Below the pieces are notes generated by a model that had not been told where the DNA came from, ran no database searches, and was given only the letters and a program-made list of their open reading frames with translations. From positions 4,361,001-4,425,000 of the forward strand of contig NZ_CP085081.1 of assembly GCF_023243115.1 (NCBI RefSeq): a stretch of 64,000 nt of DNA, read 5' to 3'. Made by a program: the position numbers and the translations under genes. This document shows positions 1 to 64,000 of this stretch, one piece after another. Within the stretch, counting starts at the first letter, position 1; each line of letters starts with the position of its first letter. The stretch comes from Sediminicoccus sp. KRV36 (GTDB lineage: Bacteria; Pseudomonadota; Alphaproteobacteria; Acetobacterales; Acetobacteraceae).

Positions 1-638
1 TCCAGCAGGCAGGGGCCGGAATACCAGGGCATGCGGTCCGAGCGCAGCGTGACATTGTCGCCGAAGCGGGCCGAAACGGGGATCGCCATGATCTCCATCG
101 GCGCCAGGTGCCCCGCGAAATCGCGGAAATCATGCACGATCTCGTCAAAGACCCGCTGGCTGAATTCCATCAGGTCAATCTTGTTCACCGCCAGCACGAT
201 CTGCCGGATGCCCAGCAGCGCGCAGATGGTGGCGTGGCGCCGCGTCTGCGTGAGCAGCCCCTTGCGCGCATCCACCAGGATAATGGCGAGGTCGCAGTTC
301 GAGGCGCCGGTGGCCATGTTGCGGGTGTACTGCACGTGGCCCGGCGTATCGGCCACGATGAAGCTGCGCGCGGGTGTGGCGAAGAAGCGGTAGGCGACAT
401 CGATGGTGATGCCCTGCTGGCGCTCGGCTTCCAGCCCATCCACCAGCAGCGCGAGGTCCACATCCTCGCCCGTCGTGCCGTGCTTGCGGCTGTCCTTGGT
501 GAGGGCCGCCAGCGTGTCTTCCATGATGAGCTGGCAATCATGCAGCAGCCGGCCGATCAGCGTGGACTTGCCATCATCCACGGAGCCGCAGGTCAGAAAG
601 CGCAGCAGGCCGCGCGAGGCGGGGGTCTGGGTGTCCAT
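1..638 (-). CDS. cysN: Sulfate adenylyltransferase subunit 1 (CysN GTPase), 3' end cut by window
   Basis: This is the GTPase subunit of ATP sulfurylase, which with CysD activates sulfate to adenosine 5'-phosphosulfate in the cytoplasm. About 212 N-terminal residues are visible. The translation factor-type GTPase motifs are in order: a P-loop GSVDDGKST near residue 18, DTPGH near residue 95, and NKID near residue 150. The gene runs off the left edge, so a fused APS kinase (CysC) domain cannot be excluded. The ATG overlaps an upstream TGA as TGATG. That TGA closes a 27-codon ORF, not cysD itself, which is unusual because cysD and cysN normally abut directly. The family assignment is secure; the exact start is probable. 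Confidence 0.95.
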
Positions 639-660
639 CAGAAATACCCCTCGCGCTTCT
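638..660 (-). repeat. Second copy of the cysD 3' tail (23 identical bases)
   Basis: On the minus strand the last 23 bases up to the cysN ATG are identical to those spanning the cysD stop at 719-741. The two copies are 83 bp apart, so they are not in one continuous reading frame. The similarity extends a further 12 bases with four mismatches. Confidence 0.85.
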
Positions 661-721
661 TTCTTTCCGTCATGCCGGAGGCATGCCAGCAAAGTTCGGA
701 CAGGCGATGCGCGTGGTTCAT
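638..721 (-). CDS. Possible 27-codon ORF between cysD and cysN carrying a second copy of the CysD tail
   Basis: A short ORF starts at an ATG overlapping the cysD stop (TGATG) and ends in another TGATG that overlaps the cysN start. Its last nine residues, ERKKREGYF, are identical to the last nine residues of CysD, while the arginine and first lysine codons differ synonymously between the copies. It may be a translated coupling peptide, but I think it more likely a recombination scar carrying the 3' end of a second cysD. It also contains a small hairpin (CATGCC-TCC-GGCATG). Nothing supports an independent function. Confidence 0.3.
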
Positions 722-1635
722 CAGAAATACCCCTCGCGCTTTTTGCGTTCCATCGAGGCGTCCTGGTCATTGTCGATCAGCCGGCCCTGGCGCTCGCTGG
801 TGCGGGCCGAGCGCATTTCGGCGATGACTTCGGCCGGCGTCGTGGCGCGGCTTTCATGGGCACCGGTGAGTGGCCAGTCACCCATGGTGCGGAAGCGCAC
901 CCACATCATCTCGATGCTCTCGCCCCCGGCCAGCGGCATGCGCTCGTCATCGCGCATGATCAGCGCACCCTTGCGGCGCAGCATGGGGCGCTCGGCCGCG
1001 TAATAGAGCGGGACGATGTCGATGCCCTCATGGGCGATGTATTCCCAGACGTCGAATTCGGTCCAGTTGGAGATGGGGAACACCCGCATCTCCTCACCGT
1101 CGGCGATGCGCGTGTTGTAGAGGTTCCAGAGTTCCGGCCGCTGGCCGCGCGGCTCCCAGACATGGCCACGGGCGCGGTGGCTGAAGACGCGTTCCTTCGC
1201 GCGGCTTTTCTCCTCGTCGCGCCGCGCACCGCCGATGGCGGCGTCGAAGCCATGCGAATCCAGCGCCTGCTTCAGCGCCTCGGTGCCCATGACGGACATG
1301 TGCGTCGTGCTGTCATGCGTCACCGGGTTGATGCCGCGGGCCAGACCCTCGGGGTTGGTGTGCACGATGAGGGGCAGGCCAAGCTCGGCCATGCGCCGGT
1401 CCCGGAAATCCAGCATCGCGCGGAAATCCCAGCCGGTGGCGATGTGCAGCAGTGAAAAGGGTGGGCGGCCTGGCGCGAAGGCCTTCATCGCCATGTGCAG
1501 CACCACCGTGCTGTCCTTGCCGATGGAATAGAGCAGCACCGGGTTCCGGAAGCTGGCCGCCACCTCGCGCAGGATGCCAATCGCCTCGGCCTCCAGTCGC
1601 CGAAGATGGGCCGGAAGGGGGCCGGATCTGGACAT
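721..1635 (-). CDS. cysD: Sulfate adenylyltransferase subunit 2 (CysD)
   Basis: This is the catalytic ATP pyrophosphatase subunit of sulfate adenylyltransferase and partner of CysN. It has the PP-loop motif SIGKDS near residue 37 and a conserved [15 protein letters not shown] stretch near residue 150, and ends in the characteristic KKREGYF. I chose the ATG at 1633-1635 ([11 protein letters not shown], 304 aa) with AAGG about 11 nt upstream. A longer frame opens with TTG at 1692 but adds a poorly conserved-looking extension. It is followed immediately by a duplicated copy of its own tail and then cysN. The 143-bp gap to the divergent glycosyltransferase gene must hold the promoter. Confidence 0.96.
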
Positions 1636-1778
1636 GGGGCGCTTCTGCCTTGCAGGACGTTGGAACGGGCTGTCCTTCGGGAGTAAAGCCAAGCAACCAT
1701 GTCTGCAAGCGCGCTGGGGCCATGCTTGTGATCCTGGCGCGGGCTGGTTTAACCTGAGACGTCAGTCAAGGGAAAATA

Positions 1779-2969
1779 ATGCCAGCGGCCTCCAGGATCG
1801 TCAGCATCAACGAGGTCGCGCATGCGCCCGTGGTGACCAGCCGCTTCTCCAAGGCCGTGTCCGAGGAGCATCAGCCGTTTTTCGGCGGCCGTTCCGTGCT
1901 GGCCGCAGCTGACCTGCGTGCCCCCCTGCAGCCCGTGATCGGCCCCAGCATCACCGAGCCTGGCCTGGCCGAGCGCTGGCGCAGTTATGATCGCGGGTAT
2001 CGCGCGGATGCGCGCATCTCGCGCTTCTGGACGACCGATCTGGAGGAAGCAACGGTGCTGCCGCCCTTTGGCATCGTCGCGGTCGGCAACCGGCTGGTGC
2101 GGGACACCATCCGCACCGGGGACATGCTGAAAGCCAGCTTCCCCGGCCTCGACCCCGAGATTTTCCGCATGGCGATGCAATCGGCCGAGGCGGAAATCCC
2201 GGCAGCCCTCCCCTCGCCGGTTCGTCGGGTTCCCGGGCACAGCTTCCTGCTCGGCTTCGGGGTTTTCGAGAATTACTTCAACTGGACGCTGCGCTACGCC
2301 TCCCGCGTGGCGATGTTCCAGACCATGCCATCCTCCTGCCGGCTCGCGGTCCCTGCCCCGCGCAAAGCCTATGTGAACGACACGCTGGAATTCATGGGCG
2401 TCCCCCAGGACCGGATCGAGCCGCTGGACGGCCCCGTCGTGTTCGAGAAGCTGACCCTCATGTCGGCCTTTGCCTTTGGCCGCTATGAGATCTCGCCCCT
2501 CATCACCACGACCCTCAGGGAGCATCCCCGGGTCACGGAGCTCTGGCGCCGGCCCAAGCGGCCGCTCTTCATCCCGCGCCGCAATGTCGCGATGCGGCAG
2601 GTGGTGAACCAGGAAGCGGTCGAAGCCGCGCTGAAGGCGCTGGGCTTCGACATCTTCGACAATGCCGAAAAGCCGATCCGCGAGCAGGTGCGCGCCTTCC
2701 GCAACGCTTCCATCGTCGTCGCGCCGCATGGGGCCGGGCTCGCGAATATCGTCTATTGCGACCCGGGCACCCCGGTCATCGAGGTGATCCCGGAAGGCTA
2801 CGACCAGGGCGTCACCTCCTATCGCAGCCTGGCGGACCTGTTCGGGCTTCCCTACACGCAGCTTTTCGCCCGGGAAGCCGCGCCGGATCGCAAGGGGAAC
2901 CGCTGCAATGCGAGCATCGAGCTGGATATCGCGGAACTGACCGGGCTGCTGCGCGGACTGCTTGGGTAG
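1779..2969 (+). CDS. Glycosyltransferase family 61 protein
   Basis: The 396-residue protein has the layout of GT61/DUF563 glycosyltransferases. It has a central block HSFLLGFGVFENYFNWTLR, where the family usually has an N-x-x-HW-like motif, and a C-terminal APHGAGLANIVYC motif near residue 320 followed by PGTPVIEVIPE. It probably transfers a sugar during surface polysaccharide synthesis; the substrate is unknown. No signal peptide or membrane segment is seen. The ATG at 1779 has AAGGG about seven bases upstream. It stands alone, divergent from cysDN. A second GT61-like domain occurs at 17.8-20.1 kb. Confidence 0.8.
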   Translation: MPAASRIVSINEVAHAPVVTSRFSKAVSEEHQPFFGGRSVLAAADLRAPLQPVIGPSITEPGLAERWRSYDRGYRADARISRFWTTDLEEATVLPPFGIVAVGNRLVRDTIRTGDMLKASFPGLDPEIFRMAMQSAEAEIPAALPSPVRRVPGHSFLLGFGVFENYFNWTLRYASRVAMFQTMPSSCRLAVPAPRKAYVNDTLEFMGVPQDRIEPLDGPVVFEKLTLMSAFAFGRYEISPLITTTLREHPRVTELWRRPKRPLFIPRRNVAMRQVVNQEAVEAALKALGFDIFDNAEKPIREQVRAFRNASIVVAPHGAGLANIVYCDPGTPVIEVIPEGYDQGVTSYRSLADLFGLPYTQLFAREAAPDRKGNRCNASIELDIAELTGLLRGLLG

Positions 2970-2979
2970 GGCGCCGGCG

Positions 2980-2997
2980 GATCAGCCCGGGCTGATC
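2980..2997. terminator. Perfect 18-base palindrome between convergent genes
   Basis: A GATCAGCCC/GGGCTGATC palindrome lies 11 bases after the stop of the GT61 gene, which converges with gpsA. There is no T-run, so it is a possible bidirectional terminator or mRNA end-stabiliser rather than a classical intrinsic terminator. Confidence 0.4.
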
Positions 2998-3103
2998 CTG
3001 GAGTGCTGCCCGCCCCCTGGGGCCCTCATCTTTCGGGCATGACAAGGCGCTGGAAGCGATCCGCCTCATGGGCGGCAAGCCTCCTTCCCAGCCCGGCGGC
3101 GCC

Positions 3104-4078
3104 TTATTCCGGACGGAGCGGCCGCGTCATCAGCGCCGCCAGCGCGCCCTGCACATCCAGCCGGCCTTGCAGCATGGCCACCACCGCCGCGCAGATCGGC
3201 AATTCCACCCCGGCCGCCCGGGCGCGTTCCAGCAGGGCCGGCGCCGTGGCAATGCCCTCGGTCACGCCGGCACGCCCGGCCAGCGCCTGCGCCAGGCCCA
3301 TCCCCCGCCCCAGCGCAAAGCCGAGCGAGGCATTCCGGCTGGAAGACCCCATCGCCGTCAGGATCAGGTCGCCCAGGCCGGAAAGCCCGGCCGCCGTCTC
3401 CGGCTTGCCCCCCAACCCCGTGACCAGGCGGGAGAGCTCCGCCAGCCCGCGCGTGATCAGCGCCGCCCGCGCATTCTCCCCCAGCCCCGCCCCGGTCGAG
3501 ATGCCGGCGGCGATGGCGAGCACGTTCTTCGCAGCACCCCCCAGCTGCACGCCCAGCACATCCTCGCTCGCGTAGAGCCGCAGCGCGCCGCCGGAGAGCA
3601 TGGCCTGCGCCAGTTCGCACAGGGCCGGATCACGTGCCGCGACGACGCTGGCCGCCGGCAATCCGGCCGCCACCTCATGCGCGAAATTCGGCCCGGAGAG
3701 GATGCCCCCCGCCAGATCGGGCCGTGCCTCGGCCAGCACTTCCAGCGGCAGGCGCAGCGTATCCGCCTCCAGCCCCTTGCAGACCAGCAGCAGCGGCGGC
3801 AGCCCGCGGGGCATGGCGGCCAACACCTCCCGCAGCGGCTGCATGGGAATCGCCAGAATGCCGAGGCCCGCCGCCGCGGGCGCCAGGTCATGCGTCACGC
3901 GCAGGCCATCGGGGAAGGCGGCGCCCGGCAGCAGGCGCGTATTCACGCGCGCCCGCTGCATCTCGGCCGCACGCCCGGCATCGCGCGCCCAGAGCGTTAC
4001 CCCATGGCCGAGCCGTGCGGCGTGAATGGCCAGCGCCGTGCCCCAGGCGCCGGCGCCATAGATGATGACCTCACTCAT
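3104..4078 (-). CDS. gpsA: Glycerol-3-phosphate dehydrogenase [NAD(P)+]
   Basis: GpsA reduces dihydroxyacetone phosphate to sn-glycerol 3-phosphate for phospholipid synthesis. The 324-residue product begins with the Rossmann motif GAGAWGTALA. It has SGPNFAHEVAAGLPAA in the middle and the catalytic-lysine region GGAAKNVLAIAAG near residue 185, followed by a C-terminal helical domain with TVTGL-like and GLGDLILT segments. Length fits the family. Its ATG overlaps the stop of rlmJ by eight bases (ATGAGTGA), so the two are translationally coupled, rlmJ first. Confidence 0.95.
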   Translation of the reverse strand: MSEVIIYGAGAWGTALAIHAARLGHGVTLWARDAGRAAEMQRARVNTRLLPGAAFPDGLRVTHDLAPAAAGLGILAIPMQPLREVLAAMPRGLPPLLLVCKGLEADTLRLPLEVLAEARPDLAGGILSGPNFAHEVAAGLPAASVVAARDPALCELAQAMLSGGALRLYASEDVLGVQLGGAAKNVLAIAAGISTGAGLGENARAALITRGLAELSRLVTGLGGKPETAAGLSGLGDLILTAMGSSSRNASLGFALGRGMGLAQALAGRAGVTEGIATAPALLERARAAGVELPICAAVVAMLQGRLDVQGALAALMTRPLRPE

Positions 4079-4886
4079 CGGCGATCCGTGTCAGCGCCCA
4101 TCCGGCACCTGCCTCCCAGGACAATGCATCGCGCAGCGCCTGCAGTATGGGCGGGGCGGCGGCTTCGAAGCCATAGGGCGCATTCACCACGATCAGACCG
4201 CAGCCATTCAGCCGGGCCGCATCAAGCGGTTCGCGCAGATGCAATTCCGCCGCCTGGATATCCCGCACGCCGGATTCCGCCAACGCGGTATGAAAGGCGC
4301 GCACCGGGGCGCGGCCCTTGATCGGGTACCAGGCCGCCTGCACCAGACCGCGCGCGCGGCGCGAGACCTCGGCGATGGCGGCGGCCAGCCGCTCATATTC
4401 GCCGGGCTGCTCGAAGGGCGGGTCCATCAGCACCAGGCCGCGCTTTTCCGGAAAGGGTGTCAGGGCGCGCACCGCCTCGAAGGCATCGCGCCGATGGACG
4501 GCCACGCGGGCATCGCGGCGGAACAGGGCGCGCAGGCTCGCGTGATCCGCCTCATGCAGTTCGACCAGGGCCAGCCGGTCCTGCGGGCGGAGCATGGCGG
4601 CGGCCAGCGCGGGGGAGCCAGGATAACCGCCATCGGCGCGGACCACGGCCAGATACTCGGCCAGCGGGCCCTCGGTGATAGCGGTGAGCCGGCCGATGCC
4701 GGATTGCCATTCGCCGGTGCGCTGCGCCTCGTCGCTCGCCAGGTCATAGCGGCCGATGCCGGCATGGGTGTCGAGTACGCGGAAGGGGGCTTCCTTGCGA
4801 GTAAGGGCGCGGAGGAGCCAGACGAGGAGGGCGTGCTTCATGCAATCGGCGAAATTGCCGGCGTGAAAGGCGTGGCGGTAATTCAT
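4071..4886 (-). CDS. rlmJ: 23S rRNA (adenine(2030)-N6)-methyltransferase
   Basis: RlmJ methylates A2030 of 23S rRNA. The N-terminus MNYRHAFHAGNFADCMKH is the family hallmark and fixes the start at 4886. VLDTHAGIGRYDL (SAM site) and the amino-methyltransferase motif MDPPFEQ near residue 165 follow. The protein is 271 residues. The reading frame continues upstream to 4949, but only through repeat DNA, so the longer start is rejected. The gene lies directly downstream of the paired structured repeat at 4888-5006 and overlaps gpsA. Confidence 0.93.
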   Translation of the reverse strand: MNYRHAFHAGNFADCMKHALLVWLLRALTRKEAPFRVLDTHAGIGRYDLASDEAQRTGEWQSGIGRLTAITEGPLAEYLAVVRADGGYPGSPALAAAMLRPQDRLALVELHEADHASLRALFRRDARVAVHRRDAFEAVRALTPFPEKRGLVLMDPPFEQPGEYERLAAAIAEVSRRARGLVQAAWYPIKGRAPVRAFHTALAESGVRDIQAAELHLREPLDAARLNGCGLIVVNAPYGFEAAAPPILQALRDALSWEAGAGWALTRIADE

Positions 4887-4887
4887 T

Positions 4888-5006
4888 GAGGGGCGCCGCC
4901 CCTCAAACTCCCTGGCAAGAACCTCAGGTTCTTGCATCTCCGAACACATCCGGGTGCAGGGAACCGGTTCCCTGCTGGGGGAGCACGAGGGGGCAAAGCC
5001 CCCTCG
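4888..5006. repeat. Structured intergenic repeat, inverted pair (copy A)
   Basis: Two copies of a two-hairpin element face each other. The plus-oriented copy has hairpin 1 at 4888-4904 (GAGGGGC/GCCCCTC), the linker AAACTCCCT, then hairpin 2 at 4915-4935 (arms GCAAGAACCT and AGGTTCTTGC). The minus-oriented copy has hairpin 2 at 4956-4975 (arms GCAGGGAACC and GGTTCCCTGC) and hairpin 1 at 4986-5006 (CGAGGGGGC/GCCCCCTCG). The element ends one base before the stop codon of the SDR gene and begins one base before the rlmJ start. It could act as terminator, mRNA stabiliser or protein-binding repeat. Confidence 0.8.
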
Positions 5007-5699
5007 TCACACGCGAAGTGTCGCGCCATGCGCAAATTCTTGCCCGAGCAGCGCCGCGATGGCGGCTCCCACCTCCGCCGGCTGGCGCAGCTTCGCCGGG
5101 TCCTCGCCCGGAAAGGCCGCGGCGCGGAGATTGGTGGCCACCGGCCCCGGATCCACCAGCGCCACGCGCAGCGGCGTCAGCCCGACCTCGGTCGCCCAGC
5201 ATTGCACCAGATGTGCCTGCGCCGCCTTGGCGGTGCTGTAGAGGCTCCAATAGGCGGTCGGCTCGGCTGCGTGCGAGTCGTGCAGGAAGATAGCCCGGCC
5301 GGCGGGGGCGGCGCGCAGCGGCGGGTCGCAGGCGCGGATCAGGCGATAGGCGGCGGTGGCGTTGACGGCCAGGCTTTCGCTCCAGTCACGCGGCGGGATA
5401 TGCGCGGCCGGCGTCAGCTTCGCCAGCAGCCCCGCCGCATGCACCAGGATATCCAGCCGTCCGAAGCGCTCGACGAGCGAGGGGCCGAGCATGTCCAGCT
5501 GATCCGCCGCCTTGATGAGGTCGAGCGGCAGGAGTGTCGCGCTGCCACCGCCCGCGCGGATCAGATCATCGGTCTCCTCAAGGCCTCCCTGGCTGCGCGC
5601 CGTGAGCACGACATGCACGCCGGCCGCTGCCAGGGCCAGGGCCGTGGCGCGCCCGATGCCGCGCGATGCCCCGGTGACAAGTGCAACCTGACCTTTCAC
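5007..5699 (-). CDS. Short-chain dehydrogenase/reductase family protein
   Basis: This 230-residue cytoplasmic oxidoreductase has the SDR cofactor motif TGASRGIG near residue 9, a DI-x-VHAAG segment, and the catalytic YSTAK near residue 163 with an upstream serine (HDSHAAEPTAYWS). The preference is probably NADP(H), and the substrate is unknown. The start is the GTG at 5697-5699, which overlaps the purF stop as GTGA, so translation is coupled to purF. The cvpA-purF-SDR order is commonly seen in alphaproteobacteria. Its stop codon abuts repeat copy A. Confidence 0.88.
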   Translation of the reverse strand: MKGQVALVTGASRGIGRATALALAAAGVHVVLTARSQGGLEETDDLIRAGGGSATLLPLDLIKAADQLDMLGPSLVERFGRLDILVHAAGLLAKLTPAAHIPPRDWSESLAVNATAAYRLIRACDPPLRAAPAGRAIFLHDSHAAEPTAYWSLYSTAKAAQAHLVQCWATEVGLTPLRVALVDPGPVATNLRAAAFPGEDPAKLRQPAEVGAAIAALLGQEFAHGATLRV

Positions 5700-7153
5700 G
5701 CGCCAGCCTTGAGCAGGCTGCCGCGCTGTTCGGCATTGTCCGTCCGGTCGGTCAGCGGGATGGCGTAGTCGCCGGTGAAGCAGGCGTCGCAATAGGCAGG
5801 GGCCGCCGGGTCGCGCCCCTGGCGACCCAGCGCGCGATAAAGGCCGTCAATCGAAATGAAGGCCAGGCTGTCCACGCCGATCAGCTTGGCCATGGCGACG
5901 AGGTCATGCTGGGCGGCCAGCAATTCGCTGCGCTCGGGCGTATCGATCCCGTAGAAGCAGGAATTGACGGTGGGCGGTGAGGAGATGCGCATATGCACCT
6001 CGGCCGCCCCGGCATGGCGCACCATTTCCACGATCTTCTTGGAGGTGGTGCCGCGGACGATGCTGTCATCCACCAGGATGACGCGCTTGCCCTCCAGCAT
6101 GGCGCGGTTGGCGCTGTGCTTGAGCTTCACGCCCAGATGGCGGATCTGGTCGGTCGGCTCGATGAAGGTGCGGCCGACATAATGGTTGCGGATGATGCCC
6201 AGCTCAAACGGAATGCCGGCCTGCACGGCATAGCCCATGGCGGCGGGCACGCCGCTATCGGGCACGGGCACCACCACATCGGCCTCGACATGGCTTTCGC
6301 GCGCGAGTTCGGCGCCGATGCGCTTGCGGGTCTCATAGACGGGCGTGCCCTCGACCACCGAGTCCGGCCGGGCGAAATAGATGTATTCGAAGATGCAGAA
6401 GCGGTTTTCCGCCTTGGGAAAGGGCTTCACCGAACGGATGCCGCTGTCATCGATGATGACGATCTCGCCCGGGTCAATGTCGCGCACGAATTCGGCGCTG
6501 ACGATATCCAGCGCGCAGGTCTCGCTGGCCAGCACCCAGCCATCATTCAGCCGGCCCAGCACCAGAGGGCGCACACCCAAGGGGTCGCGCGCGCCGATCA
6601 GCGCGCCATTGTGGAGTGCCACCAGGGAGTAGGCGCCTTGCACCTGCTTCAGCGCGTCAATCAGCCGGTCCAGCACGGTGGAATAGAGGCTGATGGCGAT
6701 GAGGTGGACAAAGACCTCGGAATCCGTGGTGGATTGGAACAGGCAGCCGCGCCGCACCAGGGCACGCTTCAGCACGCCGGCATTGGTGAGGTTGCCGTTA
6801 TGGCCGACGGCGAAGCCGCCGAACTCGAAATCGGCAAACAGCGGCTGCACATTGCGCAGCGCCGTCTCGCCCGTGGTGGCGTAGCGGTTATGGCCGATGG
6901 CGGCGCGGCCGGGCAGGCCGGACATCACCTTGGCATCGCCAAAGATATCGCCGACCAGGCCAAGGCCCTTGTGGGAATGGAACATCCCCGCATCATCGAG
7001 GGTGACGATGCCCGAAGCCTCCTGCCCGCGATGCTGCAAGGCATGCAGGCCCAGCGCCGTCAGTGCCGCCGCATCCTTGTGCCGCCAGATGCCGAAGACG
7101 CCGCATTCCTCGTGGAACTTGTCGTCATCATCGCCTTGGGGGGGAAGGGGCAT
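5696..7153 (-). CDS. purF: Amidophosphoribosyltransferase
   Basis: PurF transfers glutamine amide nitrogen to PRPP, the first committed step of purine synthesis. The 485-residue protein has a short N-terminal propeptide ending at HEE; cleavage would expose the catalytic cysteine of CGVFG (residue 17). The Ntn-amidotransferase domain continues with GHNRYATTG and the glutamine-pocket segment QSTTDSEV. The PRPP site is VILVDDSIVRGTT near residue 360. The ATG at 7151 has AAGG eight bases upstream. It lies 11 bp behind cvpA, the classic cvpA-purF pairing, and couples to the downstream SDR. Confidence 0.97.
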   Translation of the reverse strand: MPLPPQGDDDDKFHEECGVFGIWRHKDAAALTALGLHALQHRGQEASGIVTLDDAGMFHSHKGLGLVGDIFGDAKVMSGLPGRAAIGHNRYATTGETALRNVQPLFADFEFGGFAVGHNGNLTNAGVLKRALVRRGCLFQSTTDSEVFVHLIAISLYSTVLDRLIDALKQVQGAYSLVALHNGALIGARDPLGVRPLVLGRLNDGWVLASETCALDIVSAEFVRDIDPGEIVIIDDSGIRSVKPFPKAENRFCIFEYIYFARPDSVVEGTPVYETRKRIGAELARESHVEADVVVPVPDSGVPAAMGYAVQAGIPFELGIIRNHYVGRTFIEPTDQIRHLGVKLKHSANRAMLEGKRVILVDDSIVRGTTSKKIVEMVRHAGAAEVHMRISSPPTVNSCFYGIDTPERSELLAAQHDLVAMAKLIGVDSLAFISIDGLYRALGRQGRDPAAPAYCDACFTGDYAIPLTDRTDNAEQRGSLLKAGA

Positions 7154-7164
7154 GGCAGGGACCT

Positions 7165-7725
7165 TCAGCTTCGGTTGCGGGCAGGCGGACGCATCAGATC
7201 TTCCTGCGTGGGCACGCGGCGTTCCGGCGGGGCAGCGATGCGGGGGCGATACTCCTCCGGCATCAGGCCGACAACCCACCGGGCGCCATCCACGACGTAG
7301 GGCAGCGCCCGGGCCTCCCGCACGGCTTCAGGCCAGCGCTCGATGGCGGGGACGAAAAGCCCCGCCAGCACATAGGCCAGGATCGCGATGAAGGCGCCAC
7401 GCGCCAGCCCGAATATGGCCCCGAGCGAGCGATCCACACCCCCCAGAGGGCTGCGCTGCACGCTGCCCGCCAATGCATGGATGACAAGTTTCAGCACCAC
7501 CAGCACCACCAGGAAGACACCACCCACCGCAATGCCGTCAGCCAGCCAATCGGGCTCGATGCTGCCTTCCATCAGGGGGGTGATCTGGTCCCGCAGGGCA
7601 AAACCCGCGATGGCGGCGCCGATCCAGGCGGCAATACCCAGGAATTCCCGCACGAAGCCGCGCAGGAAGGACAGGATGGCGGAGGCCACCATCACGAGGA
7701 GAAGGATGCCATCCGCCCAGGTCAT
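7165..7725 (-). CDS. cvpA: CvpA family membrane protein
   Basis: The 186-residue inner-membrane protein has four predicted membrane segments. It starts MTWADGILLLVMVASAILS, followed by the family-typical SFLRGFVREFLGIAAW. A basic-proline cytoplasmic tail ends the protein. In enterobacteria CvpA is linked to colicin V production and envelope stress; its biochemical role is unknown. The start at 7725 matches the family N-terminus, and a longer GTG frame from 7773 is less likely. It is placed directly upstream of purF, as in many proteobacteria. Confidence 0.9.
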   Translation of the reverse strand: MTWADGILLLVMVASAILSFLRGFVREFLGIAAWIGAAIAGFALRDQITPLMEGSIEPDWLADGIAVGGVFLVVLVVLKLVIHALAGSVQRSPLGGVDRSLGAIFGLARGAFIAILAYVLAGLFVPAIERWPEAVREARALPYVVDGARWVVGLMPEEYRPRIAAPPERRVPTQEDLMRPPARNRS

Positions 7726-8035
7726 GCTGCGCTGCCATGTAGCGGGGGCAGCGATTCGTGTCACCTGACCCACCTTGCGCCTGGGCCCTGCCTGGTTCGG
7801 CCACCACCTTCATGCTAATTCATAAAAAATAGGGCGGGGCTCGCTGGCTGCTGCAAAATCACCGCGACGGGATCGAGGGGCCAGCCCCTCGAGCTCCCCG
7901 GCAGGAAACCGGTTTCCTGCACCTTCATTCAGGGGATTTTACCGTCGAAGAGCCGAGATACCGGCCTTCTTGGCGTGGTTGGCCGCGAGGCGGAGACGAC
8001 GCGGGAGGGCAAGGCCCTCTCGCCATCTGACCTTT
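7726..8035. other. 310-bp intergenic region between radA and cvpA
   Basis: No gene is seen here. It holds repeat copy B (7874-7921), a T-rich run on the minus strand around 7821-7832 that could be part of a promoter or terminator, and a short imperfect hairpin near 8004-8020 (AGGGC/GCCCT). Confidence 0.6.
7874..7921 (+). repeat. Structured intergenic repeat (copy B)
   Basis: Hairpin 1 is CGAGGGGC/GCCCCTCG-like at 7874-7891. The linker AGCTCCCCG leads to hairpin 2 at 7901-7920, a perfect palindrome with arms GCAGGAAACC and GGTTTCCTGC. It matches the layout of copy A but with different arm sequences in hairpin 2. It lies downstream of radA and upstream of cvpA. Confidence 0.8.
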
Positions 8036-9445
8036 TCAGCCGCGCTCATCCCGCGTCCGCTTCAACGTCCCCGCCGCGAAGGGCGCCACCAGATCGGCCA
8101 GATGCCCCACTTCGGTCAGCCGCAGCCCCTCGATGGCGGCTGGCGGCTTGTTGCCGCGCGCCACACGGCGCGGCAGCACGGCGGCGGAAAAGCCGAGCTT
8201 CTGGGCCTCACGCAGGCGTTGCTCGGCCTGGGACACCTGGCGGATTTCACCCGAGAGGCCCACCTCGCCGAAATACACCGCATCCGGGTCGGTCGGCCGG
8301 TCGGTGATGGCGGAAGTGAGTGCGGCCGCCACGGCGAGGTCGGCGGCGGGCTCATTGATGCGCAAGCCCCCCGCGATGTTCAGATAGACGTCGGATTGCC
8401 CGAAGCTCAGCCCCGCACGGGCCTCCAGCACCGCCAGCAGCATGGAAAGCCGCCCGCCTTCCCAGCCCACCACCTGCCGCCGCGGGCTGCCGCCATTGCT
8501 GGGCGAAAGCAGCGCCTGCACCTCGACCAGCACCGGCCGCGTGCCCTCCAGCCCGGCAAACACCGCCGAGCCCGAGATATTGCCGCGCCGCTCGGCCAGG
8601 AACAGCGCCGAGGGGTTGGAGACTTCCACCAGCCCGCCCTCGGTCATTTCAAACACGCCGATTTCGTCCGTCGCGCCGAAGCGGTTCTTGGTGGCGCGCA
8701 GGATGCGGAACTGGTGCCCGCGATCACCTTCGAAATAGAGCGTCGCGTCCACCATGTGCTCCAGCACGCGCGGGCCAGCCAGCGTGCCCTCCTTGGTGAC
8801 GTGCCCCACCAGCACGAGGGCAAAGCCCCGCGCCTTGGCGCAGCGGATCAGCTCGGCCGCGCAGGTGCGGACCTGGGCGACGGTGCCCGGCGCCGAATCC
8901 AGCGCGTCCAGCCACATGGTCTGGATGGAATCGATCACGACCAGGGTGGCTTCATCCTCGGCTTCCAGACTGGCCAGGATGTCCCGCAAAGCCGAGGCGG
9001 CGGCCAGCGCCATGGGCGCATCCGCCAAGCCGAGGCGCCGCGCGCGCATGCGCACCTGGGCCACCGCTTCCTCGCCCGAGATGTAGAGAACGCGCTTGCC
9101 CGCCATCGCCATGCGCGCCGCCGCCTGCAACAGGATGGTGGATTTGCCGATGCCCGGATCCCCACCCACCAGCACGGCCGAGGCCGGCACGAAGCCGCCG
9201 CCCAGAACGCGGTCCAGCTCAGCGATCCCGGTCAGGTGGCGCGGCGGCGGCGCGGTCTCGCCGGCCAGGCCCACGAAGGTGATGCCGCGCCCCGGTGGCG
9301 CCTTGCCCGCGGGGCCCGGGCTGCGCGGCGCGGTGCTCTCCTCGACCAGGGTGTTCCACTCGCCGCAGCCATCGCAGCGGCCCTGCCATTTCACATGGGA
9401 AGCACCGCAGGATTGGCAGATGAAGCGGGAGCGGTCCTTGGCCAT
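8036..9445 (-). CDS. radA: DNA repair protein RadA
   Basis: RadA (Sms) is a RecA-like ATPase that promotes branch migration in recombination. The 469-residue product begins MAKDRSRFICQSCG with a four-cysteine zinc finger (CQSC...CDGC). It has Walker A GGDPGIGKST near residue 97, the RadA-specific KNRFG motif near residue 260, and a C-terminal Lon-protease-like domain. The ATG at 9445 is the family start. It heads the minus-strand block radA, cvpA, purF, SDR; the 172-bp gap upstream separates it from a divergent small gene. Confidence 0.97.
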   Translation of the reverse strand: MAKDRSRFICQSCGASHVKWQGRCDGCGEWNTLVEESTAPRSPGPAGKAPPGRGITFVGLAGETAPPPRHLTGIAELDRVLGGGFVPASAVLVGGDPGIGKSTILLQAAARMAMAGKRVLYISGEEAVAQVRMRARRLGLADAPMALAAASALRDILASLEAEDEATLVVIDSIQTMWLDALDSAPGTVAQVRTCAAELIRCAKARGFALVLVGHVTKEGTLAGPRVLEHMVDATLYFEGDRGHQFRILRATKNRFGATDEIGVFEMTEGGLVEVSNPSALFLAERRGNISGSAVFAGLEGTRPVLVEVQALLSPSNGGSPRRQVVGWEGGRLSMLLAVLEARAGLSFGQSDVYLNIAGGLRINEPAADLAVAAALTSAITDRPTDPDAVYFGEVGLSGEIRQVSQAEQRLREAQKLGFSAAVLPRRVARGNKPPAAIEGLRLTEVGHLADLVAPFAAGTLKRTRDERG

Positions 9446-9617
9446 GGCGTAAGAACATAAATAGAACAATGCCGCTTCGCAAGCCAGCCCGGGCGATAGG
9501 CACCACCGATGAGTGGCGATGCCTGAACATATTGGCCAGGCTGGCGGCCGGCGCATAGTGTTGCGTCATCGGAACAGCGATCCCGCCAACCGAACTGGAT
9601 CAGCAAGGAGAAAACCA

Positions 9618-10010
9618 ATGAGAAAGCACCTGATGATGGCCATGGCCGCAGCCAGCGCGATGGCGATGCTGCCGATGAGCGAAGCGGCGGCCCAGGGGAA
9701 CCCCTATTGCAATGGCAAGCTGCAGGCGGCGAGCTTCTACAGCACCACCCAATCCACCAGCACGCGCAGCACGGTGAACTACTACCTCATCCTGCAAAGC
9801 ACGGTGGGCGAGAATGTCACCTTCGCCGTGACCTTCAACGACCATCGCGTGCAGAGCCGGCAGAATGGCACCCACTTCACGCGGCTCGGCCCGTGGGGCA
9901 CGTCCCAATCCATCCTGCTGGGCGTGGCGAGCCTGAACAACCCCAGCGGCACGGGCGGCCCCGCCGTTCCGATGGACCTGGCCGCAGGAACCCGGGTGGC
10001 CTGCCGCTGA
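9618..10010 (+). CDS. Exported hypothetical protein, 130 aa
   Basis: I do not recognise a family. The start is fixed by AAGGAG eight bases before ATG 9618. The N-terminus MRKHLMMAMAAASAMAMLPM followed by SEAAAQG is a clear Sec signal peptide with a probable AxA cleavage near residue 26. The mature part is about 104 residues, rich in Ser, Thr and Asn, with two cysteines (CNGK and the penultimate CR) that could form a disulfide. A periplasmic or secreted location is inferred. Confidence 0.7.
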   Translation: MRKHLMMAMAAASAMAMLPMSEAAAQGNPYCNGKLQAASFYSTTQSTSTRSTVNYYLILQSTVGENVTFAVTFNDHRVQSRQNGTHFTRLGPWGTSQSILLGVASLNNPSGTGGPAVPMDLAAGTRVACR

Positions 10011-10108
10011 GGCAGGCTTCCCTGACCAGGTCGTCGCGCAGCCTACCCCCCCAGCGCGGCGGCAACCCGGCGGGACGTTCCCCCCCCTTTGGTCCCGCCG
10101 GGACCCCC

Positions 10109-10468
10109 TCAGCTCAAGCGGCAGGAAGCGCCCAGCGCGCGGATCAGCGTCTCCGGCGGCAGGCCGGGTTGCTGGTCCGCGGGCAGGCGCAGGGCGAAGA
10201 CCGTCTCGCCGTGGCGCACCAGCATCATGGGCGGCCCCTGCTGCGGCCGGCCCCCGGCCATCAGCACGGGTTGCAGCAGGATCGCCTCGCCCGTGCGGTT
10301 GGCCACGGTGACGCGCAGGCCGATGGCGGCCCGGCCCGGCGCCTGCTCATTCCATTGCGGGCTGACGGACAGCAATTCGACACGGCCGCCGCAGAGCGTG
10401 CCCGCCGCGCCGAAGGCGGGGCCCGCCAGCAGGCAGACGAAGGCGGCCAGGGAGAGAATGCGACGCAT
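10109..10468 (-). CDS. Exported hypothetical protein, 119 aa
   Basis: No family is recognised. It opens with the signal peptide MRRILSLAAFVCLLAGPAFGAAG, with cleavage after AFG or AAG. The mature domain has two cysteines (TLCGG and ASCRLS) and alternating hydrophobic stretches such as IGLRVTVANRTGE, which suggest a beta-sandwich. It lies between the 9.6-kb exported protein (convergent) and ccmB (same strand, 79 bp away). A role in cytochrome maturation is possible by position only. Confidence 0.65.
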   Translation of the reverse strand: MRRILSLAAFVCLLAGPAFGAAGTLCGGRVELLSVSPQWNEQAPGRAAIGLRVTVANRTGEAILLQPVLMAGGRPQQGPPMMLVRHGETVFALRLPADQQPGLPPETLIRALGASCRLS

Positions 10469-10547
10469 GGGATTGCTCCATCCGAGTGAGAATGATCCCG
10501 TTCTATGGGATGGAGATTAACGGCCAGCTAAACGCGCCGGCGCTTTT

Positions 10548-11198
10548 TCAGTCGCCGCGCAGGGCCGCGCCCGCCGCCAGGGGCGCCAAGGGGGCCGCAA
10601 AGGCCAGCATCGCGGCTTGCAGCAGCAGATAAGGCCGCGCTTCCAGCCCGCTGGCCGCCGCCTCGATGGCCGCGGCGCCGAAAATCACCGCCGGGATGGA
10701 AAGCGGCAGTACCAGCAACGGCAGCAGCACGCCGCCGCGCCTGGCCCCCAGCGTCAGCGCCGCGCCGGCGGCCCCGAAGACGGACAGGATGGCCGAAGCG
10801 AGCCCCAGCGCCAGCATGGCCGCCGGCCAGGCATCGGTCGGCAGGTTGAGCAAGGCGGCGGCCAGCGGTGTGGCCAGCACCAGCGGAATGCCGGTGGTGA
10901 CCCAGTGCCCCAGCGCCTTGGCCGCCGCGATGCCGGCCGGATGCAGGCCGGAGAGCAGCAATTGGTCGAGCGAACCATCCTCCGCCTCGGCGCCGAACAA
11001 GCGGTCCAGCGGCAGCAGCGCCGCCAGCAGCGCCGCGGCCAGCAGGACGCCGGGGGCGAGGCGCGCGAGCAATTCGGGCGAGGGCCCGACGCCGAAGGGA
11101 AACATCGCCGAAACCAGCACGAAGAACATCACGGCCGACAGCGTATCGGCCGGATGGCGAATGGCGAGGCGCAGTTCCCGAACGAGGAGCGGAATCAT
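10548..11198 (-). CDS. ccmB: Heme exporter protein CcmB
   Basis: CcmB is the membrane subunit of the CcmAB(C) complex, which powers release of holo-CcmE in c-type cytochrome biogenesis. The 216-residue protein begins MIPLLVRELRLAIRHPADTL and has six predicted membrane helices with the family signature FGAEAEDGSLDQLLLSG. The start at ATG 11198 follows GGAGC-like bases. An unusual 127-bp non-coding spacer separates it from ccmA; these genes commonly overlap or abut. Confidence 0.93.
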   Translation of the reverse strand: MIPLLVRELRLAIRHPADTLSAVMFFVLVSAMFPFGVGPSPELLARLAPGVLLAAALLAALLPLDRLFGAEAEDGSLDQLLLSGLHPAGIAAAKALGHWVTTGIPLVLATPLAAALLNLPTDAWPAAMLALGLASAILSVFGAAGAALTLGARRGGVLLPLLVLPLSIPAVIFGAAAIEAAASGLEARPYLLLQAAMLAFAAPLAPLAAGAALRGD

Positions 11199-11325
11199 GG
11201 CCAACCCGCCCGAAAGCCGGAGGGCGGCTTCGCCCGCGGGGTTGAATCGGGCAGGTCCATCCAGCCCCTCACCCGGCGCCGAAAGGGCGGCCGCGGGGTG
11301 CGCAGGGTGGCGGGCGGCGCCTTGA

Positions 11326-11949
11326 TCACAACCGCAGCTCCCGCGCATCGGGCAGCGGCAGGGGCAGATGCGTCGCCGCCAGGACCATGCCGCCCGCCGC
11401 CCGATGCGCCGCGAAAATAGGCCCGAGCCGCGCGACCGAGGCCGCATCCAGCCCCACCGAAGGCTCATCCAGCAACCACAGCCCCGCCGGCGCCAGAGCC
11501 AGGCGCGCCAGGGCCAGCCGCCGCTTCTGACCGGAGGAAAGAACCCGTGCCGGCAGTTCCGCCAGCCCACCCAGATCCAGCGCGGCCAGCGCCGCCGCCA
11601 CGTCCCCGCCGGTGAGGCGGGCGAAGAATTCCAGGTTTTCCCGCGCCGTCAACGCCGGCTTCAGCGCATCCTGATGGCCAAGATAGCGCAGCCTCGCCCC
11701 ATGCGCGGGCAGGTCCGCCCAGGCATCCACGCCATCCCAGAGCAATGAACCCTCGGCGGCGGGGATCAAACCGGCCAGCAGCCGCAGCAGCGAGGACTTG
11801 CCCGCGCCATTCGCGCCGGTCAGCAAAAGCGCCTCGCCAGGGGAAACCTCGAAGGAGAGTCCGGCAAAAACCAGACGTTCCGCCCGCCAACAGGCCAATT
11901 CACGCGCTTGCAGCAGGGGCGGCCTCCATGGACCATTCAACAGGGCCAT
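11326..11949 (-). CDS. ccmA: Heme ABC exporter ATP-binding protein CcmA
   Basis: This is the ATPase of the cytochrome c maturation ABC complex. The 207-residue protein has Walker A GANGAGKSS near residue 45, the signature LSSGQKRRLALARL near residue 137, and Walker B LWLLDEPSVGLD near residue 158. It is divergent from acnA with only 36 bp between the two start codons, so each promoter must overlap the other gene's 5' end or share that gap. Other ccm genes are not in this window. Confidence 0.93.
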   Translation of the reverse strand: MALLNGPWRPPLLQARELACWRAERLVFAGLSFEVSPGEALLLTGANGAGKSSLLRLLAGLIPAAEGSLLWDGVDAWADLPAHGARLRYLGHQDALKPALTARENLEFFARLTGGDVAAALAALDLGGLAELPARVLSSGQKRRLALARLALAPAGLWLLDEPSVGLDAASVARLGPIFAAHRAAGGMVLAATHLPLPLPDARELRL

Positions 11950-11985
11950 GCTTAAAAGCGCGGCGCAAGAGTGAGGAAGAAAATC

Positions 11986-14676
<2,691 letters not shown>

Positions 14677-14685
14677 GCCGCGCCG

Positions 14686-14719
14686 GGCGGCGCTCCTTCA
14701 AGGGGGCGCCGCCGCTTTT
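14686..14719. terminator. Bidirectional terminator between acnA and the RraA-like gene
   Basis: An 11-bp stem (GGCGGCGCTCC with GGGGCGCCGCC, one G-T pair) is followed by GCTTTTC. It sits between the acnA stop and the stop of the convergent gene. Confidence 0.75.
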
Positions 14720-14721
14720 CG

Positions 14722-15396
14722 TCAGGCGCCTTCGCAGCCCTTCTCACGCAGGCTGGCGATCACCCAGTCACGCGCCCAGGTGCCGGACTGGATTTCGCCC
14801 TCATTGCGGATTTCCTTGGCCTGATGCGCCTCGGCCGCCGCGATCACGGCTTCCGCCTCATCCATCGGCACCACCACCACGCCATCCTCGTCGCAGCAGA
14901 TCAGGTCACCAGGCATCACCACCTGGCCGCCGCAGGAAATCGGCGTGCCGATCTCGCCCGGGCCTTCCTTCCAGGGGCCGGCGGGCGTGTGGCCGCGCGC
15001 CCAGACGCCAAGCGCCATCTTCGCCAAGGATGCGACGTCGCGCACCGCGCCGTCCAGCACCACGCCGGCGATGCCGCGCTTGGTCGCGTGGCCCAGCATG
15101 AGGTCTCCCATCAGTGCGGTCGAAAGATCGCCATTGCCGTCGCAGACGATGATGTCGCCGGGCTGGGCCATGTCCACGGCCCGGTGCAGCATCAGATTGT
15201 CGCCCGCGCGCGCCTTCACGGTGAAAGCCGGCCCGACCATCCGCGTATGCGCGCCGTAGCTGTGGAAGGTGCCACTGAGGGACTGCAGCCGGTTCATCAC
15301 ATCGCCGATATTGGCGGCCGGCACCTTGCCCGCGCGGGTGATGATGGCGGGTGCGACACGGGCGGTGACGGGGCGGATGCGAAAGCCGATGCTCAT
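14722..15396 (-). CDS. RraA-like family protein (HMG/CHA aldolase-like)
   Basis: The 224-residue protein belongs to the RraA-like superfamily, which covers RNase E inhibitor RraA and 4-hydroxy-4-methyl-2-oxoglutarate/4-carboxy-4-hydroxy-2-oxoadipate aldolases. The substrate and metal region GVVLDGAVRD near residue 110 and GDIIVCDGNGD near residue 85 are visible. Family aldolases use the Arg-Asp pair for a divalent metal. The start ATG 15396 is supported by a strong GGAGGA seven bases upstream. The function is more likely a catabolic aldolase than an RNase regulator, by inference from its length and standalone context. Confidence 0.8.
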   Translation of the reverse strand: MSIGFRIRPVTARVAPAIITRAGKVPAANIGDVMNRLQSLSGTFHSYGAHTRMVGPAFTVKARAGDNLMLHRAVDMAQPGDIIVCDGNGDLSTALMGDLMLGHATKRGIAGVVLDGAVRDVASLAKMALGVWARGHTPAGPWKEGPGEIGTPISCGGQVVMPGDLICCDEDGVVVVPMDEAEAVIAAAEAHQAKEIRNEGEIQSGTWARDWVIASLREKGCEGA

Positions 15397-15457
15397 GGGG
15401 AACTCCTCCTGGATTCCCGCCATGCCACCACGCGCGGGACGAAACGGAAAGCCCGCC

Positions 15458-16078
15458 TCAGGCGATATCCATTCCCGGCCCGCGCAGCTCGCGCACCAGC
15501 TTGCGGCCGATCGCCTCGGCGAAATCGCTGTAATCGGCGCAATCCATGGCAAAGCTGCCGGGGCCGCCGATCACCTCGGCCGCGTAATGCACCAGCAGCC
15601 CAGGCTCCTCATTCACCACGGCGAGGCCGTTGATCACCACCCCCGCCGCCACCGCCGCATCACGCACCGGGCCCGAGGGCCGGCCGCGATTGCCCGCGCC
15701 ATCGCCCGAGACATCCACGACGAGACGTGCGGCCCGCGCCGGGCAGCGACCCAGCAGCGCGAGTGCGGCGACCAGGCCCTCGCCCAGGGCCGTGGCACCC
15801 GCCCGCGGCAGCCGCGGGGCGGCCAGCAGCGCCTCGGCGATCTGCGCGCCATCCTCGGCCCCGGCAAGGCGCGTCCATTCCAGCGCCACCTCCGCCCCCT
15901 CGGACCAGAAGAGGGCCGCGACGGCCACGGCGCCCAGCCGGCCACCAGCCACGGCGGCGATCACCCCGGGGGCCAGGAAGGCGGCCGAAAGCCCACCGAT
16001 CATCAGCGCGAATTCGTCGTAATCCACGCTGGCCGAGACATCCACCGCCAGCACCAGGGCCAGGTCAACCGGCTCCAT
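15458..16078 (-). CDS. DUF1194 domain protein with a VWA-like fold
   Basis: The 206-residue protein starts with LALVLAVDVSASVDYDEF. The DxSxS metal-ion-dependent adhesion motif is near residue 13, with further elements GATALGEGL and VVDVSGDGAGN near 125, as in DUF1194. No signal peptide is evident, although other members of this family often carry one. The role is unknown. It may be transcribed together with the RraA-like gene 61 bp downstream, and it is divergent from the binding-protein gene at 16.2 kb. Confidence 0.75.
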   Translation of the reverse strand: MEPVDLALVLAVDVSASVDYDEFALMIGGLSAAFLAPGVIAAVAGGRLGAVAVAALFWSEGAEVALEWTRLAGAEDGAQIAEALLAAPRLPRAGATALGEGLVAALALLGRCPARAARLVVDVSGDGAGNRGRPSGPVRDAAVAAGVVINGLAVVNEEPGLLVHYAAEVIGGPGSFAMDCADYSDFAEAIGRKLVRELRGPGMDIA

Positions 16079-16223
16079 CAGGGGCCTCGCGGAGCTGGAG
16101 AAATCCTGTCACACCACTCATCTTCCTTGCCTTGGGCCAGCTTCGCTTCGTAACTGCTGCGCCACTCCAGTCCTGCCACGTTTTTCCCTGCTTCGTGATC
16201 CCGCGATGCACCAGGAGCGCCCG

Positions 16224-17192
16224 ATGCAACGACGCCACCTCATCGCCACCACCGGCGCGCTGCTCGCCGCCCCCGCCGTGCAGGCGCAGCCCGCCTGGCC
16301 CGGCCGCGGCCCCATCCGAGTCATCGTGCCCTTCACGCCGGGCGGTGCCACGGATGGCATGGCGCGGGTGACGACGGGCAAGCTGCAGGAAAAGCTCGGC
16401 CAGACCTTCATCGTCGAGAACCGGGCAGGTGCGAATGGCGCGGTGGGCGGGCAATTCGTCGCGCAATCGGCGCCGGATGGCTATACCTTCTGCTTCTCCG
16501 CCTCGATCCAGATCCTGGCGCGGCTGGTGATGCGCAACCCCGGCTATGACCCGGTGGCGGACCTGCTGCCCATCATCCGGGTGGGCCAGGGGCCGCTGCT
16601 GCTGATCATGAACGGGCAGCGGCCACAGACGAACCTGGCCGAGCTGGTCGCGGCGATGCGCGCCAATCCGCGCGACTGGTCCTTCGCCGTCTCCTCGCTC
16701 GGGGCGGCGGGGCATCTGGCCACCATCGAATTCATCCGCCAGGTGGGGGCGGATATCGTGCAGGTGCCCTATCGCGGCACGGCGCCGGCCATCACCGACG
16801 TCGTCGCCGGCACCACGCAACTCATGTTCGATCCTATCCTGGCCACCCTGCCCCAGGTGCGGGGCGGGCGGGTGAAGGGCATGGCCATCACCGCCGCCGC
16901 GCGCTCCGCCGCGGCGCCCGAAATCCCGACGGCGCAGGAGGCCGGCATGCCGGGTCTGGATATCCAGAGCTGGTGGGGGCTGTGGGGCCCGCGCGGTGTA
17001 CCCGCCGAGATCGTGGCCCGCATCGGCGAGGTGCTGCGCACCGGCATGTTCGAGGCCGATGTGCTGGCCCGCGTGGCCACATTGGGCATCGAGCCGCTGG
17101 CCCAGCCCTCGGCGGAATTCAGCGCCTTCATCCAGCGCGATGTCGCTCGTGCGCAGGATCTGCTGCGCATCGCCAACTTCCAGCCGGAATAG
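16224..17192 (+). CDS. Tripartite tricarboxylate transporter substrate-binding protein (TctC/Bug family)
   Basis: This is a periplasmic solute receptor of 322 residues. The N-terminus MQRRHLIATTGALLAAPAVQAQPAW has a twin-arginine-like RR and a cleavable signal ending near AQA. The Bug signature IRVIVPFTPGGATDGMAR follows, and later VPYRGTAPAITDVVAG and MPGLDIQSWWGLWGPRG. ATG 16224 has AGGAG seven bases upstream and is preferred over an ATG at 16206. No TctA or TctB membrane genes are adjacent, so it is an orphan receptor, common in this bacterial group. The ligand is probably a carboxylate. Confidence 0.9.
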   Translation: MQRRHLIATTGALLAAPAVQAQPAWPGRGPIRVIVPFTPGGATDGMARVTTGKLQEKLGQTFIVENRAGANGAVGGQFVAQSAPDGYTFCFSASIQILARLVMRNPGYDPVADLLPIIRVGQGPLLLIMNGQRPQTNLAELVAAMRANPRDWSFAVSSLGAAGHLATIEFIRQVGADIVQVPYRGTAPAITDVVAGTTQLMFDPILATLPQVRGGRVKGMAITAAARSAAAPEIPTAQEAGMPGLDIQSWWGLWGPRGVPAEIVARIGEVLRTGMFEADVLARVATLGIEPLAQPSAEFSAFIQRDVARAQDLLRIANFQPE

Positions 17193-17277
17193 CCGCCCAG
17201 CGGCTTGGGCTTGCGCCAGCGCAAGGCATGGCCTGCCACGCCATGGCAATATCACCGCCAATCGGGAGGCCTAGAAC

Positions 17278-17697
17278 ATGCACCAACGCAGCATGGCGGA
17301 GATGGTCCGCCACCAGAATCCGCTGACCTGCTCGGCGGGCGCCACCGTGCAGGAGGCTTGCGCCGCCATGCACAAGCGACGGGTGGGTGCCGTGCTGGTG
17401 GTGGATGGGCAACGCCTGCTGGGCATCTTCACCGGTCGGGATGCGGTGCATGCGCTGGCCGTGGGGCTGGACCCGCAGCGCACCCTGGTGGGCCAGGTGA
17501 TGACCGCCGAGCCCTGCTGCCTCAGCCCGCATCACCATGCCCATGACGCGCTGCGCCTGATGGAGGATGGCGGCTTCCGGCACCTGCCCGTGGTGGAGGA
17601 TGGCCATCTGCTCGGCATCGTCTCCCGCTATGATTTCCGTGCGCAGGAGCATCGGCGGATGGATGAGGAGACGGGCTTCTTCGAGGTGCTGCGCTGA
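17278..17697 (+). CDS. CBS domain protein
   Basis: The 139-residue protein consists of a tandem CBS pair (Bateman module). The first domain runs about residues 8-60, with GAVLVVDGQRLLGIFTGRD. The second runs about 70-125, with MEDGGFRHLPVVEDGHLLGIVSRYD. Such standalone pairs bind adenine nucleotides and act as energy or redox sensors; the partner is unknown. It lies 85 bp after the TctC-type gene on the same strand and ahead of a bidirectional terminator. Confidence 0.88.
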   Translation: MHQRSMAEMVRHQNPLTCSAGATVQEACAAMHKRRVGAVLVVDGQRLLGIFTGRDAVHALAVGLDPQRTLVGQVMTAEPCCLSPHHHAHDALRLMEDGGFRHLPVVEDGHLLGIVSRYDFRAQEHRRMDEETGFFEVLR

Positions 17698-17744
17698 CAC
17701 GCCACCGCTTCGGCCGCCCCCGCGCGGGCCAGCCGGGATGCTGC

Positions 17745-17764
17745 GGGCGGGTGCTGGCCCGCCC
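17745..17764. terminator. Hairpin between the convergent CBS and TPR/GT61 genes
   Basis: A 7-bp stem, GGGCGGG/CCCGCCC, with a six-base loop lies between two convergent stop codons. No T-run is present. Confidence 0.45.
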
Positions 17765-17826
17765 GACGCGCGCCCAGGGCGCATCCACCGCTACCATCCT
17801 GTGGTTAAGGTAAGTGTCCACAGGGC

Positions 17827-20130
17827 CTAACGCTCGATGAAGGCATAGCTTTCGCCAGGAAATTCCGCGTTGAGCCGCTCGATGAAGCTGTCCCGCACCG
17901 CTGGCATGACGGCCGCTGTGCGGCTGCTCGGGGAGCTGACGAAGCCTTCGGCGTGCAGTGCCTGCTTCACACGCTCCACATCGAGCGCATGCGGCGCCTC
18001 GAACACGCGCTGCTTGCGCTGCGTGGCGCGGAACATGCCCTGGATGGCCTCCACCCAGACCATGCGGCGCGCGCCCATGGCCTCCATCTGCGCCCAGGCG
18101 GCCCGCATGAAGTTGCGCTGCCCCGGAAACCTGCCAATGACGGCGATGTCCTGATCGCCCGTCTGGGCCAGCGCCGCGATATGCACGGCCGAACCGGCCG
18201 AGAAGATCAGCTTGCTGGCATGGCGGTACAGCTCAAGCTGCTGCCGGATGGTCAGCAGCTCCGGGTACATGATGAAATAGCCCTCTTCGCGCAGTTCGTC
18301 CTCCAGCACGGCCTCGCCGCAGAGCGGGCCGCGCAGGGCGGAGAATTTGGCCCGTGAGACATAGATCCTGTCCCAGGCCGAAGCGCTGCCCTGCAGGCAC
18401 GCCTCGACTTTCCGGCGGATGAAGTCGCGGAACAGCGGATGGCCCGCACCCTTCCGGTGGTCATAGGCCAGCAATTGGTCGGCGATGACGCATTCCTCGA
18501 TGCGGAGCGGCCCATCGGCGATCATGAAGTCGGGCTTGCCGGTGAAGATCTCGATCAAGTCCCGGAGATATTGATATTTTTCCTTCCTGATCTCATTCGC
18601 GCCATTCCTGATGCCGACAAAATCAAGCTCGCGCTGCGCGGTCACGCCCGCCTGGCCGGCCATGTACAGCACGCCCGATAGCTCCAGCCCGCTGCGTTCG
18701 GCGGCCCAGAGGCGGCCCATGCAATCAAAAGCGAAATGGCCGATGTGCGGCCAGAAGGCGGGGGCGCCGAGCAGCCAGCGGCCTTGCAGCATGGGAAAGG
18801 CCGCCACGGGCCCGATCACCTCCTCCGGCTGATGGTCGGCGGCGCCCAGCTGGATGCCGGCAGGCAGGATGCGGCCCGCCGCATCGAACACCCCGCCGCG
18901 CATCACCAGTGAGGGACGCCCGGCCAGGAATTCCGCCTTGGATGGCAGATGCGGCATGAGGATCGCATCCCGCACCACCGACATGCCGGGCACGGCCACC
19001 AGGGGGCCGCGGCGAAGCTCCTCCAGCCCGGCGCGAAGCCGCGCATTTTCGGCCCGCACCTCGGGCGGGGCGGTGAAGAAGGCCTCCCCCGGTGCCGGCT
19101 CGGCGCCGCCCAGCACCACCATGCGCCAGGCGGCACTCAGACCGGCGATCGCCAATTCCCGCCCGGGGCCTTCCTGCGCGATGGCTTTGGCCCAGGCCTG
19201 TTGCAGGGACGGCCAATCGGCCTGTGCCGCGGCCACGCTGGCCGCCAGTTTGTGGAAGGGCCCCTCCCCCTCGCCGCCGAGGCGCGCTGCCTGCTGAAGG
19301 CTTTGCGCCGCTTCGCCCATGCGCCCGAGTGCCACGAGGCCTTGCGCCAGGCACAGATGCGGATAGGCGGCGCTGGGCCGGGCGGCCAGCAGCAGGCTGG
19401 ACTGAAGTTCCCCGGGCGGGAAGCGCAGGGCATGGGTCCAGCGTTCCACCGCGCGCGGCCAATCGGCCCGGGCCTGCGCCAATTCAGCCAGCAAGACCAC
19501 GACCTGCACCGCATCGGCGTTGCTACCGCCCAGCAGGGCTTCCGCCTCGGCAAGGCGACCGGTCACCGCCAGCGCGCGGGCCTGGCGGAACAGGGTCTCG
19601 CCCGCCACCTCCGGTTCCAGCGCCTGCGCCTGGATGGCAATGGTTTCGGCCGCCGCCGCCCTGGACCACCAATGCAGCTGCCATCCCGGCAGGAGCGGCG
19701 CCTGGGCGCTGGGTTCGGCCGGCAGGGTCGCGTCCCGCCAAAGCGCATCGGCTGCCGCCGCCTCCCCCTGCCGCAGCAGCACGCCATGCAGGCCCAGCCA
19801 GGCATCGCGCGGCGCGTCCCGATGGGCGAGGCTGCTGCGCCAATGGCCCTCGGCGGCCGCCCAATCCTGCCGCTGGCCTTCCAGCCTGGCCGCGACCACA
19901 TCCAGCAGGGGGTGCTCCGGGCATAGCACCCGCGCCTGCGCGAGCAGGGCCTGCGTGCGGTGCGGCTTGCCGCGGATCAGTTCGCAATCGGCCAGCATTG
20001 CCCAGGCGACGGGGCATTGCGGCTCCCGCTGGCGGCGCTCAGCCCAATAGGCACGGGCGCGCTGCGGCTTGCGGCCCAGGGCCTGCCGGATGGCCAGCGC
20101 GAGGGCATCGCTCGCCGCCGCATCGCTCAT
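17827..20130 (-). CDS. TPR protein with a C-terminal GT61-like glycosyltransferase domain
   Basis: The product is about 767 residues. The N-terminal half is alpha-helical with TPR-like repeats (WAMLADCELIRGKPHRTQAL, LFRQARALAVTGRLAEAEALL, LAQGLVALGRMGEAAQSL). The C-terminal half resembles GT61/DUF563: a GHFAFDCMGRLWAAE segment, IYVSRAKFS, and LIFSAGSAVHIAAL in place of the family HGAGL motif. It is probably cytoplasmic and involved in surface glycan assembly. I chose ATG 20130 because AGGTGG lies seven bases upstream; an ATG six bases earlier is possible. The frame stays open to 20421 through the G-run repeat, which is rejected as coding. Confidence 0.65.
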   Translation of the reverse strand: MSDAAASDALALAIRQALGRKPQRARAYWAERRQREPQCPVAWAMLADCELIRGKPHRTQALLAQARVLCPEHPLLDVVAARLEGQRQDWAAAEGHWRSSLAHRDAPRDAWLGLHGVLLRQGEAAAADALWRDATLPAEPSAQAPLLPGWQLHWWSRAAAAETIAIQAQALEPEVAGETLFRQARALAVTGRLAEAEALLGGSNADAVQVVVLLAELAQARADWPRAVERWTHALRFPPGELQSSLLLAARPSAAYPHLCLAQGLVALGRMGEAAQSLQQAARLGGEGEGPFHKLAASVAAAQADWPSLQQAWAKAIAQEGPGRELAIAGLSAAWRMVVLGGAEPAPGEAFFTAPPEVRAENARLRAGLEELRRGPLVAVPGMSVVRDAILMPHLPSKAEFLAGRPSLVMRGGVFDAAGRILPAGIQLGAADHQPEEVIGPVAAFPMLQGRWLLGAPAFWPHIGHFAFDCMGRLWAAERSGLELSGVLYMAGQAGVTAQRELDFVGIRNGANEIRKEKYQYLRDLIEIFTGKPDFMIADGPLRIEECVIADQLLAYDHRKGAGHPLFRDFIRRKVEACLQGSASAWDRIYVSRAKFSALRGPLCGEAVLEDELREEGYFIMYPELLTIRQQLELYRHASKLIFSAGSAVHIAALAQTGDQDIAVIGRFPGQRNFMRAAWAQMEAMGARRMVWVEAIQGMFRATQRKQRVFEAPHALDVERVKQALHAEGFVSSPSSRTAAVMPAVRDSFIERLNAEFPGESYAFIER

Positions 20131-20440
20131 GGCCATGCCACCTGCGGCGCCCTCTGTGGCCCATGGCGGCCGCGTGGCGTGCGTCGCTGGCAGGTCAGGA
20201 CTGGCAAGTCTGGCTCCTTTGCGCCGATGCAGGCCGCAGCCTGGATAGCTGTGCCGAATCCGTGCCGGATTTGCAAACCGCAGTGTAGGCCCAGCCGGGG
20301 GGGCCAGCAGGGGGGGGCCAGCAGGGGGGGGCCAGCAGGGGGGGGCCAGCCGATTCCATCCGTTGTGCGCGGCGGCTATAGGTGCGAGGAAACAGCGTGA
20401 CCTTGGACCGCTGGATGACAACCCTCCGGAAGGCTGGCTG
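20131..20440. other. 310-bp divergent intergenic region with the G-run array
   Basis: No gene is supported. It must carry the promoters of nrdR and of the divergent TPR/GT61 gene, and contains the 14-bp G-rich tandem repeat at 20291-20351. Confidence 0.6.
20291..20351 (+). repeat. 14-bp tandem repeat with four G7-G8 tracts (G-quadruplex-type)
   Basis: The unit CCAGC(A/C) followed by seven or eight G is repeated: G tracts at 20297-20303, 20310-20317, 20324-20331 and 20338-20345, separated by six bases each. Four long G tracts with short loops meet the usual sequence definition of an intramolecular G-quadruplex on the plus strand. The array lies 95-144 bp upstream of the nrdR start codon. Confidence 0.85.
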
Positions 20441-20893
20441 ATGCGCTGCCCCTATTGCGGGAATGACGAGACCCAGGTGAAGGACAGCCGCCCCTCCGAG
20501 GACGGCTCCTCGATCCGTCGCCGCCGCTTCTGCCCCGCCTGCGGCAACCGCTTCACCACCTTCGAGCGCGTGACCCTGCGCGAATTGACGGTGCTCAAGA
20601 CCGATGGCCGCCGCGTCCCGTTTGACCGGGACAAGCTGGCGAAATCCATCAAGATCGCCTGCCGGAAGCGGCCGGTGGATGATGAGCGGATCGAGCGCAT
20701 CCTCAACGGCATCCAGCGCCGCCTGGAAATGGAGACCGAGGCCGAAATCCCCTCGCGCCGGATTGGCGAGATGGTGATGGAAACGCTGAAGGGCGTGGAC
20801 CAGGTGGCCTATGTGCGCTTCGCCTCGGTCTATCAGAATTTCTCCGAGGCGAAGGATTTCCAAGCCTTCCTGGGCGGCCTGGATGCCCCCTGA
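20441..20893 (+). CDS. nrdR: Transcriptional repressor NrdR
   Basis: NrdR represses ribonucleotide reductase genes in response to dATP/ATP. The 150-residue protein starts MRCPYCG, giving a zinc ribbon with CPYC and CPAC pairs, followed by an ATP-cone domain ([16 protein letters not shown] onward). ATG 20441 has GGAAGG upstream. The position immediately before ribD is the conserved proteobacterial arrangement nrdR-ribD. No ribonucleotide reductase gene is in the window. Confidence 0.97.
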
Positions 20894-20979
20894 GGGAAAC
20901 TGCCGGAATGCGCTGAACGCCGCGCGGATTTCGGCCCCGGCGCGGTACCCGAGGGGCCGCACCCCCTGGACGCTTCGCC

Positions 20980-22092
20980 ATGGAGCATGACGCTGCCCAT
21001 ATGCGCGCGGCCCTGCAACTCGCGGCCCGCGGCCTGGGCAACACCTGGCCCAATCCGGCGGTTGGCTGCGTGCTGGTCCAGGATGGCGCCGTGGTCGGCC
21101 GGGGCTGGACGCAGCCCGGCGGCCGCCCGCATGCCGAAACCCAGGCGCTGGAGCGGGCGGGCGGGTTGGCGCGCGGCGCCACCGCTTATGTCACACTGGA
21201 ACCCTGCTCGCATCACGGCCGCACGCCACCCTGCTGCGATGCGCTGATCCGCGCCGGCGTGGCGCGGGTGGTGGTGGCCCTGCGCGACCCCGATGCGCGG
21301 GTGGATGGGCGTGGCTTCGCCCGCCTGCGCCAGGCCGGCATCACGGTCGAGGAAGGGCTGCTCGGCCAGGAGGCCGCGGCGCTGAATGCGGGCTTCATCC
21401 GCCGCGTCACGCAGGGGCTGCCGCTGGTCACCCTCAAGCTCGCCTCCACGCTGGATGGCCGCATCGCCACCCGGACGGGCGAGAGCCGCTGGATCACCGG
21501 CCCGGCCGCCCGCCGCGCCGTGCATGCGCTGCGCGCCCGCCATGACGCGGTGATGGTGGGCAGCGGCACGGTGCTGAGCGATGACCCGGACCTCACCTGC
21601 CGCATCGCCGGGATGGACCCCGTGCCGATGCTGCGCGTCATCGCCGATGCCAGGCTGCGCACCCCGCCCGGCGCGCGGCTGGTGCGCGAGGCCCGGATGC
21701 AGCCCAGCTGGCTGTTGACCGGCGCCGGCCATAGCCCTTCGGCGCTGGCACCCTACATCAGTGCCGGGGTGGAGGTGGTGACCATCCGCCGGGCCCCCAG
21801 GACGGCCGAGGGGGGCGGCGGCCTGCAGCCCCGCGCCATGCTGGCCGCGCTCGCCGCGCGCGGCGTCACCCGCGTGCTGGCCGAGGGCGGCGCCGGGCTC
21901 GCCGCAGCCCTGTTGCGGGCGGGGCTTGTGGACCGGCTCGTCTGGTTCCATGCCCCTGGCACCATGGGGGCCGAGGGGGTGGCCAGCCTGGGGCCGTTGG
22001 GAGTGGCCGCACTGGCCGCCATGCCGCGCTTCCGCCTGGCGGAGACACGGCCGGTGGGTGCGGATGTGATGAGCGAGTTCGTGAAGGAGTAA
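20980..22092 (+). CDS. ribD: Bifunctional riboflavin deaminase/reductase RibD
   Basis: RibD carries out the second and third steps of riboflavin synthesis: deamination of the pyrimidine and reduction of its ribosyl side chain. The 370-residue protein has an N-terminal deaminase domain with zinc ligands in HAETQAL and PCSHHGRTPPC, and a C-terminal NADPH reductase domain starting near residue 150 (PLVTLKLASTLDGRIA). The ATG at 20980 fits the family start. It is followed after five bases by ribE. No FMN riboswitch-like sequence was recognised upstream. Confidence 0.96.
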   Translation: MEHDAAHMRAALQLAARGLGNTWPNPAVGCVLVQDGAVVGRGWTQPGGRPHAETQALERAGGLARGATAYVTLEPCSHHGRTPPCCDALIRAGVARVVVALRDPDARVDGRGFARLRQAGITVEEGLLGQEAAALNAGFIRRVTQGLPLVTLKLASTLDGRIATRTGESRWITGPAARRAVHALRARHDAVMVGSGTVLSDDPDLTCRIAGMDPVPMLRVIADARLRTPPGARLVREARMQPSWLLTGAGHSPSALAPYISAGVEVVTIRRAPRTAEGGGGLQPRAMLAALAARGVTRVLAEGGAGLAAALLRAGLVDRLVWFHAPGTMGAEGVASLGPLGVAALAAMPRFRLAETRPVGADVMSEFVKE

Positions 22093-22097
22093 GGCGC

Positions 22098-22700
22098 ATG
22101 TTCACCGGAATCATCACGGCCCTGGGCACCCTGCGCGAGGTGCAGCCGATCGGCGACGGGCATGACATGCGCCTGGTCATCGGCGTGGCGCCTGAATTCC
22201 TGGCGGGTGCAACCCTGGGCTGCTCCATCGCCTGCTCGGGCATCTGCCTCACGGCGGTGGAACTGAATGGCGACAGCTTCGCCGTGGATGCCAGCGCCGA
22301 GACGCTGGCCCGCACCACGATGGGCAGCTGGCGGGCGGGCGGGCGCGTGAACCTGGAGCGCAGCCTGAAGCTGGGCGATGAACTGGGCGGCCACCTGGTC
22401 TCGGGGCATGTGGACGGGGTGGGGCGCGTGCTCTCCGCCGTGCCGGAAAACGCCTCGGTCCGCTGGCGCTTCGGCGTGGCGCGTGACATCGCGAAATACA
22501 TCGCCGTGAAGGGGAGTGTGGCGATCGATGGCGTCTCGCTCACCGTCAATGAGGTTGACGCGGAGAGCTTCGGGGTCAACATCATCCCACACACCGCCGC
22601 CGTGACCAGCTTTGGCACGCTGCAACCGGGCGATGCGGTGAATATCGAGATTGATACGCTGGCGCGCTATGTCGCTCGGCTGATGGAGTTTCGCGCGTGA
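22098..22700 (+). CDS. ribE: Riboflavin synthase alpha chain
   Basis: This enzyme dismutates two lumazine molecules into riboflavin. The 200-residue protein starts MFTGIITALGTL, the conserved trimer-forming N-terminus, and contains two lumazine-binding repeats, each with a GxxLT/GVSLT-type block: SGICLTAVELNG near 55 and DGVSLTVNEVD near 145. Its TGA overlaps the GTG start of the next gene, so it is translationally coupled. Confidence 0.96.
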   Translation: MFTGIITALGTLREVQPIGDGHDMRLVIGVAPEFLAGATLGCSIACSGICLTAVELNGDSFAVDASAETLARTTMGSWRAGGRVNLERSLKLGDELGGHLVSGHVDGVGRVLSAVPENASVRWRFGVARDIAKYIAVKGSVAIDGVSLTVNEVDAESFGVNIIPHTAAVTSFGTLQPGDAVNIEIDTLARYVARLMEFRA

Positions 22701-23821
22701 GCGTTGCGACCAAAACCACCACCTATCATGAATTCATCACCCCCACCGAGGAACTCCTGGAGGAGGCCCGGCGCGGCAAGATGTTCATCCTGGTGGATGA
22801 CGAGGACCGGGAGAATGAGGGGGACCTCGTCATCCCCGCGCAATTCGCCACACCGGACGCGATCAATTTCATGGCCCGCTTCGCCCGCGGGCTGATCTGC
22901 CTCGCCATGACGCGCCAGCGGGTGGAGCAGCTGGCCCTGCCGCTGATGGCGCAATCCAATGGCACGCGGCACCAGACGGCCTTCACCGTCAGCATCGAGG
23001 CGCGGGACGGCGTCACCACCGGCATCTCCGCCGCAGACCGGGCGCGCACCGTGGCGGTCGCCATCAATCCGGAGCTGGGGCGCGAGCATATCGTCACCCC
23101 CGGCCATGTCTTTCCGCTGGTGGCGCGCGAAGGCGGCACGCTGATCCGCGCGGGCCACACGGAAGCGGCGGTGGATTTCGCGCGCCTCGCCGGGCTCAAC
23201 CCGGCCGGCGTCATCTGCGAGATCATGAATGATGACGGCACCATGGCCCGCCTGCCGGATCTGGTGGCCTTCGCGCAGATGCATGGCCTGAAGCTCGGCA
23301 CCATCGCCGACCTGATCGGCCATCGGCGCCGCACGGAACGGCTGGTGACGCGCGTGGAGGAAGGTGAGATCGCCCATGCGGTGGGCGGTGACTGGCGCCT
23401 CGTGGTGTATAATTCCGCCCTGGAATCGGGCGAGCATGTGGCCCTCATCAAGGGCGACATCTCCGGGCCCGAACCTGTCCTCACCCGCATGCACGCGGCC
23501 AACCTGATGACCGACATGGTGGGTGGGCGGGGCGTGCGCGAATTGCATGGCGCGATGGAGACCATCGCCGCCGAGGGGCGTGGCGTGGTGGTCATCCTGC
23601 GCGACTACCGGCGGGATGGCATCAGCACCCATGTCCGCCGCAACCGCGACAACAACGCGACCCCGCAGCTGCGCGACTACGGCGTGGGCGCGCAGATCCT
23701 GGCCGATCTGGGCGTGACCGACATCATCCGCCTCTCCAACCACCCGCGCCCGCTGGTGGGGCTGGAGGGCTGGGGCCTGCGCGTCGTTGCCACCCGGCCC
23801 GTTGTGGGGGAAACCGCGTGA
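22697..23821 (+). CDS. ribB: 3,4-dihydroxy-2-butanone-4-phosphate synthase with a degenerate GTP cyclohydrolase II-like domain
   Basis: The 374-residue protein supplies the four-carbon precursor of lumazine. The N-terminal RibB domain is intact, with DDEDRENEGDL near residue 35 and the RAGHTEA motif near 155. The C-terminal half aligns with GTP cyclohydrolase II, but the zinc-binding cysteines normally found after VLxRxHSEC are absent; here the sequence reads PVLTRMHAANLMTDMV. It probably acts only as RibB, with GTP cyclohydrolase II encoded elsewhere. It starts at GTG 22697, overlapping the ribE stop. Confidence 0.93.
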   Translation: MSVATKTTTYHEFITPTEELLEEARRGKMFILVDDEDRENEGDLVIPAQFATPDAINFMARFARGLICLAMTRQRVEQLALPLMAQSNGTRHQTAFTVSIEARDGVTTGISAADRARTVAVAINPELGREHIVTPGHVFPLVAREGGTLIRAGHTEAAVDFARLAGLNPAGVICEIMNDDGTMARLPDLVAFAQMHGLKLGTIADLIGHRRRTERLVTRVEEGEIAHAVGGDWRLVVYNSALESGEHVALIKGDISGPEPVLTRMHAANLMTDMVGGRGVRELHGAMETIAAEGRGVVVILRDYRRDGISTHVRRNRDNNATPQLRDYGVGAQILADLGVTDIIRLSNHPRPLVGLEGWGLRVVATRPVVGETA

Positions 23822-23843
23822 ACCCCTGCTTCGGAGAAGATCA

Positions 23844-24335
23844 ATGAGTACCGTGGATGGCCCCAAGCGCGACACGGTGCAGGTGCCCGGCGCACCCGTG
23901 CGCATCCTGCTGATCCAGGCGCCCTATTACGACGAGATCGTCTGCGGCATGCGCCAGGGCGTGGAACGCGTGGTGGCGGAGGCGGGCGGCCTGCTGGAAG
24001 TCGTGGACGTGGCCGGCGCCTTCGAGTTGCCCGCCACCCTGCGCATGGCGCTGGATGCCGATGACGAGGAGCCGCGCTGGGATGGCTTCGTGCTGCTGGG
24101 CTGCGTCGTGCGCGGCGAGACCGACCATTACGACCATATCTGCCGCGAAGCCTGTTCGGGCGTGATGAGCATCTCGACCGATTCCGGGGCGGCCATCGGC
24201 TTTGGCCTGCTCACCGTGCACACGATCGAGCAGGCCATCGAGCGGTCCCGCCAGGATCGGCACAACAAGGGCGCCGAGGCGGCGCAGGCCGCCCTGATGC
24301 AGGTGGCGCTGCGGCGCAAATGGGGTCTGGGATGA
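23844..24335 (+). CDS. ribH: 6,7-dimethyl-8-ribityllumazine synthase
   Basis: RibH condenses the pyrimidine and butanone phosphate to lumazine. The 163-residue protein has the substrate segments GAFELP near residue 52 and LGCVVRGETDHYDHI near 78, with the catalytic His in that block. ATG 23844 has GGAG eight bases upstream; the frame is open further back, but only within the ribB 3' end. Its stop overlaps the nusB start (ATGA). Confidence 0.95.
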   Translation: MSTVDGPKRDTVQVPGAPVRILLIQAPYYDEIVCGMRQGVERVVAEAGGLLEVVDVAGAFELPATLRMALDADDEEPRWDGFVLLGCVVRGETDHYDHICREACSGVMSISTDSGAAIGFGLLTVHTIEQAIERSRQDRHNKGAEAAQAALMQVALRRKWGLG

Positions 24336-24832
24336 AAGCCGCGCAAAAGTCGCCGGGCGACAAGCCCGCGGGGGGCCGCCCACGCACCGGCGCGCGCGTC
24401 GCCGCCGTGCAGGCGCTGTTCCAGACCGAGCAATCGGGCGACAATATCGAGACCGTGCTGGACCAGTTCGTGCGCCATCGCCTGGGCAGCGCGCCCGGGC
24501 AGCAGGGCTTCGAGGATGGCCGCGTGGAGGAGGCGGATGTGCCGCTCTTTGCGCGCATCATGCGGGGCGCCGCCACCCAGACCGAGGATCTGGACCAGCT
24601 CATCGCCGCCCACCTGGCGGCGGGCTGGGCGATGAACCGGCTGGATCCGGTGCTGCGCGCCATCCTGCGCGCGGCGGCGGGCGAAATGCGCGACATGGGC
24701 GGGCCGCCGGCGCGCGTCGTCATCAAGGAATACATGGATGTGGCGCATGGCTTCTTCGGCGGCGAGGAGCCACGCTTCTGCAACGGGGTGCTGGATGCGC
24801 TGGCGCGAGCGCTGCGGGCCGAGGAATTCTAG
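24332..24832 (+). CDS. nusB: Transcription antitermination factor NusB
   Basis: NusB binds boxA with NusE in rRNA antitermination. The 166-residue helical protein has the family opening ARVAAVQALFQTEQSG after a basic N-terminal tail, and the closing stretch VIKEYMDVAHGFFGGEEPRFCNGVLD. It overlaps ribH by four bases, matching the widespread ribH-nusB-thiL order. Confidence 0.95.
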   Translation: MKAAQKSPGDKPAGGRPRTGARVAAVQALFQTEQSGDNIETVLDQFVRHRLGSAPGQQGFEDGRVEEADVPLFARIMRGAATQTEDLDQLIAAHLAAGWAMNRLDPVLRAILRAAAGEMRDMGGPPARVVIKEYMDVAHGFFGGEEPRFCNGVLDALARALRAEEF

Positions 24833-24892
24833 AAACGGCAGGGCGACTCTGTCACCCGGAACCGCCGCTTCCAGCAGCTCCGGCCAACGTCC

Positions 24893-25834
24893 ATGAGCGC
24901 ACCGGCTGAATTCAGGCTGATCGCCCGGCATTTCCGGCCGCTGGCCGGCGCGGATGCGCTGGGCCTGCTGGATGATGCGGCGTTGCTGACGCCGCCGCCG
25001 GGCCAGCAACTGGTGCTCTCGGCCGATGCCATGGTGGCGGGCGTGCATTTCCTGGAAGATGACCCGGCCGAGACCATCGGGCGCAAGCTGCTGCGGGTGA
25101 ACCTCAGTGACCTCGCCGCCATGGGGGCGGCGCCGCTGGGCTATCTGATGACCATCGCCCTCACGCCCGCCACGGATGAGGCCTGGCTGGATGGCTTTGT
25201 CGCGGGGCTGGGGCTGGACCAGCGGGAATTCGGCCTGCAGCTGCTGGGCGGCGACACCGTCTCGACCCCCGGTCCCCTGAGCCTGTCCATCACCATCCTC
25301 GGCCATGTGCCACCAGGGGCCGCGCTGCGCCGCCTGGGCGCGCGGCCGGGCGATGATCTCTGGGTCAGCGGGCGGATCGGCGATGGGTATCTCGGGCTAC
25401 GCGCTGCACGCGGCGCATGGCCCGACCCCGATGGCGCCCTGGCCCGCCGCTACCGCCTGCCCGAACCCCGCCTCGCGCTCGGCCTGGCGCTGCGTGGGTT
25501 GGCGCGGGCGTGCATGGATGTCTCGGACGGCCTGTTGCAGGATCTTTCGCATCTGTGCCGCGCGGGCGATTGCGCGGCGGAGGTGCAGGCCGAACTCATC
25601 CCCGTCTCGGATGCCGCCGCACCCATCGCCGCCCTGGCGACCGGCGGCGATGATTACGAACTTCTCTTTGCCGCCTCCCCCCAGGACCGCGCAGGGGTCG
25701 AGGCCGCGGGTCTCGCCGCCTGCACGCCTGTCACGCGCCTCGGGCGCTTCACCGCGGGTGCGCCCCGTGTGACGCTGCGCGACAGGGAGGGCGCGGATAT
25801 CACGCCCCAAAAGCTCGGCTGGAGCCACGTGTGA
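24893..25834 (+). CDS. thiL: Thiamine-monophosphate kinase
   Basis: ThiL phosphorylates thiamine monophosphate to the pyrophosphate cofactor. The 313-residue protein is shaped like the PurM/ThiL family: LSADAMVAGVHF near residue 42, MDVSDGLLQDL near 204, and GGDDYELLF near 245. Length is normal. It begins 60 bp after nusB and its TGA overlaps the GTG of the MFS gene. Thiamine and riboflavin genes are probably on one transcript. Confidence 0.95.
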   Translation: MSAPAEFRLIARHFRPLAGADALGLLDDAALLTPPPGQQLVLSADAMVAGVHFLEDDPAETIGRKLLRVNLSDLAAMGAAPLGYLMTIALTPATDEAWLDGFVAGLGLDQREFGLQLLGGDTVSTPGPLSLSITILGHVPPGAALRRLGARPGDDLWVSGRIGDGYLGLRAARGAWPDPDGALARRYRLPEPRLALGLALRGLARACMDVSDGLLQDLSHLCRAGDCAAEVQAELIPVSDAAAPIAALATGGDDYELLFAASPQDRAGVEAAGLAACTPVTRLGRFTAGAPRVTLRDREGADITPQKLGWSHV

Positions 25835-27039
25835 CTGACATCAATGATCGCGCCCAGGAGCGCGCCATGAAGGCCACCATCTGGCGGCTCTTCTTCTGCC
25901 AGGCCCTCATGAACGCCACGATGGTGGGCCAGGCGGCGATGGGCGCCATCATCGGCCACAGCCTCTCGGCCGATCCCGCGCTGGCCACCCTGCCCATGGC
26001 GGTGCAGATGACGGCCGTGATGGCCGCCTCCATCCCCGCCTCGATCATCTTCGGGCGCTACGGGCGGCGCACCGGCTTCCTGCTGGGCGCGATGGTGTCC
26101 ATCTGCGGCTCCCTCACCTTCGCGCTGGGGGTGTGGATGCAGGATTTCTTCGTCTATTGCCTGGGCTCGGCCTTTGCGGGCGCCGGCTTCGGCATCGCTC
26201 AGCATTACCGCTTCGCCGCGGCCGAGGCCGCAACACCCGCCTATCGGCCGCGCGCCATCGCCCTCGTCATGGCGGGCCCGGTGCTGGCGGCGGCCTTCGG
26301 GCCGGAGCTGGTGAAGCACACCTACCAGGCCTTCGCGCCCTATCTGTTCCTGGCGACCTACCTGGCCCTGGCCCTGCTGCCGCTGATCTGCATCACGCTG
26401 CTGACCGGGCTCATCTTTCCGCCCACGCCGCCCCGCGCGGCGGTGACCACCCCGGTGGGTGAGATCATGCGCCGCCCGGCCTTCGTCACCGCCGTTGTCG
26501 CGGGCCTTGTCGCCTATGGGACGATGAACCTGGCGATGACGGCAACGCCGCTGGAGATGATGTTCTGCGGCTTCTCGGTCAGCGCCTCGGCCACGGTCAT
26601 CCAGGCGCACGCCATTGCGATGTACGCGCCGGGCTTTGTCACGGGCCATCTCATCGCGCGGTTTGGCGTGCGGCCCATCATCGTGGCGGGTGCGGGCCTG
26701 ACCGCTGCATCCGTCGTGGTGGCGCTGCTGGGCGAGAGCTTCTGGCACTTCGCCGTGGGCCTCGCCATCCTGGGTGTCGGCTGGAACTTCATGTTCGTGG
26801 GCGCCACCTCCCTGCTCGCCACGGCCTATGCGCCGCATGAGCGGGTGCGGGCGCAGGCGGCGAATGATTTCATCGTCTTCGGCACCGTCGCCTGCACCGC
26901 CTTCCTTTCGGGCTATGTGCATGCCCGCTTCGGCTGGAGCCTGCTGAACCTCACGCTGATCCCGCCGCTGGTGGCGGCGTTGGCGCTGCTCGCCTGGCAG
27001 AAATCGCGCGGGGTGACCGCGGCGGCCGTGGCGCGGTAG
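25831..27039 (+). CDS. MFS transporter
   Basis: The 402-residue protein has 12 hydrophobic segments and an MFS loop 2-3 motif FGRYGRRTG near residue 72. The substrate cannot be told. Two starts are plausible: GTG 25831, overlapping the thiL stop with GGAG six bases upstream, or ATG 25867 with AGGAG six bases upstream. The first gives a short polar N-terminal tail. Coupling to thiL might suggest vitamin or precursor transport, but this is positional inference only. Confidence 0.85.
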   Translation: MTDINDRAQERAMKATIWRLFFCQALMNATMVGQAAMGAIIGHSLSADPALATLPMAVQMTAVMAASIPASIIFGRYGRRTGFLLGAMVSICGSLTFALGVWMQDFFVYCLGSAFAGAGFGIAQHYRFAAAEAATPAYRPRAIALVMAGPVLAAAFGPELVKHTYQAFAPYLFLATYLALALLPLICITLLTGLIFPPTPPRAAVTTPVGEIMRRPAFVTAVVAGLVAYGTMNLAMTATPLEMMFCGFSVSASATVIQAHAIAMYAPGFVTGHLIARFGVRPIIVAGAGLTAASVVVALLGESFWHFAVGLAILGVGWNFMFVGATSLLATAYAPHERVRAQAANDFIVFGTVACTAFLSGYVHARFGWSLLNLTLIPPLVAALALLAWQKSRGVTAAAVAR

Positions 27040-27052
27040 GCCAGGGGGAAGG

Positions 27053-27150
27053 GCCTCCGGCGGCTGGGGCCGCGGGCCCCAGACCCCTTGAGTTCAGAGG
27101 ATTTGGCCCGGGCATGGGGTCTGGGGCCAATGGCCCCAGCCGCCGGAGGC
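27053..27150. terminator. Large inverted-repeat element between convergent MFS and cellulase genes
   Basis: Outer arms at 27053-27071 and 27132-27150 are perfect 19-bp complements (ending CTGGGGCC / starting GGCCCCAG). Inner arms at 27075-27087 and 27116-27128 are perfect 13-bp complements (GGCCCCAGACCCC). Each side can also fold into its own local CTGGGGCC/GGCCCCAG hairpin followed by ACCCC. It probably acts as a bidirectional terminator and is related in design to the structured repeats elsewhere in the window. Confidence 0.75.
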
Positions 27151-27172
27151 TCTTATGATTCGGCGCAAAACC

Positions 27173-30100
27173 TCAGCCGAACAGGATGGACTCCAGCGCC
27201 GCCAGCTTGGTCTGGTTCACCGTGGTCCAGTCGTCATTGAGAATGCCGCCCGTATCGGTGGAATTGGGGTTCCAGCACCAGAAGGTGAAGCTCATCCCCA
27301 GCTCCGTATCGGGGATGTCCAGCAGGCCATCGGTGTTGAAATCGCCATTCACATATTGCGTCAGCTCATCGAGCCAGGCGACGTCGCGGCTATCCAGCAG
27401 CTTGGTGCCGAATTCGCCGACCAGCACGGGGGCGATGCCCTCCTCGTAGATGAAGCCCCAATGCTCGCGGAAGACGTTGGGCAGGTTTTCCTTGAAGTCC
27501 GGCCCCTCGAACCAGCTGTTGGGATAGACCGAGTTCGGGTAGTCATGCGGCGAATAGACCAGTTTATTGGCGGCTTGCAGCACCACGGGATCATCCCGCA
27601 CGCCCTCCAGCTGGCCGCCCCACCAGTAGTAGTCGCCCGCGTAATTGCCCACGCCCTCGACGATGATGAGCAGCTCGGGGTTCACCGCCAGGATGGCGTT
27701 GCCGGCCCGTTCCGCCGCATCGGTCCAGGCGGACCAGGTGGCGCCATGCGGCTCGTTCTGCAGATCCATGCCGATGACGGTGGAGTTGCCGTCATAGCGC
27801 TGCGCGAGGCTGGTCCAGGTATTCACCCATTGGTCTTCGGAGAAGCTCTGGTCATACCAGAGCCCGTTCGGGTTGGGCCCCGCGCCTGAGCTGGAGCGAT
27901 GGCAATCCAGGATGATCTTCATCCCGATCTCGCCCGCGTAACCCACGATCTTGTCGAGGACGCCCAGGCTGGAAAGCCCCTGCAGGTCAGGGTTCAGCGT
28001 AAGGTTGATGTTCTGCGGCATGGCGCCGGGCTGCGCATTCTGCAGGCTGAAGGGCAGGCGGATGGTGTCGAAGCCCACCTCCACCATCTGGTCCATCATG
28101 TCCTGCCAGTTGCGGGCATGCAGGCCATCGGGCGTGCCGAGATAGCCCTCCATGCCGAACCAGTTCACGCCTTGCAGCCGCACCGGATCGCCATGGGAAT
28201 CGATGATCTGGTTGCCGCTGGTGGAATAATAGCCGGCCGAGGGCAGCGTCGCGGCGGGGGCGTCATTGTCGCGGATGGTGCCGATGGCCGAGGCATCCAG
28301 CAGGCTGGCACCGATGGGCGCGCTCAGCGTGAGGCTGAAGCTCTCCGTGCTTTCCCGCAGCACATCGCCCAGCACCGCGACGGAGATGACCTTCGACAGC
28401 TCGCCCGGGGCGAAGGTCAGCTCGCCCGAGGCGGCCTGGTAATCCAGCCCGGCCGCGGCGGTACGGTCGGCCGTTGCGTAATGCAGCGTGACGGCGCTGG
28501 CCGAGGCGGCGGAGAGGCTGATGGTGAAATTCATCAGCCCCGCACCCGCATCGCCCTCCGTCAGGCTTGCATCCGCGATGGAAAGGCCAGGCACAGCGGG
28601 TGCCGGCGCGCCGCCATTGATGGTGATGTTGCGCGGCAGATCCGTGCCCGCGACATCGAAGCCGAAGGTGGCCGTGCCGAGTGGCCCGAGATTGCCGTTA
28701 TAGGCGGCATTGCCGATCACATAGTGATCGCCCACATGGCTGACGACCTGGGCATTCCAGAGGTTCTTGATGGTGATCGCCGCATCGAAGGCGACGGTCC
28801 AGCCATCCAGCGCGATGGCATCATTCACCACCGTCATCTCGCCGATGAAGCCACCGGACCAGCTCTCGGCCACGCGGAAATTCACCGTATCGCCCGAAGC
28901 GGCTGCCACGTCGTCATTCAGGATGGTGCCCTGCGCGGCGCCGTCCAGGATGGTGGCGCCGGTGGCGGGGCCGAGCAGGAGGTTGAAGCTCTCATTCGCT
29001 TCCACCGCGGTATCGCCCAGGACCGCCACCGCGATGGTCTTGCTGGTCTCGCCGGCCGCGAAGTCCAGCGTGCCGCTGCTTGCGGCGAAGTCGCTGCCGG
29101 CGATGGCGGTGCCGGCCTGCGTCGCATAGCTGACGCTGACCGGCGCGTTCACCGCGCGTGACAGCGTCACCGTGAAGAGCATCTGCGAAGCCCCCGCCTG
29201 GCCTTCGGCAATCTGCGCATCGGCAATGGTGAGCATGGGCGCCACATCGTCATTGATGACGGTGCCGAGGCCGCTACCATCCGCCACCGTCGCACCCGTC
29301 GCGGTGCCGAGCAGCAGCGTGAAGCTCTCATCCGCTTCGACATCGGTATCGCCGTTGATGGTGATGGCGATGGTCTTGCTGGTTTCACCCGCCGCGAAGC
29401 TCAGCGTGCCGCTGCTGGCGGTGAAGTCGTTGCCGGCGGTCGCCGTGTCGCCCTGCGTGGCGTAGGTGACGCTGACCGGCGCGGTCACCGCGCGGGACAG
29501 TGCCACGGTAAAAAGCATCTGCCTGCTGCCCGCATCGCCCTCGATCGCCTGCGCGTCAGTGACGGTCAGGAGGGGCGGCACATCATCATTGGCGATGGTG
29601 CCGAGGCCGCTGCCATCCGCCACCGTCGCACCCGTCGCGGTACCGAGCAGCAGGGTGAGGGTTTCATCCGCCTCGACATCCATATCGCCGTTGATGGTGA
29701 CGGCGATGGTCTTGCTGGTTTCGCCCGCCGCGAAGCTCAGCGTGCCGCTGGCGGCGGTGAAATCACTGCCCGCCGCAGCCGTGCCGGCCTGCGTGGCATA
29801 GGTGACGCTGACGGCACTGGTCGCGGCGCGGCTGAGCGAGACGGTGAACAGCATCTGCTTCGTGCCGACATCGCCCTCGCTCAGAAGCGCGTCGGAGACG
29901 GCGATGGTCACGGGCGGCAGGTCATCATTCAGGATGGTGCCCAGGCCACTGCCATCCGAGATGGTGGCCCCTGTCGCGGTGCCGAGCAGCAGGGAGAAGC
30001 TCTCATCCGCCTCCACCACGGTATCGCCGCGGATGGTCACCGCGATGGTCTTGCTCACCTGGCCGGCGGAAAAGCTCAGCGTGCCGCTGGCGGCGGTGAA

Positions 30101-31957
30101 ATCACTGCCGGCCGTGGCCGTGCCAAGCAGGGCCGTACCGGCCTGGGTGGCATAGGTGACGCTGACGGCACTGGTCGCGGCGCGGCTGAGCGCCACGGTG
30201 AACAGCATCTGCTTCGTGCCCGAATTGCCCTCGGTGATTTGCGCGTCGCTGATGGAGAGGCTGGGCGGCACATCATCATTCAGCATGGTGCCCAGGCCGC
30301 TGCCATCCAGGATGGTGGCCCCCGTCGCGGTGCCGAGCAGCAGGGTGAAGCTTTCATCCGCTTCCACCACGGTATCGCCGCGGATAGTCACCGCGATGGT
30401 CTTGCTCACCTGGCCGGCGGAAAAGCTCAGCGTGCCGCTGGCGGCGGTGAAATCGCTGCCCGCCGCAGCCGTGCCGGCCTGGGTGGCATAAGTGACGCTG
30501 ACGGCACTGGTCGCGGCCCGGCTGAGCGAGACGTTGAACAGCATCTGCTTCGTGCCGGCATCGCCCTCGGTGAGCTGCGCGTCGGAGATGCTGAGTGCCG
30601 GCGGCGGCAGGTCATCATTGCGGATGGTGCCGATGCCGCCACCAGCCGCGAGGGTGGCGCGGGTCACGTTGCTCAGCAGCAGGCCGAAGGTCTCATCCGC
30701 CTCGATCACGGTATCGCCCTTGACGCTGACCGAGACGGTCTTGCTCGTCTCGCCCGCCGCGAAGGTGACGGTGCCGGTCTTGGCGGTGTAGTCGCCGCCG
30801 GCCGTCGCCGTGCCATCGGCCGTGGCGAAGCGGGCCGTCACGCTCTGCGCGATCGCCTTGGTGAGGCTCAGCGTGAAGACCATGTTCCGCGTGCCCGAGG
30901 CGCCCTCGATCACCTCGGCGTTGGAAACGCTGAGCACCGGCGCCGCATCATCATTCAGGATGGTGCCTAGAGCGCTGGCCGTCCCGGCGGAGGCCGCGAA
31001 GCTGGCGCCCGTCAGGCCGCTCAGGGCCAGCTCGAAGCTCTCGTCAATCTCGTCCACGGTGTCGCCGCGCACGGTGACCGCGATGCTCTTGCTGGTTTCG
31101 CCGGCGGCGAAGGTCAGGCTGCCGCTCAGCGCATCATAATCGCTGCCGGCCAGCGCCGTGCCGTCGCGCGTGGTGTAGGCGACGGTCACGGGGCCATCCG
31201 CGGGCTGGGAGAGGGTGATGGTGAAGACCATCTGCCGCGTGCCGGCATCCCCCTCGGTGACCTGGGCCTGCGCGATGGACAGGCTGGGCGGCACATCATC
31301 ATTCAGGATGGTGCCGAGGCCGCTGCCATCGGCGATGCTGGCGCCGATGGGCGTGCCGAGCACCAGGCTGAAGCTCTCATCGCCTTCGATGGCGGTATCG
31401 CCGAAGAGGGTGATGGAAATGGTGCGGCTGGTCTCGCCGGGGACAAAGGTGACGCTGCCGGAGGCGGCAGCGTAGTCGCTGCCGGCGATCGCCGTCCCGT
31501 CCCGGGTGGACCAGGGGATGGTCACCGCCTCGGTGGATGGCTGCGAGAGGGAGAGGGTGAACACCAGTTCCCGCGGGCCGGCCTGGCCCTCCTGCAGGGT
31601 CGCGTCGCTGATCGAGACGGCGGGCTGCGCTGCGGCCGCCCCGACCGTACCGAAGCTGATGCCGCTGAGCTGCGGGACGATATTGGCGTCGGCCCGCCCC
31701 TCGAACACGAAGCTGATTTCGCCATGACCGGGCACCGTGCCATTCCAGCCGGCGGCGCCCACGACGTAGCGTGTGGCGCCATTGCCGAGGCTGGTCTGGC
31801 TCAGGATGGTGGCGTCCCAGATATTGGCGATCTGGAACGGCACATCAAAGGAGATTGTCCAATTATTGAGCGTCTCGGCATTGTTGGAGACGCTCATCTT
31901 GCCGATCAGGCCCGTTCCCCACTGGCCTGAAATCGAGAAATTCGCTTGTGTAAACAT
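27173..31957 (-). CDS. Modular GH5 endoglucanase with two CBM2-like and nine Calx-beta domains
   Basis: A 1594-residue secreted-type cellulase. Residues 1-105 form a CBM2-like cellulose-binding module (FSISGQWGTGLIGKMSVSN). Eight Calx-beta repeats of about 112 residues follow (each with EGDxG, GTATAGSDF-like and NDD motifs) to about 1015. A second CBM2-like module (VAESWSGGFIGEMTVVNDA) and a ninth Calx-beta precede a C-terminal GH5 domain from about 1240. Catalytic glutamates are visible in DLQNEPHG and VLVGEFGTK. There is no N-terminal signal peptide; type I or another non-Sec export is inferred. No RTX nonapeptides are seen. The G8 tract sits where the ribosome-binding site should be. Confidence 0.9.
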   Translation of the reverse strand: MFTQANFSISGQWGTGLIGKMSVSNNAETLNNWTISFDVPFQIANIWDATILSQTSLGNGATRYVVGAAGWNGTVPGHGEISFVFEGRADANIVPQLSGISFGTVGAAAAQPAVSISDATLQEGQAGPRELVFTLSLSQPSTEAVTIPWSTRDGTAIAGSDYAAASGSVTFVPGETSRTISITLFGDTAIEGDESFSLVLGTPIGASIADGSGLGTILNDDVPPSLSIAQAQVTEGDAGTRQMVFTITLSQPADGPVTVAYTTRDGTALAGSDYDALSGSLTFAAGETSKSIAVTVRGDTVDEIDESFELALSGLTGASFAASAGTASALGTILNDDAAPVLSVSNAEVIEGASGTRNMVFTLSLTKAIAQSVTARFATADGTATAGGDYTAKTGTVTFAAGETSKTVSVSVKGDTVIEADETFGLLLSNVTRATLAAGGGIGTIRNDDLPPPALSISDAQLTEGDAGTKQMLFNVSLSRAATSAVSVTYATQAGTAAAGSDFTAASGTLSFSAGQVSKTIAVTIRGDTVVEADESFTLLLGTATGATILDGSGLGTMLNDDVPPSLSISDAQITEGNSGTKQMLFTVALSRAATSAVSVTYATQAGTALLGTATAGSDFTAASGTLSFSAGQVSKTIAVTIRGDTVVEADESFSLLLGTATGATISDGSGLGTILNDDLPPVTIAVSDALLSEGDVGTKQMLFTVSLSRAATSAVSVTYATQAGTAAAGSDFTAASGTLSFAAGETSKTIAVTINGDMDVEADETLTLLLGTATGATVADGSGLGTIANDDVPPLLTVTDAQAIEGDAGSRQMLFTVALSRAVTAPVSVTYATQGDTATAGNDFTASSGTLSFAAGETSKTIAITINGDTDVEADESFTLLLGTATGATVADGSGLGTVINDDVAPMLTIADAQIAEGQAGASQMLFTVTLSRAVNAPVSVSYATQAGTAIAGSDFAASSGTLDFAAGETSKTIAVAVLGDTAVEANESFNLLLGPATGATILDGAAQGTILNDDVAAASGDTVNFRVAESWSGGFIGEMTVVNDAIALDGWTVAFDAAITIKNLWNAQVVSHVGDHYVIGNAAYNGNLGPLGTATFGFDVAGTDLPRNITINGGAPAPAVPGLSIADASLTEGDAGAGLMNFTISLSAASASAVTLHYATADRTAAAGLDYQAASGELTFAPGELSKVISVAVLGDVLRESTESFSLTLSAPIGASLLDASAIGTIRDNDAPAATLPSAGYYSTSGNQIIDSHGDPVRLQGVNWFGMEGYLGTPDGLHARNWQDMMDQMVEVGFDTIRLPFSLQNAQPGAMPQNINLTLNPDLQGLSSLGVLDKIVGYAGEIGMKIILDCHRSSSGAGPNPNGLWYDQSFSEDQWVNTWTSLAQRYDGNSTVIGMDLQNEPHGATWSAWTDAAERAGNAILAVNPELLIIVEGVGNYAGDYYWWGGQLEGVRDDPVVLQAANKLVYSPHDYPNSVYPNSWFEGPDFKENLPNVFREHWGFIYEEGIAPVLVGEFGTKLLDSRDVAWLDELTQYVNGDFNTDGLLDIPDTELGMSFTFWCWNPNSTDTGGILNDDWTTVNQTKLAALESILFG
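29466..30800 (-). repeat. Near-identical tandem Calx-beta coding units
   Basis: Within the cellulase gene, four consecutive units of 336 bp (one of 354 bp) are nearly identical at both DNA and protein level, sharing stretches such as KQMLFTVSLSRAATSAVSV. The outer Calx-beta units are more diverged. This indicates recent duplication or gene conversion. Confidence 0.8.
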
Positions 31958-32169
31958 GAGTAAGCCCCCCCCAGGGCCTGCTCAACATGCCGCTCCATCC
32001 TGGGTTGTGCAATCCTCTTTCTGCGCCAATTTTGACTTAAGAATGCGCATTTACTCAAAAAAGCGAAGATTGTCTCATTTCTATTCAATCACCGGCTGAT
32101 CTCCGCTGGTCTCGCCGGATGCAAATGGAAATTCTCGGGAAATGAGACGCGCGAGCTCGCCGCAGCGCC
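31958..32169 (-). promoter_or_regulatory. AT-rich upstream region of the cellulase gene with a G8 tract
   Basis: The 212-bp gap is clearly more AT-rich than its surroundings between about 32020 and 32095. On the minus strand TTGAGT, 17 bases, then TCAAAA could be a weak promoter. Eight consecutive G (plus-strand C 31965-31972) end eight bases before the cellulase ATG, at the usual Shine-Dalgarno position. Confidence 0.45.
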
Positions 32170-32808
32170 TCAGCCAAGCCGGCGAAACACCACCGTCAGG
32201 TTGTTCGCCGGCATCTCGATCACCTGCTCCAGGCCAAAGCCCGATGCCGCCGCCGCCACATCCTCCAGCGCGCGCAGGCCCCAGGCGGGGTCGCGCGCCC
32301 GCAGGCTCGCATCGAAATCGAGGTTGCTCGCCGCCGTTTCGATCCCGGCGCGGATAAAGGGGCCGTAGAGCACCAGGGGCGCACCGGGCGGCAGGATCGC
32401 CCCGGCCCCGCGCAGCAGGCCCAGGCAGGCCGCCCAGGGCGCGATATGGATCATGTTCACACAGAGCAACGCATCCGCCTGCGTGATGGGCCAGGGCCAG
32501 GCGCTGGCATCCAGCGCCAGGGCCGGGCGGATATTCGCCACCCCGGCCGCCCAGGCATCAATGCTGGCCCGCGCTTCCGCCGCAGGGTCGCTGGGCTGCC
32601 AGATCAGGCCGGGCAGGCTGGCCGCGACATGCACCGCATGCTCCCCCGTGCCAGAGGCCACCTCCAGCACCAGGCCGGCCTGGGGCAGAATGCCGGCCAG
32701 GCAGGCCAGCAGCGCATCGCGGTTGCGCGCGGCGGCGGGGGCGAAGCGGCGCGCATCCGCCGCACCCGGCCCAGCTTCGTCCGGCCCAGGCACTTGCGGT
32801 GTGGTCAC
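32170..32808 (-). CDS. DUF938 family SAM-dependent methyltransferase-like protein
   Basis: The 212-residue protein matches DUF938. It opens with RFAPAAARNRDALL, then the SAM-site-like block VLEVASGTGEHAVH near residue 48, CVNMIHIAPW near 116, and ends NNLTVVFRRL. The methyl acceptor is unknown. The start is GTG 32806-32808, overlapping the stop of the ferredoxin-NADP reductase gene (GTGA), so the two are translationally coupled. Confidence 0.85.
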   Translation of the reverse strand: MTTPQVPGPDEAGPGAADARRFAPAAARNRDALLACLAGILPQAGLVLEVASGTGEHAVHVAASLPGLIWQPSDPAAEARASIDAWAAGVANIRPALALDASAWPWPITQADALLCVNMIHIAPWAACLGLLRGAGAILPPGAPLVLYGPFIRAGIETAASNLDFDASLRARDPAWGLRALEDVAAAASGFGLEQVIEMPANNLTVVFRRLG

Positions 32809-33821
32809 GCCGCGCGGACGCCCTTGCTGGTGGAATATTCGAAATGCAGCGCCTCGCCCGGGAAGACGCGCGGATGGATCGCGTGCGCCGCCATGGCCGC
32901 CTCGGAAAAGCCCTGGAGGATCAGCTTCAGCTTGCCCGGATAGGTCGCCATGTCGCCAATCGCATGGATGCCCGGAATATTCGTCTCGCAGGTCGCGGGA
33001 TTGACGGCGATGTGGCTGCGCTCCAGCCCCAGCCCCCAATCGGCGATGGGCCCCAGTTCCATGGAGAGGCCGAAGAAGGCCAGCAGGTGATCGGCGGGGA
33101 CGCGCAACTCCTCGCCCTTGAGTGTGGCGAGAACGACGTTGGTGAGCTTCGACCCGTCGCCCTCCAGGCCGTGCAGCTGATAGGGGATGGCCATCTCCAC
33201 CTCACCCCGCGCGGCCGCGGCTTCGAGCTGAGCGGCACTCTCGGGGGCGGCGCGGAATTTCGGGCGGCGATGCACCACCACCACCTTGGCCGCCACATCC
33301 TTCAGGCTCAGCGCCCAATCCACAGCGCTGTCGCCGCCGCCGGCGATCACCACACGCTTGCCGCGAAACTCCTCGCGCCTGGTGACCATGTAGCGCACCG
33401 CGCCGCTGGCCTCGTAGCCGGGCAGATGATCCAGCGGCGGGCGGTTCGGGCCAAAGGCGCCGGCCCCGGCCGCGATGATCACGGCCTTGGCCCGCAACTC
33501 GGTGCCGGCGCTGGTGGTCAGCCGGAAGCCGCCCTCCACTGGTGCCAGCGACTCGACACGCTGGTTGAGCAGATAGCGCGGCGCGAAGGGGGCGGCCTGT
33601 TCCGCCAGGCGCTCGATCAACGCCGCCCCGGCGATCTGCGGGTGGGCCGGGATGTCGAAGATCGGCTTTTCGGGATAGAGGGCGGCGCATTGGCCACCGA
33701 TTTCCTCCAGCGTGTCCACCACCACGCAGCGCATTTTCAGCATGCCGCATTCAAAGACTGCAAAGAGCCCGCAGGGCCCCGCGCCGATGATGGCCACGTC
33801 GGTTTCGATCATCTCGCTCAT
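32805..33821 (-). CDS. Thioredoxin reductase-like ferredoxin-NADP+ reductase
   Basis: The 338-residue flavoprotein has the FAD motif IIGAGPCGLFAVFE near residue 11 and the NADP motif VIAGGGDSAVDWAL near 155. It lacks the CxxC redox pair of true thioredoxin reductases. GDMATYPGKLKLILQGFSEAA near the C-terminus binds FAD. This pattern is the type 2 FNR family, which exchanges electrons between NADPH and ferredoxin. It couples to the DUF938 gene. The 350-bp region upstream should carry its promoter. Confidence 0.9.
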   Translation of the reverse strand: MSEMIETDVAIIGAGPCGLFAVFECGMLKMRCVVVDTLEEIGGQCAALYPEKPIFDIPAHPQIAGAALIERLAEQAAPFAPRYLLNQRVESLAPVEGGFRLTTSAGTELRAKAVIIAAGAGAFGPNRPPLDHLPGYEASGAVRYMVTRREEFRGKRVVIAGGGDSAVDWALSLKDVAAKVVVVHRRPKFRAAPESAAQLEAAAARGEVEMAIPYQLHGLEGDGSKLTNVVLATLKGEELRVPADHLLAFFGLSMELGPIADWGLGLERSHIAVNPATCETNIPGIHAIGDMATYPGKLKLILQGFSEAAMAAHAIHPRVFPGEALHFEYSTSKGVRAA

Positions 33822-34171
33822 GCCTCGCCCATGCCCGGCTTTGCCGCTGCCGTCCAGCCTTCAGGGCGGGCCGGAACACGGGAGCCTCGCCGCCAGATCC
33901 GGCAAGGTGTCGGGGAGCGGAGCCAGCGCGCGGCCCCCGCAGGGTTCTGACCTGGCGGCGCGCGCCGCGGCGGATATGGGACAGGCGTCGCGCAACTTGA
34001 CGGGCGCCCGGAGTTTCAGCCGGTGATGAGCCCGAGGGGCGCGCGGCATAGCCGCATTTGCGGCCAGTCACCGCTGGCCGCCCAGCCCCTCTTCAACGCG
34101 CAGGGTGCTGCAATCGGCGGATGATCGAGGGGCCAGCCGCCCCTCGGCATGCCGCTAAGGGTTGCCGCGTC
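33822..34171. other. 350-bp intergenic region
   Basis: No convincing gene. It contains the single-hairpin remnant of the structured repeat (copy D, 34126-34146) next to the stop of the 47-residue protein gene, and presumably the promoter of the ferredoxin-NADP reductase operon. Confidence 0.5.
34126..34146 (+). repeat. Structured repeat, hairpin 1 only (copy D)
   Basis: An 8-bp stem CGAGGGGC/GCCCCTCG with a five-base loop. It is preceded by GAT as in copy B, but not followed by a recognisable GCA...TGC hairpin; it looks like a decayed or partial copy. Confidence 0.55.
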
Positions 34172-34315
34172 TCAGCGCGTTTCGATGGTGATGCCGCGGC
34201 CGCCCACATTGAGCTCAACCCCGCTGCGGTTCTGATCCATATAGAGCCAGTAGCCGCCAACGCCGAGCACGACGCCCAGGATGCCGACCAGGGCAATGAT
34301 TGAATTTCTGCTCAT
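34172..34315 (-). CDS. Small single-span membrane protein, 47 aa
   Basis: The protein has one hydrophobic helix (IIALVGILGVVLGVGGYWLYM, residues about 5-25) followed by a polar tail DQNRSGVELNVGGRGITIETR that would face the periplasm or cytoplasm. A tail of this kind resembles small conserved hypothetical proteins of acetic-acid-type alphaproteobacteria; that is recollection, not a search. A GAG lies close before ATG 34315. It is divergent from metK. The frame continues upstream antisense to metK, which is a shadow. Confidence 0.6.
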   Translation of the reverse strand: MSRNSIIALVGILGVVLGVGGYWLYMDQNRSGVELNVGGRGITIETR

Positions 34316-34450
34316 GTTTCTCGATCCGAATTCCGGCCCTATGCCGGGAATGCCGTTGAAACGTCCGGGAAGCCCAATGGTTCCAGCAACACGCAACAAA
34401 TTTTGGCGGCCGAGCCTGCGAGCGCGGGGTCCGAATACGGGTCGGGTGTA

Positions 34451-34480
34451 TTGACCCATCCCCATCACGCTGCCAAACAC
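34451..34480 (+). promoter_or_regulatory. Candidate metK promoter
   Basis: TTGACC at 34451-34456 is followed after 17 bases by CAAACA, a weak -10. A start point near 34486 would place the whole structured leader inside the metK transcript. Confidence 0.35.
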
Positions 34481-34485
34481 CCCCC

Positions 34486-34585
34486 GCCCGCATGCGGTGG
34501 GCCAGCCTGACCGGGGTCTCCGGTCGCCCACCGGGCTGATTCCTCGACGAATCACTCCACCAGCGACAAGAGGCCGAACCAAGCC
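34486..34585 (+). promoter_or_regulatory. Structured 5' leader of metK with pseudoknot potential
   Basis: GGTGGGC (34496-34502) pairs with GCCCACC (34526-34532), enclosing a hairpin GACCGG/CCGGTC (34509-34514, 34520-34525). The six-base 5' bulge CAGCCT (34503-34508) is complementary to GGGCTG (34533-34538) right after the stem, giving a possible pseudoknot. CCTC (34542-34545) could pair with the GAGG (34570-34573) of the ribosome-binding site. The layout suggests a cis-acting regulator, perhaps SAM-responsive, but I could not match it to a known SAM riboswitch class. Confidence 0.4.
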
Positions 34586-35773
34586 ATGCGCGATAAGGGC
34601 GAATACCTTTTCACTTCGGAAAGCGTTTCCGAAGGCCACCCCGACAAGGTTGCGGATCGCATCAGCGACACCGTGCTGGACACCTTCCTCGAGCAGGATC
34701 CCTATGCGCGCGTCGCGTGCGAGACCCTGGTCACCACGAACCGCGTCGTCATCGCGGGCGAGGTGCGCGGCCCGGCCTCGATCACGCCCGAACTTCTGAT
34801 GCATCGCGCAAGGCTGGCGATCCAGGATATCGGCTATGAGCAGGAAGGCTTCCATTGGCAGCATGCCAAGGTGGAATGCCATCTGCACGCCCAGTCCGCG
34901 CATATCGCCCAGGGCGTTGATGCGGCCGGCAACAAGGATGAAGGCGCCGGCGACCAGGGCATCATGTTCGGTTATGCCTGCACCGAAACGCCCGACCTCA
35001 TGCCCGCCCCGCTGTATTACGCGCACCTGATCCTGCGCCGCATCAGCGAGCTGCGCCGCAGCAACGACATCTCGGTGAAGGGCCTGCTGCCCGACGCCAA
35101 GAGCCAGGTCACGCTGCGCTACATTGACGGCAAGCCCGTCGGCGTCACCTCGGTCGTCGTCTCTACCCAGCATGAGGAAGGCCTGGACCAGGCCCAGATC
35201 AAGGCGATGGTGAAGCCCTTGATCGAGAGCTCGCTGCCCGCCGGCTGGATGTGCGCGGATAACGAACTCTACATCAACCCGACCGGCACCTTCGTGATCG
35301 GCGGCCCCGATGGCGATTGCGGCCTGACCGGGCGCAAGATCATCGTGGACACCTATGGCGGTGCGGCCCCGCATGGCGGCGGCGCCTTCTCCGGCAAGGA
35401 CCCGACCAAGGTGGACCGCTCGGCCGCCTATGCCGCGCGCTATGTGGCGAAGAACGTCGTCGCCGCCGGCCTGGCCGACAAGTGCACCATCCAGGTCAGC
35501 TACGCCATCGGCGTCGCGAAGCCGCTCTCGGTGTATTTCGACCTGCACGGCACGGGGCATGATGTGGATGAGGTGAAGCTGGCCAAGGTGGTTCAGGAGT
35601 TGATGAACCTCTCGCCCCGCGGCATCCGCGAGCATCTGCACCTGAACCGGGCGATCTATGTGCCGACCTCCAGCTATGGCCATTTCGGCCGGACGCCGGA
35701 TGACGAGAAGGGCACCTTCACCTGGGAAAAGACGGATCTCGTGCCGGCTCTCAAGAGCGCCTTCGGCCGCTGA
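34586..35773 (+). CDS. metK: S-adenosylmethionine synthase
   Basis: MetK makes SAM from methionine and ATP. The 395-residue protein has the ATP-site block [17 protein letters not shown] near residue 12, [14 protein letters not shown] near 118, [20 protein letters not shown] near 236, and the glycine-rich [19 protein letters not shown] near 264. The ATG at 34586 fits the family; AAGAGG lies about 12 bases upstream, rather far. A strong terminator follows. The leader may be regulatory. Confidence 0.98.
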
Positions 35774-35795
35774 TCCACGCCTGAACGACAAAGGG

Positions 35796-35827
35796 GGCGG
35801 CTTCCGTGCAGGAGGCCGCCTTTTTTT
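35796..35827 (+). terminator. Intrinsic terminator of metK
   Basis: A 10-bp stem (GGCGGCTTCC with GGAGGCCGCC, one G-T pair) is directly followed by seven T. This is the clearest rho-independent terminator in the window. Confidence 0.9.
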
Positions 35828-35840
35828 GTACCGATAGCTC

Positions 35841-35913
35841 GGGGCTCCGCCCCTTCGATCCAACCACAAGGGGCGGAGCCCCTTGGACCCCGGCAAAGGG
35901 CTCGCCCTTTGCA
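35841..35913 (+). repeat. Structured intergenic repeat (copy E)
   Basis: A GGGGCTCCGCCCC hairpin at 35841-35853 is mirrored by GGGGCGGAGCCCC at about 35870-35882, so the two can also pair with each other. The linker GGACCCCG and hairpin 2 at 35893-35912 (arms GCAAAGGGC and GCCCTTTGC) follow. It lies between the metK terminator and trmB and ends 21 bases before the trmB start. Confidence 0.8.
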
Positions 35914-35933
35914 ATCCATGCGCAAGGTCCCGG

Positions 35934-36623
35934 ATGAGCGACGAGGATGATTGGCCGGAAGGCATTCCGCATCGGCTCTATGGGCGGCGGCGGGGCAAGA
36001 AGCTGCGCCCTCGGCAGGAACGCCTGCTGAGCGAGGCACTTCCGCGCATCCGCTATACCGATCTCGGCTTTGCGGCAGGGGCCGATGCGCTGTGGTTCGA
36101 AGTGGGCTTTGGCGGCGGGGAACACACGTTGGCGCAGATGCAGGCCAACCCCGACACCGCCATCATCGCCAGCGAGGTTTACGAGCACGGCCTCTGCTCC
36201 CTGCTGACGGAAATCATCCCCGATGGTGCCGAGGCCACGGCGCCGCTGCCGCCCCGCCTGCGCCTCTGGCCCGCCGATGCGCGGGAATTGCTGCTGGCCC
36301 TGCCGGAAGCCAGCCTGGACCGCTTGTTCCTGATGTTCCCCGATCCCTGGCCCAAGACGCGCCACGCCAAGCGCCGCTTCGTCCATCCCGAGATGGTCCC
36401 CATCGTCGCGCGCGCGCTCAAGCCTGGCGGCATCTGGCGCGTGGCCAGCGATGACCCGACCTACCAGGCCTGGGTGCGTGAGGTCTTTGCCGGGCAGGCG
36501 ATATTCACGGGGCCCCCGCCCGCGGAAACCCGCCCGGAAGGCTGGCCCCCCACCCGCTACGAAGCGAAGGCCTTCGCGGCAGGACGCAGCCCGCTTTACT
36601 GGGAATGGCGGCGCGGAAGCTAG
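35934..36623 (+). CDS. trmB: tRNA (guanine-N7-)-methyltransferase
   Basis: TrmB methylates G46 of tRNA. The 229-residue protein has the SAM motif FEVGFGGGEH near residue 53 and the family motif FPDPWPKTRHAKRR near 138 with RHxKRR-type residues. The C-terminus RSPLYWEWRR is typical. ATG 35934 has AAGG seven bases upstream; the frame opens earlier through repeat copy E, which is rejected. metK-trmB proximity is common in alphaproteobacteria. Confidence 0.95.
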   Translation: MSDEDDWPEGIPHRLYGRRRGKKLRPRQERLLSEALPRIRYTDLGFAAGADALWFEVGFGGGEHTLAQMQANPDTAIIASEVYEHGLCSLLTEIIPDGAEATAPLPPRLRLWPADARELLLALPEASLDRLFLMFPDPWPKTRHAKRRFVHPEMVPIVARALKPGGIWRVASDDPTYQAWVREVFAGQAIFTGPPPAETRPEGWPPTRYEAKAFAAGRSPLYWEWRRGS

Positions 36624-36753
36624 GGTATCATCCGTTCGAACAGATCAGGCAGCACGAACATCACGGGCCCGAGGGCTGTGCGGCAACAGCACGGCACCAA
36701 ACTCCACCTGGTCATCAGGGCGGGTAGCGCCCTCGGTGGGCGCCAACCACGGC

Positions 36754-37311
36754 TCAGCCCGGCTGGCCCGCAACCACCACCATGGCCGGCTTCAGCAGGC
36801 GGCCATTCAGCGTCCAGGCACTGGTCCAGGCCTGGATCACCGTGCCTGGCGCGACACCTTCGGGCGCGGGGGCTTCGCTCATCGCCTGGTGCAATTCGGG
36901 GTCGAAGGCTTGGCCCTCGGCGGGCTTGCGATGCACGCCATGGACTTCCAGGCGTTGCAGCAGAAACCGCTCCACCCCCTCGAAGCCGCCACGCATCTTG
37001 CCGATGATCTCGGGCTCGTCCTCGGCGGCCTTGGGCAGGAGGTCTATGCCGCGGCGCAGGTTTTCCGCCACTTCCGTCATGTCGGCGGCGAATTTCTGCA
37101 CGGCGTAGTTGCGCGCCTTTTCCGCCTCGTCCTTGCCGCGATGACGGACATTCTGCACCTCCGCCTCGGCGCGCAGCCAACGGTCCTTCATCTCGGCCAG
37201 TTCGGCTTCGAGGGTGGCGATGCGCTCCTCCGGCGTGGGCTCGGCGGCGGGCGGCATATCGGGGGTTTCCGGCGCGGTTTCGGCCGGGGATGGGGTCTGG
37301 GGATCGTTCAT
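36754..37311 (-). CDS. grpE: Nucleotide exchange factor GrpE
   Basis: GrpE releases ADP from DnaK. The 185-residue protein has an acidic, proline-rich N-terminal tail, a coiled-coil region (EERIATLEAELAEMKDRWLRAEAE, broken here into its heptads, residues about 28-55), and the C-terminal beta domain ending LLKPAMVVVAGQ. It follows hrcA by 31 bp on the same strand, forming the classic hrcA-grpE heat-shock pair. Confidence 0.95.
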   Translation of the reverse strand: MNDPQTPSPAETAPETPDMPPAAEPTPEERIATLEAELAEMKDRWLRAEAEVQNVRHRGKDEAEKARNYAVQKFAADMTEVAENLRRGIDLLPKAAEDEPEIIGKMRGGFEGVERFLLQRLEVHGVHRKPAEGQAFDPELHQAMSEAPAPEGVAPGTVIQAWTSAWTLNGRLLKPAMVVVAGQPG

Positions 37312-37342
37312 GGGGCTCAGGTAGGCGCGCGGCCGCGAAGGA

Positions 37343-38419
37343 TCAACCCAGCAGGCGGCCAATCACGCGCGCGGTGTAGTCCACCACCGGGATCACCCGA
37401 CCATAATTGATCCGCGACGGGCCGATCACGCCAATGGCGCCGACGATCTTCTCCTGCGCATTACGGAAGGGCGCCACCACGACGGAGAGCCCGGCCGTGG
37501 AAAACAGCCCGCTCTCGGCGCCGATGAAGATCTGCACGCCCTCCCCCCGCTGGGCGAGTTCCAGCAGCTTCAGCGTGGTTTCCTGCGCCTCCAGCCGCTC
37601 GAACAAGGCCTGGATTTCATGGACGCGGGTCAGATTCTCCATGTTCTCAAGCAGCCGCGCCTGGCCGCGCAGGATGAGCGAACCGCTGCCCCCGCCGGCC
37701 CAGGTTGCCATGCCGGCCTCCACCACCTGCGTCGTCAGCGCATCGAGCGCGGTGCGGTTGGCGGCGATCTCCTGCGTCACGCTGGCGCGCGTCTCGTCCA
37801 GTGTGCGGTCGGAGAGGCGGGCATTCAGGTAATTCCCCGCCTGGATCAGCGCAGAGGGCGGCAGCCCGGCCGGCACCTCGATCACCCGGTTCTCGACCCG
37901 CCCATCGCCCTGCACCAGCACGACCAGCGCGCGGCCCGGGCCCAGCGGCACGAATTCGATGTGACGCAGCGGCGCCTCGCCCTTGGGGGCCACCACAAGG
38001 CCGGCCGCGCCGGCGAGGCCCGAGAGCATCTGCCCCGCCTCGGCCAGGGTTTCCTGCAGGGAACGGCCGTGTGCGGCGCAGCGGGCGGTGATCTCCGCGC
38101 GCTCCTCCTCGCCCAGATCGCCGAATTCGAGCAGGCCGTCCACGAAGAGCCGCAAGCCCTGCTGCGTCGGCAGCCGGCCGGCGCTGGTATGCGGGGCGTA
38201 GAGCAGCCCGGCTTCCTCCAGATCCGCCATCACATTGCGGATCGAAGCCGGCGAGAGGTTCAGGGGCAGCCGGCGTGAGAGCGTGCGGCTCCCCACCGGC
38301 TCGCCCGTGGCGACATAGACTTCCACCAGCTCGCGCAAGACGGCGGTGGAGCGGGGATCGAGCGCGCTTGTGGCGATGCTCGGCACCGCGAAGAGGGGTG
38401 GCTTCATGGGGGTGTACAT
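37343..38419 (-). CDS. hrcA: Heat-inducible transcription repressor HrcA
   Basis: HrcA represses class I heat-shock genes by binding CIRCE. The 358-residue product has an N-terminal winged helix (STAVLRELVEVYVATGEPVGSRTL, split here by its turn, then SPASIRNVMADLEEAGLL near 57) and a C-terminal GAF-like domain ending in IGPSRINYGRVIPVVDYTA. I chose ATG 38419, which gives a normal length. No CIRCE inverted repeat was found just upstream, so autoregulation is not supported here. Confidence 0.94.
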   Translation of the reverse strand: MYTPMKPPLFAVPSIATSALDPRSTAVLRELVEVYVATGEPVGSRTLSRRLPLNLSPASIRNVMADLEEAGLLYAPHTSAGRLPTQQGLRLFVDGLLEFGDLGEEERAEITARCAAHGRSLQETLAEAGQMLSGLAGAAGLVVAPKGEAPLRHIEFVPLGPGRALVVLVQGDGRVENRVIEVPAGLPPSALIQAGNYLNARLSDRTLDETRASVTQEIAANRTALDALTTQVVEAGMATWAGGGSGSLILRGQARLLENMENLTRVHEIQALFERLEAQETTLKLLELAQRGEGVQIFIGAESGLFSTAGLSVVVAPFRNAQEKIVGAIGVIGPSRINYGRVIPVVDYTARVIGRLLG

Positions 38420-38528
38420 CGCAGGTGAGAGCTTGGGTATGCGGGGGGGATTGGTCAAGTTTTGTGAATTGGACCGCCGTGCGGACGCCGCAAAGCCCAT
38501 GGCTTCGGCGCGCGGGCGTGGGCAAAAA

Positions 38529-38602
38529 TGTCCCCGGCGGGATTCGAACCCACGGCCCCCAGATTAGGAATCTGGTGCTCTATCCTGCTGAGCTACGGAG
38601 AC
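38529..38602 (-). tRNA. tRNA-Arg (anticodon CCT)
   Basis: The cloverleaf is complete on the minus strand: acceptor GTCTCCG/CGGGGAC, D arm with AGCTCAGCAGGATAGAGC, anticodon stem CCAGA/TCTGG around the loop TTCCTAA (anticodon CCT), and a T arm with GGTTCGAATCC. The discriminator base is A and no CCA is encoded; a short T-run follows. It lies between hrcA and the DinG-like helicase gene. Confidence 0.97.
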
Positions 38603-38678
38603 GCGCCTTTCACATAACACAAGCCCCATCGCCCCGCGAAGTCTGGCCTTCATCCGGCCCCGGCCCCAGATTGCCGCC

Positions 38679-41459
38679 ATGACATCGCCGATTCGCCCGC
38701 GCCTGCTGCTGCCCGAGGCCCCGGCTCTGGTCGCCTCCCATGGCCGCGCCACCCTGCTCACCCCCGATGGCGAGGTGCTGACGCTGACCGGCGCCCGCAT
38801 CGCCGAGGCCCTCGCGGAATACCCGCCGCCGCTCCTGGTGCATGCCCCTGCCACCGCCAGGCGGCTGGACCTGCCGCGCTTCCTCGATGCGTTTGACCTG
38901 CTGGAGCTGTTCGCCTTCGCCCTTCCCGCCCGCAGCGCGCCACCCACGCCGCGCGGCCTGGCCCTGATGCTCGATCTGCCACCCCCCGAGGATGATGAGG
39001 CGGCGGCCGCCCTCTTGCCGGAAATCGCCTCGCGCCTGCTGCGCGCCCTGGCGGATGAAGCCCGCGCCCCCTCCGGCAAGGAAGCCGCGGGCATGGCCGC
39101 ACAGCTGGCCGGGGCCGCGCAATGGCCCTGGGTGCCCAGCGTGCTCGCGGCCCTCGGCCTGCCCGATGCCAAGCCCGACCGCAACGCCTTCAAGACCTGG
39201 CGCCGCCTGCCCGATTGGGAGGAGACCGCGGCCCCGCCGCCACCGGCCAGCCATGCCGTCAGCGGCGCCGATTCCCGCCGCCGCCTGGCCGAGATGCTGG
39301 GCAGCGGGGCCGAGCAACGCCCGCAGCAGGCCGATTTCGCTTCCGCCGCCGCCGGCGCCTTTGCCCCGCGCGAGGCGGAAGGCTCACCCCACATGATCCT
39401 GGCCGAGGCCGGCACCGGCACCGGCAAGACGCTGGGCTACATCGCACCGGCCAGCCTCTGGGCCGAGCGCAACGGCGCCCCGGTCTGGATCAGCACCTAT
39501 ACCCGCAACCTGCAGCGCCAGATTGACCAGGAGCTGATGCAGCTCTTTCCCGATCCGGAGGAGCGGCGCGCGCGCGTGGCCGTGCGCAAGGGGCGCGAGA
39601 ACTACCTCTGCCTGCTGAACCTGGAGGAAGCCCTCGGCCAATCCGGCCTGCGCCAGATGGCGCTGCCCCTGGCGCTGGTCTCGCGCTGGGCGGGCGCGAC
39701 GCGGGATGGCGATCTGCAAGGCGGCGATTTCCCGGGGTGGACGCAGGAGCTGTTCCAGCCCGGCGCCCTGCTGGGCCTGGCCGACCGCCGGGGCGAATGC
39801 ATCCGCTCAGCCTGCACGCAATACAGGAAATGCTTCGTCGAACACTCGATCCGCCGCGCCCGCACGGCCAGGCTCGTCATCGCCAATCATGCGCTGGTGA
39901 TGGTTCAGGCGGCCCTGGGCGGCGGCGAGGACGGCAAGCCCACGCGCTATGTCTTCGACGAGGGCCATCATCTGTTCGATGCGGCCGACAGCGCCTTCTC
40001 CTCGGCCCTGACCGGGGTGGAGGCGGCCGAGCTGCGCCGCTGGCTGCTGGGGGCGGAGGGTGGCCGCTCCCGCGCCAAGGGCCTGCGCGCGCGCATCCAG
40101 GACCTCGCCGGCGACATCCCGCAATTGATCGCCCCCATGGAGGAGGCGCTGCACGCCGCCCGCTGCCTGCCGGGGGGCGGCTGGTATGCCCGGCTGGGCG
40201 ATGCGGCCATCCCCGCCGATGCCAACGCGACCGAGATGTTCCTTCATGCCGCGCGCAGCCAGATCCTGGCCCGCGCGCCGGAGGATGATGGCATCTACAC
40301 GCTCGAAGTGGACCTCCATCCCGTCAACGACGCCGTGGCCGAGGCCGGCGCCGCGCTGGCCGTGGCCCTGCACGCGCTGGAACAGCCACTGACGCGCCTG
40401 CGCAACGCCCTGGCCGAAAAGCTGGAAAGCACGGAAGGCGAGGAGGAGGCTGAGGTGGGCGAGCGCATCCGGCTGGAGACGGCCATGCGCGGCATCGAAC
40501 GCCGCGCCCTGATCCCCCTCGGCGCCTGGCGCGGCATGCTGGCGCAACTGGCCACCGCCCAGGCCGAGCCCGGGACGCGGCCCGTCATGGTGGATTGGCT
40601 GCAGCTGGACCGCCGCGAGGGGCGCGACACGGATGCCGGGCTGCACCGCCATTGGCTGGACCCGACCATCCCCTTCGCGCAAGTGGTGGCGGCCCCCGCG
40701 CATGGCTTGCTCATCACCTCGGCCACACTCACCGATGCCGCCAAGCGCGATGATCCCGAAGCCGCCTGGCGCGAGGCGGAATCCCGCACGGGTGCGGCGC
40801 ATCTGCCGCTGCCCGCGATCCGCGCGGCCCTGCCCTCGCCCTTCGACTATGCGGCGAATACGCGGACCTTCATCATCACCGATGTGGATGCCCGGCAATC
40901 GGGCCCCATCGCCAGCGCCATGCAGCAGCTCTTCCTCGCATCAGGCGGCGGCGCACTCGGCCTCTTCACCGCGATCCGGCGCCTGCGCGAGGTGGCCGCG
41001 CGCATCGCGCCCGCCCTGGAGGCCCGCGGCATCCCGCTCTATGCGCAGCATGTGGACGCGATGGACAATGCGACGCTGGTGGACATCTTCCGGGCCGAGG
41101 AAAATTCCTGCCTGCTGGGCACGGATGCGATGCGCGATGGCGTGGATGTGCCCGGCCGCGCGTTGCGCCTGCTGGTGTTTGACCGCGTGCCCTGGCCACG
41201 CCGCACCATCCTGCATCGCGAACGCCGGTTGCATCTGAGCGAAGGCAACCCGCAGGGCCACGACGACACGCATGCGCGCCACAAGCTGCGCCAGGCCTTC
41301 GGCCGGCTGATTCGCCGCGCCGATGACAAGGGCGTGTTCGTGCTGCTGGATCGCGCCTGCCCCTCCCGCGTGCTGGCGGGGCTGCCGGAGGGTGTGGCGC
41401 CGCTGCGCGTCACCCTGGCCGAGGCCGTGGCACAGACGCGGAGCCTGCTCTCGCCCTAG
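38679..41459 (+). CDS. DinG-like ATP-dependent DNA helicase
   Basis: A 926-residue superfamily 2 helicase of the XPD/DinG type. Walker A EAGTGTGKT lies near residue 248 and the DEGHHLF box (motif II) near 427. Between them four cysteines (NYLC, ECIRSAC, YRKC) probably hold a [4Fe-4S] cluster, a hallmark of this group. Motif VI FGRLIRRADDKG lies near 874. The first 200 residues form an extra N-terminal region. It probably unwinds damaged or R-loop DNA; DinG orthology is not certain. Confidence 0.9.
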   Translation: MTSPIRPRLLLPEAPALVASHGRATLLTPDGEVLTLTGARIAEALAEYPPPLLVHAPATARRLDLPRFLDAFDLLELFAFALPARSAPPTPRGLALMLDLPPPEDDEAAAALLPEIASRLLRALADEARAPSGKEAAGMAAQLAGAAQWPWVPSVLAALGLPDAKPDRNAFKTWRRLPDWEETAAPPPPASHAVSGADSRRRLAEMLGSGAEQRPQQADFASAAAGAFAPREAEGSPHMILAEAGTGTGKTLGYIAPASLWAERNGAPVWISTYTRNLQRQIDQELMQLFPDPEERRARVAVRKGRENYLCLLNLEEALGQSGLRQMALPLALVSRWAGATRDGDLQGGDFPGWTQELFQPGALLGLADRRGECIRSACTQYRKCFVEHSIRRARTARLVIANHALVMVQAALGGGEDGKPTRYVFDEGHHLFDAADSAFSSALTGVEAAELRRWLLGAEGGRSRAKGLRARIQDLAGDIPQLIAPMEEALHAARCLPGGGWYARLGDAAIPADANATEMFLHAARSQILARAPEDDGIYTLEVDLHPVNDAVAEAGAALAVALHALEQPLTRLRNALAEKLESTEGEEEAEVGERIRLETAMRGIERRALIPLGAWRGMLAQLATAQAEPGTRPVMVDWLQLDRREGRDTDAGLHRHWLDPTIPFAQVVAAPAHGLLITSATLTDAAKRDDPEAAWREAESRTGAAHLPLPAIRAALPSPFDYAANTRTFIITDVDARQSGPIASAMQQLFLASGGGALGLFTAIRRLREVAARIAPALEARGIPLYAQHVDAMDNATLVDIFRAEENSCLLGTDAMRDGVDVPGRALRLLVFDRVPWPRRTILHRERRLHLSEGNPQGHDDTHARHKLRQAFGRLIRRADDKGVFVLLDRACPSRVLAGLPEGVAPLRVTLAEAVAQTRSLLSP

Positions 41460-41659
41460 CCGCGATCGCAGCGCAGGGCGCTGGCGCGTGAAGCAAGCTG
41501 CCGAACGCCATGCAGCGCTTCAGCGCGATTCCAACCTTGCCATAAATAGCGGGTTGAGAGCGGGCGAAGCAGACGCAAGGCGCCGACGTCCTGCGGGGAA
41601 GCACGGCATGGCACGCGCCGCAATTCTTCACGGCGCCCGGTGCGTGGGAGCCAGCGCCG

Positions 41660-41884
41660 TCAGCCGCCTTTCCTGACGCGGATCAGGCCACTGCCATCAG
41701 CCTCCTGCAGTTCCTCCAGAACGAGGTGGCCCTGCTCCGCCAGGCTGCGTGCCAGGTTCCGGCGCGGCTCGTCACCCACGTAGCGCACCTCGAGCTCCGC
41801 CCCCGGCGGCATCTTGTCCAGTTGCAGCCGGGTGCGCACGAAGGTCATCGGGCAAGTGTCAGCCGAAACATCTATCTGAAACAT
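41660..41884 (-). CDS. TusA/SirA-family sulfurtransferase-like protein
   Basis: The 74-residue protein has the family signature DTCPMTFVRTRLQLDKM with the CP motif near residue 10, followed by the small alpha/beta sandwich. TusA-like proteins relay sulfane sulfur as persulfide for tRNA thiolation, molybdenum cofactor or other uses; which one is unknown here. It is divergent from mucR across a 112-bp AT-rich region. Confidence 0.85.
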   Translation of the reverse strand: MFQIDVSADTCPMTFVRTRLQLDKMPPGAELEVRYVGDEPRRNLARSLAEQGHLVLEELQEADGSGLIRVRKGG

Positions 41885-41996
41885 GATTATCCTACGTAAT
41901 AATTAATGATTATTGGTAGAAATCAGATTTGATCTCTTGCATAGCACCGCAAGGACGCTCTAAACGAACAGCATATTGCATATTGAAAGCAAAACC
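41885..41996. promoter_or_regulatory. AT-rich divergent promoter region of the TusA-like gene and mucR
   Basis: This 112-bp gap is strongly AT-rich against a GC-rich background, with runs such as TAATAATTAATGATTATT (41899-41916) and two ATATTG stretches near 41973. MucR/Ros proteins are known to bind AT-rich, T-containing sites and often autoregulate, so this is a plausible MucR target. Confidence 0.5.
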
Positions 41997-42416
41997 ATGT
42001 CAGATAGCTCTACCGCTGGCGATCTCTTGGGACTGACCGCTGAAATCGTTTCCGCGCATGTGTCCAACAACCCGGTCTCCGTCAATGATTTGCCGAACCT
42101 GATCGTCGAGGTGCATCGCACGCTCTCCTCGCTCGGCTCGGTCCCTGCCCGTGTCGAGGTGGAAAAGAAGCCACCTGCGGTTCCGGTGAAGAAATCCATC
42201 ACCCCGGATTATTTGATCTGCCTGGAAGACGGCAAGAAGCTCAAGATGCTCAAGCGTCACTTGCAGACCTCCTACGGCATGACGCCCGATCAATATCGCG
42301 ACAAGTGGGGCCTGCCGCCCGAATACCCGATGGTGGCGCCGAATTACGCGAAGCACCGCTCCTCCCTGGCCAAGCAGATCGGCCTGGGCACCCAGTCGCG
42401 CAAGCCTGGCGTCTGA
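41997..42416 (+). CDS. mucR: MucR/Ros family transcriptional regulator
   Basis: A 139-residue zinc-finger-type global regulator. The conserved core is CLEDGKKLKMLKRHLQTSYG near residue 77, then MTPDQYRDKWGLPPEYPMVA and a C-terminal AKQIGLG. As in many MucR proteins, the first finger pair has only one cysteine followed by Asp, so the zinc ligand set differs from Ros. These proteins control polysaccharide, motility and cell-cycle genes. ATG 41997 is preferred over a TTG 21 bases earlier. Confidence 0.9.
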   Translation: MSDSSTAGDLLGLTAEIVSAHVSNNPVSVNDLPNLIVEVHRTLSSLGSVPARVEVEKKPPAVPVKKSITPDYLICLEDGKKLKMLKRHLQTSYGMTPDQYRDKWGLPPEYPMVAPNYAKHRSSLAKQIGLGTQSRKPGV

Positions 42417-42543
42417 ATCCTCGCGCCGGCCCTCACCAGGGGCCGGGGCGGCTTCTGTCCGGAGCGAACATGCTCTATGGGCTTTTCGGGGCCCGGTGAT
42501 CGCGGGCCAAGACGGCAGAGAGGGCGGGACCATCAGCGACCGC

Positions 42544-42945
42544 ATGTCCCGGATCGAGCAGATGTGCATCGAGCGCGGCCTCAAGATGACCGGCCAGCGC
42601 CGGCTCATCGCCCGCGTCCTGTCCGAAAGCGAAGACCACCCGGATGTCGAGGAGCTCTACCGCCGCGCGGTGGCGCTGGATCACCGTGTCTCGGTCGCCA
42701 CCGTCTATCGCACCGTGCGTCTGCTCGAGGAGAAGGGCATCCTCGAACGCCGCGACTTCGGCGGCGGCCGCGCGCGGTTCGACCCGGCGGACCGTGGCAT
42801 TCATCACCATCTGATTGATGTGGATACCGGCAACGTGATCGAGTTTTCCGATGCGGCGCATGATGCCCTGGCGCGCGACATCGCGGCCCGGCTCGGCTTT
42901 GAGCTGGTGCAGCTCCGCCTCGAATTATTCGGCCGGCGCCGATGA
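42544..42945 (+). CDS. fur: Fur family transcriptional regulator
   Basis: A metal-responsive repressor of about 133 residues. The winged helix includes MCIERGLKMTGQRRLIARVL and VSVATVYRTVRLLEEKG. The dimer domain has GIHHHLIDVDTGNVIEF with the metal-binding histidines. The C-terminal CxxC zinc motif of enteric Fur is missing, as in many alphaproteobacterial Fur/Mur proteins, so iron or manganese may be sensed. The frame extends to a GTG at 42496; ATG 42544 fits the family start. It overlaps the next gene (ATGA). Confidence 0.88.
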   Translation: MSRIEQMCIERGLKMTGQRRLIARVLSESEDHPDVEELYRRAVALDHRVSVATVYRTVRLLEEKGILERRDFGGGRARFDPADRGIHHHLIDVDTGNVIEFSDAAHDALARDIAARLGFELVQLRLELFGRRR

Positions 42946-43760
42946 ACGAGGCGCCCCCCTTCGAGGAAATCCGCTCCAGCAATCTCGGCGTTCGCGTCGC
43001 GACCACCGCATGGGAGGTCACGGCCGCCCAGGCGCTGCGCTACCGCGTCTTCTACGAGGAAATGGGCGCCCGCGCCGATGCGACGACCACGGCAACCGGC
43101 CTCGATGCCGATGCCTATGACGCCGTCGCGGATCACCTTCTGGTGGTGGATCATGATCGGGGCGAGGGGCCGGAAAGTGTGGTTGGCACCTATCGGCTCA
43201 TCCGCCGGGCCGCGGCGGAGCGGCTCGGGCGTTTCTACTCCGAAGATGAATACGACATCACCGGCATCCTCAACTATCCGGATGGCATCCTGGAGCTGGG
43301 GCGTTCCTGCACCGATATCGCTTATCGCACGCGCGGCACGCTGCAGCTGCTTTGGCGCGGCATCGCCGCCTATGTCTATAACCACAAGATCGGCCTGATG
43401 TTTGGCTGCGCCAGCCTGCCTGGCACGAATCTCGACGCCAATGCGGCCCAGCTCTCCTACCTCGCGCATCACCATCAGGCGCCGGCGCAGCTTTGTCCGC
43501 GGGCGATCGAGGCGCGGTACCTGACCATGGATCGCCTGCCGCGCGGCAGCTACGACGCGAAGGCGGCGCTGCTGTCCCTGCCGCCGCTCATCAAGGGCTA
43601 TCTGCGGCTGGGCGGCTTTGTCGGCGACGGTGCCGTGCTGGACGCCCAGTTCAACACGACCGATGTGGCCATCGTGGTGATGACGGACCAGATCACCGAC
43701 AAATACTTCAAGCATTACGAGCGCAAGGCCGGCTGGGACGGCAATGACCGCGCCGCCTGA
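42942..43760 (+). CDS. GNAT family N-acyltransferase, OlsB-like (ornithine lipid type)
   Basis: The 272-residue protein belongs to the hemolysin/OlsB acyltransferase group: ALRYRVFYEEMGA near residue 29, DHLLVVDHD near 60, VGTYRLI near 78, and LELGRSCTD near 118. OlsB adds a 3-hydroxyacyl chain to ornithine, the first step to phosphorus-free ornithine lipids. The coupling to fur by a four-base overlap suggests a link to metal or phosphate status, but OlsA is not adjacent, so the assignment stays at family level. Confidence 0.82.
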   Translation: MNEAPPFEEIRSSNLGVRVATTAWEVTAAQALRYRVFYEEMGARADATTTATGLDADAYDAVADHLLVVDHDRGEGPESVVGTYRLIRRAAAERLGRFYSEDEYDITGILNYPDGILELGRSCTDIAYRTRGTLQLLWRGIAAYVYNHKIGLMFGCASLPGTNLDANAAQLSYLAHHHQAPAQLCPRAIEARYLTMDRLPRGSYDAKAALLSLPPLIKGYLRLGGFVGDGAVLDAQFNTTDVAIVVMTDQITDKYFKHYERKAGWDGNDRAA

Positions 43761-43835
43761 CGCGCGCATGCAAGCTTGAAGAATCCCCGCCGGGCCTGAC
43801 TGGCGGCGGCCTCGGCGGCCCAGCTCGCTGCCGCG

Positions 43836-45989
43836 TCAGCGCTCCGGCGTGATCTCGATCAGCAGCCAGCCGCCGGCTTCCATCCGCGCCACATCGCCAG
43901 GCAGCAGCAGGATGGTCGTGGTGGCACTTTCGACAATGGCAGGCCCCCGCACCACCTGGCCGGCCGCCAGGCCCCCGAAATCCAGCACCGGCAATTCCAC
44001 CCAGCCCTGCGCCAGCAGAGCGCGCCTCCGGCCGAGCGGCGCTGCCGGCTCCGCAGCGCCGGCCGGGCGTTGCGGCAGCGGCGGCAGCAGGCCCGAGGCG
44101 GCAGCCCGGACGGTGACCAGCACCACCTCCTCCTCCGGCAGGTCATAGGTGAACAGCGCGCGGTGGCGAGCATGGAAGGCCTCGCGCAGGCCGGCGCGGT
44201 CCGGCGCCACGCCATCCAGATTCACGGTGATTTCGAAAACCTGCTCGCCGTAGCGCAGATCGGCCGCGCGGTGGCCGCGCACCTCACCCTGGAACCACTG
44301 CGCGAGTTGGCCGCGCGCTTCCGCCTCCAGCCCGTCAAACAACGTGGCCAGCGCCGCATCCTCCGGCATGGCGGTGGCGCTCACCACGCTGCGGGCGATC
44401 TCGTGGCGCAGTTCCGTCTGCAACATGCCCCAGGCCGAGAGCCCGGCGGCAAAGAGCGGCACGGCGATGCGCGCCATGCCCAGATCCCGCGCCACCGCGC
44501 TGGCATGCAGCCCCGCGGCCCCGCCGAAGGCGAGCAGCGTGGCGCCGCGCGGGTCCACGCCGCGCCGCACCGTGGCGATCCGCACGCCATCGGCCATGCG
44601 CGCATTCACCAAGCGATGGATGCCCAGCGCCGTGGCTTCCGTCGTGAGGTTGAGCCGCGCGGCCAGCGCCGCGATGGCGCGCTCGGAGGCAGCGGCATCC
44701 AGCAGGCGCGCGCCGCCCAGGAAACGCGTGGCATCGAGATAGCCGAGGGCGAGATTGGCGTCCGTCACGGTGGGCTCGGTGCCGCCATGCCCGTAGCAGG
44801 CCGGACCAGGCCGCGCGCCGGCCGATTGCGGCCCGACCTCCAGCGTGCCGCCCGAGCCCAGATGCGCGATGGACCCGCCGCCCGCACCCAGAGTGATAAT
44901 ATCCAGGCTGTCCAGCGCGATGCGCTCGCCGCCCACCTCTCGCCCGCGGCCGAGCGTGGCCGCGCCATCCTGGATCAGCGCGATATCGGTCGAGGTGCCG
45001 CCCATATCGAGCGTGACGATATCATGGCCGGGCCGCTTCAGATCTGCGCGCGAAGGGGCGCTCCGGTCATCGGAACCGCTGCCCACCCGATTCAGATCTG
45101 CGCGCGAAGCCGCGCTCCGGTCATCGGGTGGGGGCACCCCCACGCCGCGCCTGGCCAGCGCCACCGCGGCCGCCACACCGCCGGCCGGGCCGGAGAGCGC
45201 CGTGCCGACGGCCAGCCGCGCCGCCTCGGCAATCGGCGCCATGCCGCCATGCGACAGGATGACGAAGACCGGCCGCGCATAGCCGGCCTCACGCAGCCGC
45301 GCCTCCAGCCGCGTCAGATAGCGCGAGACGATGGGGCCGACATAGGCATTCACCGCCGTGGTCGAAAACCGCTCGAACTCCTTGATCTGCGGCAGCACAT
45401 CGGCCGAGCAGGTGACGAAGACGCTGGGCAGCGCCGCACGCACCGCCTCGGCTGCCGCATGCTCGTGCTTCGGCGCGGCCCAGGAATGCAGGAAGCAGAT
45501 CGCGACGGACTCGACCTCCGCCGCGCGCAGCGTGGCGATGGCGGCGTCGAGGCTTGCGGCATCCAGCGGAATCTCTACGGCTCCATCCGGGCGCAGGCGT
45601 TCGCGCACCGGCAGCCGCAAGGCGCGCGGGATCAGCGCAGGGGGCTGGGGCAGGCGCAGATCATACCGGGCGGGCTTCAGCCCCTCACGCATCGCCGTCA
45701 CATCACGATGGCCTTCGGTCGTCAGCATCGCCGTCTTCGCGCCGCGCCGCTCCAGCAGGGCATTGGTGGCGACGGTGGTGCCATGGACGATGCGCGTCGT
45801 CGTCTCGAGCAATTCGCCCAGGGTCAGGCCGATGGCGGAAGCAAGGTTGCGCAGGCCATCCAGCACGCCTTCGCTCTGGTCCTGCGGGGTGCTGGCGGCC
45901 TTGGCCAGGTATTCGCGGCCTTCGTCATCCACGCCCACCACATCCGTAAAGGTGCCGCCGACATCCACGCCAATCGTATAGCGCATCAT
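43836..45989 (-). CDS. hyuA: Hydantoinase/oxoprolinase subunit A (HyuA)
   Basis: The 717-residue protein is the ATP-dependent A subunit of the hydantoinase/5-oxoprolinase family: TIGVDVGGTFTDVVG at residue 4, HGTTVATNALLERRG near 69, and TLDMGGTSTDIALI near 325. It opens a cyclic amide (hydantoin, oxoproline or similar) with HyuB. Residues about 288-317, in the loop just before the ATP motif, are an inserted two-unit repeat (DDRSAxSRADL). The start overlaps the hyuB stop. The substrate is unknown. Confidence 0.9.
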   Translation of the reverse strand: MMRYTIGVDVGGTFTDVVGVDDEGREYLAKAASTPQDQSEGVLDGLRNLASAIGLTLGELLETTTRIVHGTTVATNALLERRGAKTAMLTTEGHRDVTAMREGLKPARYDLRLPQPPALIPRALRLPVRERLRPDGAVEIPLDAASLDAAIATLRAAEVESVAICFLHSWAAPKHEHAAAEAVRAALPSVFVTCSADVLPQIKEFERFSTTAVNAYVGPIVSRYLTRLEARLREAGYARPVFVILSHGGMAPIAEAARLAVGTALSGPAGGVAAAVALARRGVGVPPPDDRSAASRADLNRVGSGSDDRSAPSRADLKRPGHDIVTLDMGGTSTDIALIQDGAATLGRGREVGGERIALDSLDIITLGAGGGSIAHLGSGGTLEVGPQSAGARPGPACYGHGGTEPTVTDANLALGYLDATRFLGGARLLDAAASERAIAALAARLNLTTEATALGIHRLVNARMADGVRIATVRRGVDPRGATLLAFGGAAGLHASAVARDLGMARIAVPLFAAGLSAWGMLQTELRHEIARSVVSATAMPEDAALATLFDGLEAEARGQLAQWFQGEVRGHRAADLRYGEQVFEITVNLDGVAPDRAGLREAFHARHRALFTYDLPEEEVVLVTVRAAASGLLPPLPQRPAGAAEPAAPLGRRRALLAQGWVELPVLDFGGLAAGQVVRGPAIVESATTTILLLPGDVARMEAGGWLLIEITPER
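45037..45127 (-). repeat. In-frame 54-bp tandem repeat inside hyuA
   Basis: Two 37-bp near-identical blocks begin at 45037 and 45091, exactly 54 bases (18 codons) apart, differing mainly at a three-base site. On the minus strand each unit contains GAGCGC...GCGCGC, an imperfect palindrome. It encodes two copies of DDRSA(A/P)SRADL(N/K)R in a region where relatives run straight into the ATP motif. Confidence 0.85.
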
Positions 45990-47704
45990 CCCCGCCCCCG
46001 ATCGCCTTGAGCCGCTTCGCCTGACGCGTGAGGCGTTGGCGCAGCAAGCCCCTCCTCGATGTCGCGCGCGATCAGCGCCGGGTCGCGCCTAGCCGGGTCC
46101 CCCCAGCCGCCGCCGCCGGCCGAGCGGATTTCCAGCACCTCGCCGGGCTGGATCTCGATGCCGACTTCCTTGGTCTTCAAAAGCCTCTCCGTGCCATCTG
46201 CGTGGCGCAGCGCGTAGCGATGGGGTGCGCTGTCCTGGCCGCCGCACATGCCCGCACTGCCATGCCGCGCGCCATCGCCGGCGGTGTTGCCGCGCGAGGG
46301 GCCGTCACTCTCCACCACCAGTTCAAGCCTGGCACCATGCCCGCCGCGATACTGACCCAGCCCGGCCGTGCCGCCCTGAAATTCATGGCGGCGGAAATGC
46401 AGCGGGAATCGCGCCTCGGCCATTTCCACACTGCCGAATTTGAGCCCACCCGCCGAATGCCACTCGCCCGCGGTGGACCAGCCATCGCCCTTGGCATGGC
46501 CGCCACCACCCGGCCGTGCATGAAACAGATGCCAGACGAATCTCCGAGCCGGCCGGCGCGCATCGTGCCCGGTGATGGCGATGCGGAAGCGCCGCCCCCA
46601 GCCGCCCACCGCGCGCTCCGGGCAGCACGCCTGCATGGAGCGCATGATCGCCTCCACGATCTCATTGCTGCAATGGCTGGTGCAGAGCGTAACGGCCGCG
46701 CCCTCCCGCGCCCAGACCACGCTGCCCTCCCGCGCCACCACGCGCAGCGCGCGAAACGCGCCCTCATTCTTCTGCACATCTGGGTCCAGCAGATAGGCGA
46801 AGGCCATGCACACGGCGGAAAACATGTTCGGATAGGAGGAGTTCACAAAACCCGGCACCTGGTCATCGCTGGCGCTGAGATCCACCGTCAGCACGCCGTC
46901 CTGCTTGGTGCAGGTGGCGCGGATGGCGATGTCCTCATTCCCGTGGCCGTCATCATCCAGCAGCGCCGTGCCGCTCCATGTGCCATCGGGCCAGGCTTCC
47001 AGGATACGGCGCGTATGGGCATGCGCGAGGTCCAGGATGGCCTCCACCGCCGCCATCAGCCCTTCGCCGCCATACTGGGCCAAAAGGTCACTCAGCCGGT
47101 TGGCACCAAGCTTGGCCGCGCCCAGCATGGCCGCCAGATCGCCGCGAAAATCGCGATTGATGCGGGTATTGAGCGCCAGCATGGTGACCAGGTCTTCCCG
47201 CATCACGCCATTCTCGCCGAGGAGAATGGGCGGGATGCGCAGCCCCTCCTGCCAGATTTCCGTGGCATTGGGATTGTAGCCGCCATGCGTGCCGCCGCCG
47301 ATATCGCTCTGGTGCGCGCGGACCACGCTGAAGAAACGCGGAGATCGCTGGCGATGATCCGAATCGGCCAGTGATGGCCCGTCGAAGACGGGCAGAACAA
47401 TGGTCAGATCCGGCAAGTGGGAACCGCCATGCCAGGGGTCGTTCAGCAGAAACACATCGCCCGGCTTCATCCTGTCGCCAAAGGCATCCCGCACCGCCTG
47501 GGCCGCGAAGGGCATGGCGCCGACATGCACGGGAATGTGATCCGCCTGCGCCACCAGGCGGCACGCCCCATCCGTCACCGCGATGGAGAAATCCCGGCTG
47601 GAATTCAGGATCTGGCTATAGGCGGTGCGCAGCAGCCCTTCGCCCATCTCCTCCACGATCGCGGTGAATCGCGCCGAAAGCACGGCCAGCGTCACGGGGT
47701 CCAT
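45986..47704 (-). CDS. hyuB: Hydantoinase/oxoprolinase subunit B (HyuB)
   Basis: The B subunit, about 572 residues. It starts MDPVTLAVLSARFTAIVEEM with the family blocks LLRTAYSQILNSSRDFSIAV, HVGAMPFAAQAV and LNDPWHGGSHLPDL; the last is likely metal- or substrate-binding. The C-terminal SAGGGGWGDP is typical. ATG 47704 has GGAG nine bases upstream; an ATG at 47719 is possible and the frame runs on antisense to the next gene. Four bases overlap with hyuA. Confidence 0.9.
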   Translation of the reverse strand: MDPVTLAVLSARFTAIVEEMGEGLLRTAYSQILNSSRDFSIAVTDGACRLVAQADHIPVHVGAMPFAAQAVRDAFGDRMKPGDVFLLNDPWHGGSHLPDLTIVLPVFDGPSLADSDHRQRSPRFFSVVRAHQSDIGGGTHGGYNPNATEIWQEGLRIPPILLGENGVMREDLVTMLALNTRINRDFRGDLAAMLGAAKLGANRLSDLLAQYGGEGLMAAVEAILDLAHAHTRRILEAWPDGTWSGTALLDDDGHGNEDIAIRATCTKQDGVLTVDLSASDDQVPGFVNSSYPNMFSAVCMAFAYLLDPDVQKNEGAFRALRVVAREGSVVWAREGAAVTLCTSHCSNEIVEAIMRSMQACCPERAVGGWGRRFRIAITGHDARRPARRFVWHLFHARPGGGGHAKGDGWSTAGEWHSAGGLKFGSVEMAEARFPLHFRRHEFQGGTAGLGQYRGGHGARLELVVESDGPSRGNTAGDGARHGSAGMCGGQDSAPHRYALRHADGTERLLKTKEVGIEIQPGEVLEIRSAGGGGWGDPARRDPALIARDIEEGLAAPTPHASGEAAQGDRGRG

Positions 47705-47777
47705 GGGGTGCAGCTCCATCTTGGCGGGGCGCCCAGCGTGGCGCATCCTGGCGGGAACCAAAAGGGGAGGACGACGC

Positions 47778-48692
47778 ATGAGTCTCACAACACTGGCCAC
47801 GGGCCTGCGTTTCCCGGAAGGTCCCGTGGTGCTGCCGGATGGCTCCATCGCGCTGGTCGAGATCGAGGCGCAGGTGATCTCGCGCATCGCCCCCGATGGC
47901 ACGCGCAGCATCATCGCACGCCCCGGCGGTGGCCCGAACGGCCTGGCCGCCGGGCCGGACAACACCCTCATTCTTTGCAACAATGGTGGCTTCACCTGGC
48001 ATGAGGAGCCGGACATCCTCCGCCCCTCCGGCACCGCGCCCGACTATACGAACGGCCGCATCGAGGTGGTGGACATCGCCACCGGCAGCGTGCGCCTGCT
48101 CTATGACCGCTGCGGCGACGTCATGCTGAAAGGGCCGAACGACCTGCAACTCGACGGCAAGGGCGGCTTCTGGTTCAGCGATCTCGGCAAGGTCCGCGCT
48201 CGGGATCGTGACCATGGCGGCGTCTATTGGGCGGCGCTGGATGGCAGCAAGATCATCGAGGCCGCCTTCCCGATCTTCGGCGGCGCCAATGGCATCGGCA
48301 TCAGCCCGGATGGCGAGAAACTCTACGTGGCCGAAACCGAAACCGGTCGCCTTTGGGCCTTCGACATCATGGGGCCCGGCCATCTGCGCAAGAACCCCTG
48401 GCCCAGCACAAGTGGCGGCTCATTGCTGTGCCAGTTCCCGGGCTTCCGGCGGCTGGATAGCCTGGCCATCACAGCGGCGGGAAACATCGTCGTCGCCACG
48501 CTGGTCTCGGGGGAAATCACGACCGTGTCGCCCGCCGGGGAGATCCTGGATATCCAAAAAATGCCGGAACGGATGCCGACCAATATCTGCTTCGGCGGAG
48601 CGGATATGAACACCGCCTACATTACGCTGTCCAACACAGGCAAATTGGTCAGCACGCCTTGGCCGGAGCCAGGACTGAAGCTTCCCTACTGA
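47778..48692 (+). CDS. SMP-30/gluconolactonase/LRE family protein
   Basis: A 304-residue six-bladed beta-propeller hydrolase: FPEGPVVLPDGS near residue 12 with the metal-binding Glu, GPNDLQLDGKGGFWFSDLG near 120 with Asn and Asp ligands, and GANGIGISPDGEKLYVAET near 172. Members are lactonases; the substrate is unknown, but the position divergent from hyuAB suggests a shared catabolic pathway. ATG 47778 follows a GGGGAGG ribosome-binding site. Confidence 0.88.
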   Translation: MSLTTLATGLRFPEGPVVLPDGSIALVEIEAQVISRIAPDGTRSIIARPGGGPNGLAAGPDNTLILCNNGGFTWHEEPDILRPSGTAPDYTNGRIEVVDIATGSVRLLYDRCGDVMLKGPNDLQLDGKGGFWFSDLGKVRARDRDHGGVYWAALDGSKIIEAAFPIFGGANGIGISPDGEKLYVAETETGRLWAFDIMGPGHLRKNPWPSTSGGSLLCQFPGFRRLDSLAITAAGNIVVATLVSGEITTVSPAGEILDIQKMPERMPTNICFGGADMNTAYITLSNTGKLVSTPWPEPGLKLPY

Positions 48693-48697
48693 GCATC

Positions 48698-48743
48698 AAG
48701 GGGCTCTGCCCCTTGGACACCGGCAAAGGCCTAGGCCTTTGCA
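48698..48743 (+). repeat. Structured intergenic repeat (copy F)
   Basis: Hairpin 1 AAGGGGC/GCCCCTT-like at 48698-48714, the linker GGACACCG, then hairpin 2 at 48723-48742, a perfect palindrome with arms GCAAAGGCCT and AGGCCTTTGC. It fills the gap between two convergent genes (SMP-30 protein and pgk), so a bidirectional terminator role fits. Confidence 0.82.
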
Positions 48744-48747
48744 ATCC

Positions 48748-49935
48748 TCAACCAAGCGCCGCCACGCCGGGCAGTTCCTTGCCTTCCAGCCACTCCAGGA
48801 AGGCACCGCCGGCGGAGGAGACATAGCTCATCCGCTCGGACACGCCGGCATGGCGCAGTGCGGAGACCGTGTCGCCACCGCCACCCACCGAGCGCAACTG
48901 CCCCGCCTCGGTGAGGCGCGCGACCTCGTGAGCCACCGCCACCGTAGCCGCATCAAACGGCGCGATCTCGAAGGCGCCAAACGGCCCGTTCCACACCAGC
49001 GTCTTCGCCGTCGAAAGCCGCTTCACAACATCGGCCACCGTGGCAGGCCCGACATCCAGCGCCATCATATCCGCCGGCACGCCATCCAGCCCCACCACGC
49101 GGTTGGGCGAATGCGCGGCAAAGCCCTCGGCCACCACCAGGTCCAGCGGAAGGACGATCTCACAGCCACGCGCCTTGGCGCCGGCCAGGATCTCGCGCGC
49201 CGTCTCATGCATCTCGGCCTCCTGGAGCGACTTGCCAACGGCATGCCCCTGCGCGGCCAGGAAGGTATTGGCCATGGCGCCGCCAATCACCAGCACATCC
49301 ACCTTGGAGGACAGGTTGCCCAGCAAATCAAGCTTGGTGGACACCTTCGCCCCACCCACGATGGCGACGACCGGCCGCTGCGGATTGCCGAGTGCGGCAT
49401 CCAGCGCTTCCAACTCCTGCTGCATCAGCCGGCCGGCATAGGCCGGCAGCAACCGTGCCACGCCCTCGGTGCTGGAATGCGCGCGATGCGCGGCGGAGAA
49501 GGCGTCATTCACAAACACGTCCGCAAGCTTGGCGAGGCCCGCGGCAAGGCCAGCGTCGTTCTTCTCCTCGCCCGCGTGGTAGCGGGTGTTTTCCAGCAGC
49601 AGCACCTCGCCATCCTTGAGCGCGGCTGCGGCGGCCTCGGCATCGGCGCCGATGCAGTCATCGGTGAAGGCGACCGGCTTGCCGAGCGAGGCGGAGAGGG
49701 CCGCCTGCATCGGCTTCAGCGACATTTCCGGCACGCGCTTGCCCTTCGGTCGGTCGAAATGCGAGCAGACGATCACCCGCGCGCCCTTGGCGCAGAGTTC
49801 CGCGATGGTGGGGCAGAGGCGCTCGATGCGCGTCATGTCCGTGATCTTGCCGTCCTTCACTGGGAGGTTCAGGTCGGCACGCAGCAGCACGCGCAAGCCG
49901 CGCGGATCCAGGTCATCAAGGGTGCGGAAGGCCAT
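48748..49935 (-). CDS. pgk: Phosphoglycerate kinase
   Basis: Pgk interconverts 1,3-bisphosphoglycerate and 3-phosphoglycerate. The 395-residue protein has the substrate block [18 protein letters not shown] near residue 15, [17 protein letters not shown] near 57, and the nucleotide loop GGGDTVSAL near 370. It is third in the minus-strand run tkt-gap-pgk, which serves glycolysis and the pentose phosphate pathway. A stable hairpin lies in the 58-bp gap after gap. Confidence 0.97.
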
Positions 49936-49961
49936 CAGGATCTCTCACTTGCGGCAGGGGT

Positions 49962-49984
49962 CTGGGGAGACACTGTCTCCCCAG
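49962..49984 (-). repeat. Stable hairpin between gap and pgk
   Basis: CTGGGGAGAC and GTCTCCCCAG pair as a 10-bp stem with a three-base loop, followed on the minus strand by ACCCC. There is no T-run, so an mRNA stabilising or processing element is more likely than a terminator. The CTGGGG...CCCCAG-ACCCC layout matches the half-hairpins at 27.1 kb. Confidence 0.6.
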
Positions 49985-49993
49985 TTTCTTGAC

Positions 49994-51016
49994 TTAAAGC
50001 TTGCCGTAATACGCGGCCGTATCCGACATGCGGTTCGAGAAGCCCCACTCATTGTCATACCAGGACATCACGCGCACCAACCCGCCATCCACCACCTGCG
50101 TCTGCGTCGCATCAAAGGTGGACGAATGCGGGTCATGGTTGAAGTCGATCGAGACCAGCGGCGCCGTGTTGTAGCCCAGGATGCCCTTCAGCGGCCCGCT
50201 TTCGGAAGCGGCCTTCATCACGGCGTTGATCGCCTCCTTCGTCAGGCCCTCGGTCTTGGCCGGCACGAAGTCGAGCGAGACGAGTGAGACATTCGGCGTC
50301 GGGATACGGATCGCGGTGCCGTCCAGCTTGCCCTTCAGTTCCGGCATGACGAGGCCCACCGCCTTGGCCGCACCCGTCGAGGTCGGAATGGCGGAGACGG
50401 CGGCGGCGCGGGCGCGGTGCAGGTCCTTGTGCAGCGTGTCCACCGTGTTCTGGTCACCGGTATAAGCGTGGATGGTGACCATATAGCCGCGCAGGATGCC
50501 GAAATTGTCGTGCAGAACCTTGGCGATGGGCGCCAGGCAGTTGGTGGTGCAGGAGGCGTTGGAGACGATCTTGTCCTCGGCCGTCAGCGTCTCATGGTTC
50601 ACGCCGTAGACGATGGTCTTGTCGGCGCCCTCGCCGGGGGCGGAGATCAGCACCTTGCGAGCCCCGGTGCCGAGCAGCAGCGAGGCCTTGTCGCGCGCGG
50701 TGAAAATGCCGGTGCATTCGGCGGCAATGTCGACGCCATCCCATTTCAGCTTGGCGGGGTCGCGCTCGGCCGTCACCTTGATCGGGCCCCAGGTCTTGCC
50801 GTGGGCCTTGATGGTGATGCTGTCGCCGTTGACGATGACCTCGCCGGGGAAGCGGCCATGGACGCTGTCGAAGCGGAACAGGTGCGCATTCGCATCGACC
50901 GAGCCGAGGTCGTTGATGGCCACGAATTCCACATCATCCCGCGCGCTCTCGCAGGCGGCGCGCAGCACGAGGCGGCCGATGCGCCCGAAGCCGTTGATGG
51001 CAATCTTCACCGTCAT
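49994..51016 (-). CDS. gap: Glyceraldehyde-3-phosphate dehydrogenase
   Basis: The 340-residue type I enzyme has the NAD fold [14 protein letters not shown] at the start and the catalytic cysteine in [12 protein letters not shown] near residue 153. The closing [12 protein letters not shown] is typical. Asp in INDLGSVD suggests NAD preference, though this is uncertain. It lies 11 bp after tkt and 58 bp before pgk. Confidence 0.98.
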
Positions 51017-51027
51017 GTTCTTGGTCC

Positions 51028-52965
51028 TTATCCCAGAAGCTTCTTGGCCGTCGCGACAATGGCGGGGGCCGTGATCCCGAAATGCTCGAAGAGTTTCTCG
51101 GCCGGCGCCGAGGCGCCGAAGCCGTTCATGCCGACAAAGGCGTTCGTCCAGCGCTCCCAGCCGAAGCCGATCCCGGCCTCGATGCCGATGCGCGGCGCGG
51201 TGCCCAGCACGGCCGCGCGGTAGTCCTCATCCTGCTGGGCAAACAGCTCCCAGCTGGGGAAGGAGACAACGGCGGCCTGGATGCCCTGCTCGGCCAGGGT
51301 GGCGCGCGCGGCGATGGCCAACTGCACTTCGCTGCCGGTGGCGATGAGCGTCACGTCGCGCGCGCCCTCCGCCTCCGCCAGCACATAGGCGCCGCGGGCG
51401 GAGCGGTTTTCGCCGGCATCCTCGCGCAGCGCCGGCAGCGCCTGGCGCGAAAGGGCAAGCACCGAGGGGCCTTCCGTGCGCCGCAGCGCGAGTTCCCAGC
51501 ACTCGGCCGTTTCCATCGCGTCGGCAGGGCGGAAGACGGCAAGGTTGGGGATGGCGCGCAGCGAGGCGACGGTCTCGACCGGCTGGTGCGTCGGCCCATC
51601 CTCGCCGAGGCCGATGCTGTCATGCGTCAGCACATGGATGACGCGCTGATGCATCAGCGCGGCCAGGCGGAGTGCGGGCCGCAGGTAGTCGGCGAAGATC
51701 AGGAAGGTGCCGGAATAGGGGATGATGCCGCCATGCAGCGCCATGCCGTTCATGGCGGCGGCCATGCCATGCTCGCGCACGCCCCAATGCACGTAGCGGC
51801 CGTTGAAGTTGCCCGGCCCGACGGCGGGCACGCCCTTCACATCGGTGTTGTTGGAGCCGGTGAGGTCGGCACTGCCGCCCACCATTTCGGGCACCGCCGG
51901 CACCAGGGCGCCAAGCGCGCGCTGGCTGGCGATGCGGCTGCCGATCTTGGGCTTCTCGGTCGCGAAGGTGGCGCGGAGCGCGTTCAGCGCTTCGTTCCAG
52001 TTCTCCGGCAGCTTGCCGGCCATGGCGCGCTCGAAATCCACGCGCATCGGGTGCTTGGCCAGGCGCTTCAGCCAGGAGCGGCGCGTGCCGGCCGAGCGGC
52101 GGCCCGCCTCTTCCCAGCGGGCCTTTAGCCCGTCCGGGATGGTGAAGGCTTCCTCGTTCCAGCCCATCGCCGATTTCGCGCCGGCGATCTCGTCCGCACC
52201 CAGCGGCGCGCCATGGCTGCCCGCCGTGCCGGCCTTCTTCGGCGCCGCGAAGCCGATGATGGTGCGGCAGGCGATGATGGTGGGCTTCTTGCTGCGCTGC
52301 GCCACGGCCATGGCGGCGGCCAGCTGCGCGTGGTCATGCCCATCCACCCGCTTCACCGCCCAGCCATAGGCCTGGTAGCGCTTCAGCACATCCTCGCTGA
52401 AGGAGAGCGCGGTGTCGCCGTCAATGGAGATGTGGTTGTCGTCCCAGAGGACGGTCAGCTTCTCCAGCCCCAGATGCCCGGCCAGCGCCGCGGCCTCATG
52501 GCTGATGCCCTCCTGCAGATCACCATCTGAGCAGATCACCCAGGTGCGATGATCCACCAGCGATTTGCCAAAGCGCGCGGCCAGCATGCGCTCGGCCATG
52601 GCCATGCCGACGGCGGTGGAAATGCCCTGGCCGAGCGGGCCGGTGGTCATTTCGATGGCTGGGTGCTCGCCATATTCCGGGTGGCCGGCGGCGGCGGAAT
52701 GAAGCTGCCGGAAGGTCTTGAGCACCTCCATTTCCATGCCCGCATGGCCGGTCAGGTGCAGCAGGCTGTAAAGCAGCATGGAACCATGCCCGGCCGAGAG
52801 CACGAAACGGTCCCGATCCGGCCAGCGCGGGTCGGCCGCGTCATATTTCAGGAAGCGGGTGAAGAGCACGGTCGCTGCATCGGCCATGCCCATGGGCATG
52901 CCGGGATGACCGGATTTGGCCTTTTCCACCGCATCCATGGCGAGGACACGGATGCAATCCGCCAT
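51028..52965 (-). CDS. tkt: Transketolase
   Basis: The 645-residue thiamine-diphosphate enzyme moves two-carbon units between sugar phosphates. Visible blocks are [14 protein letters not shown] near residue 16, the ThDP motif [15 protein letters not shown] near 146 ending with [10 protein letters not shown], and [17 protein letters not shown] near 453. I chose ATG 52965 because GGAGGA stands six bases upstream and it matches the family N-terminus; a longer frame opens with TTG at 53058. It is first gene of tkt-gap-pgk. Confidence 0.96.
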
Positions 52966-53125
52966 CCGTCGCTCCTCCGTCACGGGAAGTGCCAGGATCG
53001 CAGCCTGGGCGGCGAGAGCGAGGTTCGGGGAGTTGCTGGGGGAGTCGAGACTGGCCAAGGTTCACGGTGCCCTTACGTTGCGCGCGGCTATAGAGCGCGG
53101 TGCGAGGGGGGGCAAGTTTGCGCCC

Positions 53126-55357
53126 TCACAAAAACCCCACCGGGTCCACATCCACCTGCACCCTGACCTCGCGCGGCAGGGTCGCCCGGGCCAGCCAATC
53201 CGCCAGCACCGCCTGCACCCGCACGCCACGCGCCGCCTTGAGCAGCAGGCGGTGGCGATAGCGCCCGCGCAGCAGGGCCAGCGGCGCCGGTGCCGGCCCC
53301 AGCACCTGCAGGCCCGGCCCGACCGGCGCCGCCAGCCCCATTTCCCGCGCCCCCCGCTCGGCCGCGCGGGCATCCTCCGAGCTGATGATCAGCGCCGCGA
53401 GCCGGCCATAGGGTGGCCAATGGCCGGGTTCGCGCTGCGCCGCCTCGGCCTTGAGAAAGCCCGGGAAATCATCCCGGATCAGCGCCTGCATCACCGGATG
53501 CTCGGGCGAGAAGCTTTGCAGCAGCACGCGGCCAGGCTTGTCCTCGCGCCCTGCCCGGCCGGCCACCTGGTGCAGCAGCTGCATGGTCCGCTCGCCCGCC
53601 CGCAGGTCGCCGCCGCCCAGGCCAAGATCGGCATCCACCACGCCAACCAGCGTGAGATGCGGGAAATGCCAGCCCTTGGCGACGATCTGCGTGCCGATGA
53701 TCAGATCCACCTCCCGCGCCTCGATCTGGCGGGCCGCCTCGGCCGCGGCGGCGGGGCCGGGGATGGTGTCGCTCGCCATCACCAGGCGCCGGGCCTCGGG
53801 GAACAGCTCGGCCACCTCCTCCTGGATGCGTTCCACGCCGGGGCCGATGGGCACCAGCGAATGCTCCACGCCACATTCGGGGCAGGCGGGGGGTGTAGGC
53901 GCCGTATGGCCGCAATGGTGGCAGAGCAGCCGGCGCTGGGCGCGATGCTCGACCAGCCAGGCGGTGCAGTTCGGGCATTGCATCCGGTGCCCGCAGGCCC
54001 GGCACAGCGTGAGGGGCGCATAGCCGCGGCGGTTGAGGAACAGCATGGCCTGCTCCCCCCGGGCCAGGGTTTCCGTCATGGCCGTGACCAGCGGGGGGGC
54101 GAGGAACCGACCACGCTCCGGAGGGTGCTGGCGCAGGTCGATCGCCTCGATCAGCGGCATGGCCGCCCCGCCATGCCGGACCGGCAGCCCCAGGCGGCGG
54201 TAGCGCCCGGCCTCGGCATTGGTGACGCTCTCCAGGCTGGGCGTGGCACTCACCAGCACGCAGGTCGCACCTTCCAGCCGGGCGCGCACCACGGCCATGT
54301 CCCGCGCGTGGTAGATCACGCCCTCCTCCTGCTTGAAGGCGGTCTCATGCTCCTCATCCACCACGATCAGGCTGAGATCGGGGAAGGGCAGGAACAGGGC
54401 CGAACGCGCGCCGACCAGCACGGGGGCGGTGCCTTCGGCCACGGCGCGCCAGGTCACGCGGCGGGTGCGGGGCGAAAGCTCGGAATGCCAGAGCGCCGGC
54501 GGGGCGCCGAAGCGGCGCTCGAAGCGCGCAAGCCATTGGGTGGAAAGCGCGATTTCCGGCAGCAGCACCAGCGCCTGGCGGCCCTGCCGCAACGTCTCGG
54601 CGATCGCGTCGAGATAGACCTCCGTCTTGCCCGAGCCGGTGACGCCTTCCAGCAAGGTCACGCCGAAGCCCCGCGACTCGACCGCTTCGCGCAGGGCCGC
54701 GGCGGCGCTGGATTGCTCCGGCCGCAGATCGGGCGGGGCGAAATCCGGCAGGGGGCGCGGAAAGGCGGCTGCGCGCGGCATCAGGCGGGGCGCGATCAGC
54801 CCGGCCGAGGCGAGGCCCCGCACCACGCCCATCGAAACCCCCGCCAGCCGGGCGATTTCCACCCCGGGCAAGGTGAGGCCACCCAACGCCTCCAGCGCCC
54901 TGGCGCGATCCGGCGTGATGCGCCCCTCGGCCCCTGCCACGCGCTGCCAGCCCGTGGCGGCGGCCGGCTCCTCCAGCGCGGCGGGCGCGCTCATCGCCAT
55001 GCGCAGCACCGCGCCAGGGGGAGAGAGCGTATAGGCCGCAACCCAATCCACCAGCCGGCGCAGGGGCGCGCCCATCGGGGGTGCGGGCTTGATGGCGATC
55101 ACGGCGCGCAGGCGGCCCTCGGCCACATGTTCCTGGTCCGGCGCATCATCCCACACCACGCCGAGCGAGGTCCGTCCGCCCAGTGGCACTTCCACGAAGC
55201 TGCCCGGCCCGGCCACCAGCTCCGGCGGCAGGCGGTAGTCATAGGCACCCTCCAGCGGGAGCGGCAGCAGAACGCGAAGACGGCGCCCCGCACGTTCCGG
55301 CGCGACCTCTCGGGCCTCGGACTTTTGGGCCCCGGCCTTTCGGGAAGGTGTCGCCAT
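53126..55357 (-). CDS. priA: Primosomal protein N' (PriA helicase)
   Basis: PriA restarts stalled replication forks. The 743-residue protein has an N-terminal DNA-binding domain with [12 protein letters not shown], Walker [16 protein letters not shown] near residue 235, DEEH near 338, and an eight-cysteine zinc region ([13 protein letters not shown], then CHHC and CPEC) near 450-490. The length is normal. It is divergent from fsa, sharing a 76-bp gap, and lies 93 bp or more from tkt. Confidence 0.97.
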
Positions 55358-55433
55358 GGGCTATTCCCTTCGCGACGGGGCGGCCGATGGTCAATCCCCG
55401 ACCTCCGATTCGCCGCTCGCTCAAGGATAACTC

Positions 55434-56090
55434 GTGATGAAATTCTTTGTGGATACTGCCGATGTCGCCGAAATCCGTTCCCTTATCGGCACGGGCTTCA
55501 TGGATGGCGTCACCACCAATCCCAGCCTGATCGCCAAGTCCGGCCGCAAGATGAGCGAGGTCATCGCCGAGATCTGCGCGCTGACCGAGGGTCCCGTCTC
55601 GGCCGAGGTGACGGCCACGGATCACGAGACGATGCTGAAGGAGGGCCGCTATCTGCGTGGCATCGCCAAGAATGTGGCGGTGAAGGTGCCGCTGACGGAA
55701 GCCGGGCTGCGCACCTGCAAGGTGCTCTCCGATGAGGGCACGCCGGTCAATGTCACGCTTTGCTTCTCGGCCAACCAGGCCTTGCTGGCGGCCAAGGCGG
55801 GGGCGGCCTTCATCTCTCCCTTCGTCGGCCGGCTGGATGATATCGGCCAGGATGGCATGGGGCTGATCGCCGATGTGGTGCAGATCTACAAGAACTACAG
55901 CTTCAGGACGGAGGTGCTGGTCGCCTCGATCCGCCATCCCATCCATGTGCTGCAATCGGCCAAGCTGGGGGCCCATGTCGGCACCATGCCGCCGGCGGTG
56001 ATCCGCAGCCTGCTGAAGCACCCGCTGACCGATCGTGGCCTGGAGGCCTTCCTGGCCGATTGGGCGAAGACTGGGCAAAGCATCCTGTGA
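55434..56090 (+). CDS. fsa: Transaldolase-like protein (fructose-6-phosphate aldolase/TalC type)
   Basis: The 218-residue TIM-barrel protein is the short transaldolase subfamily: [29 protein letters not shown] near residue 25, and the Schiff-base lysine in [10 protein letters not shown] near 85. Short TalC-type proteins may act as true transaldolases or as fructose-6-phosphate aldolases; sequence alone does not decide. The ATG at 55434 (second M at 55437) fits the family. Its TGA overlaps the GTG of the DUF484 gene. Confidence 0.93.
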
Positions 56091-56638
56091 GCGCGGCCCC
56101 GCCCGAGGCGGCGGCCGTGGAGGCATTCCTCCAGGCCCATCCGGATTTCCTCGCGGCGCGGCCGCAGCTCTACGCCATCCTGACCCCGCCCCGCCGCATC
56201 CATGGCGAGGCGGTGGCCGATCACATGGACGCCATGATCCAGGCCGGCCGCCAGGAATGGCGCGGGCTGCTCGAAGCGGGGCGCACCCGCGGCGCCTTCG
56301 CCGCCAAAGTGGCCGAGGCGGTGCTGGCCCTGATCGCCAGCAAGGACGCCGAAGATTGCCTGCGCCATGAATGGCCCGCCCATCTCGGGCTGGAATCCTG
56401 CCGCCTGGTGCCCCACGCGGCGGGCCCCTTACCCGGCCTGGGCCTGATCGTGCGCGATGTGGCCGTGGCCAGCACGGCGCTGCATGGCGAGCAGGCGCCC
56501 CTCATCACGCGTGAGGCGTTGCTGCGCGCGGGGGAGTACACGCTGGCGCTGGGCGCGCGTGACGCGGCAGACCTGCCCAATGAGCCGGAATCCCTGGCCT
56601 TCCTCGCGCGTGCGCTCGCCGCCGCCATGGCGCGATGA
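56087..56638 (+). CDS. DUF484 family protein
   Basis: The 183-residue protein has the DUF484 N-terminus [19 protein letters not shown] and [17 protein letters not shown], followed by a GAF-like domain. Its function is unknown; it is often encoded beside xerC, as in enterobacteria. It starts at GTG 56087 overlapping the fsa stop (GTGA), and ends overlapping the xerC ATG (ATGA), so three genes are coupled. Confidence 0.9.
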
Positions 56639-57558
56639 CGGGCGAGGCCGCCCGCACCGAATTCCTCACCTGGCTCGCCACGGAGCGGCGCGCCAGCCCG
56701 CATACGCTGGAAGCCTATGGGCGCGATATCGCTGACCTGCTGGGCTTCCTGACGCGGCATCTGGGTGCCGAGCCCGACCTCGCCGCACTCGGCGCCATGC
56801 GCCCGGCGGATTTGCGCGGCTTCCTCGCCACCCGCGCCAAGGCGGGTGCGGGCAATGCCACGCGCGCCCGGCAATTGGCCGCCATCCGCAGCTTTCTGCG
56901 CTTCCTCGCCCGGCGGCATGGCATCGCGCCCCTGGCCATCGCCGGCATGCGCGGACCCAAGCGCGTGCAGCCCGTGCCACGCGCGCTGAACCGCGCCGAT
57001 GCGCGGGCCGCAGGGACGGAGATCGGCGATGTGCACCACCCGGAGCGGCCGGAATTCCAGGCGGCCCGCGATGTGGCGCTGTTCACCCTGCTTTATGGCT
57101 GCGGGCTGCGCATCAGTGAGGCGCTGGGGCTTTCCATCGCAGACGCGCCCTTGCCGGGCAGTGATGCGGCCCTTCGCATCCTCGGCAAGGGCGGCAAGCA
57201 GCGGATGGTGCCGGTGCTGCCGGTGGTGCGCCAGGCCATTGCCGCCTGGATGGTGCATCGCGCCGGCGCCGAGCCTGATGCGCCGCTCTTTTTGGGGGCG
57301 CGCGGCAAGCGGCTGGACCCGGCGGTGGCGCAGCGGACCCTGCGGGATTACCGCCGCCTCGCCGGGCTGCCGGAACACGCCACCCCCCACGCCCTGCGGC
57401 ATTCCTTCGCCACGCATCTGCTCGCCGGCGGCGCCGATCTGCGCGCCATCCAGGAGTTGCTGGGCCATGCCAGCCTGTCCACCACGCAGCGCTATATCGC
57501 CGTGGATGCGGAGGGCCTGCTCGCCACCTGGCGCATGGCGCATCCGCGCGCCGATTGA
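56635..57558 (+). CDS. xerC: Tyrosine recombinase XerC
   Basis: XerC with XerD resolves chromosome dimers at dif. The 307-residue protein has an N-terminal SAM-like core-binding domain and the catalytic residues in order: Arg in CGLRISEAL near 161, Lys in GKGGKQRMVP near 186, HALRHSFATHLL near 250, the late His of LGHASLSTTQRY near 274, and the Tyr nucleophile. The DUF484 neighbour supports XerC rather than XerD or an integrase. Confidence 0.93.
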   Translation: MTGEAARTEFLTWLATERRASPHTLEAYGRDIADLLGFLTRHLGAEPDLAALGAMRPADLRGFLATRAKAGAGNATRARQLAAIRSFLRFLARRHGIAPLAIAGMRGPKRVQPVPRALNRADARAAGTEIGDVHHPERPEFQAARDVALFTLLYGCGLRISEALGLSIADAPLPGSDAALRILGKGGKQRMVPVLPVVRQAIAAWMVHRAGAEPDAPLFLGARGKRLDPAVAQRTLRDYRRLAGLPEHATPHALRHSFATHLLAGGADLRAIQELLGHASLSTTQRYIAVDAEGLLATWRMAHPRAD

Positions 57559-57660
57559 CCGGCGGGCCCGCACAGCCCCATTTTAGCGCATCATTCTTCG
57601 AGGGCCCGCCATGCATTCCCTTCCGGCTGCCAGCACGGCACCCCGCATGCGTGGCCACGC

Positions 57661-58173
57661 ATGACCGAGGCCGCACATCCACAGGGGCTGAAGGCGCGGC
57701 TGCTGCATGAGCTGCGGGAATATGGCAGCATCTTCCTCTACCTCTACATTTCCTTCGCGGTGGTGATCTTCTACCGGGATGCGGTGCTGCGCGCCGAGGG
57801 CATTGCCCTGGCCTCCTTTGGCTTCGCCTTCGTGAAGGCGCTGGTGCTGGCGAAGTTCATGGTGCTGGGCCAGGCCGCCCGCATCGGCGAGCGGCGGCGC
57901 GGGCGTTTGCTGTTCGGCGTCGTGTTGTGGCGCACCTCGTTGTTCCTGCTGCTGCTGGTGGGGCTGAGCATGATCGAGGAGGTGGTGGTCGGCCTGTTTC
58001 ACGGGCGCGGCGCACTCGCTTCCATCCAGGAAATGGGCGGCGGCAATCTGCGGGAAATGCTGGCCACGGCGCTGCTCCTCTGGGTGATCCTGCTGCCCTA
58101 TTTCGTGCTGCGCGTGATCGGCGAAGTGTTGGGCAAGGGCGAGCTCTGGCGGATATTTTTCGCGCGGCGGTGA
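57661..58173 (+). CDS. Conserved membrane protein, 170 aa, unknown function
   Basis: No family was recognised. The protein has four hydrophobic segments: FLYLYISFAVVIFYRDAV near residue 25, a second near 55, LLFGVVLWRTSLFLLLLVG near 85, and LLLWVILLPYFVLRVIG near 140. It ends with a basic tail. It is 103 bp after xerC on the same strand. ATG 57661 is the only reasonable start in frame; no strong ribosome-binding site is visible. Confidence 0.75.
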   Translation: MTEAAHPQGLKARLLHELREYGSIFLYLYISFAVVIFYRDAVLRAEGIALASFGFAFVKALVLAKFMVLGQAARIGERRRGRLLFGVVLWRTSLFLLLLVGLSMIEEVVVGLFHGRGALASIQEMGGGNLREMLATALLLWVILLPYFVLRVIGEVLGKGELWRIFFARR

Positions 58174-58221
58174 GGGTTGAGGCGGCGCGGTCCGCTGCGG
58201 GTGGGAGCCTTTGGCCGCAGC

Positions 58222-58306
58222 CGTTTCACAGAAAGCCAAGACGGTGAAACGCCGCCTGGCTTTTGCTTTCACGCATTGTCCAGTGCGCCGTGCGAAGCCG
58301 CACGGC
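58222..58306. terminator. Two hairpins between convergent membrane-protein and amidase genes
   Basis: CGTTTCAC (58222-58229) pairs with GTGAAACG (58244-58251), and GCCGTGCG (58287-58294) pairs with CGCACGGC (58299-58306). They are placed so that each could terminate one of the two convergent genes. Confidence 0.5.
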
Positions 58307-58317
58307 TTGGAAATGCG

Positions 58318-59553
58318 CTAGCGATTGGCCCGCGCCACCACCGCCTCGAACAGCACCTGGCAGCCGGCTTCGGCTTCCTCCGGCAGGATGCTCTCCGCCT
58401 CGTTGTGGCTGAGGCCATCCTTGCAGGGGGTGAAGATCATCGCCGTCGGCACGCGCCGTGCCACATAGACGGCGTCATGCCCGGCGCCGGAAATGATCTC
58501 ACGCGCCGGATAGCCGAGCCGCGCGGCGGCCTGGCGCACCAGATCCACGCAGGCCGGATCAAAGGGCTGGGCCGGGATGTCGAACAGCTTCGTCAGCTCC
58601 AGGCGGCAACCATTTTGCGCCACCAGCGCCGCGGCGGCGGCCGGGAAGCTCGCCATCAGCGCCTGGACCTCAGCATCCAGCGGGTGGCGGAATTCGATGC
58701 TGAAGCGCACCTCGCCCGGCACCACATTGCGGCTGTTCGGCAGCACCTGAAGCTGGCCGATGGTGCCGCGCCCCTCCTCACCGCGCGCGCGCATCAGATC
58801 ATCCACCAGGGCGATCACGCGCGCCGCCGCCACCAGCGCATCGCGCCGCGCGGAGGGGGGCGTGGTGCCGGCATGGGCGTCCTGGCCGATGATCACCGCG
58901 TCGTACCAGACCTGGCCCTGGGCACCGGTGACGATGCCGATCTGCTTGCCCTCGCGCTCCAGGATCGGGCCTTGCTCGATATGCAACTCGAAATAGGCAT
59001 CGGCCGGAAAAGGCGCGGCGGGGTGCGGGCCCTTGTAGCCGATGGAATCCAGCGCGGTGCCGACATCCACGCCCTCGGTGTCGGTGAAGCCATAGGCCTC
59101 CTCCAGCCCGAAAATCCCGGCCCAGACGCCGCTGCCCATCAGCGAGTGGCCGAAGCGGCTGCCTTCCTCATCCGTCCAGTTCACCAATTCGACCGGCGCT
59201 TCGGTGGTGATGTTGAGGTCGTTCAGCGAGCGCATGACTTCGAGGCCGGCGATCACGCCCAGGGCACCGTCGAATTTGCCGCCCGTGGGCTGGCTGTCCA
59301 GGTGGCTGCCGAACAGCACCGGCAGGCGCTTCGCGTCCCGCCCTTCGCGGCGAGCGAACATGTTGCCCATGGCGTCCACGCGCATGGTCAGGCCCAACTC
59401 GTCGCACCATTGGGTGAAGCGCTGGCGGCCGGCCTTGTCCACCTCGGTGAGGGTCAGGCGCTTCACGCCGCCCTTGGGTGTCGCGCCGATTTCGGCCATG
59501 GCCATGAGGGTGTCCCACAGGCGTGGGCCATTGATCTTCTGATTTGTGCTCAT
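58318..59553 (-). CDS. Zn-dependent M20 hydantoinase/carbamoylase family amidase
   Basis: The 411-residue protein matches the N-carbamoyl-L-amino-acid hydrolase/beta-ureidopropionase/allantoate amidohydrolase group. Metal ligands are visible in FGSHLDSQPTGGKFDG near residue 80 and in WTDEEGSRFGHSLMGSGVW near 125 and SGAGHDAVYVA near 378. It removes a carbamoyl group or hydrolyses a related amide; which is unclear. The start ATG 59553 lies four bases after the stop of the binding-protein gene, so they are co-transcribed. It could cooperate with the hyuAB genes 11 kb away. Confidence 0.9.
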   Translation of the reverse strand: MSTNQKINGPRLWDTLMAMAEIGATPKGGVKRLTLTEVDKAGRQRFTQWCDELGLTMRVDAMGNMFARREGRDAKRLPVLFGSHLDSQPTGGKFDGALGVIAGLEVMRSLNDLNITTEAPVELVNWTDEEGSRFGHSLMGSGVWAGIFGLEEAYGFTDTEGVDVGTALDSIGYKGPHPAAPFPADAYFELHIEQGPILEREGKQIGIVTGAQGQVWYDAVIIGQDAHAGTTPPSARRDALVAAARVIALVDDLMRARGEEGRGTIGQLQVLPNSRNVVPGEVRFSIEFRHPLDAEVQALMASFPAAAAALVAQNGCRLELTKLFDIPAQPFDPACVDLVRQAAARLGYPAREIISGAGHDAVYVARRVPTAMIFTPCKDGLSHNEAESILPEEAEAGCQVLFEAVVARANR

Positions 59554-59557
59554 GGCG

Positions 59558-60298
59558 TCACAATACCTGGAAACCCACCGCCCTGAACATGGCCGCCCCT
59601 TCGCCGCCGGCGAAGCCGATGAAGGCCCGCGCGCCTTCAGGGTCCGCCGCGCGGGCCGCCACCGCCGCGACATAGGGGGTGATCAGTTGCGCGCTCTCCG
59701 GCAGGGGGGCCACCAGCACGGCCCCGGGCTCGGCCAGGATTTCGCTGGCCTGGGTGATGACCAGCCCCACCTCGCCGCGCGCCACCGCCTGCACGGCGGC
59801 GAGGCCACGCGCGAAGGGAATGCGCGGGGCGGTGCTGCCCAGCCGGTCCAGCAATGCGGCCACATGCCGCCCGCTGGTCGCCCCCGCCGCGCCGTCGCTG
59901 AGCCCGATGCTGGATGCCGCACGCAGGATGGCCGCAAGCTCCGCCTCATCGCGCATCTGCGGCACCGGCAGCCCTCGCCGGATGGCGAGAGCGAGGCGCA
60001 TCCGCCCCATCTCCCGCCGCGAATCCGCCAGCGCGAACCCATCGCGGATCAGCGCATCCAGCGCGGGGGCGGCGTTCAGCACCACATCCACCGCTTCCCC
60101 CGCGCGCAGCCGCGCCGCCACCTGGCCGCCATTGCCGGTCTCGGTGCGGATGGCGCGGCCGGTGCGCGCCGTCAGCGCATGGGCAATCCGCTCGATCGGC
60201 GTCTCGGTGGCGCCGGTGCCCAGCACGAAGAGCGGCGGCCGGGGTTGCGCCAAGGCGGGTGTGGCGAGGAGGAGGGGGAGGGTGCGGCGAAACATCAT
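59558..60298 (-). CDS. Periplasmic ModA-like substrate-binding protein
   Basis: A 246-residue receptor with a Sec signal (MMFRRTLPLLLATPALAQP, cleavage near AQP). The mature part resembles molybdate/PBP2-type binding proteins: GNGGQVAARLRAGEAVDVVLN near residue 55 and GLSDGAAGATSGRHVAALLD near 135. No transporter genes are adjacent, and the ligand may well not be molybdate. The operon with the amidase suggests an organic ligand; this is inference. Confidence 0.75.
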   Translation of the reverse strand: MMFRRTLPLLLATPALAQPRPPLFVLGTGATETPIERIAHALTARTGRAIRTETGNGGQVAARLRAGEAVDVVLNAAPALDALIRDGFALADSRREMGRMRLALAIRRGLPVPQMRDEAELAAILRAASSIGLSDGAAGATSGRHVAALLDRLGSTAPRIPFARGLAAVQAVARGEVGLVITQASEILAEPGAVLVAPLPESAQLITPYVAAVAARAADPEGARAFIGFAGGEGAAMFRAVGFQVL

Positions 60299-60343
60299 CC
60301 GCGCAGCCTTGCCCCAAGTGCCGGGGACTGCAACTGATAGGAA

Positions 60344-61126
60344 ATGGCCCATGCTCTCGACACCGCCCCCGCCCTGCTCCGCAATTCCGAACTCGACCGC
60401 GCCGAGGTGCGCCAGGCGCGGGTGGACCTCGCCGCCTGCTTCCGCATGGCGGCGAAGCTCGGCCTGCAGGAGGGGATCTGCAATCACTTCTCCTTCGTGG
60501 TGCCCGGCCGCGATGACCTGATGCTGGTGAACCCCTATGGCCATGCCTTTGCCGAAGTGACCGCCTCCAACCTCGTCATCTGCGATTTCGAGGGGCGGGT
60601 GGTGGCTGGCAGCGGCGTGCCGGAAGCGACGGCCTTCTACATCCATGCGCGCCTGCATCTGAAGCATCCGCGCGCCAAGGCCGCCTTCCACACCCATATG
60701 CCCAACGCCACCGCCCTCTCGATGCTGGAGGGGCCACCGCTGGTCTGGGCAGGGCAGACGGCGCTGAAATTCTACGGCCGCACCCTGGTGGATGAGGATT
60801 ACAACGGCCTCGCCCTGGATGAGCGCGAGGGCGACCGCATCGCCGCGGCCCTGGGCGATGCGGATATCGTCTTCATGAAAAATCACGGCGTGATGGTCGT
60901 CGGCCCCAGCATCGCCGAAGCCTGGGATGACCTTTACTACCTGGAGCGCGCGGCCGAGGTGCAGCGCCTGGCGATGGCGACGGGGCGCGTGCTGAAGCCC
61001 GTGCCGGAAGCCGTGGCCCGCGCCACCTATGAGCAGATGCGCGAGGGCGACCGGGAGAGTGCGCGGCTGCATCTGGAGAGCATCAAGCGGCAGCTCATGA
61101 AGGAGCAGCCTGACTTTGCGGATTGA
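60344..61126 (+). CDS. Class II aldolase/adducin family protein
   Basis: The 260-residue protein has the aldolase II fold: GICNHFSFVVPGRDDLMLVNPYG near residue 45 (split by its turn) with the zinc-binding pair in AAFHTHMPNATAL near 125 and KNHGVMVVG near 180. The substrate is unknown; members are sugar-phosphate aldolases or decarboxylases. It is divergent from the amidase operon across 45 bp. Its stop codon lies inside repeat copy G. Confidence 0.87.
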   Translation: MAHALDTAPALLRNSELDRAEVRQARVDLAACFRMAAKLGLQEGICNHFSFVVPGRDDLMLVNPYGHAFAEVTASNLVICDFEGRVVAGSGVPEATAFYIHARLHLKHPRAKAAFHTHMPNATALSMLEGPPLVWAGQTALKFYGRTLVDEDYNGLALDEREGDRIAAALGDADIVFMKNHGVMVVGPSIAEAWDDLYYLERAAEVQRLAMATGRVLKPVPEAVARATYEQMREGDRESARLHLESIKRQLMKEQPDFAD

Positions 61127-61206
61127 GGGGCGCTGCCCCTCAAACTCCCCGGCAAGAACCTCAGCTTCTTGCATCTCCGAGCAAGGCGAACCCGGGGAAG
61201 GTGTTC
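61125..61206 (+). repeat. Structured intergenic repeat (copy G), with decayed inverted second half
   Basis: Hairpin 1 GAGGGGC/GCCCCTC at 61125-61141 overlaps the TGA of the aldolase gene. The linker AAACTCCCCG and hairpin 2 at 61152-61172 (GCAAGAA/TTCTTGC plus an imperfect interior) are close to copy A. Downstream GGGGAA/TTCCC remnants at about 61194-61208 correspond to the inverted half of copy A. It lies between convergent genes. Confidence 0.75.
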
Positions 61207-61221
61207 CCTGATGGGATCACC

Positions 61222-62937
61222 TCACGGCCGGCGGGGCGCGGCACGCTTGTTGCCGGCATAGGGGCGCTTGGGCGCGCCACCCGCCGGCGGGACATAGGGG
61301 CCGCTGCGCCGCGGCGCGCTCTCATGCGCGCCAGGCGCCTCGGCGGCCTCCACCTTGATATGGGCGTCGTCACGCCCGGGCTTGGCGGCCGCATGGGCAA
61401 AGCGGCTGGCGGCATAGGGCGCCACTTCGAAGCGCGTCTCGCGGTCCAGGATGCGGATGCGGCCGATCTCCTCACGCGTCACATGGCCGCGATGGCAGAG
61501 GAAGGGCAGGATCCAGCGCGGATCGGCGTCATGGCTGCGGCCCACATTCATGCGGAACCAGACGCCTTCGCCCACCTCGGTCGGTGCGGGCATGGTGCGT
61601 GGCTGCGGCGCGGGCCGCGCTTCGGCTGCGGCGAGTTCCTCGGGCGCCGGCAGGGGGGCGCGCAGCTGCTTCACCAAGGCGGCGGCGACGGCTTCGGGCG
61701 AGCGGCCTTCCAGCAGGCGGCGGCCCAGCGACATGTCGGTCTCATCGGCCTCGGCATCGAGCATCTCGATCCCGGTGGCCAGAATCCGCTCGCCATCCTT
61801 GGCGTGGATCTCGGCGGCGGTGGGCGCGCCGGACCAGGCGGCCTTGAGCTTGGCCGCCATCAGCAGGCGCTCGGCCAGGCGGCGCTTGTTGTGCGGGACA
61901 ATCAGCGCGGAGATGCCCTTCTTGCCCCCGCGGCCGGTGCGGCCCGAGCGGTGCAGCAGCGTCTCGGGGTCATTGGGCAGGTCGGCGTGGATCACCAGCG
62001 CGAGGTCGGGCACGTCAATGCCGCGCGCCGCCACATCGGTCGCCACGCAGACCCGCGCGCGGCCATCGCGCAGCCCCTGCATGGCCCGCGTGCGCTCGGC
62101 CTGGGAGAGTTCGCCGGAGAGGGCCACGGCCGAGAAGCCGCGCTCCACCAGATTGCCATGCAGCCGCGCCACGGCGGCACGCGTGGTGCAGAAGACCAGC
62201 GCGGTGCGCGGGTCGAAGAAGCGCAGCGTGTTGACGACAGAGCGCTCCATCTCGCCTGGCGCCACGGAGAGTGCGCGGTATTCGATGTCGCTGTGCTGCG
62301 TGCCCTCATTGGCGGCGGCGATGCGCAGCGCATCCTTCTGGAAACCCTTGGCCAGCTGCGCGATGCCGCGCGGCACGGTGGCCGAGAAGAGCAGCGTGCG
62401 GCGCTCGGCCGGCATGGTCTCCAGGATGGCTTCCAGATCCTCGCGGAAGCCGAGGTCGAGCATCTCATCCGCCTCATCCAGGACCACGGCGCGGATGGTC
62501 TGCGGCTTGAGGTTGCCGCGCTCCAGATGATCCCGCAGGCGCCCGGGCGTGCCGACAACGATGTGGGCGCCATGGGCCAGTTGCCGGCGCTCGGTTATCG
62601 GGTCCATGCCGCCGACGCAGGCAACGATGCGCCCGCCGGCCTTGGCATAGAGCCAGGTGAGTTCGACCTGAACCTGCAGCGCCAATTCCCGCGTGGGTGC
62701 GACGATCAGCGCCAGGGGGGTGGCGGAGTGACCCAGGCGCTCCGCCCCGGCCAGCACATCACCCGAGATGGCGAGCCCATAGGCGACCGTCTTGCCCGAT
62801 CCGGTCTGCGCCGAGACGAGCAAGTCGCGTCCGGTCGTCTCCGGGTTGAGGACGGCGGCCTGGACGGCGGTCGGCTCGGCATAGCCGCGTTCGGCAAGGG
62901 TGGTGGCCAAGGGGCCAGCAAGGTCGGGGAAGGGCAT
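61222..62937 (-). CDS. DEAD-box ATP-dependent RNA helicase (CsdA/DeaD-DbpA type)
   Basis: The 571-residue protein has all helicase motifs in order: SAQTGSGKT near residue 43, PTRELALQ, DEADEMLD near 150, SAT, ATDVAARGID and HRSGRTGRGG near 320. An RNA-binding domain resembling that of DbpA/CsdA lies at about 445-525 (MNVGRSHDADPRWILPFLC), and a basic tail ends the protein. It probably remodels rRNA or mRNA, often at low temperature. ATG 62937 has AGGA seven bases upstream. A long untranslated leader is likely. Confidence 0.92.
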   Translation of the reverse strand: MPFPDLAGPLATTLAERGYAEPTAVQAAVLNPETTGRDLLVSAQTGSGKTVAYGLAISGDVLAGAERLGHSATPLALIVAPTRELALQVQVELTWLYAKAGGRIVACVGGMDPITERRQLAHGAHIVVGTPGRLRDHLERGNLKPQTIRAVVLDEADEMLDLGFREDLEAILETMPAERRTLLFSATVPRGIAQLAKGFQKDALRIAAANEGTQHSDIEYRALSVAPGEMERSVVNTLRFFDPRTALVFCTTRAAVARLHGNLVERGFSAVALSGELSQAERTRAMQGLRDGRARVCVATDVAARGIDVPDLALVIHADLPNDPETLLHRSGRTGRGGKKGISALIVPHNKRRLAERLLMAAKLKAAWSGAPTAAEIHAKDGERILATGIEMLDAEADETDMSLGRRLLEGRSPEAVAAALVKQLRAPLPAPEELAAAEARPAPQPRTMPAPTEVGEGVWFRMNVGRSHDADPRWILPFLCHRGHVTREEIGRIRILDRETRFEVAPYAASRFAHAAAKPGRDDAHIKVEAAEAPGAHESAPRRSGPYVPPAGGAPKRPYAGNKRAAPRRP

Positions 62938-63405
62938 GGAGTAATCCTGGGTAAGCATTCTCAAGCCAGGCAGGACCGCCAGGCAGTTCGGAAAATGCAT
63001 CGTAACAAAGGTTGGACCCGCCTCGCCGGCATGGAGCGAAAAGGGACAAGGCGCGCGCGCCGAGCCCGGTGGATAGGCCGGCTTACGGCGGAGGGAAAGC
63101 GCGGAAGTTGAGGGGGTGGGGTCCGCCCGGGACATAACGGGCCATATTTGTTGCATGCCAACGCAGCATATTTCCGCGGCGAGACCCAAAACCCGGGGAT
63201 TTCGCTTGGCGCCCGGCGCCAGCTTCGCCCCCGAGGCACGGCATGGAAACGGCCTACAGGCCAGGCGTGACGCACTTCCATCACCCATGGATCAATGTCT
63301 GGCTCGCCCAGCCAGCAGCCAGGCGCCGGCGTCACCGCGCGTCCGTCCGCAGGCGGGGCCCACGGCTTGATGCGGCATCTGCGCCCTGAAACCTGGGCGA
63401 ATCCC
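62938..63405 (-). promoter_or_regulatory. 468-bp upstream region of the DEAD-box helicase gene
   Basis: No gene is supported in either strand. On the minus strand TTGGCA (plus 63156-63161), 18 bases, then TTATGT (plus 63132-63137) is a reasonable sigma-70-type promoter. It would give a leader of nearly 190 nt. Two AAATATG repeats overlap this region. Confidence 0.45.
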
Positions 63406-64000
63406 CTACCGCAAGCGCAGTTCACCCGGCAGTGCGGCGCTGTTCCACAACTGCGCGAGGAAGCCAGCGGCCTCCGCAGGGCCCAGCACCGGCCCGACCA
63501 GCTCCAGGAATTTCTCCTCCAGCTCGAGGTCAGAGAGCGGCGCATCCGGGTCACCCTTGCGGGTGGGCTGGTGGCGATGGAATGCCCGGCCATCGCGCAG
63601 GCGGATGCTCACCTTGGCGCTGCGCGCGCCGGGAAAGGCCGCTTCGCATTCCGCATCCAGGCTGACGGTGATGCGCGGCATGATGGCGCGGATCGCAGGG
63701 TCCACCAGACGCTCCGGCGCGAAGGCATCGAGGCGGACGCCGCCATACAGCATGATGCTGGCAATGGTGAACTGAGCGGAGAATCGCGCTTCCTGCTCCG
63801 TCGTGATCTCGGGCCGGTCGCAGACATTCTTCGTCGCGGCATAGCCGCCGACATGCAGGGATTCCACGTCACTGGCGGCGAAGCCGTGCTCCCGCTGCAA
63901 ATCCCGCGTGGCGTCGAGCGCTGCAAAGATATGGCCGCAGCAGCCGTGATTCTTCACCGTCATCTGCGTGATGGTGAGCGGCTTCCCGATCGCGGCGATG
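63406..64000 (-). CDS. MmgE/PrpD family protein, 5' part beyond window
   Basis: About 198 C-terminal residues are visible. The motif NHGCCGHIFAALDAT fits the MmgE/PrpD fold (2-methylcitrate dehydratase, aconitate decarboxylase and relatives), with the lid-domain segments AQFTIASIMLYGGV and PLSDLELEEKFLELVGPVL. The frame continues to the right edge (GKPLTITQMTVKN), so the ATG at 63963 is internal. The exact substrate is unknown. It reads toward the helicase gene on the same strand. Confidence 0.88.
   Translation of the reverse strand, partial: IAAIGKPLTITQMTVKNHGCCGHIFAALDATRDLQREHGFAASDVESLHVGGYAATKNVCDRPEITTEQEARFSAQFTIASIMLYGGVRLDAFAPERLVDPAIRAIMPRITVSLDAECEAAFPGARSAKVSIRLRDGRAFHRHQPTRKGDPDAPLSDLELEEKFLELVGPVLGPAEAAGFLAQLWNSAALPGELRLR

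What the first reader, a model, noticed from the sequence alone, without database searches (positions are those of the whole stretch)
4888..61206. A family of two-hairpin intergenic repeats with covarying stems
Copies at 4888-5006, 7874-7921, 35841-35913, 48698-48743 and 61125-61206 share one plan: a GGGG/CCCC hairpin, a linker close to (G/A)nACCCCGG, then a hairpin framed by GCA...TGC. The arms of hairpin 2 differ: GCAAGAACCT, GCAGGGAACC, GCAGGAAACC, GCAAAGGGC, GCAAAGGCCT. Yet each has its exact complement on the other side (copy G has one mismatch). Such compensatory change argues for selection on structure, in RNA or as cruciform DNA. All copies lie next to a stop codon of at least one gene. 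REP/BIME elements are known in other bacteria; I cannot say whether this one has been described.
Basis: partly seen in the sequence, partly recalled or inferred. Interest (0 to 1): 0.72.

Follow-up and report, generated by a model that had tools for sequence, protein, structure and literature searches.

The report
Triple-helix repeats between bacterial genes
A bacterium related to Roseococcus carries well over a hundred short two-hairpin repeats between its genes, and the letters after each hairpin change in step with the hairpin just as they should if each hairpin folds into a three-stranded DNA helix, which suggests that evolution maintains a DNA triple helix in living cells.

Summary
The five copies are real. 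They belong to a family of at least 148 half-units at 120 places in this 4.91-Mb Acetobacteraceae genome, with clear stem covariation. Copy 4888-5006 is two units in inverted orientation, as are all 28 close pairs. No RAYT domain was found in the genome; 116 of 120 places lie 3' of a gene. Tract lengths match in 116 of 121 transcribed rows from 13 genomes. Where A:T interrupts the stem, 111 of 144 transcribed rows mirror it exactly, with A or T at the key letter in 107; direct order occurs in 0 of 99. C:G- or T:A-interrupted stems are at background. This is the code of a class I purine-motif intrastrand triplex (G.GC, A.AT, T.AT) on the G-rich strand. Hairpin 2 and its tail follow the rule more weakly. 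Nearest known relative: the E. coli BoxC/PIT/TM element, of another strand order (class II). Triplex formation is inferred, not shown.

The parts
4881..4947 (+). half-unit A: hairpin 1 (4886-4906), mirror linker (4907-4914, one decayed letter), hairpin 2 (4915-4935), tail 2 (4936-4942)
   Evidence: R1 score 70.1 bits
4944..5012 (-). inverted partner half-unit: hairpin 2 (4956-4975), linker (4976-4984), hairpin 1 with 5-G/5-C tracts (4985-5007) and a 5-C mirror linker; outer arm reaches the stop codon of the SDR gene
   Evidence: R1 score 60.2 bits
7868..7932 (+). half-unit of subtype B: hairpin 1 (7873-7892), mirror linker CTCCCC (7893-7900), hairpin 2 (7901-7920), tail 2
   Evidence: R1 score 71.3 bits
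7933..8023 (-). decayed inverted partner of subtype E (hairpin GAGAGGGC..GCCCTCTC type) between radA and cvpA
   Evidence: read by eye by comparison with better kept B/E pairs; not found by model R1
35841..35853 (+). extra GGGGCTCCGCCCC hairpin, perhaps a remnant of another unit
35861..35924 (+). half-unit of subtype C: hairpin 1 (35867-35885), linker GACCCCG (35886-35892), hairpin 2 (35893-35912), tail AATCC (35913-35917), between metK and trmB
   Evidence: R1 score 51.1 bits
48691..48754 (+). half-unit of subtype C: hairpin 1 (48697-48715), linker with one changed letter (48716-48722), hairpin 2 (48723-48742), tail AATCC (48743-48747), between an SGL-family gene and pgk (convergent)
   Evidence: R1 score 56.6 bits
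61118..61184 (+). half-unit A: hairpin 1 (61123-61143) containing the stop codon TGA of the upstream gene, mirror linker ACTCCCCG (61144-61151), hairpin 2 with one mismatch (61152-61172), tail ATCTCCG (61173-61179)
   Evidence: R1 score 73.8 bits
61185..61210 (-). decayed inverted partner of the preceding half-unit
   Evidence: read by eye; not found by model R1

Best explanation
Each half-unit is two tandem modules of 'hairpin plus mirror-image 3' tail'. On the complementary, G-rich strand each module reads third strand - purine arm - loop - pyrimidine arm, that is, a class I purine-motif intrastrand triple helix with G.GC triads and A.AT or T.AT at A:T pairs. Two half-units in inverted orientation make a full element. 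SHOWN: the sequence rule, its covariation across copies and genera, the dependence on the 3' arm rather than the 5' arm, the scarcity of pyrimidine interruptions in hairpin 1, the 3'-of-gene placement, and gain or loss between close relatives at the three sites compared. INFERRED: that the triplex forms, on DNA (the purine motif is reported not to form in RNA), when the G-rich strand is single-stranded or strongly negatively supercoiled, for example on the replication fork template or behind transcribing polymerases. Most likely effect, inferred (about 0.3 on its own): a transient polymerase pause and supercoiling sink at gene ends, which also makes the site prone to gain, loss and rearrangement. 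The copying machinery is unknown; no RAYT domain was found in this genome.
For: (1) C-tract of the hairpin 1 3' arm equals the C-tract of the linker (3/3, 4/4, 5/5, 6/6): 116 of 121 transcribed rows from 13 genomes against 44.7 by shuffling; distinct strings 57 of 62 against 21.0. Own genome 60 of 66 distinct against 26.3 (maximum of 5000 shuffles 39), other genera 32 of 36 against 12.8 (max 23). Hairpin-like sites for which no hairpin 2 was parsed: 30 of 64, and 9 of 43 outside the 3/3 class; elements in the same loci 45 of 49 (by eye that control still contains some interrupted or unparsed elements). (2) For stems interrupted by A:T (GGAGGG/CCCTCC) I expected linkers C^n-W-CCC: 111 of 144 transcribed rows exact, n = 2 to 5, middle letter A 58, T 49, G 4; direct-repeat order 0 of 99 rows with n not 3, mirror order 75 of 99; distinct strings 44 of 76 against 15.9 (max 27). 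(3) Written down beforehand: stems interrupted by C:G or T:A should be rare. A:T type in 71 of 397 genomes; C:G type in 23 of 397 (29 hits, none with a C^n-x-CCC linker by eye, fewer than the 41 hits of the reversed-pattern control as I add them up); T:A type in 2 of 397, one hit each. (4) When the arms disagree in tract length the linker follows the 3' arm in 17 and the 5' arm in 3 of 21 distinct strings: class I predicts the 3' arm, class III the 5' arm. (5) Hairpin 2 and its tail follow the same rule: own genome 41 of 59 against 18.3 (max 30), other genera 26 of 45 against 13.3 (max 24); the tail follows the 3' arm in 5 and the 5' arm in 1 of 8 disagreements. (6) G.T is not commoner than A.C among stem mismatches (10 against 18; 44 distinct hairpin 1 and 64 hairpin 2 stems of the host), so nothing points to a transcript of this strand. 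(7) Triad code, and stability of a related motif in vitro: Holder et al. 2015, PMC4666352 (sections and passages).
Against: No measurement of triplex formation exists for these sequences. For the related E. coli motif, in vivo DMS footprinting and duplex CD/NMR did not show a stable triplex, and no promoter or terminator activity was reported (PMC4666352). Copies share ancestry, so shuffles overstate independence. A:T interruptions need transitions while C:G and T:A need transversions, so mutation bias explains part of the contrast in (3), although transversion changes do occur elsewhere in the stems and W = A is itself a transversion. A.C on this strand is G.T on the other, so 18 against 10 does not exclude an RNA of the other strand. 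33 of 144 rows do not fit exactly; by eye about half of these look like chance hits in coding sequence. The small genus set is not significant (tails 12 of 13, shuffle maximum 12; linkers 13 of 14, shuffle maximum 13). Hairpin 2 tails fit less well than linkers. The triads per module are few (about 4 to 9, by eye). Listings were cut by the tool, so the rows are those it chose to show. No function was measured.
Confidence: 0.66

Rival explanations
1. Ordinary REP/BIME-like hairpins acting in RNA as bidirectional transcription terminators or mRNA 3' stabilisers; the linker is just conserved sequence.
For: 3'-of-gene placement (116 of 120 clusters), enrichment in convergent gaps (47:69 convergent:tandem against 18:67 in control gaps, p 0.004), compensatory stems.
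Against: No T-tract: 0 of 137 parsed half-units after hairpin 2 and 3 of 148 on the other side have 5 or more T in 8. No clear orientation preference of single half-units in tandem gaps (28 against 24). Element-bearing and element-free gene ends do not differ in canonical terminators found by my scan (5 of 163 against 2 of 103). metK carries its own T-tract terminator in front of the copy (by eye). Does not explain the mirror rule or the lack of C:G-interrupted stems.
Confidence: 0.15
2. The linker is an alternative Watson-Crick partner of the G-rich 5' arm (a two-state RNA or DNA switch), which would keep tract lengths equal.
For: Equal G and C tract lengths.
Against: Interrupted stems keep the mirror, not the direct order (75 against 0 of 99); antiparallel pairing with the 5' arm needs direct order. 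The linker follows the 3' arm, not the 5' arm it would pair with (17 against 3 of 21).
Confidence: 0.04
3. [quoted passage not shown]
For: The same duplex carries both classes; T in the linker opposite A:T fits.
Against: A is as frequent as T at that letter (58 against 49) and A.AT is not among the triads given for the pyrimidine motif. The linker should follow the 5' arm but follows the 3' arm. It needs protonated C (general knowledge; the paper calls it more stable in acid).
Confidence: 0.06
4. RAYT-mobilised REPs or REPINs; structure is kept because a tyrosine transposase recognises it as single-stranded DNA.
For: Dispersed, inverted pairs, gained and lost between relatives, a nested-insert subtype at 14 of 120 places.
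Against: No Y1_Tnp domain in this genome (the control finds E. coli). In the family 24 of 200 genomes have one while 96 of 200 have the compact repeat (same request, so presumably the same genomes), and copy-rich genomes such as G187, G162, G222, G100 and G070 are not among the 24, though G119 and G077, also copy-rich, have weak matches. No GTAG or CGTC tag. Another transposase in trans is not excluded.
Confidence: 0.07
5. Founder effect: mirror tails arose once and were copied without function.
For: Copies within a genome are related.
Against: Several tract lengths with both A and T occur, matched, within single genomes (e.g. G147: n = 2, 3, 4, 5), and the rule holds in 26 of the 30 genomes listed. 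No mutational process that I know of makes or corrects mirror repeats.
Confidence: 0.08

Closest known systems
BoxC / PIT / TM_ECO intrastrand triplex motifs of enterobacteria (Holder et al. 2015, PMC4666352; first found by others cited there)
   Same: Intergenic, dispersed, G/C-rich three-tract purine-motif triplex code, no strand bias, occurs as inverted pairs of two types, linked there to variable loci, copy number differs strongly between relatives.
   Different: TM_ECO is class II (pyrimidine, purine, third strand); these are class I (third strand, purine, pyrimidine). Each half here has two hairpin modules. Placement is 3' of genes, whereas TM_ECO is more often upstream. The TM_ECO consensus has no exact match in the 279 loci held or in the window. 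Here covariation of the third strand can be shown.
REP / BIME / REPIN elements with RAYT transposases (GTAG type)
   Same: Many extragenic palindromic copies, inverted pairs, mosaic subtypes.
   Different: No RAYT domain in the genome, no GTAG tag, two hairpins per unit, mirror tails.
CGTC-tagged REPs of alphaproteobacteria (PMC3733652)
   Same: Alphaproteobacterial palindromic repeats without a dedicated transposase; REPs there are predominantly downstream of coding regions.
   Different: No CGTC tag; that paper states that CGTC repeats are missing from Acetobacteraceae (passages).
Intrinsic transcription terminators
   Same: GC-rich hairpins close to stop codons.
   Different: No T-tract, no clear orientation, and PIT motifs were reported without terminator activity.

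Membership tests
Intrastrand triplex motifs (as defined in PMC4666352) | Three tracts on one strand obeying a triad code (purine motif: G.GC, A.AT, T.AT) with short loops | tested here: met
Intrastrand triplex motifs (as defined in PMC4666352) | Physically forms a triplex (CD, NMR, chemical probing) | not testable with these tools
   needs oligonucleotides
TM_ECO / BoxC / PIT | Class II order with consensus CCCTCNCCC-N3-6-GGGNGAGGG-N3-GGGNGAGGG | tested here: not met
   0 exact matches in 279 loci and in window plus own stretches; tract order is class I
TM_ECO / BoxC / PIT | Intergenic, inverted pairs, no strand bias | tested here: met
   28 of 28 pairs within 250 bp inverted with hairpin 1 outermost; contexts (1 of 120 overlaps a called gene)
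REP/BIME with RAYT | Many extragenic palindromic copies, some in alternating orientation | tested here: met
REP/BIME with RAYT | REP-associated Y1 (HUH) transposase in the genome | tested here: not met
   (PF01797 absent at E 0.001; control positive in E. coli)
REP/BIME with RAYT | GTAG (or CGTC) tetranucleotide beside the hairpin | tested here: not met
   consensus of 31 half-units
Intrinsic terminator | T-tract directly after the stem | tested here: not met
   0 of 137 and 3 of 148
Rfam family | Match at gathering score | tested here: not met
   only a tRNA in the window
Transposon-like insertion (MITE) | Target-site duplication at filled against empty sites | tested here: inconclusive
   two filled sites with empty counterparts: no clear duplication by eye; about 12 bases next to rlmJ replaced

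The most novel reading that the evidence does not exclude
Acetobacteraceae genomes carry, in some species hundreds of, intergenic elements made of tandem class I DNA triple-helix modules whose third strand coevolves with the hairpin. This would be comparative evidence, of the kind used to establish RNA helices, that selection maintains a DNA triple helix inside living cells, with a DNA-level (not RNA-level) role at gene ends.
Probability: 0.55. Interest if true: 0.9.

Novelty: new variant of a known kind. Interest (0 to 1): 0.77.

Why it matters
Whether intrastrand DNA triplexes mean anything in bacteria has stayed open: the E. coli motif folds in vitro but stable folding was not seen in vivo (PMC4666352). 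Third-strand covariation is an independent line of evidence that does not need in vivo footprinting, and it suggests clean single and double changes (tail only, arm only, both) for a test. It may also explain what a large class of alphaproteobacterial repeats, for which I found no name in my searches, has in common, and gives a rule for finding and annotating them.

Tried and rejected
RAYT-driven REP: not supported for this genome. Rfam: nothing but a tRNA in the window. Terminator reading: no T-tract, no clear orientation bias, no relation to canonical terminators; a consensus scan of 48000-62000 found no more terminator-like sites than shuffles and none at the two copies there. G.U strand asymmetry as a sign of RNA function: none for this strand. 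Antiparallel switch: contradicted by interrupted stems. G-quadruplex as the general cause: uninterrupted modules have only two G-tracts on that strand, and equality also holds at n = 2. Model R1 on the 80 named purF loci gave only 15 hits, and a first mechanical two-hairpin scan of them gave 18 against 6 in a Markov control. Replication-strand bias: GC skew from the fetched stretches did not fix origin and terminus, so no conclusion. Outside the family: R1 hits 1 of 24 genomes, and another pattern (not run on the family as a whole) hits 8 of 285 genomes with one or two hits each, so I treat the family as mainly Acetobacteraceae at this sensitivity. Literature: searches listed no description of triplex-type or named repeats in Acetobacteraceae; a 2008 survey of stem-loop families (PMC2267715, passages) had no hit for the Acetobacteraceae names I tried. 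Subscription journals are largely not held.

Limits: gene contexts come from my own codon-usage gene caller, spot-checked with Pfam. The nine control stretches L161-L169 were picked by me after seeing the hit list and hold no half-unit. Subtype letters A-E are mine.
Full report
WHAT WAS CHECKED. The five copies were read directly. 31 half-copies were aligned, pairs counted and a covariance model R1 built. R1 finds 148 half-units in the host genome (4.91 Mb, one contig; window = 4361001-4425000). The search scored only 150 candidates, so the number is a floor. They form 120 clusters: 55 single '+', 37 single '-', and 28 pairs, all 28 with hairpin 1 at both outer ends and hairpin 2 inside. 4888-5006 is such a pair, not one long copy.

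WHO AND WHERE. PurF of the window is 97% and 95% identical to those of an Acetobacteraceae MAG and of Roseococcus sp. SDR, and 92% to a Rubritepida MAG. R1 matches 33 of 60 genomes: 32 of 36 of the same family (host included) and 1 of 24 outside it, weakly. A compact form (AAGG..GGGCnCTGCCC..CCCGC) is in 96 of 200 genomes and 56 of 102 genera of the family, with up to 585 pattern hits in one genome, alternative readings of one place included. A different pattern of the same kind is in 8 of 285 genomes elsewhere in the class, one or two hits each. Nothing in Rfam matches the window copies.

GENE CONTEXT. With a codon-usage gene caller trained on the window and nine control stretches (spot-checked with Pfam), 69 clusters are in tandem gaps, 47 in convergent, 3 in divergent, and 1 overlaps a called gene. 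Control gaps of 60 bp or more without an element: 67 tandem, 18 convergent, 23 divergent. Divergent gaps are avoided (p 6e-6) and convergent ones enriched over tandem (p 0.004). Single half-units in tandem gaps point with the genes 28 times and against them 24 times. The median distance to the nearest stop codon is 23.5 bp (116 clusters).

MOBILITY. The radA-cvpA gap of the host holds a B/E element. The unaligned gap is about 30 bp in L170 and shorter still in L180 (Roseococcus sp. SDR). The SDR-rlmJ gap (the 4888-5006 pair) is an empty site in L180, with about 12 bases next to the rlmJ start replaced in the host and no clear target duplication; L170 also lacks the element there but has an unrelated gap of similar length. 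Conversely L180 has an element beside a gene where the host has none. A 23-bp palindrome nested in hairpin 2 is shared by 14 of 120 clusters, as expected if one altered copy spread. The host has no Y1 transposase domain, and 24 of 200 family genomes have one.

THE MIRROR RULE. Reading the copies showed that what follows hairpin 1 is a mirror image of its 3' arm: CCCCTC-AAA-CTCCCC, CCCTCTC-GCG-CTCTCCC, CCCCCC-GAG-CCCCCC. Tract lengths of the 3' arm and linker agree in 116 of 121 transcribed rows (13 genomes), against 44.7 by shuffling; distinct strings 57 of 62 against 21.0. They agree in 60 of 66 distinct strings of the host (null 26.3) and 32 of 36 of other genera (null 12.8), while the 14 strings of the genus loci are too uniform to tell (13 of 14, shuffle maximum 13). 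Similar hairpins for which no hairpin 2 was parsed agree in 30 of 64, and in 9 of 43 outside the commonest 3/3 class; by eye this control still holds some true elements.

A DIRECTED TEST. If the third tract reads the stem by Hoogsteen rules, a stem interrupted by A:T (GGAGGG/CCCTCC) must be followed by C^n-W-CCC with W = A or T. In 397 family genomes the pattern was found in 71. Of 144 transcribed places from the tool's (cut) listing, 111 obey exactly with n = 2, 3, 4 or 5; the middle letter is A in 58, T in 49, G in 4. The direct order occurs in 0 of 99 places with n not 3, the mirror order in 75. A second prediction, noted beforehand, was that stems interrupted by pyrimidines on the purine strand should be rare. 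C:G-interrupted stems gave 29 hits in 23 genomes, none with a mirror linker by eye and fewer than the 41 of the reversed-pattern control (my addition); T:A-interrupted stems gave 2 hits. Mutation bias (transition against transversion) accounts for part of this, but not for W = A being as common as W = T.

WHICH STRAND AND WHICH MOLECULE. When the two arms differ in tract length, the linker follows the 3' arm in 17 and the 5' arm in 3 of 21 distinct strings; for hairpin 2 and its tail 5 against 1 of 8. In a class I purine-motif triplex on the complementary, G-rich strand, the third strand touches the purine strand, which is the complement of the 3' arm. In the class III alternative on the C-rich strand it would touch the 5' arm. 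Classes and triads are as given in PMC4666352 (passages), which also states that purine-motif triplexes do not form in RNA. G.T mismatches are not commoner than A.C in the stems (10 against 18), so nothing points to selection on a transcript of this strand; an RNA of the other strand is not excluded by this count.

HAIRPIN 2. Its tail obeys the same rule: CCTTT-GG-AAACC, CCCC-TGCA-CCCC, CCCTCCTT-GG-ATCCTCCC. Tract equality is 41 of 59 distinct in the host (null 18.3, max 30), 26 of 45 in other genera (null 13.3, max 24), and 12 of 13 in the genus loci (null 6.2, max 12, not significant). The fit is weaker than for hairpin 1. A half-unit is therefore best seen as two tandem modules, a full element as four.

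MECHANISM. Best supported: a DNA-level structural element. When the G-rich strand is exposed it can fold into class I triplex hairpins. The likeliest consequence, inferred from a probable polymerase stop reported for the E. coli motif (PMC4666352, passages), is transient pausing at gene ends and local instability. Direct function was not tested. Terminator activity is unlikely from the sequence and was reported absent for the E. coli motif.

LITERATURE AND NOVELTY. Holder et al. 2015 (abstract, sections 15, 16 and 18, part 1 of section 20, and passages read) describe class II TM_ECO (BoxC, PIT) elements in 262 proteobacterial genomes, sometimes in inverted pairs, linked to instability; of the Rhodospirillales names that I searched for in it, only Rhodospirillum photometricum occurs. 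PMC3733652 (passages) says CGTC REPs are missing in Acetobacteraceae. My searches listed no report of this family or of third-strand covariation. I file it as a new variant of a known kind.

Noticed in passing
14 of 120 host clusters, e.g. genome 1118780-1118940 (L098): A 23-bp palindrome (GTGAAAACC..GGTTTTCAC) sits inside hairpin 2, in 13 of the 14 clusters together with a subtype B hairpin 1, replacing part of the 5' arm where read; it was not found in the window or the nine control stretches.
   Followed up: partly
genome 3472580 (L133), 4536605 (L153) and other subtype B singles: Many 'single' B units have a decayed E partner with an extra ~20-bp insert (TTGGCCGCAAAGCGGAGACAA-like) before its hairpin 1, perhaps the older, longer form (by eye).
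   Followed up: no
window 4886 and 61124-61126: Elements abut or contain gene signals: the rlmJ start codon directly follows a hairpin arm, and the stop codon of the gene at 60344-61126 lies inside one.
   Followed up: partly
L263 and L277 (other genera): A hairpin of hairpin-1 type with an 8-letter mirror tail stands in the hairpin 2 position, as if modules were interchangeable.
   Followed up: no
genome-wide, single half-units: Singles are 55 '+' and 37 '-' and look unevenly spread (many between 0.4 and 1.7 Mb); origin and terminus could not be placed from the stretches held.
   Followed up: partly
genome 3878955-3879105 (L139): A pair lies directly downstream of the likely dnaA gene (3879097-3880515, minus strand; identified by me from its C-terminal sequence, not by a search).
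   Followed up: no
window 35790-35830: A canonical T-tract terminator (by eye) follows metK in front of the repeat copy, so that gene does not seem to need the repeat for termination.
   Followed up: no
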